A stretch of DNA of 64,000 bases, from the NCBI GenBank assembly GCA_032358255.1, contig JAULBX010032035.1:62001-126000 (forward strand). The letters run 5' to 3'. Position 1 is the stretch's first letter, and every line of letters starts with the position of its first letter. Shown here piece after piece: positions 1-64,000 of this stretch. Source of the DNA: Heterotrichella gracilis. Its lineage: Eukaryota > Sar > Xanthophyceae > Tribonematales > Xanthonemataceae. The translations under genes were made by a program, and so were the position numbers. Below the pieces are notes generated by a model. It did no database searches, was not told where the DNA came from, and saw only the letters and a list, made by a program, of their open reading frames with translations.

Positions 1-296
1 GTGCTCTTAGCATCCACCTTATTGTCAGTTATGCATCACAGCCACATGCTCCCTTCCATTACCCCACCTGCCCACCTTTCCCCACCCGCGCATTCCCTGC
101 CGTCGGCATGTTAATACCAGACCCCACTGTACCCTAGGCGCGTGCATCCCACCTACACTCATCCTACTTTACCCTCCCCTCGCAGGCCAAGAACGGCAGC
201 CGGTTTGACCCCTGCACTGTGTACGACGACGGCACCCTGCTGTACACCTCCACCGCACTGGGGGCAGTCAACTACGAGGACGTGCTCACAGGCTGA
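1..296 (+). CDS. Last exon of an unrecognised gene (5' part outside window)
   Basis: A pyrimidine-rich tract ending in CAG at 183-185 is followed by an open exon, 186-296, that encodes 36 residues and ends in TGA. It reads AKNGSRFDPCTVYDDG in its first half and ends in NYEDVLTG. Bases 1-185 look like the preceding intron. The exon starts in phase 0. The codons are G/C-ending like those of the certain genes nearby. I do not recognise the family, and 36 residues are too few to assign one. The main doubt is whether the exon is real at all; the clean acceptor, in-frame stop and codon choice favour it. Confidence 0.5.
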
Positions 297-2700
297 ACCA
301 ACACCCTCCTTAGGGTTTGTCAGCAGCGGATGGCGGTGGTGCTTTCACAGGGCTGTCCAACCGTCAGTGTTGGATGGTGTCAGGGGGGATTTCGGAGAAG
401 ATTGGAGTATACTTTTACTGGATGAGTGTTGGGCGTCCCTGGGCGCATTGTGACTGGCGGCCAGGACTGGTGTGGTTGGCTCAGGACTGCAGTGCACAGC
501 CAGCAGCGAGCAATACATTGAACTGACCATTTAGTGCACCCTGCTAAGGATTGAGTGTGAGATGATGTAGACATCAGCATGGTAGCGGGGTAGCTGTTCG
601 TTTCCGCGGCCTGTCAGGGTTCAGTTGCTGCAGGCATTGGACCATTGTGGCGTATATTGGGCGCCAGCCGTGAATAAAGTTTGACTTGATGGTGGTGGTG
701 TTGGAAGAGAAAGGCAAAGAATTTGGAGCGTTTCGTTGCTGCGTGCAATAAGACTTCGTTCTGCTTTTAGCCAGGCTGTATGTGATGTTCTTTGCTCGCT
801 CCTGTTGATGCTCGTCACCTGGGTGCAACCCTTGCCTCAACGGCTGTGACGTCTGCCAGACAAAGCATATTTGCGTGCAGGAGGGAAAAGAGAACCTTCT
901 TCGTGGTGAGCAACCACTTGCTGTATCCAGTGAATGCATCTGACACGGGTTTCAAGTGGGCACCACCCACCACCTCTTAACCATGTGCACATGTGAGCTT
1001 CTCCACCAGGTTGAAGGGTAGGCACAACCTGCGAAAACCAAACTACCGCACACTGCTGCCTTCTTTCAGCCCAGTAACCGGGTGAAGAATCCAACTGCTG
1101 CTTCAAGTGTGGGCAATATGTTGCACCACCACTCGCGCCATGCAGGCAGGCATCCACACAACCCTGTTTGATGCTACCAACAGCTGAAAAGGTCAAGCAA
1201 CACCATAAATATCACCGTATCGAAGGAAGGACTTTGCTGAGGTGGATCCAATTTGTGCTAAGAAGTTGATTGCCGGAAAATCAAATCTGATCGCACACAC
1301 TGCGCACATGCCTTCGTGTGAGAGGCATGTGCGGCTTTGTGGGCAAACCCGGTCCCGCGGGATCCCGAGCTGGGCAGCGCGCTGCAAACTTCTTGTCAGC
1401 TGGAGTCTGGAAATGCCATGAAATGCCAAAGGGTAGTAAACATGTATGAACGGTTTTGCAGCACTGTTGGGGGTGTGCCCCCCTCGCATTTGACGCCGCC
1501 AGAGGGTCCCAAGGCCAAAGCGGCGTATTGATCCTGTAGGAGATTCCTTCCATTGCTTCTGCTGAGCTTCAGCGAGGTTCAGAAACAGGCTTGCGTAGCG
1601 TGGCTCCACAGAAAACTGCAAACAAGGTGCAACCAACGCCGCAATCCACACTGAAACGCCGCTATTTTTTATCTCAGACGGTTGATATACAGCTCCGTCG
1701 ATTGTGAGGTTGGTCAGTGACGAGTTCCCAGCAGCATCTTCCTGAACAGCTCACTGCTGAAGCTGCCGTTCTGCGTGTGAGCAGTTAGGCGCATTGGCTG
1801 TTGCCCCAGCTCCTGCCGTTGCACCCTCCCCATTATTGCCTTCAGCGAGACAGTGGCGTCGCTATTGCCTGGGACTTGGAGGCGGCGTTAGGAAGGAATT
1901 GCCTGCATTTTGCGGGTGCTTCCGGAGTGTTGGTGCTGACTGGGAGTGTAGGTGAGAAACGTGGCCGTCGTAAGGTATCATACCACCGTCAGGCCGGCGC
2001 CGGCTGCAGGATCTGTTTGCTTCGGGTGGTCTTATCACCATTCCAACGTTTGGAGCCGTAATGGAGTCTGTTTGGTTTACTTTTGATGCCTTTTCGTTCT
2101 GGGCACGTGCATCTCCGCCGGCGCAGGAATGTCTAGAACATGCGCCGAACAAGGTCTCGTACCGTCACCTTCTGCTAGCGTTGGTGCCACAGGGATTAAT
2201 ACAGCGTTGATTCGAGGCTGCCGCGTGGTGGGTGACTCGATTGGGTTGTAGGTGACTGTTGGCACTCCACGACTGTTGGCACTCTCGTTGGCCAGCAGAA
2301 ATGCTGGCTGACGTGTACCTACCATTGCGGCGGCCTCGGAACGTCAGTTCGTTGCTTGGTTTGGTTATTTACGTCATTAAACGCTAGTGGTGGTTGGCTG
2401 CACCGTTTCCGGTGGTGGGTTGGGCTAGATCATGCTGGGGGCAGTCGGCATGCGCCGACTCAGTGTGTGAACCTGCACGACAGCTGTCCTGACGGCGTTA
2501 CAGGACATTTGCACAAGATATTCGTTCATAATCACCGCCCACCGTTTCTGGTGATGGTGTGCCCTCGTATTCAGCCAATGTGCGTGGTTGCATTGTGCCC
2601 ATGTCCACAGGGTGTCTAGCGTACCTGTTTCCACTTCTGATGGCATCAGGGGTCCACATGCTGCAAGCTAATATCTGGCTTTGCGTGCAGGAACAGTGAT
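297..2700. other. Spacer with no supported gene
   Basis: This covers the 3' flank of the first gene and the upstream region of the DUF506 gene. Open frames exist on both strands, the longest about 150 codons on the minus strand at 1193-1651. None has the G/C-ending codon choice, splice-site pattern or recognisable residues of the real genes. No clear TGTAA signal was found for the first gene. A CAG acceptor just before 2693 suggests an intron in the 5' UTR of the next gene. Confidence 0.5.
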
Positions 2701-3961
2701 ATGAAGGCCTTGCGCATCCCCTTTGTGTCAACAAGCAAGTCTGCAGACCCGTTCTGCCGACCGTCTGAGCCTTCCTTTGTGAGCACCAATGGGTCCAGGC
2801 ATAAAAGGGTGACGCGGGCCCCCAGCCTGCTCTTCGACATGGAGGTATGGCAGCTCAGCACAACAGCATTGTCTGCAAACCCAGCACCATAATGCACTTT
2901 CCACACGCCTATGCCTGTTGTTGCCATCATGCCCATGGCGCGCCCCAGTCAACCGTTTGGCAAATCTTCAGCTGGTGGCATGCTAACGGTGCTGTCGTCA
3001 TATCTTGCAGCTGGAGGAGAACCATAACGCCAAGCGGGACCCAGCTGAGGAAGCTGAGATCGAGGGCGTTGTGCAGGAGCTGAAGCGGCAACTGTACCCC
3101 GTCGACAAGGTCGGGTATCAGGTGCGTCACCGTACAGTGGGTCATATCCTGAATGCTTGCCACTGCGTAGGGGACATGCGCACTGCATGGTGCATCACTG
3201 CTCGTCTCAGCTTTGCCGGCTGCAGCGTAGCTGCCCTGCATCGCATGCAGTTATATGTGGCTGGGCGTTTTATGTGTTCCTGAGCATCCTGACTGACCCA
3301 CCCGCTTGCTGTGCAGCTGGCGCTGACCGTCCGCCTTTCCCGCGAGTCCGCCTTCCACAAGGGCGAGACCATGGATATCAACCAGCTGGCAGAGCGCCTG
3401 CAGCGCTCGGGCTATGGGGTCAAGGTCCGAACCGCGCTGGGCGGCGGCTGGGGCGGCGAGTGCCTGCGCAACCTTCGCCACACCTTCCTCACCTGCAGCC
3501 TGTTCACGCACCACGCCATGGAGTTCCAGCAGTTCATCATCGACCCCAAGTTCAGGGAGCAGTTTGAGATTGCGCAGCCCACCAAGCGCTACGCGCGCAT
3601 CATGGAGGCAGTACCCGAGGATTTTGTGGGCACCGAAGAGCAGGTGGATGCGGTGGTGGCGCTGCTGTGTGGGGAGATAGCCACGGCATTCAAGCAGCAG
3701 GGCGGGTCGCTGCCGCCCTGGCGCCAGGCGGCCGCCATGCTGTCCAAGTGGCGGCCCCGCAAGTCCTCAGACATGGAGGTGGGCTTGAGCATCGATGTGC
3801 GAGCCGCAGCCACCCAGGCGATGGCGGAGCAGCGATTGCCCCCGCCTGCAGCTAAGGTGGGCGCCGCCACCCGACCAGCAGAGGTGCCTCAGCGAGTTGC
3901 GTCCCGCACCCCTTCAGCAGACAGCGATAGCTTCCACCTGGGTTTTGATGATGGCATGTAG
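2701..3961 (+). CDS. DUF506 / PDDEXK_6 family protein
   Basis: Three exons, 2701-2844, 3011-3121 and 3317-3961, all phase 0, encode 299 aa, the usual size for plant DUF506 proteins. The third exon carries the family core: RHTFLTC, then FIIDPKFREQFEIAQPTKRY, then VPEDFVG, and PPWRQAAAMLSKWRP near residues 230-245. These match the plant pattern of a FRSEFEIARPT-like segment followed by FVG and PPWRR....KW. The family is placed in the PDDEXK nuclease-like superfamily, but its activity is unknown. The C-terminal 50 residues are Ala/Pro/Ser-rich and not conserved. The start is the ATG at 2701, which lies 8 bases after a plausible acceptor, so an upstream non-coding exon is likely. The family is certain; the start is less so. 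Confidence 0.85.
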
Positions 3962-6288
3962 GACTCACTACGTGCTTGATAACAGCCTTGGACCCGAGCA
4001 GTAGAGGACGCAGGTAGCTCTTCAGGCAGGAGTAAGTTATTTGCCGCCGGGAGCAATCGTGGCAGTATGCGCCACAAGTTGCATGAACTGCTAGCGCACT
4101 TCAGTAGCCATTTCAAGCCTTTCCCTCCAATACTTACTCCTTGTGACGGCATGTGCCTGATGGCAGCAGCCGTACCCAATTTTGTGGATCGCCAGCGCCG
4201 CCTGCCCAACCAGGTGGCCTGTGCACCAGCCGCAACACACAGCAACCAGCAGAAATGATCATGGCCAATCCCAAGCTGAGTGATGCTGGTCTTTTTGGTG
4301 CTGTTGCGTGTCCTGCAAGGCATAGGGATATGCTTTGTGTTTAAAACTGTATCTAGGTCTAGTTACTAGGCCCAATTATCTGGCTGCCCCTGTGGGTAAA
4401 GCTCCTTTTTTCTCATGATTGGCCAGTGCTGTTGTCTATTTGTATTAATGCATGCTTTGTTTTCAAGGCCTACAGCCTGGCTAGTCTTACTTATAAAAGA
4501 GTGGTATCCACACTAAACGAACGTTGAACACAGCTTAGAAACACGTGACATGGGAGTGTGGTGTGTGGGTAGCTGCCTTTAGGACGAGTGGAGCGGCCTT
4601 TATAGGTGTCGATGTGTGCCTGCCCTGCGATACAAGCAGGGTACAGGTGCCAGCGTTTTCTGGCGCGATTTTCCAGGGCCTTTTTGGGCACCTGTGGTGC
4701 AGCCAACGGGGGTACATATCGAGTGATGCAGTATTGCAGATGCAATAATTTTGCTTAGGCGATGGCTTGATCTGTAGATGATGACTTTACATGTATCGGT
4801 GCTTCTTCATTACCTTTGAATTTTCATCAAAGAATCTCGTTAAAGAATCTAGGAAAGCAGTCCACTAGGACAATAGCACTTTTATTGCCATACTCTTGGC
4901 AGCAGCAGAAGCCTGTGGCCCTCCCTGGTGAGTGGTCGCAGGTGTGGTTAGCTCACTTATCGTACTACTGGGCGCCATCGTATGTCATGTTTTATGCTGG
5001 GGTCTTGTTTTGATGGGGTGTGCACTGGGGGTACCTTGCATGGCGTGCGCACAATCGTTTTCAGGGCAGGTTTGTGCCCATTGCACCTCGGGGTGGGCTA
5101 CAAGAAAGCCTGGCGTTTTGTCTTATGACTGTGGACTGTAGCTGTTCTGCAGCGCGGGTGTCGTTTTGCCCATTTTTCATTCTAATACTGCACCCCTAGG
5201 GCGTGCCATGCCTGTGGGTGATTATTAACATGCACTATTGGAGCATCGTTTTGTGTTGCATACATGATTGTGGGCCACCCGTTTCAATCGACTGGTGCTT
5301 TTCCTGCCCCACTTTTAAGCATTTGTTTGCTCATCATGTCAAGCGTTCAAGACACGTGCGCACTTGTTTCCATCGCCATACACTGTCAAGCCTATTCTTG
5401 GGTCAAGAGTTGGGGCCAACATAAAACAGATGAAAAACTCTGCATTTATTGGTTATGATGTGGAACGTGGGCGCACGGGGTGTTTTTGATGTAGGCCCAT
5501 GGGGTTGTTTGCCAGCTCTGGGATGTGGAGGGATGGAGTATAAACCTTGCCACGTCAGCTTTTCATCTTCTAGCTGGGTACTACGTGTGCTGTATATTTC
5601 TGCCAATAATGCGTGCAGCTGCCTAGTTATCGGGGCAGTTGTCACTGTGACACAAGTGTACGTACAGTACGTTGGATTTTACAGTTAGTACTTGTCAATG
5701 TCCTCAATAAGTGCAATGCACATATGGCTGTAACTCATATCTTACCATAGTGATACTGTGCTACACGCCGTCTGCGGCGCATGGCATTTGATACAATGGT
5801 ATGGGTGTGGACATACCAAGTATCTGTTCTGTGATAGGACAGACAGAAGGCACATCCCTGGTAAACCAGATCGTTATTTAGCCCCGCGCGCGCAAAAGGG
5901 CCGGGCAGTGCCGGGCTCCCGGCTGGGCGGCGCCCCAGGTTCAAGACAGACCATGGTCTGCAGATATGGCCAACTACAAAGCGTATAACACCCATCTTAT
6001 GGTGAGTAATTGGAAGTGTGGACTTCTCTTTCAGACAACTCGTCGTGGCAACAATCCACCAGGTACTGCCCACCTTGTTGCAGGCCATACGCCAAAGTTT
6101 TTACGCCAATAGGAAGAGCGACACAGGCCTGCTTCACCTCCTCTGCTGTCCCAACCTGCGCCGCTTTCTACATGGTCATAATCTGCGTTGCGTAGTTGTT
6201 GTTGCTCTTCACCACTTGCAACTAGGGCTGTCTGCCGGCGCGCTATTGACCGCAGGCCTCGACACTCTGTTCTGGACGAGTCGTGGCG
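3962..6288. other. Spacer between DUF506 gene and SDA1
   Basis: About 2.3 kb without a supported gene. It holds the 3' UTR of the DUF506 gene and the upstream region of SDA1. The nearest plus-strand TGTAA after the stop is at 5729-5733, which would give a 1.8-kb UTR, so another signal may be used. All open frames here are short and lack codon bias. The last few hundred bases before 6289 should contain the SDA1 promoter, but I see no convincing TATA element. Confidence 0.45.
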
Positions 6289-9200
6289 ATGGCTCGGTCG
6301 GGGGCGGATCTTTTGCTGTTACAGGTAAGCAAGTACTTCACTAGTAACGACACGATATCACTATAAAGCCTTCACTATCAGGCGCGTGGTTGGCGCGGCA
6401 CACATGCATGTATGCATATGCACCGGCGGCTTGTCTGAAACATAGTCGCACCTCGGCAGCGTTGACGGCACCGTAGTGCTCACCAGTCAGGGTGTATGTA
6501 CACAGATAAATGTGAAGTCACACAGCTCTTGCAGTGGACATACGATAGCCAGCGCGCCACATCTGGGAGCAACTCCACTGCAGCATATGCATGCATGTGG
6601 GGCATAAGCACGAACAACGGTGTGAGGCCGCCTAGCCGGCAGGTTTCGTGATACCACTGTCGCTTCACAACATGGACGTTTTCAACGGTACCCTAGGGTT
6701 CTCTTGACACCTAGGTTTTCCTGATAGGGTCACCACCAGTGGTGCTGCACTGCCCCTCACACGTGCGTCTCGCCAATTGACTGCGGTAACCATGTGTTAC
6801 CTCTGCTGTAATCAGCGCGCATTTCCCTTTTCCAGGGCAACATCAAGCGCGACCCTGAGGGCTACCAGGACGAGTTCCTTCAGCAGGTGGGGGCCCACAC
6901 TCAACCCTAAACCCTAACCCGTCGCACCGACTTCCAAACCCTGCGTGACACAACAGCTCACTTGGCACAGAGTGCTGCAATAGCTTCTATTTCCCATCAG
7001 GCCCACATATACGGCTGCATTGCCTGCGTCGTGGCGGTCGCACACAACGCATGCCACACGCATGTGCCTCCGCCGCTATACCCTCTGCACCACCCACACA
7101 CACCTTGTGCCTAGTCATTGCCACTGCTGCTGCCACCATTCCTGGTGCCGGACTGCCTGCCACCTCTGCCATGTGCGCACAGCACCCCACAGCTCATTGC
7201 TCCACAAGGGCACAGCCACTCACCAGACCTGCAGTCCCTGCATGTTGCGAGGCCTGGTGGCGACCCCCCCAACCCCACTTTATCCCACCCCCCGCAGTAC
7301 CGCCACTACCAGTCCCTCTCCTCCATCTTCAAGCTCAGGCCCAATGGGGATCCCAGGGAGTTCATCGAGCTGGTCAATTTTGTGGCACAGGTGGGTGGGG
7401 ATGGGGGAAGTCACGCATGGGCAGCAGACCATGACCTGCGTTGGTTGCTATTGTTGGTCCTGGAACAAAGGTGGTCTGGGATGGTACATGGACATGTATC
7501 CACCCACACCATGTGGTGGAGTCCTGCCCTGCTCGGCATGTGGGCCATGTCCCACAGTGCCCTCCAGCCACTACATCTGTGCGCTGACAAGAAGGGAGAT
7601 ACATGCCACTGATGCATGCCCGCCAAGTGGTCCATGTGGCAATCCCACATTGCGCCACATACTGCCTTGCAAACCATGCTGCCACATGGTGGTGCTGCAT
7701 GAGGGGTGGGCCATACTACCACTGCCAAGTTGGCCCATATTCCATGTGATTACTATTATTACATGTGATCCACTGGCATTCCATGCGATCACTTTCATTA
7801 CATGCTTTCCACACGGGATGGCGCCCCCCCCTTGCCATCCCCCGTCCCCATGCCACCATCCCCATGCCAGCACCCCCAGGACAGCGCCATCCCCATGCTC
7901 ACCCTGTCCATTTCCTCCCCTTAGGTCTCCCACTGCTACCCCTCCCTTGCGGGTGACTTTCCCCCCGAGCTGATGGATGTGCTGTCCACCCACGCCCCCC
8001 TGCTGGACCCAGCCACGCGCGTCAGCTTGGTCAGGGCACTCATACTCATGCGGAACAGGGGCCAGGTGAGGCCTGCACGGGGTTTTAGGGTTTTAGGGTT
8101 TCAGCCAGGGCACGCGGGACCTAGGACACTCGTTGCATTCTTAGGAAACCAAATGTTCAAGAAGTGCAGACCAGCTCCAAATGGCCCAAACTGCGCAATG
8201 GGTGGCTGCGATGTTGTAGCCAGAATCAAGTTGCAATGCATTGATGATGTAGTTGCCCGCATGTTCGGGGAAGAGCATGTGGCTCGCTCACTCGTTCCAG
8301 AAGAGAATGCCACCACAGAATAACAGAACGATGATAAAAAGCCCGCAGCAGGATGCCACCACCATGGTCCCACTCCTCCTCCCCACCGCAGGTCACCCCC
8401 CTGGACCTGCTCCCCCTGTTCTTCCGCCTGTTCCGCGTGCCTGACAAGGTGCTGCGCCAGCTGGTGTTCAGGCACATAGTGGCGGATGTCAAGGGGAGCA
8501 ACGCAAAGCACAGGAACGACAAGCTCAACAGGGGCATCCAGAACTTCCTGTACAGCATGATTCAGGTGGGTGGGCGCCGGAGAGGGATGCTGCAATAGGG
8601 TTTGCAACTGTGGGGTAAGAGTGTGGAGAGGACCCTAGCAATGTGGTTGTTGCAAAAGCACCAGCAAATGCTCTCACCCTCCTCCCCTTGCATACCACAG
8701 CATGTCATCAGCCGTGCATGTATGCTGTCCACTGCATCCACATCAGCACCGGCGCGTAGGAGTGAGGTGAGCATATGCAAATTGCATGGGGAGTATGGCA
8801 AGCTTGTCAAGTGTGCACAGCCACAGGACTTTTGCACCCCCCGCCCCTCACTTCATCATCATCCCCCATCAAATAATAAAACAAAATAAAATAAAAACAA
8901 ATGTGTGTTTCTAGATGTTATTTAGCTTTTGCTTGCTAGTTGAAGATGCCTGCTTATTTTGATTGTTTTTGGATGCGTGCAATCCCTCAAGCCTCCCACT
9001 CCTCCCCACGTTGCACCCACACCACGCCCCACTCCCCCCTTCACAGGATGAATCCGAGTCTGCGGCCAAGCGCTCCCTGGGCGTGCTCACTCAGCTGTAC
9101 CGCAAGCACGTGTGGCGGGACGCGCGCACAGTGAACGTCATCGCCAGCGCCGCGCTGTCCAAGAACCCTAGGGTAATGCTGTCGGCGCTCAAGTTCTTCC

Positions 9201-12200
9201 TGGGGACTGACAAGCAGGAGGACGGGGAAGGTGAGATGGCTTTCGGGTCTTAGGGGAGACCCTGCTCCCTGCTGTGCCCAAGTCCTGAGAATGACATGTC
9301 AAAGCAAATTGCCTTGGCAAATGGGTCACAGTCCCACCGATACCCTACCCACACCCTGGGCTATGAATTACTGGCGTCAACACCTTCTACCCGTTCATGC
9401 ATGCCTGGCACTCACACCAAAACCCTTGCGCATGGAATCACGGCCCCTCCACTTCCCACCCACAATTCCCTAGGCATGGCCCCAATAAACCCTAACAAAA
9501 GGAAACCCTGCTGTGCGCGTGCAGACAGCGACTCGGACCATGACGAGCCGCACCCACCCACGCCATCCTCAAAGGACCTGTACGGGGCAAAACACAAGGT
9601 GCGGGGGTGGGTTTAGGGTTTTGGGTAGGGACGGCGTTAGGGTTTTCTGGGTGGTGGTGGTATGCGGCGGCAGTGGAGTCACATGGTGAGGGTGGTGGAG
9701 TTTGGAGTGGGGTTTTGCATTGTTTTTGTCGGTTGTGGGATGATTGCTCGTGCCTGTCGACCCAATATATCTGACTATGGGTGCACGGTGAAATGTTACC
9801 ACACCCATCTCACACAGCCATAGACTAATGGCATCATCGTAACCTAATTTATAAACCCACGGACACGTGCACATGCACCTCACATGCCCACCTCCGCACT
9901 CGTACTCAACCACGCAGCGGCCCCCTGTGCCCGCTTGGTTTCTTATAAGAGTTGCCACATGATCCGAGCTGTTATGGCTTGGTTCATGATTACCCTACAC
10001 ATGATCAGCAAGTTACCGCGGCTCAAACACCCACCCACCCACCCACCCACCCACCCACTCCTTCATCAACCCAATACTCTGACAACAGGCGCACATGCTG
10101 GCATCCACCCACCACACTTCCCCCTATCCAAGCTGCTGTTATGGCAAATAAAAACCCACCCCCCTCCATGGTACCACCGCCAGCAAGAAGGAGAATCGTA
10201 ATAAAATACAATAAATGTTACTTTTCTAGCGTGAGTGAATTACTCAATTTTTCAGCGAGTGAAAATGTATACATTTTCCCAAGGGCACCACCGCCAGCAA
10301 GAAGAAGAAGCTTGCCAAGTACAAGCGCGCCATGAGCAGCGTGAAGCGGGCAACCAAGCGGGAGGAAGGCACGGTGCAGAGCTCCTTTGCGGCCATGCAC
10401 CTGCTGCAGGACCCGCAGGTGTGCTGACTAGGGTTTAGGGTACAGGGTTAGGGTCTTGGGGGGAGGGCACGGTGCAGAGCTTGTTTGCTGCAATGCACCT
10501 GCTGCAGGACCCCCAGGTGGGTTGACTAGGGTTTAGGGTTTTATGGTTAGGGTTCAACCAAATTTACTGTCTAAGTGGCTAGGGAAAGGGTGGGGGGCGC
10601 GAGGAGGGGTTCCATGCATCTGCTGCAGGGTCTGCAAGTGTGTTGGGGTGTGTTGGGGGGCGTTTGGCGGCGCGTTTTCAATCACATCGCGTGCTAATAG
10701 CCATGTTAAATGGCATGTGTCCGTGCGTAATTCAGAACTGCCCATTCAGCCCCCCAATCCTGCCTCGTGTTTCTGCAGACCTTTGCCGAGAAGCTGTTTG
10801 CCAAGCTGCAAGGCTGCAACGAGAAGTTTGAGACCCGGCTGGCGCTCATGTGCGTCATCTCGCGGGTGGTTGGCGTGCACAAGCTGCTGCTGCTCAACTT
10901 CTACCCATTCCTGCAAAAGTACATCCTGCCGCACCAGCGGGAGGTCACCCAGGTGCTGGCGGCGCTGGTGCAGGTGAGGGGCTAGGGTGTAGGGAAGGGG
11001 GTGTAGGGAAGGGTGTAGGGTTTTATTGAGGGTTTAGGGTGTTGGAGAAATATGAAAGTGGCGCTGGTGCAGGTGAGGAGGAGGAAATCCATGTAGTGCA
11101 CATGTGGCAAGCATTTGGCATGTACTTTGGTGCAGGTAAGGAGAAGCAACCCATGTGGTCTATATTAGGCATGTAATTCGGCATGCGCTTGGCACACCAA
11201 ATGTGCATGTGTGCCTCAATCCCTCCCACTCATCGCATCCATGTACAATTGACACCAACCCACACACCCAGCGCCACCCCTCCAGTCCCGCACTCGTACT
11301 CAACCACGCAGCAGCCTCCAGTGCCCGCCTGGTTTCTTTTAAGAGTTGCCACATCAAACGAGCTGTTATGGCTTGCTGTGAACCAACATGTGATCAGCAA
11401 GTTACCGCGGCTCGAGCACCCACCGCTCAACACCCAGCCATACCCATGCGCAACACACACTTCAAATACAAACATACTCTTACACCCATGTGTGCACCCT
11501 ACTCTTCAATCACTAATTCAACTCAAACCCTATCTTGATACCCTACACATCAACCCCTAAACCCTAACTTCCCACCGTCCACCCTACCACAGGCCTGCCA
11601 CGACCTCGCCCCCCCCAACACCGTACCCCTCAACCTTTAATACAACCTAAACCCTACACTGACAACCTGCATCCCTAAACCCTACGCCTCCACCCTACCA
11701 CAGGCGTGCCACGACCTCGTTCCCCCCGACACCCTTGCCCCCGTGCTGCGGCAGCTGGTTGACCAGTTTGTGAGCGACAGAGCTACCCCCGAGGCCATGA
11801 CCATTGGCATCAAGACAGTGCGGGAGATGTGCTCGCGCACCCCCCTGGTCATGACGTCGGACCTGCTACAGGTGTGTGGGGGGGTGGGAGGGGGGGGAGA
11901 GGGGTGCGTGTGGGTGGGACTGGAAAGGGAGGGGCGGGGGAGGGTGAGATGGAAGTTCATGCTAGGGATGAGAGGCTTGGTAAACCCTACACAAATACCC
12001 TAGCAAGGCACCGCTGGCACGGTGCCCGCTTCCAGCGACCACACGTCTACTGCCTCGCCCTGGTCCCTAAACCCTAAAACCCTAAGATCCTAAACTGTGT
12101 CCCCCCCTTCCCCGCAGGACCTGGCCATGTACAAGAAGTTCCGCAACAAGCAGGTTGCCTCCTCCGCCCGGGGCCTCATCACCCTGTTCAGGGACATTGC

Positions 12201-15135
12201 ACCCGCCATGCTGGAGAAGAAGGACAGGGGCAGGGGCGCCGACCTGGCTGCTGCGCCTCGGGAGTATGGCGCCGCGCACATACCTGACCGGGTGCTGGGG
12301 GTGGACCTGCTGGAGGAGGCCATTCGGTAGGGTGTAGGGTGTAGGGTGGATGGTGTAGGGTTCAGGGTGCTGGGGGTGGACCTCCTGGAGGAGGCAATAC
12401 GGTAGGGGTGTGGGGGTGTAGGGTTTAAGGTATAGGGTAGAGGGTGCTGGGGGTGGATTTGCTGGGTGAGGCCTTACGGTGGAGGAACAAATTCATTACG
12501 TTAGGTGGGTGACAGTATCCTTCATAGATCGCATGCCTTTGAGGCATATGAAATATGGGAGGTACATTTTCTGCCCAGCGCTGTAAACTGCTCATGGTGT
12601 GCATGGTGGAGGTGGGTACCAATCTTGTCCCTCTGTACTTGGGATGCACATACCCACCTGGTGCTACCTGAACTACAGGACTGCCAAAATTGGCAGCGAT
12701 GCATGCCATCTGGCTTGTGCATGGGGTGCACTTATTTAATCCGCTTTCACCTTTGCCGCAGGACTGGCAAGATTGGCAGCGATGGTGAGTTAGTGGAGAG
12801 TGAGCATGGCAGCGATTCGGACAGTGAAGGTGCGCCAGGGGAGGACAGTGAAGGGGGTGAGAGCGGGGAGGAAGGGGAGGAAGGGGAGGAAGGGAGCCAA
12901 GGGGAGGGGGAGGAGAGCGAGGTGGAAGGGGAGGAAGAGGAGGAGGGCAGTGGATCAGAGGGGGAAAGTGAGGAGGAAGGTGAGACGACTTTGTGGGACT
13001 TCCTGTGTGGTTCTTGTCTGTGTGGAGATCTCTAGGTTTGGGACTGTGTTGCCATCTGACACACCCCATTTACTGCACCTACCACATGCACCATTTCACA
13101 CCACCCACATGCCCCACCTCTCACCAGCCCCTTGCGCCACCTCACACCATCTACCTGCCCTGCAGGTTCAGAGCCCGAGTCAAGTGGGCGGGGGAGCCAG
13201 GGGGGCGACAGTGACGATGATGAGGAGGGGACTTCAGGGGGGTCGGAATCGGAGGGTGAAGGAGGGAAGGGGAAGGGTGCCAGCAAGAAGGAAGGAGCAA
13301 AGAAAGCGCTGACGCCAGGAAGGTGCGTCTAAACCCTAGGGTTTTGGGTCTAGGGTTCTGTTCTAGGGTGTGGGTTGTGAGATTTGCTCGTGATATAGGG
13401 TTGACATGACGGGTGTACTTGAGGGTGTGGCGCATGCTTTGAGTGGCTCTTTCCAGAATACCTTGCCGTTCGTGTTTTGGGAACGTCGCGCTATTTGGGA
13501 CGCAATGACAAATGTATACATTTCCAGTTACAATGCTGCAACAGCCAGCCACCAGCCAATGCAACCCTCCAGCGCCCCACATGGCTGCACCATATACCCT
13601 TCCATGCCGACAGCTACCCCTGGCCCCCCCTCCATGCTGACACCCGCCATACCCCTTGCAGCTTGCAACACCTCAAGCGCCAGCTGGCCGAGGCCAAGGA
13701 GAGCAAGGGGGGAGGAGGGGAGGAGGCAAATGGGGAGGTGGAGGCCGGGGTGCCCTTGGAGTGGGGTCGGATACTGACTGAGGATGATTTCAACAAGATC
13801 CGACAGCTGCGACACAAGAAGCTGGTGGGTGGCGCCTGTGCATGAGCATCAGTGCATTTTCAAGCCATGCACATAACAGCCGGTGTATTTGGAGGCGAAG
13901 TAGGGAAAGTGGGTGGACATCAAATGTGTGTCATCATTCAGGAATCAAGATCCAGCAGCTGCGACACAAGAAGCTGGTGGGTGGCACCAGGCGTGCAAGT
14001 CAAATTGGGTGCACATGCATGCAGCCATATATACAACAAGTGTAAGGGAAGACATCGAACTATTGTCAACAACCAGTGTGTTGCTGCATCCTCTATATGC
14101 ACATACAAAAAGCCTGGGTGCTAAACCCAACCTTTCACCCGCCTCCACCTCCTAATTACCGCCAGTTTACGCGTCCCCACCTAGACTGATCTCCCTCCCC
14201 TTCCCCCCTACCAGGTTGATGCAGCCCTGCAGCGGCACGGCGTGAAGTCTGCATCCAAGCGGCAGCGCGTGCGGGAGGCGGCCGAGGAGGAGGCGGAGGC
14301 GGCTATGGAGTTTGAGGTGGGGCAGGGGGTGGGGTGGTGGGGTGTCGGAATCGTGTGTGTGGGAGAGGGATTTGGGGAGCAGGTTGGGCAGCTGGGGTAT
14401 TCGTGGTGGGGGCTTGGCCGCCTGCCGATTGTAGGGGCCCACTTGTATGGGCGCGGATGGTGTGTTAGGCGGGAAAGGGGAGATTGTTGCGGGTGTGTAA
14501 CATAACGTTGCATGCTTGCTGGCAGTTGTCAGTTGTCAGCAGGGTAGTAGCATGGGGTAGTGTGGTGGAGGGGGCTTGGACAGGTACCTTGTTGTGTTTG
14601 CTCAAGGGGTGGTGTAATATGCAGGACGACCGGGAGGTGGTTGGTGAGCAGCGGGTTGCGGCCACCGCCCTGCAAGGGAAGCACAAGTGGCGCAAGAACA
14701 AGGAGGAGCGGATGGCGTCGGTGCTGGAGGGTGAGTCAGCAAGTCATATGAGCACTAGCCATACAGCCAGATGACCATGTCCAAGCAGTTGCTACGAAAG
14801 GAGTGCCCCCTCCTGACCCTTATACGTGAACCGTAAAGCAGGGTCTTGTCCACTCCGATTCAGGGTGCATGGACCCGCAAACTAGGCCATGAACCCTACT
14901 CCCTAGGCCCTAAACTAATCGTTCCGCCCTTTTTACCTCAGGCCGCAAGGACCGGCCCCAGTTTGGCGCCGCCGCCGGCCGCAAGAAGCAAAAGTCTGGC
15001 GGCAAGAGCAACCGCGAGAAGGAGCGGGGCAAGTCGCTGCCGCTGGCCGCGCGCCAGAGCCAGTTCAAGCGGCGCTCGCAGCTCAAGCGGCGCAAGGGGG
15101 GCAAGAACTTTAAGGGGAAGAAGGCGCGCAAGTAG
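6289..15135 (+). CDS. SDA1: SDA1 family 60S ribosome-biogenesis protein (SDAD1 homologue)
   Basis: Seventeen exons sum to 2400 nt, or 799 aa plus TAG: 6289-6324, 6836-6886, 7298-7390, 7925-8065, 8392-8565, 9047-9230, 9525-9598, 10284-10418, 10779-10973, 11704-11871, 12118-12326, 12762-12979, 13166-13322, 13662-13824, 14215-14316, 14625-14730, 14942-15135. Residues follow yeast Sda1 and human SDAD1 in order: IKRDPEGYQDEFLQQ, ALILMRNRG, NAKHRNDKLNRGIQNFLYSM, TVNVIASAALSK, FFLGTDK, LNFYPFLQKYILPHQREVT, EYGAAHIP, ILTEDDFNKIR, and a Lys/Arg-rich tail. An acidic Glu/Gly/Ser stretch fills about residues 490-560. SDA1 is a nucleolar factor needed for pre-60S maturation and export. The length compares with 767 aa in yeast and 687 aa in human. 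The start gives MARSGADLLLLQ, which joins smoothly to the conserved region. Several introns contain decayed copies of the adjoining exon edges, listed separately. Confidence 0.95.
8862..8905. repeat. A-rich simple repeat (AAATAAAA-like)
   Basis: Short A/T-rich stretch of AATAAAACAAAAT-like units inside SDA1 intron 5. It stands out from the GC-rich surroundings. Confidence 0.6.
9894..10037. repeat. Dispersed repeat, copy 1 (SDA1 intron 7)
   Basis: About 145 bp that recurs at 11288-11428 in SDA1 intron 9. Both begin CCGCACTCGTACTCAACCAC and both contain AAGAGTTGCCACAT, GAGCTGTTATGGCTT and GATCAGCAAGTTACCGCGGCT. They differ at scattered positions and by small indels. This copy runs into a CCCA microsatellite at 10029-10058. 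It has no coding frame and no obvious target-site duplication. A short non-autonomous element is likely but its class is unknown. Confidence 0.85.
10029..10058. repeat. (CCCA)n microsatellite
   Basis: Seven or so perfect CCCA units at the end of the dispersed repeat in SDA1 intron 7. Confidence 0.95.
10170..10193 (+). repeat. Decayed copy of the start of SDA1 exon 8
   Basis: GTACCACCGCCAGCAAGAAG here matches the first bases of exon 8 at 10284 (GGCACCACCGCCAGCAAGAA) and lies in the upstream intron, about 110 bp before it. The reading frame after it is lost. Confidence 0.75.
10464..10650 (+). repeat. Copies of the SDA1 exon 8 end and donor
   Basis: The end of exon 8 and its donor (about 10365-10440) recur at 10464-10541: GGCACGGTGCAGAGC, then ATGCACCTGCTGCAGGACCC, then CAGGTG and GACTAGGGTTTAGGGT. 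Both the real and the copied unit pass into the same telomere-like tail. A weaker third copy (GCATCTGCTGCAGGGTCTGC) lies near 10615-10635. The copies hold changes that make them poor coding sequence. Confidence 0.85.
11055..11142 (+). repeat. Copies of the SDA1 exon 9 end and donor
   Basis: The exon 9 edge at 10961-10980 (GCGCTGGTGCAGGTGAGG) recurs as GCGCTGGTGCAGGTGAGGAG at about 11060-11079. A shorter trace, TTGGTGCAGGTAAGG, lies near 11120-11137. A TTTAGGG-containing stretch separates the original from the first copy. Confidence 0.75.
11288..11428. repeat. Dispersed repeat, copy 2 (SDA1 intron 9)
   Basis: Second copy of the roughly 145-bp repeat found at 9894-10037, in the same orientation. 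The two copies share most of their length with point differences and a few indels, so they are old rather than recent. Confidence 0.85.
11580..11640 (+). repeat. Copy of the acceptor and start of SDA1 exon 10
   Basis: CCACCCTACCACAGG followed by CTGCCACGACCTCG and a C-rich stretch matches the real exon 10 boundary at 11690-11745, about 110 bp downstream. The copy keeps the acceptor AG. CCCTAAACCCTA-type sequence lies between the two. Confidence 0.85.
12366..12487 (+). repeat. Two copies of the SDA1 exon 11 end and donor
   Basis: The exon end at 12291-12330 (GTGCTGGGGGTGGACCTGCT, then GGAGGAGGCCATTCGGTAGGG) recurs at 12367-12413 with a few changes. It recurs again at 12439-12485, where the donor GT is still legible. 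The spacing is about 75 bp, filled with GTGTAGGGTTTAGGG-like sequence. Confidence 0.9.
13950..13992 (+). repeat. Copy of the SDA1 exon 14 end and donor
   Basis: ATCCAGCAGCTGCGACACAA followed by GAAGCTGGTGGGTGGC repeats the real exon 14 boundary at 13797-13832 almost exactly, 153 bp downstream in the intron. It keeps a usable GTGGGT donor. Confidence 0.9.
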
Positions 15136-15465
15136 GGGCACACAAGCTCAGCTGTGGGCTCCGAGGGCTTGCTGTGGTTGGAGAGTGCCCAAGCTTGTTG
15201 GCATGACGTTTTTAGTTGTCACGGTAGGCTGCCAGCACGGCATGTCACGAGGCCCTGCCAGCAGTGCTATGCACAGTGTGCGTGCGGGCCCTGCCCGGCA
15301 CTGAGTGACTTGAAAGATCACTGGCATCAGATGCCTTTACCTGAATACGATTTATGACCATCACATGATGTTGCCACGGGCGCACGCTAGCCGCTTGCGG
15401 CTTCCCTTATCAAATATACTCAGAATTATTGCTGTCACAATGGTTCCGAACCACTGGCAGTACAT

Positions 15466-15520
15466 TGTAAGCCATACTCGTCACAACTTGTGTCAATTTA
15501 ATTTAGTAATTGACATGTAA
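15466..15520 (+). terminator. Candidate poly(A) signals TGTAA for SDA1
   Basis: TGTAA occurs at 15466-15470 and again at 15516-15520, 331 and 381 nt after the SDA1 stop. TGTAA is the usual poly(A) signal in Chlamydomonas and relatives. Confidence 0.55.
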
Positions 15521-15772
15521 TACATGACAAACCGCATTGAGTTTGGAACTGGAATCCTTTGTTGCAGTACCCGTAACGGTTATTGCAGTAGCGCCAATAA
15601 TTGGCTGTGTGACGGGATGCATCCATGGCAGGTCACCTCAGACGGTCTGATAAATGATGACATCCCGGATTTGATATTGGGACCAATGGCATGCATCCAT
15701 TACCATCGACGATACGACGTAATAATTGCTGCACTGAATTAAACGTTGACTTCAATAAAATTAAGGTGACAT

Positions 15773-15777
15773 TTACA
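15773..15777 (-). terminator. Candidate poly(A) signal TGTAA for the J-domain gene
   Basis: TTACA on the plus strand reads TGTAA on the minus strand, 319 nt after the stop of the J-domain gene. Confidence 0.5.
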
Positions 15778-16042
15778 TTGACAACAATGTACACCGTATG
15801 CTTATGGCTGCTGCTGAAACTTTCAGAGAACTTGCTGAACAGAACGGATTGTACGAATACAAAATAGTTCCTTGCCAAATAATACTATAATATAAAATTT
15901 TGACGGGATCCCCATCAACTTGAAGGCCACCATGGAATATTACGGAGACAAATTGAAAATGCACTCTCCATAAATATCGTGCCTTTGGTCCACTGCCCAA
16001 GAGCTCTGGCACACAAGTCCTGTAGGCGCCACCTTCCGCCAC

Positions 16043-16070
16043 CCACTACACCAGCGGCTTTGCCCTCCAG
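16043..16070 (-). repeat. Copy of the last coding bases of the J-domain gene
   Basis: ACTACACCAGCGGCTTTGCC here repeats the real gene end at 16094-16115, including the TAG stop (CTA on plus), about 50 bp downstream. AAACCCTAAACCCTA lies between copy and original. Confidence 0.85.
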
Positions 16071-16095
16071 TCGCCATTCATAGAAACCCTAAACC

Positions 16096-19000
16096 CTACA
16101 CCAGCGGCTTTGCCCTGCGCGCCGCAGACACGATCTTGAACACCTCCTCCGCCTCAACCTGCACCTGGAGCTCAGCAGATTGGTGGCGGTCGGGGTGGAA
16201 GCGCAGCAGCGCGCGGCGGTAGGCGGACTCAGCGGCGGCGGGGGTGGGGAAGGGCCAGCCGTCTACCACCACGCCGAGCGCCTGCGAGGAGGTGGAAGCG
16301 GGGGGTGTTCGTTTATGCTTGGCCAGTGTGTGTGGCGCGCACAGGGTTGCTCTGCCCTGGTGGCCCAGGTAAATTGCCCAGGTTTCTGGTGGAAAGAGCG
16401 CGATAGTAATGCAACTGAACCCTGGAAATTGAACCCTGGCCCCACCTGCAGCGTTGACGCCAGGGTGGTGCACTTTGCCGTGCGGCGCTGCAGCCGCTCC
16501 GCGATCACCCCCCGCATGACGTCCTTCATGCCCAGGGTGTTCTCAGCTGCCTGCTGACTGGCGCGGTGCTGGGCCAGGCGGACCTGGTGGGAGCGGGGGG
16601 AAGGGGGAATTAAGGTGTGTGTGGCATGTGGGAGGGAGGGGGAGTAGGTCGCCATGATGCTGCAGGCGGTGGAGTCGATGGTGTGGCGCTCTTTGGCTTG
16701 AGAATCTACAGCAGCTGGGAACGCTGGGCAGCGGCCGATTACAACAGTAGAATGTACGGTATGGGCGTTCCCATGAGTGATGATATCGCGCCCCTGGGGA
16801 TGAGCAGTTTCATGATCCCAAGGAGGCATCCAGGCAGACCCTCGTTCATGTGCATGCCATGGCATGGCAGGGGATGGAATGAGCACAGCCCACACTTAAA
16901 CCCTAAACCCTACACCGCACCTGCACTCGGAGCTCCGCCTCATCTTCCTTGGTGCTACCGGCCCCCCCCTGGCGCAAACCCCCTGCGGCTTCCGCTGCTG
17001 ACGCGTCGCCACCTGGCCGCTCCCCATCCGCAACAGTGCCAGGTGGCGCATCCGCATCGTCTGCTTCACCGGTGAGGTCCACCACCCACTCGGGGGATGG
17101 GGATGGGTGGGGCGGTGGCTGGGGGGGGGCGGCTGGTGGCTGGTGCCATGTGCGCGCACCGGGGGCCGACCTAAAGCAGAGTGAAAGTGGGTGGGTGTGG
17201 TTGGTAACGATACCACACAACGAGGGGCAAAAGAAAGGGGGAGCTAGCGAGGGCAGGGTATGCGCAACCCCTCCCAATGGTGTAAGCAGTCTCAGATGAG
17301 AAGCGCATGGTACTGGTAGTGCAAGACTGGCAGTTAACTTATCTGTGTTGCAAGAATGGATAGAACTAATTATACTGTGCCTGCACCAAATCAAGCTGCA
17401 TGCAATATGCCTGCCATGCACACATGCTCACACTGTACAATTGACTGTTAATATGGATGTAATGCTGTGATGCATGTAATCAACTGCCACAAAATGAGGC
17501 CTGCCCCCACCCCATCCCCACACCAGCCCCACCCACCTTGGGATGTATGATGGCACAGCCGGCGCATGCCGCTTGAGCCCCCCACCCAGCCCCAGCCCCT
17601 TGCTCACGCGCTCAAGGTTGCGCACGAAGCTCTTAATGTTCTGACGGGCACCGGCATGGGTGCCTGTACCCCCACGGCTGGCGCCGCCCGCAGGTCTGCC
17701 CCCACCAAAGGAGTTAGCAGGATGTTGCCCCCCCGGCATGCTGCTGCCAGCCTGCGCTGGCGCTGGGCGAGGGTGTAGGGCTGCATGTGCTGGTACCCTT
17801 CCCCCACCATGGGGTGGCTGGGGGGGGGTGGCCGCACGTCCAGGAAACCCCCCGCCACTGGGGCGGGGGTGTTGGGTTGTGGCCGTACCCGCGAGGGGCT
17901 TCCCAGTACCTCCATGCGCCGCACCGTGCCCGTGCGGCGTGGGTGCGCCAGGTGGCGTGACCTTGACAGGGCGGGGCGGGACGAAGCCGGGCGGCATGCG
18001 CATGTGCGCTGTGCTTGCGCCAGGTGGCGTGCCCGTGCCGGGCTGAGGTGGCGCAGCGCTCCTGCTTGCGCCAGGTGGCGCTCCCCTGCCAGCCGCAACA
18101 GCTGCCCCTGTGCCAAAAGATGCGCCACTCCCGTGTGCACCCCCGGGTTGAGAGGGCGTGTCCCTGCCCGCTGTGCTTGCGCCATGTGACGCCCCCCTTG
18201 CAGGTACACCCTGTGTGCTTGTGCCATGTGACGCCCCCCTGCCAGCTGCGCCAGTGGGATGCGCCCCCGCCCTGCCATGCGCCCCACCCCTCCCGCCACC
18301 AGCGACCGGCCCTGGAGGACAACTCTCCTCACCCCCCCGCATCCCTTCGGCAGGCGCCACCGCCCCAGCCACACCCCCACCACCCGGCCGCTGCGCCGTG
18401 GGCCCTGTCGGCACATGAGGCATTGGTGAGGTCGCGTGGGTTGCTGCTGCTGCTGCTGTGGGTGGCGTCATGGGTTGTGCACCCCCCCTGCCCGCACCAT
18501 CGCTGGTATCCCCCAGGCCATTCCTGTAGCTAGTTTGACCCCCACCCAGGGAGGACCGGCTGCCTGTCAAGGACCCCGGCCGCGCCACAGGCTGCCCGCT
18601 GCCGGGGCGTGAGGCGGCGCCCCCTGGCGGCGCGCCATCGGCTGCTGCATGTGCAGGTGCGCCTCCGCCAGGCGCCGCTGCAGGGTCTCCCCCCGCCGCC
18701 GCTGCCGCAGCAGGTGCATGTGCGCCTCCCTCGGGCCATGATCGCATGCCCCTGGCCACTGGCGCAGCCGCTGCCGCTGCTGCATGCATGGCAGCCGCCA
18801 GGTGTGGGCGAGTCTCGGTCATGTTGGTGGCCACTCGTCGCACATGGGCCCCCAGCGCAGCGCCGCCATTCAAAGGAGCCGCGATGCCGGGCCAGGCCCC
18901 ACGCATGCCACCCAGCCCCTCCCCACGCCCTCGCTTCGACCGGATAGCATTACCCCCTTGATGCGGTGCGCTGAAGGGATGCCACCTGGCGCCTGCCTCC

Positions 19001-21077
19001 CCTCCAGTGCCTGCCGCTCCACTGGGTTGCCTGCCAGCTTCCCCGTCACTGTCGGAATCCCCGTCCAGGGTGATGACATCCCCAGTGCCACTGCTGACCT
19101 CACCCATGACCTCACCGCTGCCGCTGCTGACCTCACCGATGAGGCCACTACTGCTGCCGCTGGGGATCCCCCCACTGCTGCTGCTGACCTCGCTGTCACT
19201 GATGGTGATGGTGGGAGAGGCGGGCGGCTGGGCAGAGGCTTGGGAGCGCAGCACGCGCAGGCGAATCAGCTCGGCCTTGGTCCGGGGAGCTGGACGGGCG
19301 AGGGTGTCGGGATCGGCTGTCGGTGTGGGCATCCCCGCAGCCGCGAGCATCCCCGCAGCCCCATTGCTGGGGATGCCTGCGGGGGCTGGTGGCCCCTCAT
19401 CCCTGTTGCCGGGATTGACTGCCGTCGCTGGTGTGCCTGCAGTCCCATTGGTGGGGTTTGCTGGGAAAGCTGGAATCCCCATGTCCCCAGTGCTGGGATT
19501 GGTTGCAGGCGCTGGCATCCCCGCATCTCGATTGCTGGGGTTGTCTACCACCCCTGCATCCCGGTTGCTGGGATTGGGTGCCGCCCCTGACATCCCAACA
19601 TGTTCACCATCAGACCCCCTGGGAGCAGGAGAACATGGGGCTCCCGCTGCAGGGGGAGTGGTGGTTGCATCCCCTTGCCGCGCTGATTGTGGCACACCCC
19701 CTGGGCCGATGCCATCACCGCCCACTGCCGAGCCCTCCCCTCCCGCCATGCATGCAGCAGCACCAGCGCTCACCCCGTGCCTTGCAAGGTTGGCGCCACT
19801 GGGCGGCTGAGAGGCAGGCTGCACTGGTGTGGCACCCCTTCCGCCAGCCTCCCTTCCTCTATCACCCTTTCCTCCCCTGGACTCTGCTGCCTGCTGAGGT
19901 TGCAAATGGGGCTGCTTGGCAGGCGATTGCCCCCCTTGTGCAGGGTTACCAAGGGGAGGGAATGGGGCGATGTGTTGTGCGCTGGTCCCGCCACCTCCAG
20001 GTTCCACTCTACCGGCTGAGGTTGCCTGGTGTTGGTGCGGCTGATGTGCTGGGGTGTTGCCGGACGGGCAGGGGGGGTGGAATGGCAGCTGGGGGGGTGG
20101 TGGCTGGTGCAGCCGTGCGCGTTTGGAGGGGCTGGTGTCCGGGTCGCGTAGGGTCCCAGAAGGGGTTTGCGGTGTGGTGCCAGGGCTTCCCACTGGTTCC
20201 CGCGAAGCTGCCTGGGGCGGGGTGGGCATGGGTTGCTGCTGGGTGCCTGTGGGTGCGCTGGGCAAGGGGTGGTGCGCTGTCGCCCCCGCGTGATGGGAAC
20301 CACCGGCACTGGGTGGCACCTGGCTAGGGCGGGTGGGAAGCTGTGCTGGTGCCGGGTGAGGCTGGGCAGGCAGCTGGGTGGGGTTTGGGTGCCGTGCAGG
20401 CTGCTGCTGCGCCTGTTGCTGTGCCTGTTGCTGTGCCTCCTCTAGTGCTCCTGCAGGCTGCTTCTTTTTCTGCTTCTTCTTTTTCTTTTTGCCAGTCCAG
20501 GTAGGGTCCAAGTTCTGCAGCGGAGAAGGAGCTGTCAGCCTAAACCCCATGTGCTCAAGGCGCAAGGGCTCACTTCAATAGGCACGTGAACAACAGCAAC
20601 GCCCCACTATTGCTCGCAACCGCTAGCTACTTGTAGCTTTGCTCCTTGCAATTCAAGAGTGCAGGTACAGGTACAGGGCCTGGCAGCTGGGGTACCTTGT
20701 TGGCCTCGAAAAAGCCCCTCACGGCCCTGAACCGACCCTCCAGCAGGGCGGCCTCCCTGTCCAACCGAGCCCGCGATCCCACCTGCACACCACGAGCCCT
20801 CAGTCACAGGCCTGTTCATTAACAAGGCAGTAGCAAGCAGTGGCCCGGCAGTACATGCAAGCCCCGTGCAAAAGGGACTTGTGACGTGCGGTGCAAGGGA
20901 CGAGCTTTTAGTACAGAAGTCAGACGTTAGCGCGGCGCGCCAGCAAAACGTGCAGGCCCCAAGGGGCAGCGTGTGGTGCCAAGTGGCACAAGCAGATACA
21001 CTTGCGCTTGCCAGCAATACGGACTAGTTCCCAAGTGGTGGTACCTCCAGGTCTCCTCCCCCACTAGACGAAGCCAT
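16096..21077 (-). CDS. Large low-complexity protein with C-terminal J domain
   Basis: Six exons in minus-strand order, 21077-21045, 20782-20696, 20514-17537, 17170-16921, 16583-16446 and 16281-16096, sum to 1223 aa plus TAG. The start gives MASSSGGGDLE. Residues 41-1033 come from one 2978-nt exon. It opens with a Lys-rich run (GKKKKKKQKKKQ), then Gln runs, then Pro/Gly/Ala/Ser-rich repeats such as NPSNRDAGM and ARGASHGAS. The last 110 residues are conserved in kind: KDVMRGVIAERL, then YRRALLRFHPDRHQ with HPD at 1191-1193, then EAEEVFKIVSAARR. This matches the C-terminal J-like domain of plant DnaJ-superfamily proteins, where HPD stimulates Hsp70. The helix before HPD is short, so it is a divergent J domain. 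The client or pathway is not evident. The low-complexity part may be partly disordered scaffold. Confidence 0.85.
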
Positions 21078-21703
21078 GGCCGTTACCAGCCCTCAATCAA
21101 GACACCCAAGCCCACCAGAGCTGCTGTTCTGGTCAGTGAAGTGCCCATGCCCACGGCTCAGTGGCTCGGAAAAGCACTGGGCACCTGCAAAGTGAGAAAG
21201 TTGACGTATTTCAAACCTCAAATGCGGAGATCGAAGACATATACTTCACAATGCCTATCCTTTCTTCCACACTTTGCATTATACTTTATTGGAGCAGATA
21301 TCGTATACGGGTCTTCGAGGTATCGTGTGTCGTGTGCCAACCTCGTCCCAGTATGCATGCATATGCTGCCACAAGAATATGCATGCATGCATATGCAAGG
21401 TATTGTTTCGCCGTTTGTTACTCACTCGCAGGTCCACCCAGCCCTACGTATCCGACAGCTCAAAAACCTGACGACGTGTCAGTACTGTTGACGATGCATA
21501 AGCTGCTTATTAAGCAGGGCGATATAGTCAGGCGCGACCTGGTCCAAAAACCAGTACCCAACGTGTTAAAGAGTGGAGCTAAAGCAAAATAGAACTTGCA
21601 GCAGTTAGATGACTGATATGAGGTCAAGGGCATCGCGTATCTCAACTTGGTCTTTGGCCTCCGCCTTCTGCCAAGACTCGAGTGGATCGATCCAGCTAGA
21701 ACG

Positions 21704-21724
21704 GTTTAGGGTTTAGGGTTTAGG
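21704..21724. repeat. Interstitial TTTAGGG telomere-like repeat
   Basis: Two to three head-to-tail TTTAGGG units in the spacer. Similar short tracts lie at 6903-6917, 8085-8100, 10428-10440, 12067-12088, 16084-16097, 16897-16911, 30659-30678, 38062-38077, 42422-42443, 56562-56583, 56706-56732 and 58822-58839. Orientation varies between sites. Confidence 0.9.
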
Positions 21725-21727
21725 ACT

Positions 21728-21761
21728 GTCAAGGAATAAGAGCCTCTTATTCCTCACAGTG
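21728..21761. repeat. Small fold-back element (palindrome)
   Basis: AGGAATAAGAG at 21732-21742 pairs perfectly with CTCTTATTCCT at 21744-21754 around one base. The pairing extends imperfectly outward to ACTGTC and CACAGT. It shares the TCAAGG and AATAAGA ends with two other hairpins in this window. Confidence 0.75.
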
Positions 21762-21784
21762 TGGATGGTGGACAATGCAAGCTC

Positions 21785-21789
21785 TTACA
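21785..21789 (-). terminator. Candidate poly(A) signal TGTAA for GT61 copy A
   Basis: TTACA on plus, 542 nt beyond the stop of GT61 copy A on the minus strand. Confidence 0.35.
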
Positions 21790-22330
21790 GTTCACCTCGC
21801 CATTTTCCAGAAGTGTTAACTTAGTGAAGCTTAGTTGGCTCCTTTTGTGCAGCAGTCGCCCGCTCCAGGGTTGTCCAAGGTTTACAAGATGTATTTGATG
21901 GTCAGATTCAGTTAGCCAACCCGGGCTCACGTGACTGTTGGAGGTGCTTGAAGAGTCATCCTGCTTGCAAAAATCTGTCTTGATCAGTAATAACTAAATA
22001 GAATAATTGGAAAACCAAAAAAATGTGAAGACACAAATACAACATAACAAACGTAAGGGCGCCCTTGGCTAACATAACATATTAAACACAATTTAGAACA
22101 ACGAATCAATATTAGGTATAAAAAGTGCCGCTAGGCGAAAAAGTGCTGCCGCATGAAAAGCGCCGCATGGCGATCGCATGGCACATGTGTAGCGTGCCTT
22201 AACCACCCACCAGACACAGTCAACACCACTGCAGATGGGAATTGATTCCCATCTGCAGGCCTCCCATGGGTCTCCCCGTTGGCACCAATGCAAGGTGGGC
22301 AAATCGGCACAGCAAACACGCCGCCTGCCA

Positions 22331-25300
22331 TCACACCCCAGTGCTGTTTGCGCCACGGCTCCTGGTGCTGTTTGCGCCCCGCGTTGCAATGCTGTTTGTG
22401 CCGCGCCCCTGGATCCTTATCGCCATGCCACCCAACGCGCTGCCAGCACCAGGCGTGGGTTGCCGCCGCCGCCGCCCCCTGCTCCGCCCATGCTCCCCTC
22501 CCCTGCGCTTGGACTCTCCCCCTTGCACCGCCACCGCCACCATTACCGATACCTGTTGCACCGCTAAACTGGTGGCGTTGGTGGCTGTGCGCAACCTACC
22601 CAGCCCCTCCTCGGTGGAACCCCCCCTCAGCTGCTTCTCCTCTGCAGCACCCCCCTTGGCCATTGGAGGGGGCCGAGGCCTCCGGGGCCCCACCCTGCCC
22701 GCCACCTTGACCGGCAGCTGCACATCAAGCCGGAATGAGCGCACAACTGCATCCATGGCCCCAAACAGCTGGTCCAAATCCACATCCAGGCACGATCCCA
22801 GCTTGAAGAAAAACTCCTCACACACGTGCGTGTCCCAAGGCGACAAGCGCTTGGGACAGGAGTGGTTTTCCCAGATCCCCAATTTTTCCGCGGTTGTCAA
22901 AATCTGGTACACCTCATTGTGTACCATGCCGTATGTGCGCAGCATCAGGCGCGGCTGCATGGTGTTTGTGATGTGGATGAGAGTGATGTTGTTTGGTATG
23001 TCCCTCACCAGCTCCTCAGGCCAGCGGTACAGCTCAGAGGGGTGGTCGCGGTGCACTATCTGAAGGTGGGGAAGGAGGTTGTGTTTTATCGAGAGTATTG
23101 CTTCTGTAGAGGGTGGCTGTACATGGGTAGAGAGGTAGGGAACCGGAGCAGTTAGGCCGGTATGCGCAGGGACAAGGTGCCCTGCAATGGGTGGAAATTG
23201 CAGCATGCCATGCAACATGTGCCCTGGCAACACGTGGCCTATCCGCCATGAATGCAGCACCCAAGGGCAATATCCCATCATGGGCATACCCCGTCACCAT
23301 GCAGCCCCGCCTCACCCACCTCCCCTGACCCACCTCCCCTGATATCCCCACCACAACCAGCATGCAGATCTGCTTACACGCAGCATGCTCACACACGATG
23401 TCCACACTATTTGCATGCTCAATACCTGTATCCCCACCGCATTGAGCGGCGCAAAGATGAGATTGGCCATCGCCGCCCCATGATGCCACATGACCACTGT
23501 GGCGTCGTTGTACACCTGTGCCTGCGCACGCAAGCTGAGCCATTCCATGTAGTGCAGGCTCACATTCACCGCAGCGCCGTACCGAGACTTGAGTCCAGTC
23601 ACTACTTCAGCCACATTGAGCATATTGCGCCCGTTGCGGTACAACCTGTGCAGGATATGGGCACCGGCAGGTTCGGGTTGGCAGGGTTATGGCCGCCAAA
23701 TCCAATTTTGTTGGCTCATGTATGCGAAGAGGTGGGCATGCCTGGGGTGCATCTGTTATGCGAGCTCCAGGGGATGCACATGTGCAAGGTGTAGGTTGGA
23801 GTGGAGCCATGGGTGGGTGGGTGCTGAATGGGGCGTATTGCAGGGGGCACAGGCTTTAAAGCAGGCAGTGGTGCCTGTGTCTGTGGCGGCAAATTGCAGA
23901 AATATCCATGCCCTGCGTATATTTATGTGCATGTGAAGCCAAATCCTATGGTGGTTGGTCTGCATGTGAATGGACCACGCAGCAAGTTGGCGGGGGATAA
24001 TCACGTCCAATTGAGCCAGTTTAAAAACCCCCCTACCTGTCAATGACCTTGATTTTGATGGGGTTTGCCAGGGCCTGCCTTCTGGGGTCGAATCCTATGC
24101 AGTCGCTGATGCGCGTGCGCCAGGAGGTCATCATGGCCTTGGAGGGGGGGCGGCGGAACTGGCTGCAGAAGGGGAGAAGCTTGTAATCAAAACACGTAGA
24201 AGACCTGATACCCATGCACAGGTAGGCGTCGGGAGGATTATTATTTCATGTTGGCACACACAGCATGCATTGTACAGCCACTCATGTGAGCCCTATGCAC
24301 AATATGCTCTGCCGGCAGGCCATTGTCACGACAGTCTGACAGGTCGAGCAGAGCAAACACACTCGATTCCCCACCCCAGCCCGTCTGGCCACTCACGATG
24401 GGTTGCAGTGCCCCTGGTCTGCCCTGCACTCCGACCCCCACCCCACCAGCGCCCTGCTGATGAGCACAAACTTGCTCCTGAAGGCGGTGTGGTTCAGGTG
24501 CAGCACGGGGTGGTTCACCAGGCAGGACAGCGCGTCCACACTGGAGGGGTCTAGTGGGTGATCAGCGTGCTCTCCTTTCACTGGGTTGATCATCAGCAGG
24601 CGCATGCGGCTGGAGGGGTCATAGCTGGAGGGGAGTGGGAAACAATATACGAAGATGAGGATGGTTCCCAAAAACCAGATGAGGATGGTGATGGTCCCCA
24701 AGCAATGGATCAAGATGAGGATGGTCCCCAAGTAATAGATGAGGATGGTGATGGTCCCCAAGCAATATATCAAGATGAGGACGGGGCCCAAGCAAGGTGC
24801 AGATGCGATAGTGGTGTGAATGGAATAAAAAGATGCAAATATACATGCATACCCCCGGGGGACCCCCCTCCTGTCTCCACACACCCCACCGCCTCCCCTC
24901 CCACCCACAGCCCGCACCTGCAGCTTTTAAAATGCTTGCACACGAGGCTGTGCAGCGTGGGTGCATACTCTGCAAACACGTGGTAGTAGTTGTGATAGAA
25001 GGTAAAGTAGCTGAGCACCGCTGATTGGATGCGCACGATGGGCACGTTGGCCCGCAGGGGCAGCGAGCGGGGGTTCACAGGGTGGATGATCCCCAGGCCG
25101 CGGCTCTCAATCTCAGCTTTGTTCAGGCTTTGTATATTGTGGGACCAGTTGCCTGCAGAGGTTAGGGAAGGGGTGTTGAGCGTTTTGAGGAGGGAGTGCT
25201 GGGAGGTGCAACAAGGTGGGCGTGGTGTGTGGGGGTGGGAGGGTGGGAGCCAGGAAGGTGCAGGTGTGCCAATTGATGGGATGGCACCAGCCAAAGAGCA

Positions 25301-25895
25301 CTTGCCACTATACATGTGTACAGCTAGCCATCAACCCAACCGGCGCACCCCATCGCCTGCCTTTAGCACATGCGCTAGCCTACAATGTGCATATGCATGC
25401 CTATGCTGGGGCCACCAAGTAAATTGGCCACCAGGTCCTGCCGTGATCTATGCACAAAGTTAGTATGAAATAAACATGGGCATACGTGTGCGCCTCACCT
25501 CCCGCCCCAGGGCTCCCTGCCCCCTGCCCCCAACGGGCATCCGGCTCCAGCCAGTTGACATTCACCGCGGGTATCTTCCCTGCGCGAGGGGTGTTAGTGA
25601 GGTACCACAGCTTGTCGTCCCACACCACCAGGTTGTTGAACCAGCACACGCGGTGGTCGGGGTGCTGCCAGGACTCAAGGGGCAGGCACTCGTGGCTGGA
25701 GCGCAGGTGGGCGAGGGAGGTGGAGGGCGCAACATCCTCCCACTGCATACGCCGGTCCCAGGGCCCGTTTAGGTGGAACTCGCCCTCCTCCCGAGTGCCC
25801 TTGGCGGCGAATAACACCGCGTAGAGGAGGAGGGAGGTGAGTGAGCACTGGAAGGCGAGGCGGTGCTCGGCGGGGCCCCGCGCGTGCCCGCACAT
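22331..25895 (-). CDS. GT61-family glycosyltransferase, tandem copy A
   Basis: Six exons in minus order, 25895-25499, 25152-24918, 24624-24397, 24162-24037, 23645-23426 and 23059-22331, give 644 aa plus TGA. A short cytosolic N-terminus is followed by one hydrophobic segment (SLTSLLLYAVLFAA, about residues 18-31), the layout of a type II Golgi enzyme. The catalytic half holds WDDKLWYLTNTP, RIQSAVLSYFTFYHNYYHV, HHGAAMANLIFAPLNAVGIQ and then IVHRDHPSELYRW. The HHGA..NLIF..P.A segment matches the conserved GT61 (PF04577) HGAGLTN-type block. In plants this family moves xylose or arabinose onto wall or N-glycan acceptors; the donor and acceptor here are unknown. The C-terminal 120 residues are Arg/Gly-rich and end in two GANST sequons. 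Exon lengths 3, 4 and 5 are identical to copy B. Confidence 0.85.
24640..24795. repeat. Minisatellite in GT61 copy A intron
   Basis: Imperfect tandem units built on GATGAGGATGGTCCCCAAG, with a higher-order period near 60 bp. They lie in intron 2, between the acceptor of exon 3 and the donor of exon 2, and are absent from the corresponding intron of copy B. Confidence 0.85.
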
Positions 25896-27373
25896 ATACG
25901 GTGGCCGGCGGTGGAGGGGTCGCCAGGGGGGGCTGTGGGCATGGGTGCAGTTCTGTGATGCTGAGCCAGGGGGTTGCCGGAGTTGGTCTTGCTGGGTGTG
26001 TTGCAGTGTACTGGGGTATCAGCTGGTACCCTCACGTGTGAGGGTGACGAGGGTGTGCACCGCCTTGGTGCTGTGCTGGCTGGCCACTTTCCGCTCCTGG
26101 ACCAGCTGCAGCTGGCTTGGGAGTCAGCTGCACTGACGGACAGAGAAACAGTGGCTCGCTGGACCCTTCGTTAGGAAAAGGTAGTGCCAACAGGGCCCTG
26201 CTGAGCTTGACCTCAGCCAATATGGAACTCCAGCCATCGATGCATGCACATGTATGTCAGTGGAGACATGGTATGGACAGCCAGCCAACAGGGGTCCTGC
26301 AGGACAATGGCATTTATTGAAACTCCAGAAGCTGAAGTGCGGGTGCAGAGTCCTGGGCGCTGCACTGCCGTGGGTCCTGCGGTTCTGCAACGTCGTTTCC
26401 GCGGGCCGGCATGGGCAAAAAGCCCAGATGGGTCAGTGCAAATGTAGTATGGGAGAGTACGCTATGGTGTTTTGCAGCTCAAAACAACAACTTGAAGAAA
26501 GTCATGGGGTGCTTTAGCAGGTTGAACGTCGTTATGTCAGGTATGTTATGATACTGAGGCCCGTGACGGAGCCCAGTGATGTTGCACACTTGGGCCGAAA
26601 ATGCAAGGATTTTTTAAAAAGTCATATTGCAACTTGGCTACAGCAAACCAAGGAGGGCCATCAAGGCCATCGTGACCCATGGGTCACTGGTGAAGGTGAT
26701 TCTGGAACCCAGTTCTGAATATGCAGCGGGCACAAAGCAGGTTCCTGTACAGTACGATTAAGTTTGAATCTGGTAGAAAATTCTTGGCAAGTGCAATGCC
26801 AGTGGGCATTGCCGCCTGCAAATTGCACGCTGGAAAACTGGGTTCATTGGGAAACAAAGGAGATGCTGCGTGCTAAAAGGAACAGGAATCCCCTTCACAA
26901 TACAAGAAAAGGTCTAGCGCGACTATCAACGTCACAGCTAATACAGCATGGTGATTGGGGAAGCGTCCATGGACGATTAGGGGGAAGTGCCATACCATTT
27001 CATGAAGTTATCTAAGTCATACTGCCAGGCACCTGGTGCGTGCTGCTGCAATTATAGGCATCAAGCTGCAACAATGCCAAGCACACAAAAAGATATGCCA
27101 AAAATACGGTGCGGCCCTCTGGCCGCTGCGCGGCTGCATTTGCATTCCATTGCACCCCAACGCCCCGCCAACATCATGATGCCTGGACCTCACGCAACGT
27201 ATCTAAAACAATGCATGGGCGCCGGTGCTCCTGGGCTTGATCCGCCGCCGCATGGCCCCCCTCCAAGCTGCACAGCAGACAGCATTGCCAATCCCTCCCA
27301 GGCGCCTCCCTGATTGGACCAAGCCACCTGTGTATAGCCTCCGAGTCACAGCATGCCCCGCCTCTGCCCACCA
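25896..27373. other. Spacer between the two GT61 genes
   Basis: About 1.5 kb holding the promoter side of copy A and the 3' flank of copy B. No supported gene. I see no TGTAA (TTACA on plus) close to the copy B stop. Confidence 0.5.
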
Positions 27374-30300
27374 TTACGAGTCGGTGCAGTTTGCACCGCA
27401 TCCCTTAGTGCTGTTTGTCCCGCGCCCTCCTGTGTTGCTTGCATCACGACCCCCAGTGCTGTTTGTGCCAGTCCCCCTTGAGCTGATGCCCCCGCTGCCT
27501 GCAGTGCTGTTTGCGCCGTGCATCCCAGTGCCGTTTGTGCCAGGCCCCGTGGAACTGATACCCGCGCTCTCCGCAGTGCTGTTTGCGCCATGTACTCCAG
27601 TGCTGTTTGCCACGCTGTCCTCTGCCGCCATCCGCGCCACCACCTGCGCATCCCCCCCACGCGCCACCTGCAGCGCCTCCTGCTGCCGCTCAACCCGCTC
27701 GCCTCGCTCACCAGGCTCCTCCGCGCCACCTGCACTAGGCTTGGGCCGGCGCCGCCGCCCCTTGCCCCGCCCACGTTTGCGCTTCCCTCCTGCTCGCTTG
27801 GATTCCGCCCCCTGCACCGCCACCGCTACCGCCACAGCCACAGCCTCCCGCTGCTCGGCTGACTTGGTGGCGATGGTGGCAGCGCCCGACCCCTCCGCTG
27901 TGGAGCCTCCCCTGCGTTGCTTCTCCTCTGCAGCGCCCCCCTTGGCCATCGGCCGCGCCCGCCCGCCCCCCGGTGCCAACCTACCCACCGCCTTGGCTCG
28001 GCTGCGCCCCACTGGCAGCTGCAGATCTGGCCTGAATGAGCGCACCACCGGGTCCATGGCCCCAAACAGCTGGTCCAAATCCACATCCAGGCAAGACCCC
28101 AGCTTGAAGAAAAACTCCTCACAGACATGCGTATCCCACACCGACAGATTCTTGGGGCAGGAGTGCTTCTCCCAAATCCCCAGCTTCTCCGCAGCCGTGA
28201 AGTCCTGGTACAGGCTGTTATGCACCATCCAGTATGTGCGCAGCATCAGGCGCGCCTCGTTGCGATTTGTGATATGGATGAGCGTGACGTTGTTTGGTAT
28301 GTCTCTCACAAGCTCCTCTGGCCAGCGGTACAGCTCAGAGGGGTGGTCGCGGTGCACTATCTGAGGGTGGGGGAGAGGGAGGGGTGGGGTCAGTTGAGGT
28401 GCAGCTGATGTTGCGAGAATACAGACAAGAAGCTCAGAGGGATGTGCAATTCCTTGAACTGGACGCTGATGTGAGAGAGCAGCCCAGCCACATGCTGAAG
28501 GCTGATGGTGCAATGATTGGACCTGATTTGTTGGGGACAGGTATCCAAGCAAGGTGCGCTGTATGCCGTCACAACACCCTCCATGCACAGACACACACAT
28601 ACGCCATCACCATGCCCAGCCACCCCCACCCTACACACCTAGTCATAATCAAGCAGAAACCCACAGTTCCGTGTGATATTTACCTGTATCCCCACCGCAT
28701 TCTGCGGCGCAAAGATGAGGTTGGCCATAGCCGCCCCATGGTGCCACACCACCACCGTCGCATCGTTGTACACCCGCGCCTGCTCCCGCACGCTGAGCCA
28801 CTCCAGATAGTGCAGGGTCACGTTCACCGCGGCGCCGTACCGCACCCCCAGCTGCTTCACCAGGTCCGCCACGTTGAGCATCTTGCGCCCGTTGTGGTAC
28901 AGCCTGCCAGAGGGGGTGGGGCGCGGCAGGTTAGGGTTCCGGGGGCGGGCTGGGGAGGGTTTCGGTGGCAGGGGCGCCTGGGGCTGGCGCCGGTGCCCTG
29001 GGAGGTACAGGGTGTGGGTGGGTATATCCAGGTGGATGGGGCTGAGTGGAACGGCATGCACTGGGTAGAAGACAGCGGCTGGCGATGGTGGTCAGCCAGT
29101 GGGGGGGTGTCAGCAGAACCCTAGATGCGATTGAAGGCACTCCCCCCTGTACTATACTTAATGGCCAGGCTGGTGACTGGCATGATCGTGATTTCCAGGA
29201 TCAGTCAGCAAGCTGCCCTTACATAACCCTAACCCTTCCCCTTACCTGTCAATGACCTTGATTTTGATGGGGTTTGCCAGGGCCTGCCTTCTGGGGTCGA
29301 ATCCTATGCAGTCGCTGATGCGCGTGCGCCAGGAGGTCATCATGGCCTTGGAGGGGGGGCGACGGAACTGGCTGCGAAAGGGGAGGAGAAGAGCACGTTG
29401 GCAGCGGATGTGGATATTTGGGGTGGATATTTGGGGAGGTTGTGGGATTCTGTGTTTTACACTGGGGGAGCCCAGGTCCTCTACATGGCATGCATGGCCC
29501 CATGGCAGAGAGGACAGTGCGTAGATTCGATGTGCCGTGATGGGACCACCACCATGCATCAAGTATCTCGTACCAATGCACTATCAGGCGGTGCCAGCAC
29601 TCCATGCAGGCTCGTTTGGCATTGCGCAAGCACAGTCAATCGGCGCTATCCCCTCAATGCAGCACACACACTCAGGACATTTGAACCCCGCAATGCAGTG
29701 CATCGCAGGCAATTTAGAAGTGCCGCATGCAGAGTCCACTGAGCCATGCAGGGGCAACGAACAATTGACACCACAGCCCCTCGCCCCCCCCCACCACACA
29801 CACATCGCCACCCAATCCCAATTACTCACGATGGGTTGCAGTGCCCCTGGTCTGCCCTGCACTCCGACCCCCACCCCACCAGCGCCCTGCTGATAAGCAC
29901 AAACTTGCTCCTGAAGGCGGTGTGGTTCAGGTGCAGCACGGGGTGGTTCACCAGGCAGGACAGCGCATCCACACTGGGCTCCCCCAGTGGGTGCTCCCAG
30001 TGCTCCTCCTTCACTGGATTGATCATCAGCAGGCGCAGGCGGCTGGAGGGGTCAAACCTGGGTGCAGAAAGTGTTGGGAGGGGTGATTGCAACGTGAAAT
30101 AAAACCCTAACATTCAAATAGGACCTCATGTATTCGATCAGAGCAAGTGTGTCAGGTCAGGTTTGGCACATGCTCCCCTGGCATCAGGATGCGCTTGCGG
30201 ATCTCACAGCACCGGTCCTTGCCTTGGCTGAAGGATGCCAGCAAGCCCACATGGCGCTCCACATACATGTACCCATACCCATACGCACAAACCACCACCA

Positions 30301-31285
30301 GCCCCGCACCTGCAGCTCTTGAAGTTCTTGCACATGAGGCTGTGCAGCGTGGGCGCGTACTCTGCAAAGACGTGGTAATAGTTCCAGTAGAAGGTGAAGA
30401 AGCTGAGAACCGCTGATTGGATGCGCACCATGGGCACGTTGGCACGCAGGGGGAGCGAGCGGGGCCGGATGGGGTAGATGTAGCCCAGCCCGCGGGTTAC
30501 GATCTCGCTTGTGTTCAGGCTCTGGTACTCGCTGCTGCTGTCGGACCAGTTGCCTGGGGAAGGGGAGGGGGGAATTGCAAGGGGTGCATGTAGGAGGGGA
30601 TGGGGGTTGCAGTCGGGGGCGCATTCCTAAGCTCTAGGGTGGCGCCATCCCCGTCAGCCAAACCCTAAACCCTAACCCTTGCGCATGGGTGCCATGCCAT
30701 GGGTGTGTGTCCTGCTATATCTGCTGGCCCATGATCTGGCCCCACCCAGTGCAGGCACCGCCAGAGGCTTGCCCAAGCATGTGAGGGTCGCATGCCCTAG
30801 AGTTTAGGGCTAAATTGCGCAATGGCATTATGGGGACCTGACCCCGCGTGGTACGCTACAAGCACCCACCACCCTCCACGCAGGCCCATGTGCGGACCTG
30901 ATGCCAGCCAGTTGACGTTGACAGCGGGTATCTTCTCGGCGCGCGGGTTGTTAGTGAGGTACCACAGCTTGTCATCCCACACCACCAGGTTGTTGAACCA
31001 GCACACGCGGTGGTCGGGGTGCTGCCAGGACTCAAGGGGCAGGCACTCGTGGCTGGAGCGCAGGTGAGCAATGAAGGTGGATGGCGCAACATCCTCCCAC
31101 TGCATCAGCCGGTCCCATGGCCCGCTCACGTTCCAGTGCATGGTGTTCTCCTCCCACGTGTCTTTGACTGCGGAGAAGAGGTAGTACACCCCGCAGAGGG
31201 TGAGGGCTCCGCCCAGGATGGAGTTAATGGAGCATGGGAAAGAGAAGGGGCGGCGCGGGCCTGCGGCCCGTGCGCGCGCACGCAT
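27374..31285 (-). CDS. GT61-family glycosyltransferase, tandem copy B with sequon-rich tail
   Basis: Six exons in minus order, 31285-30898, 30553-30310, 30057-29830, 29371-29246, 28903-28684 and 28360-27374, give 730 aa plus stop. The exon 1 donor is the weak GTCCGC; it was chosen because it keeps the phase shared with copy A. A type II anchor (ILGGALTLCGVYYLFSAV) lies near residues 21-38. The catalytic blocks match copy A: WDDKLWYLTNNPRAEKIPAV, RIQSAVLSFFTFYWNYYHV, HHGAAMANLIFAPQNAVGIQ and IVHRDHPSELYRW. The last exon adds about 86 residues compared with A. It runs from a basic stretch (KRKRGRGKGRRRR) into repeats built on GANST and GTNST, with seven N-X-S/T sequons by eye. Likely a Golgi enzyme; its sugar and acceptor are not evident. 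Confidence 0.85.
27376..27625 (-). repeat. In-frame tandem repeat encoding N-glycosylation sequons
   Basis: On the plus strand the phrase CAGTGCTGTTTGYGCC recurs about eight times at loose 30-60-bp spacing. Its complement encodes G-(A/T)-N-(S/G)-T and similar words in the frame of GT61 copy B. Copy A has only the last two or three units at 22331-22395. Confidence 0.85.
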
Positions 31286-33085
31286 GGTGGGTGAGGGGTG
31301 TGCTTATAGCGCTGGCATGCGGGTGGAGTAGGCGCCTGGGGTTGGCATGGTACCGCCGCTGCTGGGCTGGTTGGAGGCCTTGATGGCCCTCGGTGAGGGT
31401 GGGGTGGCTGGTGGGGAGGGTCACTGGCCACACCGGGCTTGGCTTTCAGCCGCACGGACTGGTGGCTTCAGAAGAGCACACAGGCACTGGACCTGCAGGT
31501 TGGTCAGAATTGAGCCCTGTCAGCAAGGCATACAACGATGCGCAGGTTAGTGCAGGTTGAAAACACGCAGAGGAAGATGAGCGTTGGCAGGAGGAAGTTC
31601 ACTTGATAGTGAGTGCACTAGACAGTAGAGCATTGACAGCACGGCAGTAGGACAATAGCCAACAGCATCACACTTGGTGTGCAAACTTTGTGTCACCGGG
31701 AGAGGATCGCGAGCCTGCTGCATGCAAAGCGTTTTGAACGGCGGTGGTTGAATGAACCAAACGGTCCAAAAACACGGCACCTTGCTGCACTACTACGGTA
31801 CGGTGGCCACCCCTTCCAGGGGTGGAAGGGGCTATACCATGGCCGGTACGTTGGCAAGGGACCTGCTACTAGACGGTTCAAGACAGGTGCAATGAGAGAG
31901 GATAAGGCGTGGTGCAACTTACAATGCCACTAGATGTATCGAGGTGGTCCAAAATGCAGGCGTAGGCGTAAACGCACCTATCCACGGTCAAGAATTGCAT
32001 GCAACGCCACTCGGTCAACACGGTTCAACTCAGTTCATAGGCAGTTATAGGCGCACGGAACTTCTGAATGGCACAGTCAAACAGTTGTGAAGAACTTGAA
32101 TGCCAAGGAGACAGCAACGTAACTGCATAGTCTATTGCCATTTGTCCATGACTAGGAGGTGTCCTTGACTAGGAGGAACAGGCACTTTTCTTCGGCAAGA
32201 TCCGATCACAGACCGCAAAACGCTGGGAACCCACAGTGTGCCTGTGTCGTACTTGCGGTGCTATAAAGATATTGACCTCACCAGGTACACTAGAGTCTCT
32301 CGCACACCCCTTCCATGCTAGCCGAGGCAATGGGGTTCAGCTCGCCCCCGTGTTACGGTACAGGAAGCAACTGTTCTCAGTAGTCCTTGGGAAACGTACG
32401 ATCGAAGTCAGCCTGTTGAACTGCTTAGTCGGTCCACCGGAAGTGAAAGGTGTGAGCAGCAAGGACAGCTGTAAGGTATATGAGTCAGGGCCACCATGGT
32501 GTGTTTCTGTGCCTTTATGTCTCTGGTCAACCCTAAAACCAGCACTGGTCAAACCCTAAAAAACAAAGTTGCAATTTCCCCGTAAATTGCCCTCCAGTCG
32601 ATTTGTTTTGGCAGCGACATGTTTCTTTTCTTGACGTTTTTACAATGCAACATTTGAGTGGGTTCTGTGCTGCACATGGCAACGGTGCATGCCCATGATT
32701 CGTGCCCATTCGGGTGCACTGACTTGGTGCACGCGGGTTTTGCACCAAGTGTTTGATCGTAACTACACTGGCGCTTCATGAATTATGATAACCCGTTTCA
32801 TCGATCATCAACCATCGAGTGAACGACCATGGTCAGAGGGCCAGGTGGTGAGACGCAAGTCAGTTTAAATTCCAGCTGATGGACAACTATCAAGCCTGCT
32901 GCAGCAAGCAGCAAACCCCATCTACAGAGCAAGGCGCCCCAGAGCGATTCTGGGCTTTAAAATGTCAGTGCAATAAAATATGACACGGCAATCGCAGTCC
33001 TGTTCATTGAGAAGAGTTCCTGAGGTAGACAAACCCTGACACAGTTCCATGGACCAGACAATGGCGTCCCCGCAGCCCACCAACC
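31286..33085. other. Spacer with no supported gene
   Basis: About 1.8 kb between the start of GT61 copy B and the 3' end of the KH-protein gene. Base composition is more A/T-rich than the genes. Open frames are short and lack codon bias. A candidate minus-strand poly(A) signal lies at 32640. Confidence 0.5.
32640..32644 (-). terminator. Candidate poly(A) signal TGTAA for the KH gene
   Basis: TTACA on plus, 442 nt beyond the KH-protein stop. Confidence 0.4.
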
Positions 33086-35370
33086 CTACCCCTCGACTTG
33101 CTCCACAGCCTCTATAACGCCCCTCCCCTCCCGCCCCCTCCTCTCCCCCTCTATCCTGTTCCCCCTCCCCCTCTCCTCCCCCCCCCCGCCCTTGCCCCTG
33201 CCCCTGCCCCAGTCCCCCACCCAGTCGTGTGGGTACCTCCCCGCCAGGCGGTGCATGCACATGGTTGCAGCCATGCGCACAAAGCCTGGCACGCCCCGTA
33301 TGCGCACCAGCATCCCCCCCGTCTCCGAGTGTCCGTTCCTCTCAACCTCCACCCGCACGCCAAACATGCGGCACAGCTGGGGGAAGTAGTCGTCCTCCTG
33401 CAGTGTCCTCACGTGCAGCTGCAAGAGGGGTGTAGGGTTTAGGGTTTTAACTTGGGCAGGTTTGGGTGTAAAGTGCCGTCAAGGGTAATCAGATAATAAG
33501 AGGACATCCAATTATCATCTTATTACCCTTGGTGCCCTGCTTGTGGGGCGTCCTCACATGCAGGTGTGCAGCGGGCAGCGGACAGAATTTTGGGGTTTAG
33601 TCTTCATAGTCCTGGATTTTAGGGTTTATGGTGTAGGGTTTCATGTTTAGCGCATCCATGCCCCCCGTTTAGGGTTTATGGCTTAGGCCCCTCACCGGTG
33701 ACAGCTCCAGCGCATAGTTGCCCGACACGCGCTCGTTGTCCAGGCCAGTGGATGGGTCCCCCTCCGTCACCGCCTCAGCCAGGGCAGCAGCAGTGGCGCT
33801 CAGCGACCGGAGGGTGTGCGCCTCGATGGTCGCCACGCGGTAGGTGGTGGGGGTGGGTCCCCCAGCCATGATGTACACCCTGAGGGGGAAATAAGATTCA
33901 AATAGAGTAACTTTGCTAAAGTGAACGATAAAGCTACTATGATAGCTAGGGGGGCGGGCTGGGGTCAAGAGTTTAGGGTAGGTAGCGGTTATTGGCCCGT
34001 CGGCCATGGTGTAAACCCTGTGGGGAAGTTTGGGGTCAGGTACGTGTTTCGCTTCTCACAATCATAACGCATGGAGCACCTGGCATCGGGTAGGGTTTGG
34101 GTTTAGGGTTTTCCCCCTAGGACTACGCACCGTTCTGCTTCCCCCCGTTGCGCCATCTGCATGAGCTCCCCTTTGCGTTCAAACCTGAACACCTCTGCTT
34201 GGGCAGCTGGCACAAGCACCTGGGGGCACACAAGGGGGGAAACATAAGCACATGGGGCGCACAAGGGGGAGCATAAGCATCTGGGGCACACAAGGGGGGG
34301 AATATAAGCAGGGAGGGCGCCACAGGGGGGGCAGAACACTCGTCCACATATGAGGAGAGGGGAGCAGCTGGGGCGCAGGCACAAGCACTTGGGGCGCATG
34401 CGCAAGCACCTGGGGTGCACAAAGGGGGACGTATCAGCCAGGTGTATGTCAGCACTGCGCTATCACAAACCCTAGCAAACCATAACGCTGCGGCAGGTTA
34501 GCGACACCCACCACCGTCCACCCCTGCTGGTGGCCCAAACCTCGCCCTGCCTCAACCCCCGCACCACCCTCTCAAAGAACCACCTCTCCTCTCTCCTTGA
34601 ATTCTTGCAATGTCTCCTTCAGGTTACACCACCTCGCTTGCCTCCATCCCACAGTATGTCAACACTATTTTTATTATCCCCTTGGGCACCCCCCCACCCC
34701 CCTCCAGCCTCACCTTGAGCACAAACAAGCTGTCTTCCGAGGTGCTGGGGCGCAGGGGGGCGGAGGCGTAGCCAGAGTCGAACCGCTCCACCACTGCCCG
34801 CGTGGCGATGGCCACATCCTCGCGGCGCCCCCGTATGAGCAGGATGAGGGATTTGGTGCCTGGAGGGGGGGGGGGGGATGGGGTGCTGTGGGACCACAAG
34901 GTAGTGTGTGGTGGCCTTGCCCAATCATGTCATATGTGGTGGTGCGTTACAAGGGTTGCTGACAAGGTGGTCAGGTGAAGTGGAGGGAGGGAGGCGGGCA
35001 GGCTGGTGGTATCTGATGGTGGGTGGTCCATGTGCGGTGGCGCGTAGAGGTGTTGGTGCCCACTTGGTGTGTGATTTTGGCGGTGGTGGTTGGGATGCAG
35101 GTACAGGGCAGGACAGGGGGTGGGTGGGTGGTGGGAACAAGTTTGCGCACAGGGATGCTTCTCATCCGGGGTTACCTGGGTACGTCTCCTGGGGGTGCGA
35201 CATGCTGAGGAAGACGTTGCAGTGGTGCCTGATGGTGGCCAGCGCCTCGGCCTTGCGGTCCAGGAGCACCTTGACGCAGCGTGGGGGGAGGAGCACCTTG
35301 AAGCTCACCAGGCCCTCAGGCGCAGGGCCAGGCGGCTGGTCATCGTCCACTGGAGCTGGAGCTTGAGCTG
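33086..35370 (-). CDS. KH-type RNA-binding protein, 5' end unresolved
   Basis: Exons in minus order are about 35370-35176, 34859-34714, 34219-34131, 33879-33696 and 33418-33086, with phases that join cleanly. The 5' boundary of the first listed exon and the start codon are not resolved, so at least one exon is missing. The protein reads VSFKVLLPPRCVKVLLDRKA, then TIRHHCNVFLSMS, then SLILLIRGRREDVAIATRAV, the alternation of a KH domain, although the GXXG loop is replaced by a LDRKA-like turn. The middle region (YNYAL-type word YALELSP, then RMFGVRVEVERNGHS and MLVRIRGVPGFVRMAAT) looks like a second KH-like fold. The last exon reads without an intron into an Arg/Gly/Glu tail (GRGRGKGGGGEERGRG), typical of RNA-binding proteins. 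About 315 residues are visible. Intron copies of its exon edges are listed separately. Confidence 0.6.
33474..33533. repeat. Small fold-back element in KH-gene intron
   Basis: CAAGGGTAATCAGATAATAA pairs imperfectly with ATTATCATCTTATTACCCTT about 20 bases later. The ends resemble those of the hairpins at 21728 and 44001 (TCAAGG, AATAAGA). Confidence 0.7.
33548..33572 (-). repeat. Copy of acceptor and start of the last KH-gene exon
   Basis: CGTCCTCACATGCAGGTGTG resembles the real exon start region at 33403-33424 (TGTCCTCACGTGCAGCTGCA). It lies in the intron upstream of that exon in gene sense. Confidence 0.6.
33970..34032 (-). repeat. Copy of acceptor and start of KH-gene exon 4
   Basis: Read on the minus strand, CCCCACAGGGTTTACACCAT then GGCCGACGGGCC and CGCTACCTACC mirrors the real boundary at 33890-33838: CCCCCTCAGGGTGTACATCA, TGGCTGGGGGACCC and CACCTACCGC. 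The copy is followed by CCTAAACTC, a decayed telomere-like motif. Confidence 0.8.
34228..34425 (-). repeat. Array of copies of the KH-gene exon 3 acceptor region
   Basis: The real boundary, read on minus, is GTGTGCCCCCAG followed by GTGCTTGTGCC. Variants of this phrase, such as TGTGCCCCAGATGCTTATGC and GCGCCCCAAGTGCTTGTGCC, recur about six times upstream of the exon in gene sense. The spacing is 25-35 bp, with one wider gap. Confidence 0.85.
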
Positions 35371-35724
35371 GTGTCAGGAGAAGGGGGTTCTACATCCCCG
35401 CTGGTGAAGGATGTGGTAGAGTAGCAGGCGGCAGGCGGTGGGTGTGGGGTTAATGAGGCTGGGCAGCCCAGGTGGTGTTGTGAGGCTGTGCATGTTGATG
35501 AGGCCGGGTTGGGCAACCCAAGTGGGGGGGTGAATGTTGAGATATAGCGAAGGGAAGGGGCCTGGAGGTGCCCAGGAGCAGCAGGCGCATCGAAGAGGGC
35601 TTGTAGGGCGTGGCTGAGGCGAGGTGTGACCTGAGAGTGGTTGCAAACCCGCCTCAGGCCTACTCGAAGGGCCATAGCGTGCATCTAGGTGCCACACCGG
35701 GCGAGGGGTCACGAAGATCTGTCG

Positions 35725-36312
35725 CTGCAACAGGCGGGGATTTTTGTCTAATATGGACACAGTGTGTAAGTTATGACACGCCACGGTTGTGGGCAGACAA
35801 CGGCACAGAGGTGGAGGGTGCGCTCAGATGCATGCATGCGTTTGCCAAGCACAAAATTCATGCATGAGGAAGATTTGGTACCCCGCAGCGTCAGCTGCAG
35901 CCACAGCACTCCTTCGAACGCTATCGTTGAACTTTAGTGAAGCGCACTAGACCGCAGCGGCGCCTCTGCAAATAGATGTGCGTGCATGCATGTTTCTCCC
36001 CGTCCCACTGCAAGGTTGGCCCCTGGCAAACAGCGCAACGGTAGCGAAAGATGGTGCGTTAAGCAACAACCTATTGATGTGCAACACACTGGTACTCCCA
36101 ATAAGTGCGGCTGCAAACGTAGTACGCTTCCCACCACCGCATGGCAACACAAAGGCATGGCATGCCGTCCTAGCAGTACCCTAGCCTAGCTACCACACCC
36201 TCTCTACACCATGATCACGTACTCCAAGGTTCTGTGGGGCTTCCCTGCGCTGGTATGGCTCCGCGGTGCCCCGCGCGCTATTCCCTGCGCTGCTGTAGGG
36301 TTGCCTGCTGTA
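35725..36312 (+). repeat. Tandem unit 1 of the bestrophin 5' region (partial)
   Basis: Matches parts of the region just upstream of the real bestrophin start (about 40890-41480). Shared words include GATGCATGCATGC, CCCGCAGCGTCAG, TTTCTCCCCGTCCCACTG, CCCCTGGCAAACAGCGCAAC and GGCATGGCATGCCGTCCTAG. It is shorter than units 2 and 3 and more decayed. Confidence 0.8.
36211..36300 (+). pseudogene. Broken copy of bestrophin exon 1 (unit 1)
   Basis: ATGATCACGTACTCCAAGGT followed by a slightly shortened version of the real first exon (41401-41490). It keeps the ATG but loses bases near the middle and reaches a TAG soon after CCCTGCGCTGCTG. The transmembrane part of the exon and the donor are absent, so it cannot supply the first exon of the channel. 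Confidence 0.85.
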
Positions 36313-36592
36313 GAGACAGAGTGCTGCTACTCTGGCAAGTACATGATGTCTAACAACTACACCATGCAGTGAATATGACAACCAGCAAGGCACAACAATG
36401 TTTACAGCTGCACTTGGGCGTGACATTGGTACATTTTCTGTATTGTTATGCAATATTCCCGTGGGCTAAATATTCAAAATAAGGCAGATTCATATTCGCG
36501 GCTACTGTCAGCGCTAGCACACAAAGTTGTAGCGTCAGCAATACTACAAATAGCACACAGGATCTAAACAGCGCCGTCAGTTCAATTCACCT

Positions 36593-36751
36593 GCACTGTG
36601 CTGAGAGCAGTGTAGCTTCATTCCCATTGAGCCTGTTATCGTATCTTGCGTTTTCACATAAACGAACTGTTTAAACAACGAACTGTTTAAACACGCAAGA
36701 TACGATAACAGGCACAGTTGGAATGAAGCGACACTGCTCTCAGCACAGTGC
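36593..36751. repeat. Long imperfect hairpin
   Basis: A 58-bp left arm, 36593-36650, begins GCACTGTGCTGAGAGCAGTG. It pairs with the right arm at 36694-36751, which ends ACTGCTCTCAGCACAGTGC. The arms differ at a handful of positions. The 43-base loop contains the direct repeat ACGAACTGTTTAAACA twice. The right arm continues as tandem unit 2 and recurs in unit 3 at 39829; the left arm is an inverted extra copy. Confidence 0.9.
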
Positions 36752-38495
36752 TGCATGTACATGGCATCACTATTTATCACGCCACCTTGTCATCCCGGGC
36801 ACCACCTCCGCTTTTCACTTTGTGCGACCCAGCACCCTTGCCCGGTTATACTTTTATACCCTTCACCCTGCCTGGCTCCGCCTGCGCAGCAAACCAATCC
36901 TTGAAAATTGACTAGGGGTGCATCACGCAAGTACTGGTCAACAGCTTGCAGAAAAACCTCACGGAAGGGGCAAGAGAGTTTGATTATTGTCCAAGAAATT
37001 CAACATATGCACTGCTTCCCACATACCAAGATGCACCAATTTGCACAGTGATATAAGGTGGCACGACCCGACCACCACACAGCACCACCCTACCTGCATA
37101 GCCAAGTGTCTCTCATAGAGCCTATCAATGTAAATTGCAGTGTAGTAGTAGGATAAACAGTAGCGAGGAAACCCACTATGATGAACGCCATGAGCGTAAG
37201 GACTTCCTTCAGAGAGGGAGTCCTTTCCTCAAATTCCACCTGTGTGGACACGGCAAGTCAGCCAGCGACTGTGGTCAGCACGGGTTAGAACACCAACAGG
37301 CCCTCTTGCGGATCCAACTACAGTACAAATGACCGAGAAACGCTTGGCGCAGGAACATATGTCCACCCCGAAAGTTAAAACCTGCATGGACCCTGAACTT
37401 GGCAAAACCTACCACAATGTTACCACAACCCATGCACCCCCAGAACACTGCTAACAAAACTTTACACTTTGCATACAACCCTCCACCAATACCCACCTCG
37501 GAGGACACTGCTGCGCGATCAGACCTTTCACTTTGCTGGCTGAGGCGAGACCCTCTGTAGCGTGGACTGGTCTCCGCCCGGCGCCTGACATCTTTCCCTT
37601 TCGCAGAGCAAGCGAGTCTGTTCGTGCTGTGCCTGAAGCTGTGGCTATGGCCAACGGGGTGGACCTGGTAGGTGCTCCTTGAGGGCACCAGGCAACTGGC
37701 GAGGCACCACTGCTGTTGTGACGACGCTAGCCATTTTGCTGGGCGTTGACGCTGGGTATGCAGAAGCAAAAATAGAGGCTGTCGCTGCAAAGGTGAGAAT
37801 TTCCTATCGAGCAATATTCAAAGGGTGTGTATCACGGTACAATTGGCGCAGAGTTGGAGGGTGATGCATGCATGCGTTTGCCAAGTTTCAAGCACACGCA
37901 TGCACGCAAGAGGAGGGTCCGTTCCCAGCCGAGTCAGTTGCAGCAACGGTGCCGGTGTTCACAAAGCTACTGTCTGGGTTGCAACGTCTCTGCAAATAGC
38001 GATGCATGCATGCAAGATGTCTCCCCCGTTTACAGCCTCGGTTGGCCACAGGTAACGTGCCCTAAACCCTAAACCCTGACCCTCGACACCTCTGGTAAAC
38101 AGCGCAGAAGCCTACGCAGCGCAAGGTGGTGCAATCATCCACCTAGCCGTGCGACAAGTTGGCACTCTCTGTGGTTGCCGCTGAAAACGCGTTACGCCTT
38201 CCCCCGCGTGGCAATACAAAGGCGTGGCATGGCATGCCATCCTAGCGTTCCCCTAGCCTAGATCCGAGCATACTCCAGGGCCCTGTGGGGCTTCCCCACC
38301 TGCAAGCCCTAGTATGGCTTCGCAGCGGCCTTGCAGTGGCCCTGTTTTACACCATGGTGGACTACCTGCACCACAACTGGAAGAACTTCTACACCTACCA
38401 GCTGTTTGCAACCCTAGTAGGGTTCTCGGTGGTGTTCAGGTGGCCGGATGGGTGGAGTGGGTGGGAGGGTGGGTGGGAGGGTGCCTTGTAAGTGC
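36720..38495 (+). repeat. Tandem unit 2 of the bestrophin 5' region
   Basis: About 1.8 kb that parallels 39829-41640 in the same orientation. Shared words run through its length: GCTCTCA-CACGGT-like starts, CCCTGCCTGGCTCCGCCTGC, CCGACCACCACACAGCACCA, CCTGAAGCTGTGG, GGGGTGGACCTGGTAGG, AGATGTCTCCCCC and CACCATGGTGGACTACCTGC. Differences are many, so the duplication is old. It ends with a partial copy of exon 1. Confidence 0.85.
38262..38442 (+). pseudogene. Partial copy of bestrophin exon 1 (unit 2)
   Basis: Relative to 41401-41612 the start ATG region is changed (CGAGCATACTCCAGGGCCCT) and about 40 bases in the middle are missing. The second half is well kept: TMVDYLHHNWKNFYTYQLFA, then TLVGFSVVFR and a GT after CAG. 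The frame of this second half is open, and an ATG-like start at 38285 (GTG) precedes it. It is most likely a dead duplicate. Use as an alternative exon spliced to the real exon 2 cannot be excluded, because the CAG/GT donor survives. Confidence 0.8.
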
Positions 38496-38916
38496 GTCCT
38501 CGTGGTGCCATGCTGGACTCCATTGCCTGGTCCCATCCCAGCCTGGGTGGTGCACCCATTGCTGCAACCGCATGCGTGTACACGGCATGGTGCGGGAAAG
38601 GCCATCACACCCTTGGGTACCATCCGTGTCCCTGCCACAAGGAACAGCGCCTAGCTGCCTTGGCAACTGCCCTGCAGGGGTACAGTGCGCCAGCCTGGCA
38701 GTACCTGCGCATGTACCACACATCAATGGATTGCCCGCACAGTACCACTTACATGCCTACGCACTTGAAGTTACAGCAAGCTAGACCAGCTACTGGCACC
38801 TCTTGCAGTAATGGGCACACTGCCAAAGAGTTGTGTGATCCCGCACAGGCAAACTGAAATCAGCAAATGCACAGCACCAAAACAAAGGCGGTCTGCGTGG
38901 TTCATCTTTGCTTGGC

Positions 38917-39021
38917 GCGCACCATGCATTGCTTATTCTCCGAGACAACAGGAGGTAATGGTGGGGCAGGTCACCTCCCCCTCCTCCTGTTGTCTCAGAG
39001 AATAAGCAACGCATGGTGTGC
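38917..39021. repeat. Hairpin between tandem units 2 and 3
   Basis: A 39-bp arm, GCGCACCATGCATTGCTTAT to about 38955, pairs with 38983-39021, which ends AGCAACGCATGGTGTGCG. There are about three mismatches. The 27-base loop itself is part-palindromic (AGGTCACCTCC). It has no coding frame. It could be a fold-back element or a hairpin RNA source. Confidence 0.85.
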
Positions 39022-39828
39022 GTCGTGCCCGGGGCGGTGGGAGGGACGGGGCTGGGAGGTGCAGCAGGAGGTTGGAGGCGTGATCATCAGTGCCCCTGCA
39101 TCACAGCGGGCTTGAGCACCGCACGCATGGGTGGTAGGACGCGTGCGCTGCCGCTGTGGAGACTGCACAAGCTACCTTCGGGCAAGAACGCTTCCAAAAC
39201 GAGCGGCACCCTGCCACAACCACCCATGGTGCCCTGGTTGGTGGCTGTGGTGCAGCGGAGGGGGATGCCCAAACCGCCATGGGGCACCACAAGAGGCACA
39301 GCAGATGCTTTTAAATCGCCGTTGGCAGCAAAGCCGTAGTGGTCCTGCACGCGCAAGGGAGGAGAAATGGGTTCAAGGTATTCCCAAATCAGGAATAAAA
39401 AGGGGGAATGTTGGGCCATTCGTGCATAGATGCAAAATTTGACTCTGCTCAAACAGGTGGGGGATTGGGAGTTCATCTATGGCCATTCAGAACATTACAG
39501 CGTACTTCAATGCATAACCGCTATGCAATGATGGTATGCACTGTCACAGTATATAGAGAAGGCAAGGCATGCGGGAGAGGGTAAGGCATCCTGAGGCTCC
39601 CCACATCCCATGTAAGCATGCTCACGAGGAGAAAGGATCCCAAGCTGAATATTTGTACTGTGCTACATGGTGCCGTTAAATATCAAAATGGCAGTAATTG
39701 TCACTGCTCGTACATGTTTTCCATGATGCCAGCAATTCCATTCCTCAAAAAGCACACAGGCTCAAAACAGCACGCCAGTTCAAACTGTTTGTGTTACATT
39801 TTAACAAGACACTTATACAGGGTTTTTA

Positions 39829-41640
39829 ATGGAATCAAGCTACACTGCTCTCAACACGGTTCTGCATGTACATGGGCTCCACTACCCAGCACGCCACCTT
39901 GTTGTCAGAGCACCGCCTCCGCTGTCACACTTTGCAACCCCCACACCCTTGCCCTGTTATACTTGTATACCCCTTGCCCTGCCTGGCTCCGCCTGCGCAG
40001 CAAACCAGCCATTGACTAGTGGCTAGGGTGCGCTGTGTGGAGTATCTGCAAAGACATCGCGCAAATGCTGCTCAACAGCTTGCAAAATCTTGACGGAAGG
40101 GGGCAAGAATGCCCAAAGAATGACCAAGACATACAACATATGCACTGCCCACCACACCCGAAAATGCACACCAACTTGCGCAGAAGATTAGACGGCACGC
40201 CCACCCGTACAGCACCACCCTACCTGCAAAGTACTTTGACTCTCAGAGAGGAATTGAAAATCGACTCCAGTGTAGTAGAAGGCATAAGGAATGCTGCAGA
40301 AACCCAATATGAGGACCAGCAGAACGACAAAGAGATCCTTCCCAACGCTTTCGTCAGATTCCACCTGTGTGGACATTGCACTTCAGTCAGTACTGTGGTC
40401 AGCATGGGCTAGAACACCACCAGGCACTCTTCTGGATCCAACTACAATAGTTCAGACGACTGAGAGAAACGCTTGGCGCTGGGATAATGTACCACCCCGA
40501 CAACATGCATGGACCCTGACGTTGTGGCAAGCCTACAACAGTGTTCCCACCACCCGTGGACCCTCAGAACGTATATAATAAAGCGTTTTACCTTGGCAGT
40601 GACAACCCTCCATCGTTACCCACCTCAAAGGACTCTGCTGCTTCGCCACGAGACCTTTCTGCTTGCTGACAAGGGCGAGACTTTTGGTTCCCTCTGTATT
40701 CTGGACTGGTCTCTGCCTGTGGGGGCCCCCGGCGCCTGACATCTTTCCCTCTCGCAGAGCAAGTGAGCCTGTTTGTGCTGTGCCTGAAGCTGTGGATATG
40801 GCGAACGGGGTGGACCTGGTAGGGGCTGCTCTCGGCACCAGGCAACTGGCGAGACACCACTGCTGTTCTGACGACACTAGCCATCGTGCGCGTTGACGCT
40901 GGGTATGCAAAAGCAACAGTGGGCGCTGTCGCTGCACAGGCGTGGGTAATTGCTACCTAGTAAAACTCAACGTGTGTAAACCACGGCGCAGATGCATGCA
41001 TGCATCTCGCAAGCTTCAACTTCATATACATGCAACAGGAAGGTTGATCACCCGCAGCGTCAGTTGCAGCCACGGTGCCGGTGTTCGCACGCTACCGGTT
41101 GGGTTCGGCGAAAAGTACCAGACCGCAACGCCTCTCTGCAAGTTGATATGCATGCATGCAAAGTTTCTCCCCGTCCCACTGGGCCTGCATGTTGGCCCCT
41201 GGCAAACAGCGCAACGAGATAGCATAAGCAGCGAGGTGGTGCATCACGCGTCCACCTGTATCACCCATCAAACAACACGTCGGCAATCTCAGTTATTGCG
41301 GCTGCAGACGCGCTGCGCTTCCCACCCGCATGGCAACCAACAGGCATGGCATGCCGTCCTAGCAGTACCCTAAGCCTAGCTACCACACCCTCTCTACACC
41401 ATGATCACGTACTCCAAGGTCCTGTGGGGCTTCCCCACCTTCCTGCGATGGTATGGCTCCGCGGTGCCCCGCGCACTGCCCCCTGCCCTGCTGAGCAGCG
41501 GCCTAGCGGTGGCCCTGTTCTACACCATGGTGGACTACCTGCACGACAACTGGAAGAACTTCTACACCTACCAGCTGTTCGCAACCCTAGTAGGATTCTC
41601 GGTGGTGTTCAGGTGGGTGTGTGGAGCAGTGTGCCTTGGA
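39829..41640 (+). repeat. Tandem unit 3: the intact bestrophin 5' region
   Basis: The copy of the duplicated unit that contains the full-length exon 1 at 41401 and so presumably the working promoter. It contains two candidate non-coding exon edges near 40757-40830 that are also kept in unit 2 at 37604-37670. I cannot place the transcription start. Confidence 0.7.
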
Positions 41641-44600
41641 TGTGCGCCCTTATGGCGCCATGCACTCCCGCAAGGTGATGTGGACTCAAAAGCCTGGTCC
41701 CAGGGGGTGGTGCAACCTTGTGCCTTGCTGCAGCCATGTAGACTTTGCAAGGCAAGGTGCGGGAAAGGCCATCATGCCCTTGTTTAAAACCCCTTGCCCA
41801 AAGGGATGATGCCTAGCTGCCTCCTTGGTCTGTGCGCTTTGCAAGGGTACGGTGCGCCACCCTGGCATATACGTAGGTACCTACGTATGCCGCACACAGT
41901 TCCATGGATGCCTGCACATTTACAGTCACACGCCTGCAGATTCACAATTGCGCTCCTGCACAGTACCAGTAAATGGTTCACACTGCGTCATCTGTTCCAT
42001 TGGTTGCGCTGCAGGACCAACATCGCCTACAACCGATTCTGGAGTGCGCGCAGCGGGGTGGCCTCCCTGCAAGCGCAGCTGGTCAGCGCCTGCTGCCAGG
42101 TGCGCACAAAACCCTAAAACCCTGGCACTACCCTTCCACGCAACCCTCCATGCTGGGTGGCAGAGCGCGCACGCCTCCATACACTCATCCCACCACATGT
42201 GTCACCCCACGCGCCCGTTTGGGGCTGCTCACCACGCTCACCCTGGCAGTGCTCCTCCACACAAACCCTCCACGCTGGCCTCCCTGCAATCACTCCACCA
42301 GCGCACTGTGTTATGCATCACGCTGCACCCTGTGTTTCCTGAGAGGCTCCGTGTGCCTCACCCCTCATGGCAGACACATTCCCATTCCCGCCAATACACA
42401 CCCTGCACTGGCAGCCCCGCAACCCTAAACCCTAAACCCTAAATTGGTGGTGCATGGCGCTTACAAAACCCCACCCCCCACCCCCCACCCGTGACACCAC
42501 CGTCATCCCCCACCCTCCCCAGGCCATCACCTACGACCGCTGGAACCTGCCGCCCGCCACCCCCACCACGCCCCCCACCGCCCTCCCACCCCCCACCCCC
42601 TCCAGCTCCGCATTCTGCAACCGCCTGGTCCACCTCACCTCACTCCTGGCAGCATGCGGGCTGCAGCACCTGCGCCAGGACTGGGAGTGCGACAACTTGA
42701 GCATGCACAGGCCGGAGCAGCTGCCCCCGCCAGCGGTGAGTGGGGTGTGGGGAGAGGGGTGGGGGTGGTGCGGGGTACCAGGGGTGTGTGGGGTTTGAAG
42801 CCGGTGTAGGTGTAGGCCCACCGCTGGGACCAGTGGCCTTTGTGGAAATTGTGGCAATGCTTTTTGTAGCAATGGCATTCCAGCCAGTTGGCCCCGCCTC
42901 AATCATGCTGGGGGGTGCAGGATAAAATGCGGAGTTGGAGCCCTGGTGTGTGTGGAGTGGGGTTTGTGGTGCGCTGTGAGGGAAGGGGATGGTGCGTGCT
43001 ACGCAGGATGTGTGATCATGTAACTACTGTGTACGGATTTTGCTTTCCCCCACTTGCCTGGCCCCCCTCAGGACTCTGCCGCCCTGCGCCCCTCTGTGTG
43101 GCACATCTAAAGCTTGTGTACTACTTTTGATTGCATCCTCCCAGGACTCTGCCGCCCTGCGCCCCTCTGTGTGGCAGTGGATCCGCCACAGCCACAGGTT
43201 CTTCGTGCTGTGGACCGAGATTGGCACGTACAAGCGGTACTACAGGTGAGGCCAGGTGGTGTGTATGTATCGTGGGGAAAGGGGGTTGGGGGGAAGACTG
43301 CATGGCAGCGGTTTCAGAAGTGGTGGGTGTGCAGGGGCCAGCATCAGCCGTCATGGTGGGAAATGTGTGTGGAGGGGTGGTGGTTGGTGGTGGGAGGGAG
43401 TGGGCAATGCTGGTGCCAGTGGAAAGGGAGGGAGGGGAGGGAGGAGGTGGCAGTAATTGTATTTTATGGTGGTGGAGGGGCTGTGGCACATTTTGTATAG
43501 CGGGAGCAATTCCATTTCCCCCCTGTGCTCACCGCATTGCCCCTCCTTCCCCATTCTTCCCCTGCAGTCGCTCCCCCTTGAGCGTGATAGGGGGGGTGAG
43601 CCCTGCAGAGGTGGGCCAACTAGAGCGTCAGGCGCTTGATGCCGCACCCCCCGGGCACCACCTGCGGCGCATGCGGTCCATGGTGTCTGGCAAGGAGTTC
43701 ACCATACAGGAGGGGGCGTGGTTCACCACAGGTGGGTAGGGTGCAGGGTAAGGTTTGCAACAGGTGGGTTGGGTTTGAGGTAGGGTTCACGACAGGTGGG
43801 TTGGGTTTTGGGTAAGATTCACAACAGGTGGGTAGGGTATGGCTGTTGAAATGAGTCCTGCGTCCCAGCTAGGGCATGCATGTGGAAGTCCTACTGCATG
43901 TGCATGAGTGTCTGTGTGTGCCGCCAATGGCTAGGTGGGACGTGGATTGCCGCTCAGCTCCCACCTACACCCTACACCCACTGTACACCAAGTATGTTGT
44001 CAAGGACAATAAGATAGTTATAGGTCCTATTACTCTCTTATTGCGCTTGCTGTCGCCTGGCAACTGCATGCCCCTACCCTCTACCACATTGCCCCCAAAT
44101 GCACCCCCTTGCATTTTTCACCCCTTTCCCTCCCACCCCCCCCAGGCAGCTACGCCCCCTTTGGCCCCGACCGTGTGTACCGCGTGCTTGGCTGGATACA
44201 CCAGCTGCTGGAGGTGCGCCACAGGCAGGGGGGGCTGCAGGTGGAGGGGCCGCTGAGGGCAACGCTGTACACCCTTATGGCGGGGGCGCTGCAGGCATTC
44301 GAGCAGTGCAGGTGCGGTGCAGGGCAGGGGAGGGGTCCTTGTGTGATGTGGCGATGAACGGGGTGGCGATGAATGGGGTTGGGTGCTGAGTTGCTGGCTG
44401 GTGGTAGGGCATGGAGGGAAGCGGTTGGGGGCAGCAGAAGCGCACCGGAATTTGATACATCCCAGCATGTACTGCATCCACGGTTTTAAGGTATTTTTTA
44501 AGTTAAGGGTTTGGCGCATGCACTTATGCAGCATCCAAACCCTGAGTGCTGCATGCCATTGGCAGCCCAGCGCTGCACTCAAGCCCACACGTGCTCCAGC

Positions 44601-46414
44601 CTCTTCAGCGGGCCCCCTCCCCTTCCTTTTCCCTTCCCCTCCTTCTCCCCCCCTGCAGGGCCCTGTCCGAGACCCAGTTCCCCTTCCCATGGGCCCAGGC
44701 CATCAACTTTGTGCTGGTCATGTTCACACTCACCGCACCATTTGTGGTGGTGGCCTCGCACTACAGCATCGAGCTGGTAGTGGTGGTGACATTCATCACA
44801 ACGCTCACCTACTGGACGGTGGAGGAGGTGGCTCGGGACCTGGAGGACCCGTTTCTGTATGAGCCTAATGACCTCCCCTTGGCTCAGCTACAGGTGGGTG
44901 GTCGAGGGGGGGGCCGGGGGGGTAGCGAAGGGCACTAGCTACAGTGGTGGTGGGGTTTAGGGTTCAGGGTGCAGAGTTTAGTTTGGCACATGGCAGCAAC
45001 TGCAGTATGGAGTTGGTGGCGGCGGCCACATATATCACCATCCTCACGTATTGGTTAATGGAGGGGGTGGCAGGGTCTTTGAGGAACCATTCCTCTGACA
45101 GCCGTATGACCCTGGCTCAACTGCAGGTGGGTGGTGTGGTGTGGGGGGGTGGTAGGACATATGGTGGCAAATAGAACAAGGGTGACTGCTGATCTGGCCG
45201 CAAACTGAGTGCAAGACTCTTCAGATGCATTCAACTACCTCGTGTGCACAGCCTTACACTTCAGGTGGTGGGTGCATCTGCACCTCCAACTCAAGGATTG
45301 ATAGCATGGAGGGCATTCTGTATGATGAAAGAATCTTTAATCAATAAATTGTTTTTTTTTAATAATGAATGCTTTATCATTCATATGATTTAAAATTCAT
45401 CCAATTATTCATCTATTTGTTTGGATATGGAACACCAGGCTCAGATTAGACAGGGCAGGCTGATAAAGAGTGCCGCGCCCCTCTGCCCTGCCCTCACCCT
45501 TGGTCATGTCGCTGCAGTTTGAGTTCAACCAGCGCCTCCTCACATGCGCCAATGCGGCGCTGAACCCTGTGGGGTGGGGCCCCGCCATCAGGGGGGTTGC
45601 GTCGTCTGCCATTGCCGCTGGCAATGGTCCGGTTTCAGAGCTGGAGCGCTACGACTCCATGTGGCGCACACCCACTGAGGGGCACTCGCAGGGGCTGGCA
45701 GGTGGGAGGAGTGGGGGGCATGTGGAGGGGTTGGAGGGGGGCAGCATGCACTCTGCAATTTGGCCAGTTGGCCAGTCGTTGCAGTGGCTGTAGCATGCGG
45801 TCCAGGGAGCAAGCATGTGGCAATAACAAGAGATCATTGCATGGGGCCGTAGCATGTGGTGGGTGGAGATGTGCAGCAAGGTTTTGCGGCAGGTGGATGG
45901 CTGGCAGGGCATGCAGGGATCATTGCCCTGCTGGGTAATGATTCAGGGGCTGCACTTGCATCACACATGCAGGCAGGCGCGCCTGTGTGGTGCATGGGTG
46001 TGCAAATATTGGCAGGTATCGCCCATGGCCACTTGCACTGCACATCACCAAACGCGTGCACGCCCACGATGGGCCAGCCGCGGCGCCTGTGCCGTGCACT
46101 GGGGGTATTCCGGTTGCATTTGCCTTGCATCCACGCATCCACGTGGCCACATGCCATGCACTTTTGTAACATGCCATGCTGTTGGGGGGTAAGCACACGC
46201 TGAGTGGGTTGGGTGTGTTGCAGGGAGCCAAGGGGCGCCATCCCTTACCATGGCAATGGATGGTATTCCCGAAACAACGGGGGTGTTGCGTGGCGATGCA
46301 GTAGTGGAGGTGGACGACGTGCGGGTGCCGCTGATGGGTGCAGCCACAGAGCGGGTGCAGCAGGATATGTACTACAGCACACACAGGGAGGAGGGCGGCT
46401 TGGAGAACGTCTAG
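41401..46414 (+). CDS. Bestrophin / UPF0187 family anion channel
   Basis: Nine exons, 41401-41612, 42015-42099, 42523-42735, 43145-43245, 43568-43731, 44146-44311, 44659-44893, 45518-45701 and 46224-46414, give 516 aa plus TAG. The N-terminus is MITYSKVLWGFPTFLRWYGS. Hydrophobic segments near residues 28-48 (ALLSSGLAVALFYTMVDYL) and 55-69 (YQLFATLVGFSVVFR) lead into TNIAYNRFWSARSG, the family's FRTN.AY.RFWEAR block. A second membrane pair lies near 327-370, followed by EEVARDLEDPF (369-379) and YEPNDLPL (381-388), diagnostic of the bacterial and plastid-type bestrophins. These form pentameric chloride or bicarbonate channels; in Chlamydomonas, thylakoid members serve the carbon-concentrating mechanism. 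No clear plastid transit peptide precedes the first membrane segment, so location is open. The last 120 residues are not conserved. Introns hold copies of exon edges. Confidence 0.92.
43066..43106 (+). repeat. Copy of acceptor and start of bestrophin exon 4
   Basis: CCTCAGGACTCTGCCGCCCT followed by GCGCCCCTCTGTGTGGCA is identical over 34 bases to the real exon 4 start at 43145-43178 and keeps an acceptor AG. It lies 73 bp upstream and then diverges (CATCTAA). Confidence 0.95.
43732..43855 (+). repeat. Array of copies of the bestrophin exon 5 donor
   Basis: The real edge is TTCACCACAGGTGGGTAGGG. Three further copies follow at about 37-bp spacing: TTTGCAACAGGTGGGTTGGG, TTCACGACAGGTGGGTTGGG and TTCACAACAGGTGGGTAGGG. 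Each keeps CAG/GTGGGT and is linked by GGGTAAG or TTTGAGG-like sequence. Confidence 0.92.
44001..44049. repeat. Small fold-back element in bestrophin intron 5
   Basis: CAAGGACAATAAGATAGTTA TAGG-type arm, 44001-44024, pairs imperfectly with 44025-44049 (ends CTCTTATTGCGCTTG) with no loop. Ends match the other two fold-back elements. Confidence 0.75.
44937..45145 (+). repeat. Decayed copy of the second half of bestrophin exon 7 with donor
   Basis: The exon 7 segment at about 44755-44900 recurs at 44990-45135 with many changes. Matching words include ATCGAGCTGGTAGTGGTGGT against ATGGAGTTGGTGGCGGCGGC, CTCACCTACTGG against CTCACGTATTGG, and GGCTCAGCTACAGGTGGGTG against GGCTCAACTGCAGGTGGGTG. The copied edge keeps the donor. 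The copied frame still reads without a stop over much of its length, so it might be used as an alternative exon, but it lacks an obvious acceptor. Confidence 0.85.
45325..45420. other. A/T-rich block in bestrophin intron 7
   Basis: About 95 bp with a T10 run and repeated ATTCAT/ATGAAT words, including AATGAATGC facing GCATTCATT-like sequence. It contrasts sharply with the GC-rich flanks and may be the trace of an insertion. Confidence 0.5.
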
Positions 46415-47291
46415 AGTCATGTGCGCACAGCTGCGGCAGCTGCTGGGGTCGCACATATAAACATGTGTATTTGGCACCCGCCACTCCCTGCCTAGCTACT
46501 AGGAACGCCTGATAAGTAGAGCCATGGCGCTGTCCTGAAGAGCCATGGCTGCAGCCAATTATCGATATTTGTGCTTCACCACAATGCAATTGACTTCCCA
46601 GACTGTTGCAATTGTCACATTACGTGGTACGGGCCCTGGGGAATGGACCACAGTTGTTAACGCTGTGTTACCACTCAGTGGGCCTCTCTGTTAGCTGATT
46701 TAGGCTTGCATTCAAGGAGGTGTATTGAATAATATGGGCGCACACTGCAGCGTAAAGGGCAGGGAGCACGGCTAGGATTGGAGAACTTTTGCTTGGCATA
46801 GTGCACTTATTTGCGTCCGCCATGCAGCTGTCCTTGCACAAAAATGCTGGGATACAGGCTAGCAGGCACACTCGATCCGGAGCGCAACAAGCTGAAGAAG
46901 TGGAGGTGTGGATAAATGCAGCACGGGTTGCCTTAGCCTGACTTGCACGCTGAAAGAACAGGCTTTGCGGGGTATGTCGTTAGACGTTGGTGAAGTCTAG
47001 TGCGTGCAAACACCTAGATACACTGAATGTGCTGTTGATCTTGGATAACCTATGTGCTACAGCTTGTGTGTGTATCAACAACTACAGCAGGATAGTACAC
47101 TAGAGCTGATCATATGCAGCACATCAAAAATGACGCCACAAACGCCCATCTCTGGGGTGAATGGGTGTGGCTGGTGTCAGTGTCTCGGATCAGAATCTGC
47201 TCATTGCTCTTCATCTACTGACAGTGTACAAGCTGCTGGTGGCAGCTGCCTCGCTGTGGGAACCAGAGAGGAACCCACGGATGCCCACCCA
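46415..47291. other. Convergent 3' region of bestrophin and OB-fold genes
   Basis: About 880 bp with the two 3' UTRs. No gene is visible and no confident TGTAA signal was seen on either strand. Confidence 0.5.
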
Positions 47292-47961
47292 TCACCCATC
47301 AGCTGGCACCTGCACCAGCTCATACTCCACCAGAGACAGGTTGTTGTCATCCTGCGCAGTGAGCAAGCACATGTGAGGTTGTGCACTACACCTTTACAGG
47401 GCAAGAGTTCAATTGACTGGACAGCAAGTGTGGTGGGCACCTTGGGTTCGAAGTTGAAGTCTTCGCTGACAGGCTCGATCTTTCCCCACTTGTCTACAGC
47501 CAGGCGCATCGAGCCGTGGAACATCACAATCTTTGCATTCCTCAACGTCACGTAGCTACCCAGCTTGAGCTGATCGACTGTAGCACCCAATATGCGCACT
47601 GTTAAGGCCTTGCTGGCAGCACCAGTCATAGGCAACAACGTATTGCAGACACCCACCTTGATCGTTCCTGGCAGTGAAGATAATCACACCCGAGTCATCA
47701 CCCACCACGCACTCCGAGATGCGGGTAGGTGGCCCATTGACTCTATTTTGCCGGACAGGCACAGGCTTGTTCTCTACTACCTGCAAAAGGTCCGTAGCAA
47801 TTGAGTTACTGCCAGTGCCAAAGCTTGGCCATGCCGAGCTATGGTTGCCCACTTGTGCGCACCTTCACCACCAGGTTGTGGCCATTGCTGTCGGGTCTGA
47901 GCTCTCCAATTGTCTTGAATATGGGTTTCCGTTTCTCCATCGTCGTCGTTGGAGCTGCCAT
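47292..47961 (-). CDS. Small OB-fold nucleic-acid-binding protein (At4g28440-like)
   Basis: Four exons in minus order, 47961-47863, 47780-47657, 47577-47441 and 47351-47292, give 139 aa plus TGA. The start gives MAAPTTTMEKRKPIFKTIGE. The order TIGELRPDSNGHNLVVKV, ISECVVGDDSGVIIFTARND, YVTLRNAKIVMFHGSMRLAV, DKWGKIE and NNLSLVEYELV follows the plant At4g28440/At1g10590 proteins closely across their whole length of about 140-150 aa. These are single OB-fold proteins related in fold to the SOSS-B/RPA type; their role in plants is not settled. No transit peptide or membrane segment is visible, so a nuclear or cytosolic place is likely. Introns are short (76-89 bp). Confidence 0.9.
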
Positions 47962-49310
47962 ACTGTGTTTCCGAGGGTATGCAAACTTTGATGGGTGACT
48001 GTCGGACAGCGGGGAAATTGGGGGCAACTTGTTACTCGCTATATCCTGCGAAGAAAGACCCGAACCAGAGCAAGAGATTGGGGAAGGGAATGCTAGCAGC
48101 TGTGTCACATCATTGGTCGCACCGCACGACATTGGCAACATATATGCATAGGGCAATGCATATGCATTGCAATACTCGCAAGGAAGGTGAAACCAGCGCA
48201 AACGAGGGGAAATCCATGCCTGACTGAAGCGAGGCTCTTGTACTGATTGATCGTTAGAACTTGAACTTGCTACTCATCCTACATCTTGTGCCTTGTAACA
48301 CTGGCCGCATTTTTGTTGTTGCACTTACTAGCCATCAATCACCCCATGCCTCAGGATGGTAACCACTGGGGGCCACTCTGTGAGTTCCACTACACTGTAG
48401 TATCACTGTTTGTAGACCAGCACACACACAGTGGCGACATCCGTTTTCCAACCAGCTGGGTAAGCTGGTGGTGGAGATAAACAGCCCTAAATAATGCCCA
48501 AAATGGAATGTGCATATGAAGGCATGCTATCTCCAGCAATAGCTTTCTAGATGACAGACGGGAAGTGCAGTGGCACACAACCCCAAGTTGTGCTTGAAGC
48601 AGGAACGATGTAGTTCCCAGCAACATAGCACTGCTTGATGCAGCCCCCACATTGACAGCCCTGAGGGCAAGTTGAAAGCCAAGCAACACGTCACAGTTCC
48701 TGCCTGAAGGCCGCCGCACCCACCCTGCCGCAGCCCTGCAGCTGGCCGGTGCACCTATACACGTAAAGGTCAGCTGCATGCCGCACAACAGCCGGTTAAC
48801 ACTTTGAAGTACAGCAAGTTACAGCCCACAAAAGGGATATGGTCATGCTGCACAGGACACATAAAGCAACAAGAAAAACAGGGACGTGAATCATGAACAT
48901 GCAGGGGCAATACGTGAGTGCAAGTAAGTATGGTTGTCGGTGCAAGCGTTGATCAGATTGCATGCAGCGCAACAATTCAAAGTGGTTGGCCAGTATGGGA
49001 CACTTGCTACTGCAGCTGTTGGCTGCAAAAACCAAAGAAATGAGGGGAGAGGGTACTGCTTGAAAAAATCCGCCAAATTTGAACAGGTTTGTGGGCGGCT
49101 CAGAAAACTGCTGTCACTGCACTGTGCCATGCGCCACGAAAATACCAGCTGACTCTGGGCAAATCAACCTTGGCTGTGCTGTGAGGTATGCTGCCAGCAA
49201 TGTGGGGCAACTGTGTGGCTATGGTACCCCAACTCAAGTGGTGCACCCAGATCGAAGAAAAGATACACGGCAACCTGCAGTCGCGCGCCGCGGGCCTGCT
49301 TCCGCCCAAG
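47962..49310. other. Spacer between OB-fold and Alfin-Tudor genes
   Basis: About 1.35 kb. It contains the promoter side of the OB-fold gene and the 3' UTR of the Alfin-Tudor gene. No supported coding region. Confidence 0.5.
48829..48833 (-). terminator. Candidate poly(A) signal TGTAA for the Alfin-Tudor gene
   Basis: TTACA on plus, 478 nt beyond the stop on the minus strand. Confidence 0.45.
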
Positions 49311-51129
49311 TCACTGCGTGATGAGCGACATGTGACCCTCCCTCACAATCTCCTCCAAGTTCAGGTCCTCTACCTCTCCACTGGTGTAGGTGGCCCTGCA
49401 CACCACCACACACGCCCCCTCAACAGTGCACCACCACCGCACTCCAACTGGACGTGCAAAGAGAAGGACCAGCTCATGACAAGCAGTACATTGCGACTTA
49501 CTTGGCTGTCTTATTCCTGACGTTGACGCTCTGGATCTCAATCAAGTACCACAGCTTGTCATCAGGCCAGTATAGCTGCGGGCAACCCCAGGTGGTTAGC
49601 AAAAACCACCACAGCAGATTGGCAGGCTTAGCAGAACACCCCAGGTTGGCAGACCAGTACCCACCTCAGCTTTTCGGCCCTTCAGGGCCACACTGACGTC
49701 TGAGCTTGTAAGCAACCTCCCTGTCGGCAGTGGGGAGTCAGACGACTTTGCCACTCCACCCATGCCTGACCCCGGCCCTGTGCCTGGAGGCGCGCTGCTC
49801 ATGTACTGCTCCTGCACACCGAGGGCCACTGTGAGTGGCACACCTCACAAGGGGTCGAAAAAGGCAACCCGGCAGCCACCCAACCAAAGCGTTACCTCTT
49901 CACGCCTCCTCTTCGCATGGTTGGGTCCGCTCCTGTGCTTGAGGTGCCTGCCCGTCACCGCCTCGTACAGAGTTGGGTGCTGGTTGATCAGTTTGAACAG
50001 TTGTGACCTGCGGGTGGCGTGGGTGCGTGAGTAAATTCCACAGACGCCAACAAGCCAAGGGGCGGTCGCCATACCACAATCAAGCTGCGCACCTTCCAGC
50101 ACTGTCCAGCTTGGCTCCGTAGTAGAAGGACACAGCCATCAGCCACGCGTCACTGTGTACTGCGACCAGCCCGAGCCAGTCCTGCACACCGACATGTGGG
50201 TTGTCGGCCAGGCTGCTCAAAATCTGATTAATTCAGCAAACCTGCCCTCCTCTAGCTCACACTCGCAGCCATAACACCCACAAAGCTGCTCAGACAAGGG
50301 CGCCATAGCGCCTGCCCATTATAGCACACAACGACACCATGACCCTCACAGGCCAAAACTTGCCTTCCGTTGCATCCCGTCCCTCGCGAAGTTTATCCCT
50401 AGGCAAGGCTCTGGAAGCTCTGGTGGTACCTGTAGACGTACAACCAGCTCAGGGGCGCTGGATAGACGCTGGTTGGCAGCCAAGCAAACATGGAATCGAG
50501 GCGAGTGAGTAAGCATGTCGTGCACGTTGCCACTCCTGGCCTAAGAGCGAGCGTGTGGACAACACAAAACGCTTCAAACTGGCGAAGCAACAAGCAGCTC
50601 ACCTCCTCAGCAGGTATGTCCACCACCCAGCTCCCATCGCTCTCGCCTGCAGGGCACACACGGGGGTCATCACATGGCAGTTTGTGCGTCGTCATGTGCG
50701 TGGGATGCTTGCACGGCTCGCGCCCCTTACCATAGAGGCACAGATTCTCTCGCTCTGGATCGCACTGCTGGTAGAACTCGTCAACTTCTGCAATGCGCGC
50801 AACACTCGGCTCGTCAGTGCCCGTCAGTTTGGCTGACGATCAGTGGTTTAAAGAGAGCAAAGCTTGCGTACCCTCAGTCAAAGCTCGAACCAGCCCAGTG
50901 CGCCTCCTGGAGAAATCCTCGTATATCTCGCCCACACTGCACAGCCCCAGGCACATAGGTTTCATTGGCACCCGTGCAGAGGTTCAAGGTGGCGATCAAC
51001 AGCCGGTGGACGCGGCAGCAGCAGGCTGAGCACGACGCCAATGTCGTGGTTTTTGCTCGGCTACAGAGCTTGGCATGATGTCACAACGGGACAGGTTATA
51101 TAAACACACCTTCTTGGGTGGTCCGCCAT
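49311..51129 (-). CDS. Alfin-domain protein with C-terminal Tudor-like domain
   Basis: Ten exons in minus order, 51129-51110, 50936-50872, 50787-50731, 50646-50603, 50417-50364, 50181-50093, 50007-49896, 49811-49665, 49575-49502 and 49395-49311, give 248 aa plus TGA. Residues 7-130 are an Alfin (DUF3594) domain in full order: [93 protein letters not shown] linker rich in Ser/Gly/Pro follows. In land plants the protein would end in a PHD finger that reads H3K4me3. Here residues about 186-248 carry no Cys/His zinc ligands and read [20 protein letters not shown], then [20 protein letters not shown], the aromatic and acidic pattern of a Tudor-like fold. The intron after 50364 has a GC donor (AAG/GCAAGT). 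Likely a nuclear chromatin protein. Confidence 0.9.
50362..50363 (-). other. GC-AG intron donor
   Basis: Exon 5 of the Alfin-Tudor gene ends CGGAAG and the intron begins GCAAGT. The next exon starts with DWLGLV, and the join RDGMQRK-DWL is exactly what the family has, so no GT donor is needed. Apart from the C at position 2, the site matches the consensus perfectly, as is usual for GC donors. Confidence 0.85.
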
Positions 51130-51617
51130 GCTCGCAGCGCCGTCTGCCTGGGAGTCCTTCAGGTGCGTGGCTCCCAGTCTAACGCCACGACGGCTCTGAT
51201 TATCTCCTTCGGATGCTTTGATGAGCAGTGGCAGGACAACACGCAGGTGCAGCCGCCCTCTCGCTGCCAGGAGACAAACGCCCCAACGCACTGTCTGTGT
51301 CCACGTAGGTATGGGTAGATAAGAACGTCAATGCTGGCGGAACCTGGCAGAAACAAGCACTCTGTACGCCAGAATACGGCTTTTGAGGTGGTCGAAAACA
51401 CAACACCTTTGTTTTTGGGACGAACGCCCGTGGATCTCCAAATCCCAGGGATAGTATATCGTACCAAGGGGGTTTGACATTTTGTATAAATTCGTCATGC
51501 ATTGGGCAGTGGTTCTTCCACTATTTAACGAAGGAGCTTGTTTGAGCACGGGTGGCATTGTTTCCTTTCCATTGCCAACTTTCTGTAGGCAGTAGTGGGT
51601 CTTTGTAGCGATTCACA
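51130..51617. promoter_or_regulatory. Divergent promoter region, Alfin-Tudor and tRNA-binding genes
   Basis: 488 bp separate the start codons of two genes that point away from each other. The 5' UTRs must also fit here, so the two promoters are close or shared. I see no clear TATA element or known motif. Confidence 0.55.
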
Positions 51618-53368
51618 ATGGTCCCGGCATCGGACGACCCATCGCATGGCACCGCCCTCACCAAGGCTCTCACACTACTGGAGGAAGTAATTGCTGACCT
51701 GGAAAAGCATGCCGGCGCACTGGGCACCAGCGGTACGGCACAAGCTCCCGAACTAACGCAAACGGTGCACTTGAATTGGATCTAGTTGTTCACGTTTGCA
51801 GGCAATGGGAATGCCAAGCAGGCACAACGTTGTTGGCTCTGCGGCAAACCGGGCACTCCCTCTTGCTCTCTATCTGGTTTCCTTTTTAAAAAGAGACCCA
51901 CAATGTACTCCCTGCATCTGCTCTGGGCATGCACCGCATGTCCATGCATATCATCCCCACCAGCAATCCCACCCCACACACAAACTCTTTGCCACGTCTC
52001 CGCCGGCACCACCACTGAACTCTCTATTCTTCATCTTGAAATTCTCCCAATCTTCCTACTTCCTTCCCGCAGCCGCCCCCAGCGACCCACAGCCAGCGCC
52101 TGCCCCCACCACCGCCCCTGCCAAGCCAGCCAAGGCGCCCAAGCAACCCAAGGCCAAGCCAGCCAAGGAGGCAGCTGCAGAGCAGGCTCCTGCCAGTGAA
52201 GACCTGTTTGCACGCGCGCAGCTGGTGGTGAGTTGCGTGAACTCTGGCACACGCATGCTTTGCCATGGCATGGACCGCAACGGGCATTGTCACACAGCAG
52301 CTTGGGGGTAGCTGTGGATCAGGCAGTGCTGGCAACGGAGCAGCATGGGCGTCATGTGCTAGTCATGGTCCAGCATTTATACGGGCCGCAGCCGTCACCT
52401 CGCTGTGCGCCTTGGTGTATCTCAGCCAGTAATGCACGCACCATCTCTCGGACATCATACCACCTGCACGTCACTAGCGCTGACGCATGAAGGATCCTAG
52501 GACGCGACATGCTGCATTTGGAGGACAAAGCTGTGCAGCGCTGCACACCAATACACTGCCGCTCCCCCCACCAGCACCCATACCCACACCACCCCTGCAG
52601 GTTGCGCGTGTTGTGGCGGTGGAGGAAGTGCCCAACTCCGACAAGCTGTACCGCTGCCAGGTGGAGGTGGGCGGCGGAGTGCAGCGCCAGATCTTGGCGG
52701 GCCTCAAGTTGTTTGTGCCAGCCGAAACCCTACAGGGCAGCCTGGTAGTGACCATACTCAACCTCAAGGCAGCCAAGCTGGCAGGTGGGTGCTGCGGGGC
52801 ACTAGTGTATGGGGTCATGAGAGTGGGTGGTGGTGGGTGGTGACGGGAAGATGTTGGCAGGTGGAACAGGGTGAGGGTGGTGCATTGATGTGGCGTAAAT
52901 TATGTGACGTAGATCACGATATCACTAGTCCGGATTCTCGTGGATCGGGACTTGATGAACATCACATGCGACCTGAGGTGCTGCATCCCATGTGGATGGC
53001 GACCCCGCGTGCATACCTACAGCTTGCATCCTAGGGTTTTGGTTCGAAACCCTAATTTTGCCGCCACAGGTGAACTCAGTGAGGGCATGATCCTGGCTGC
53101 CGAGGCGCCCACCTCTGAGGGTTCCGGAACCATGGTGGAAACCCTAATCCCGCCGCATGGCGCAGCCCCTGGGGACCCAGTCTATCCCCAGGGCTCCAGC
53201 CCCAGCCCCAGCTACCCCAAGGTGCTGAAATCCGACCAATGGCGGAAGGTCATGGCGGGGCTGCGGGTGCAAGGGGGGAAGGCCACGCATGAGGGGAGGA
53301 CACTGGTGACTGGGGGTGGGGAGGTGACGCTGCCCGGGAGCATACCCGATGGGACTGGCATCCACTGA
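51618..53368 (+). CDS. AIMP1/EMAP-II-like tRNA-binding protein
   Basis: Four exons, 51618-51732, 52073-52227, 52601-52784 and 53070-53368, give 250 aa plus TGA. The start codon sits in CACAATGG, a good algal context. Residues 1-38 include a possible short helix (ALTKALTLLEEVIADLEKHA). Residues 39-85 are a Pro/Ala/Lys linker (PAKPAKAPKQPKAKPAK). From about 90 to 250 lies an EMAP-II type tRNA_bind OB domain: VARVVAVEEVPNSDKLYRCQ, then QILAGLKLFVPAETLQGSLV, then LNLKAAKLAGELSEGMILAA, and PPHGAAPGDPVYP. This matches Arc1p, AIMP1 and the plant homologue At2g40660. Such proteins bind tRNA and help cluster aminoacyl-tRNA synthetases in the cytosol. At 250 aa it is shorter than human AIMP1 (312 aa) because the N-terminal part is reduced. 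Confidence 0.9.
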
Positions 53369-55029
53369 TCAGGGCAGTGGTGAGCTGGGGACCAATGACG
53401 GGACTGGTGTTGGCTCATGACTCCCAGCGCAGCTTGCAAAGCCAATAAGCACTCTCTCGCATGCGCAGACGATTGCATGCTTGTGGCACATGATCATCCA
53501 TGGCATGGTGTCGTGTGCGTTGTCTGGCATGCCTGCAGGCAAGGCTTGGTGAGCAGCATGCTGGTCTACCACACTGTCAGCAGCCAGTTTAGCTAGCCTG
53601 TTACGTCTACAAGTACATATGATGGCGTGAGCTCGCACGTCAGGCCATGCCAATTTTATCCAACATGCGTGGCTATTAGGGGATCCAGGGAGTGTAGTAG
53701 AAAGAATACTAGTACCTAGGTAATAGTGAAAGTACGGTTCGTCCTGAAAGAAAAGAAAAGGAAACAGACGCCAAAGGCGTAAATAAATCCTGCATACAAT
53801 TGCTACCATCATGATGATTATGTCCCGCGGACATTTGAGAGCCGCGGCGTGCTTTGAACCATTTGCCATGGAAGAGATTATGCACATGCATGGCAGCCAA
53901 CTTCTTTTCCACCTTTTCTTTGTTTCTACCATGCATGATGATCCGCTCGCCAAGATCTGATGCATTTGTAAAATCAATTTATCATGTGGAATATGTTTAC
54001 TTCGATTTTTGAAAGAAAGAAAGGGGACGCACAGAGGGACCACTGGCTCAAACCCAAAAAACACAGCCTGTGACAGGGAAATAGCTGTGCGTCATCCGAT
54101 GAGTCATGACGCAGTGCATGTTCAATTCACCATCTGATTCAGCTGGTGCACCCCGCCAATAATTGCCAAATAATATTATGGTGGTACGGTACACTCTTAT
54201 TGAATGCCGCTGGCAATTTGGCATGGCATGGGCATTGCCGATGATCACGTGACGCGGCGTACCGTACTTTGTGCACCAGGTCCAGCAGCAGCAGCCAACA
54301 AGACGTGTTCCGCAGTAGTGACAGTAGTCCAAGACTGTCTGCTTGCAGTGCGCACAATTTGCCGCAGCTTGCTCTGAGTCAGCAAGACTGAGTATTGAGC
54401 CAGGTATCGCCCCCAAAGGCCTAAGGGATGCATCATGCCCATGATGTCATTGAACCAGAAACAGTTGTTTTGTTACCACTCAAGACAATGCATCATGCAT
54501 GGGTCACACCAACCACAGTTCATGATGACAACAAAGGTGAAGTGGTGCAAGCCCGTCCTGGCTGATCCAAGCCTCGTCCAGCTGTCAGCTCAGTGAGGCA
54601 CTGCCAGTGATCAAATTGGCATACCGTGGCGACGCTGTGCTGCAAAGGCAATTAATGAAACCCTGCTGTGTTGAATGGGCCACACCCTTCACTGCACATG
54701 CACACGCTGGCACCTGCACCACCCGCCATTGCCATGCGCCTGACACATGCTTTGCTCCAGCTGCCACCTGTGTGCCATAGCTGCCATTCTAAAAACAACT
54801 CCAACTCTGGGCCACCATATACAGGGTATGCCTCCAAGGGGGGTCCTGGCAGCGTAGTAGATACCCCTGCGCTGGTCCCAGTCTCTCCCAGTCCGAGCAG
54901 TTTCCTTGCAATGCTTCCCCTCGCCAAAGTGCTCCCCTTGGTTTGCGCTCTGCCACTGTATGGCAGCCTGGGCACTCTCCCACCGCATGCTAGCCTGAGT
55001 ACTCTGCCACTGCATGCTAGCCTGGCTGT
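53369..55029. other. Convergent 3' region of the tRNA-binding and PRMT4 genes
   Basis: About 1.7 kb without a supported gene. A minus-strand open frame of 231 codons (53369-54064) has no codon bias or known motif and is probably chance. A TGTAA at 53967-53971 may end the plus-strand gene. Confidence 0.5.
53967..53971 (+). terminator. Candidate poly(A) signal TGTAA for the tRNA-binding gene
   Basis: TGTAA, 599 nt beyond the stop of the AIMP1-like gene. Confidence 0.35.
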
Positions 55030-55056
55030 GCCCCGCATCACAGCATGTCCGCCACA
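55030..55056 (-). repeat. Copy of the PRMT4 gene end
   Basis: CCCCGCATCACAGCATGTCC, the complement of the last codons, stop and following bases of the PRMT4 gene at 55057-55076, is duplicated immediately downstream in gene sense. Confidence 0.85.
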
Positions 55057-55063
55057 CCCCGCA

Positions 55064-60975
<5,912 letters not shown>

Positions 60976-62012
60976 GCCTGCAGTGGATGGCCACGCTAGC
61001 GGCGCACGGATAGGCACAAAGCACTAAGGTGCAACGACGACTTGTTCAAGGTCATGCTTTCCACAGAGTTACGCCCCAGTTGATGGCAGTAGCGGGCAAT
61101 ATTAGGTAGATCTTTGGGCGATGAGTGGGGACGGGTGCATGCATGCAGGCCAAAATCTGCCTGTGGGTTGCTCACGCAGCGGCGACCTGGCCGAGTAGCT
61201 ACAATATACTTGACGAGAAGCAAGCTTTGGATGTCTGCCTGTGTGCAGCCAGACAGTAGTATCAGCAATAGTGTAGCTGCATATGCATGCCTCGGGGTAG
61301 CGAAAACGTGCCCCATTTTCCGAGACAAAAGGTAAATAATGTTTCATTTTAAAAGGATAACTGGGGCAAAGTTTTGTGTCAGCAACCAGCCAGCCTGTCC
61401 ATGCTTTCAGCTACAGCAATAAGATGGTGGTGCTGAATACATAGAACACATGCAACGGTCATACCTCAATTGTCACACAGCTGGTTTTGGAAACATTCGT
61501 TGCGCCAGCAAAGTGTGTGGACGTGATGCGAAGCGTGACTGCCCTTCTGCCGTTTAGATATTGAGACTGTCAATCACCACAAGCTGACCCACACTGGTGT
61601 TGCTGCAAAATAATTCAAGAACTGCTGCTGTACCTACACTATGTTGGACATGCTCTGCCAGACCGAAAAAGGACACGAATGGTTGCAGAAAGACCTCTAC
61701 ACCTTGCGGGGTTATAACCAAACCCTTGCAAAGGGTTTGTTGCCACCGAAAACGGTGTGTCATGATCAGCCACATCTCGTCATGTACCAAGTCACACTAG
61801 CTACTTAATGCGGTGACCACCCGCGGTGTAAACGCAGTTGCTGGCCAAGCCAGCCTCCCCCAGCGATACAACGGTGGGTGCATGCCAGACTTGTCATGGG
61901 GAAAGTGAAGCTGCCGTTAAATTACCCAATCCATGATGATCCACATGAGCAATCCAGCACTTCGTCCCTCTAACAGGAACCACCTCTTTGGTTGCAAACC
62001 CCGCCCCTTGCA
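60976..62012. other. Spacer between PRMT4 and TBL-like genes
   Basis: About 1 kb holding the promoter side of PRMT4 and the 3' flank of the TBL-like gene. No supported gene and no clear poly(A) signal. Confidence 0.5.
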
Positions 62013-63681
62013 TCAGGCCCCCGCCGCCACCATGCCGTGCAGCATGCGCGTGAGGCGCTCCGTCCACATGTTGTAGGGACCCGGCCCGCAGTAGTGTGTG
62101 CACTCCTGCTCCGCATGCAGCCGCCAGGCGGGCACCGTCTCATTGAAGGTCTCCAAGTAGGGCACCCCCCCGGCCTGCACGATGCGCTTGGCCCACATGT
62201 TGCGCCACCCCCCCTGCACGATGTACACGTTCTCCCCTTGCAGGTGCCCCTCGTTGGTGAGGTTGACGGCAGGCAGGGGTAGGCACTTGAGTGGCTTTTT
62301 CACCTTGTTGGGCAGCAGGCGCCCTGCATCCTTGGGATGAGGGTACTCCCCATTGATGGTCTCAAAATGCTGCGTCCCCGTGTCCCTGAAAATGGTCAGC
62401 GGCATCTCCCCCTTGTGCTCCCCATACCACCCCACAAACTGCTGCAGCAGAGAGTGGTAGTTGTCTGTCTGAAAATGGTGCCAGATGCCAAAGTTTATCA
62501 GCAGCACGTCGGTGCGCTGGGCGCCCAGGAGGTGGAGGGAGGGGAGGTAATCCTTCACCACGTCTCCCCCCTTGTTGACCCGCACGTGGCAGATGCGGGT
62601 GCCCTGGATGAGGTGCGCGCACACTGGGAGGGCCTTGCCGTGCTGCCCGTCCTTCACCACGCGCTCCTTGATGGCAGCAACCTGCGCCGGCCAGCGGGAG
62701 GGTTGATCACCATTTCTTTAGGACTATTTTTGGACTGATATTTGACTAGTTGTCTACTGTAAAACAAACAAGCATTTCTATTAGAATGTCAAATAAGTTG
62801 ATACAAGAAAAATGCATGCGCTCCACCACAATGATGTTGCATGAGTCGATGCTCCGATGAACATCCTCTTTTGTAATTGTGATTGTGAGGATCTCAATGT
62901 GCTGGTTGTATGCATATTCGCGGTACATTTAGGTAAGCACCTGCTGGTAAGTGACAAGCATTCCACCAATGCAGCAGATGAGCGGTCTGCCAGTCTTGCA
63001 TGCCTCCATCCCTAATTATGGGGGACATGGGGATGGTATAGATGACAATGGGGATGGAGGCATAGGGATGGGATGGGGGTGCCGATGACAAGGCTTCAAA
63101 GACACCGAGATCCAACACCACCCTCGTTCTTATGACCCTACCTGCTTTGGATCACTGGTGACCGGGACGTCAGTCCCATAGTCATGCTCCCCGTCTGCAA
63201 ACCCGCCCATCAGGCACTTGACGGTATAGTAGTGCAGGCGGGTCATGGAGTCACCCATCAACCACAGGGTGCGGCCCCGGATGAGCTTGAAAAGGTCACA
63301 TGGCAGCCACGTCAGCATCTCAGTCTGCCCCCGCCCCCGGATGGCGCTGATGTAGTCGTTGAGGGCGCCCCCCCCGCACCCCCAGATTTGCTTGCACCCC
63401 CACACGTATAGGCCCCTGGGGAAGGCCCCGTCTTTGACCGATTGGATGTATCCCTGGCTGATTTGGGGGTCGCAGGCATTGAATGCCCGGGACCCCGGCT
63501 CGAGGCCCATTGCAAGGGGGTCTAGTGCGGTGACTGTGAAGGGGATGGAGGGGGGGGTGGCTGTGGCTGTGGCTGCGGCTGCGCTGTGCTGGTGGTGGTG
63601 GTGGTGGAGCGTGAGGGTGGCAAAGAGGATGAGGTGGAGGAGGGGGGGCCGTGGGCTGGGAGGTGGTGGGCGGGGCGCCAT
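62013..63681 (-). CDS. PC-esterase / TBL-like polysaccharide O-acetyltransferase
   Basis: Two exons in minus order, 63681-63142 and 62681-62013, give 402 aa plus stop. After a Pro-rich start there is a hydrophobic stretch (PLLHLILFATLTL, about 13-25), which fits a type II Golgi anchor. The GDS-type block LWLMGDSMTRLHYYTVKCLM puts the serine at 145. INFGIWHHF and RDTGTQHFE follow, as in plant TBL/ESK1 proteins. The C-terminal acid-His motif reads ECTHYCGPGPYNMW (373-386), with Glu where plant TBLs have Asp in DxxH. The family acetylates wall or surface glycans. An in-frame ATG at 63834 would add 51 residues; the inner ATG was preferred because it puts the anchor near the N-terminus. The acceptor glycan is unknown. 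Confidence 0.85.
63010..63085. repeat. Degenerate GGGGATGG-rich minisatellite in TBL-like intron
   Basis: Irregular ACATGGGGATGG, ACAATGGGGATGG and GCATAGGGATGGGATGGG units in the only intron of the TBL-like gene. Confidence 0.7.
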
Positions 63682-64000
63682 GGCGGCAGGGGGCAAGAGG
63701 GGGGTGGGGGCTGCCAGCGGGGAGGGAATCAGGGTGAGGGCAGGGGGACTAGAATAGGACAAGCCAACGTGAGCTTGTGGCATAAGGCCCAAATGGTATA
63801 TATGCGTAGTTGCTTGTGCTTGCTGTGGCGCCATTCACCCTGGGTGGCAGGGTGTATAGCAAATGGGGCGCGTAAGTAGGGGGTGGAAAGTGCCCGATGG
63901 GTGGAGTGGACAGTGGCACACAGCCATTGGTCGTGATCAAAGGAAACAATATATTGCAATACAGCAAGGTAAGTGAACCACGAGGAGCCAGATTCAGACA
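63682..64000. other. Upstream region of the TBL-like gene
   Basis: The open frame continues upstream to an ATG at 63834, so part of this may be coding. Otherwise it should be 5' UTR and promoter. No other gene is visible. Confidence 0.4.

Follow-up and report, generated by a model that had tools for sequence, protein, structure and literature searches.

The 64-kb window analysed here (i.e. the whole stretch of DNA under study) raises the question why its introns carry short copies of the edges of neighbouring exons, with exon ends repeated in the downstream intron and exon starts in the upstream one. The initial annotation had read this fixed polarity as the mark of a new process, acting near TTTAGGG repeats and lengthening introns by tandem duplication. 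Gene models were built by hand, from reading frames and GT-AG borders, for 12 multi-exon genes and one gene end; the multi-exon genes comprise 85 exons and 73 introns (mean intron length 320 nt), with reading frames that are open throughout. The models of the KH gene and of GT61 gene A stop short of the 5' end (KH exon numbering may differ from the earlier one through a possible further 5' exon), and that of GT61 gene B was followed only as far as 27613. A Pfam scan of 10 of the 12 proteins named SDA1, PRMT, bestrophin, GT61, Alfin, PC-esterase, PDDEXK_6, a tRNA-binding protein and an SSB-like protein, and the best match of the PRMT (PRMT4 gene) among solved structures is CARM1. For the KH-gene protein the scan gave no family, and 'KH' is the label of the initial annotation, as is 'J-domain', whose protein lay outside the scan. 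Alfin and PDDEXK_6, along with the TTTAGGG repeat, would point towards a green alga. The GT61-type glycosyltransferase genes (B matched GT61 in Pfam, A was assigned by eye from its translation) form a tandem pair with matching exon lengths, at 22331-25885 and about 27377-31285. The Alfin gene, on the minus strand, has one GC-AG intron (50362-50363), and introns of at least 150 nt contain 35% G just 3' of the donor and 40% C just 5' of the acceptor.

The presence of exon-edge copies in neighbouring introns is confirmed. In a Smith-Waterman comparison of 84 of the 85 exons (one J-domain exon of 2,978 nt was left out) with all 73 introns, strong direct repeats (p<1e-4) were found in 12 of the 144 adjacent exon-intron pairs of the 12 genes, compared to none of the 144 adjacent inverted pairs (the best, at 1.4e-4, being a C-rich tract) and 11 of 11,976 non-adjacent comparisons. 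The model p-values overstate significance for low-complexity pairs (p<0.001 is reached by 44 of 10,690 pairs from different genes), and comparisons between classes were used instead. At a raw score of at least 42, seven of the 144 adjacent direct pairs remain, versus none of the 144 inverted and none of the 11,976 non-adjacent ones (maximum 41). All 12 strict copies obey the polarity described in the initial annotation and lie within 16 nt of the predicted exon edge. Six are exon ends in the downstream intron, at distances of 0, 0, 0, 0, 1 and 16 nt from the end of the exon, and six are exon starts in the upstream intron, offset by 0, 0, 0, 0, 2 and 5 nt from the exon start. At weaker p-values than 1e-4 the rule fades: two of eight weaker adjacent direct matches (p 1e-4 to 0.02) touch an edge, namely the KH exon 3 start and the SDA1 exon 9 end, and these weaker matches behave as chance would. 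The adjacency and direct orientation expected of short tandem duplication are both found, with copies 26-283 bp apart. Across the window, near repeats (at most 1 kb apart, score at least 30) give 55 direct rows versus 5 inverted, in rows that are not independent (several per array, with the J-domain coding repeats included). All 12 strict events are confined to three genes, which hold 36 of the 73 introns; neither GT61 gene has an exon-edge copy at p<1e-4 in the Smith-Waterman search. Introns that carry strict copies, 11 in number, have a median length of 409 nt, versus 301 nt for the others.

The strong exon copies are private to their own loci, both in the alignments against all introns and in the raw-score comparison, and the view that introns grew here by local, direct tandem duplication suits the data better than introners do. 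It is highly improbable that the copies stem from the insertion of introners or other transposable elements, or from AGGT-type intron birth by exonic tandem duplication. In the AGGT model the end of the upstream exon is placed at the 3' end of the intron, whereas the donor copies in this window lie at intron positions such as 98 of 360, 75 of 435, 152 of 390 and 233 of 624, each with its own donor; the copies thus sit at the wrong end of the intron, and the model was rejected. Introners, for their part, have been found mainly in fast-evolving lineages, green algae among them (PMC9860276), but insertion of such elements was discarded because of the local nature of the exon copies: no strong exon copy recurs in near-identical form at many unrelated introns, and the window self-search gave, among the longer near repeats, only one intron-intron pair, of 142 bp.

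The initial annotation also described each copy as a short direct repeat across a splice site, which holds for the clearest cases. The intron half of the repeat was assessed for 12 events (both edges of SDA1 exon 8, SDA1 exons 9, 10, 11, 12 and 14, KH exon 4, bestrophin exons 4 and 7, and PRMT4 exons 8 and 13), with 126-144 composition-matched pieces from other introns as controls for the four clear events. In these four of the 12, all in SDA1 (plus strand), the intron halves are collinear and better than every control. The exon 8 donor edge (10360-10418) recurs in intron 8 (10458-10516, 52 of 59 exon nt) within a 98-bp tandem unit of which TTTAGGG-rich intron is a part (equalled by 0 of 144 controls), and the exon 10 acceptor edge (11689-11733) recurs at 11578-11622 in a tandem unit of about 111-124 bp with CCCTAAA (0 of 142). 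The exon 11 donor edge has two further copies (12290-12480) in a 77-bp tandem unit with GTAGGGT repeats (0 of 144), and that of exon 14 (13794-13836) has its copy in intron 14 (13946-13988; 0 of 126). In this last event the exon part (40 of 43 nt) is far better kept than the intron half, which matches in only 74 of 130 columns, a difference that exceeds the expectation from neutral decay.

In two further events the intron half is suggestive: KH exon 4 (4 of 128 controls as good) and SDA1 exon 12 (9 of 144), an acceptor edge (12759-12784, copy at 12676-12701 in intron 11) that was absent from the initial annotation. In the remaining six the intron half does not rise above the other-intron controls. 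These are the SDA1 exon 8 acceptor (10284-10309, copy at 10170-10195 in intron 7, 24 of 26 nt), where the stretch between the copies is not homologous and 123 of 132 controls match the intron half, the SDA1 exon 9 donor (10961-10979, copy at 11060-11078, with TTTAGGG between), bestrophin exon 4 (68 of 144 controls), bestrophin exon 7 (19 of 128), and PRMT4 exons 8 and 13. For bestrophin exon 7 the homology may have been lost through age, while the other five are not plain tandem copies. Mononucleotide shuffles had overstated intron-half homology, and the composition-matched control kept four events and demoted three (SDA1 exon 12, KH exon 4 and bestrophin exon 7, for which the shuffle comparison had included part of the exon copy). 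Conversely, the idea that all gapped events are filler insertions was rejected, because the intron halves of SDA1 exons 14 and 10 proved collinear. SDA1 introns 7 and 9 also share a direct repeat of 142 bp (9894-10035 and 11288-11424, 84.5% identity) that is unlinked to exon edges.

Most of the individual cases proposed earlier stand. In SDA1, both edges of exon 8 and those of exons 10, 11 and 14 hold at p<1e-4, with exon 12 added; exon 9 matches in 19 of 19 nt at the edge but is short, with only 13 nt of exon (p=0.015). In bestrophin (plus strand), exon 4 (acceptor edge 43142-43176, copy at 43069-43103) and exon 7 (donor edge 44760-44925, with an old copy of 70% identity at 44999-45155) stand, while the exon 5 donor is a certain tandem array of a 32-bp unit present about 3.7 times (43720-43838), of which only 12 nt, at the start of the first unit, are exon. 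Partial copies of bestrophin exon 1 were seen by eye at 36214-38440, upstream of the full gene at 41401, and amid them a 62-bp inverted repeat (36593-36654 and 36690-36751) flanks a 16-bp tandem unit. All four PRMT4 edges (minus strand) hold at p<1e-4: the exon 5 end (58863-58885), copied at 58752-58775 in intron 5 with CCCTAAA between (p=2.6e-5), the exon 8 start (57619-57644), aligned with a copy at 57902-57927 in intron 7, the start of the last exon, exon 13 (55251-55283), copied at 55362-55394 in intron 12 (p=5.1e-5), and the exon 10 donor, a minisatellite (56510-56871) in which the exon end and CCCTAAA are repeated, with copies in intron 10. Bestrophin exon 5 and PRMT4 exon 10 are thus further arrays that cross a splice site. 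The KH gene (minus strand) does not bear out its three proposed cases, none of which reaches p<1e-3 singly: the exon 3 acceptor has a repeat array in the upstream intron (34198-34419, p=1.6e-3), and exons 4 and 5 have weak copies at about 33977-34017 (29 of 41 nt) and about 33550-33563 (13 of 14 nt).

It could be argued that the copies are functional, i.e. alternative donors, acceptors or decoys kept under selection. Among the copies examined for this, six of the eight donor-side copies start with GT and five of the nine acceptor-side ones keep the junction AG, and the bestrophin exon 4 copy is identical in 35 of 35 nt despite unrelated flanks, a 38-nt unrelated stretch separating the two copies. 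However, extension to the inner junction runs into a stop in 13 of 16 cases, and GT or AG is absent at the offset used in 6 of 16. KH exon 4 alone stays open with a length divisible by three, its inner acceptor adding an open in-frame insert of 46 codons (33977-34017), the sole such case among the 16. Each copy holds one exon edge and hence makes no cassette exon; a cassette or alternative exon, with both splice sites and an open frame, was set aside on account of the stops and the single edge per copy. Selected function is therefore very unlikely to account for the copies. At SDA1 exon 14 and bestrophin exon 4 the copy has diverged less from the exon than neutral decay would predict given the state of its intron flanks, a pattern in keeping with filler insertion or with conversion by the exon.

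It seems probable instead that the exon-edge copies are ordinary short direct duplications in and around genes, which survived across coding/non-coding borders where the protein stays intact. Short direct duplications would arise in and near genes. At a donor, e|i would become e|i e|i, and since the unchanged protein needs the first donor, the spare e would fall in the downstream intron; at an acceptor (i|e becoming i|e i|e) the last acceptor would have to serve, with the spare e falling in the upstream intron; and at a stop codon the first stop would still give the old protein, with the spare copy past the stop. The spare exon edge would then decay in the neighbouring intron, leaving it longer by one unit per event. 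Exon-internal duplications, which alter the protein, would mostly be lost, and intron-internal ones would carry no exon mark; a search for exon look-alikes in introns must therefore show polarity. In other words, the polarity is fixed because selection keeps the protein intact, and does not characterise the mutation itself. Duplication and protein-preserving survival would together account for the direct orientation, the adjacency, the position at edges and the polarity, and 'original' and 'copy' are labels of use, not of history. The earlier interpretation is thus upheld as regards local tandem duplication, but not in deriving a special process from the polarity, which is forced by protein preservation.

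In fact, like duplications also cross stop codons and lie inside introns. The case at the end of the J-domain gene (minus strand), earlier counted with the splice-site copies, has a perfect copy (16096-16116 repeated at 16046-16066, 21 of 21 nt, with CCCTAAA between), but it crosses the stop codon and not a splice site, with the spare copy past the stop. The same holds for the 26-bp tandem at the PRMT4 stop-codon edge (minus strand; 55057-55079, with the copy past the stop at 55031-55053); both stops were placed by translation of the gene models. A gapped intron search gave five intron-only arrays with a score of at least 36, in GT61 gene A (60/30-bp units, 24652-24795, minus strand), PRMT4 introns 1 and 2, SDA1 intron 12 and bestrophin intron 2, while one in SDA1 intron 3 scores 35, just under the threshold. 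At equal threshold, edge events number 11 versus 5 intron-only ones (11 of 16); neither count includes the arrays next to weak edge cases, which lie in bestrophin intron 5, in KH intron 2 and in SDA1 intron 9. An apparently strong excess at edges (12 versus 2-4) was given up when this gapped search added the intron-only arrays. Under uniform placement, simulation predicts an edge share of 0.38-0.59 for units of observed or greater length, and the observed share has P=0.013-0.25 under predicted shares of 0.38 to 0.57, an acceptable fit to random placement for units of the observed spacing. For units of 50-80 bp the simulated share is only 0.18-0.34, against which an edge count of 12 of 16 has a P of 8e-7 to 1e-3, and the edge excess would be real if the true units were that short.

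The odder part of the pattern is the telomere-like repeats at intron edges. Nine-mers of (TTTAGGG)n, which we take to be the telomere repeat of this organism, cover 20.7 bp per kb of intron, compared to 3.0 outside the modelled genes and 1.3 in exons. Telomere-type blocks are intronic in 37 of 44 cases, as against at most 3 intronic blocks for each of 19 permuted repeats with equal letters, so that internal telomere-type repeats exceed chance. A block lies within 60 nt of the donor in 14 of 22 block-bearing introns, where random placement predicts 5.5 (p=2e-4), whereas near acceptors the number is close to expectation (8 of 37 blocks versus 5.9); intronic blocks occur in both orientations (15 G-sense, 22 C-sense). 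The link with the copies that the initial annotation suggested is moderate: copy-bearing edges are richer in TTTAGGG, with odds ratios of 2.3-7.4 and p from 0.0004 to 0.15 depending on the cut-offs, in tests that control only partly for the greater length of copy-bearing introns. A strict block lies between the copies in only 5 of 12 strict units. The patches hug donors with or without a copy, and this is stronger than the association of TTTAGGG with copies.

These observations, together with edge events that are somewhat above prediction (and clearly so for short units), lend some weight to a process aimed at the borders themselves, in which breaks or telomerase action, concentrated where transcribed genes have their splice sites, would duplicate exon edges and leave TTTAGGG patches behind. 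Such a process is nevertheless unlikely, as 20 of 26 telomere-marked edges (120 nt, strict set) have no copy, a strict block within 120 nt is missing at 6 of the 12 strict copy edges, the edge excess hinges on unit length, and stop codons are crossed as well. It is likewise doubtful that, in this lineage, telomerase-linked repair of breaks preferring exon-intron borders seeds TTTAGGG beside donors, duplicates the edges and forms a main engine of intron growth.

Judged from the window sequence alone, the events appear to be tandem duplications. Local direct duplication, polarity and, in some events, collinear units are seen in the sequence; the duplications themselves likely go back to error-prone repair at staggered breaks or paired nicks, through fill-in and joining of complementary overhangs. 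Such repair would yield copies in tandem, some of them with filler. Addition of telomeric repeats to part of the breaks would place TTTAGGG in or next to the units, and extension of one overhang by telomerase before fill-in would yield e-(TTTAGGG)n-e in either orientation, although slippage during replication, from one intronic TTTAGGG tract to another, would explain this almost equally well. In rice, insertions in the 10-1000 bp range can take the form of full or partial tandem duplications, for which paired nicks, end joining and break repair have been invoked (PMC7407515, which cites a rice paper by Vaughn and Bennetzen, 2014, with 'commonly' in its title). In mammalian cells, fill-in by CST-Pol alpha, the telomere fill-in machinery, at complementary 3' overhangs makes small duplications (Schimmel 2021, PMC8355091), and where telomeric repeats were inserted at breaks, the flank had been duplicated at 6 of 130 loci in rodents and at 4 of 25 in primates (Nergadze 2007, PMC2246262, Table 1).

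Splice junctions would in this way act as a trap for short tandem duplications, in which one copy is fixed as exon and the other decays alongside, so that the starting sequence of each event stays readable and a polarised record of intron lengthening is left. The donor-side telomere patches, if upheld genome-wide, would tie break repair to gene structure. A search of viral and prokaryote contigs found no relatives of the window sequence, and a literature search, judged from titles and abstract openings and with most subscription papers outside it, gave no recognised description of exon-edge copies with telomeric repeats in introns. Several known systems come close. Lehmann (2010) reportedly described intron gain through tandem duplication of a proto-splice site, where tandem duplication likewise alters intron structure; that system makes a new intron from an exon, whereas here an existing intron grows and its outer sites are kept. 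Introners (Gozashti 2022, PMC9860276) too change introns in algae but form dispersed families, while every strong copy here is local. The interstitial telomeric sequences of Nergadze 2007 (PMC2246262) are likewise short repeats of telomere type that lie at internal sites and in some cases have a duplicated flank. Those of the present window differ in being concentrated in introns beside donors and of the plant/algal type TTTAGGG. Break-repair short tandem duplications, both the rice insertions cited in PMC7407515 and those of Schimmel 2021 (PMC8355091), are like the present ones direct, adjacent and tens to hundreds of bp in size, some with filler, whereas the copies described here, for which we infer a break origin, read as old, decayed and astride splice sites.
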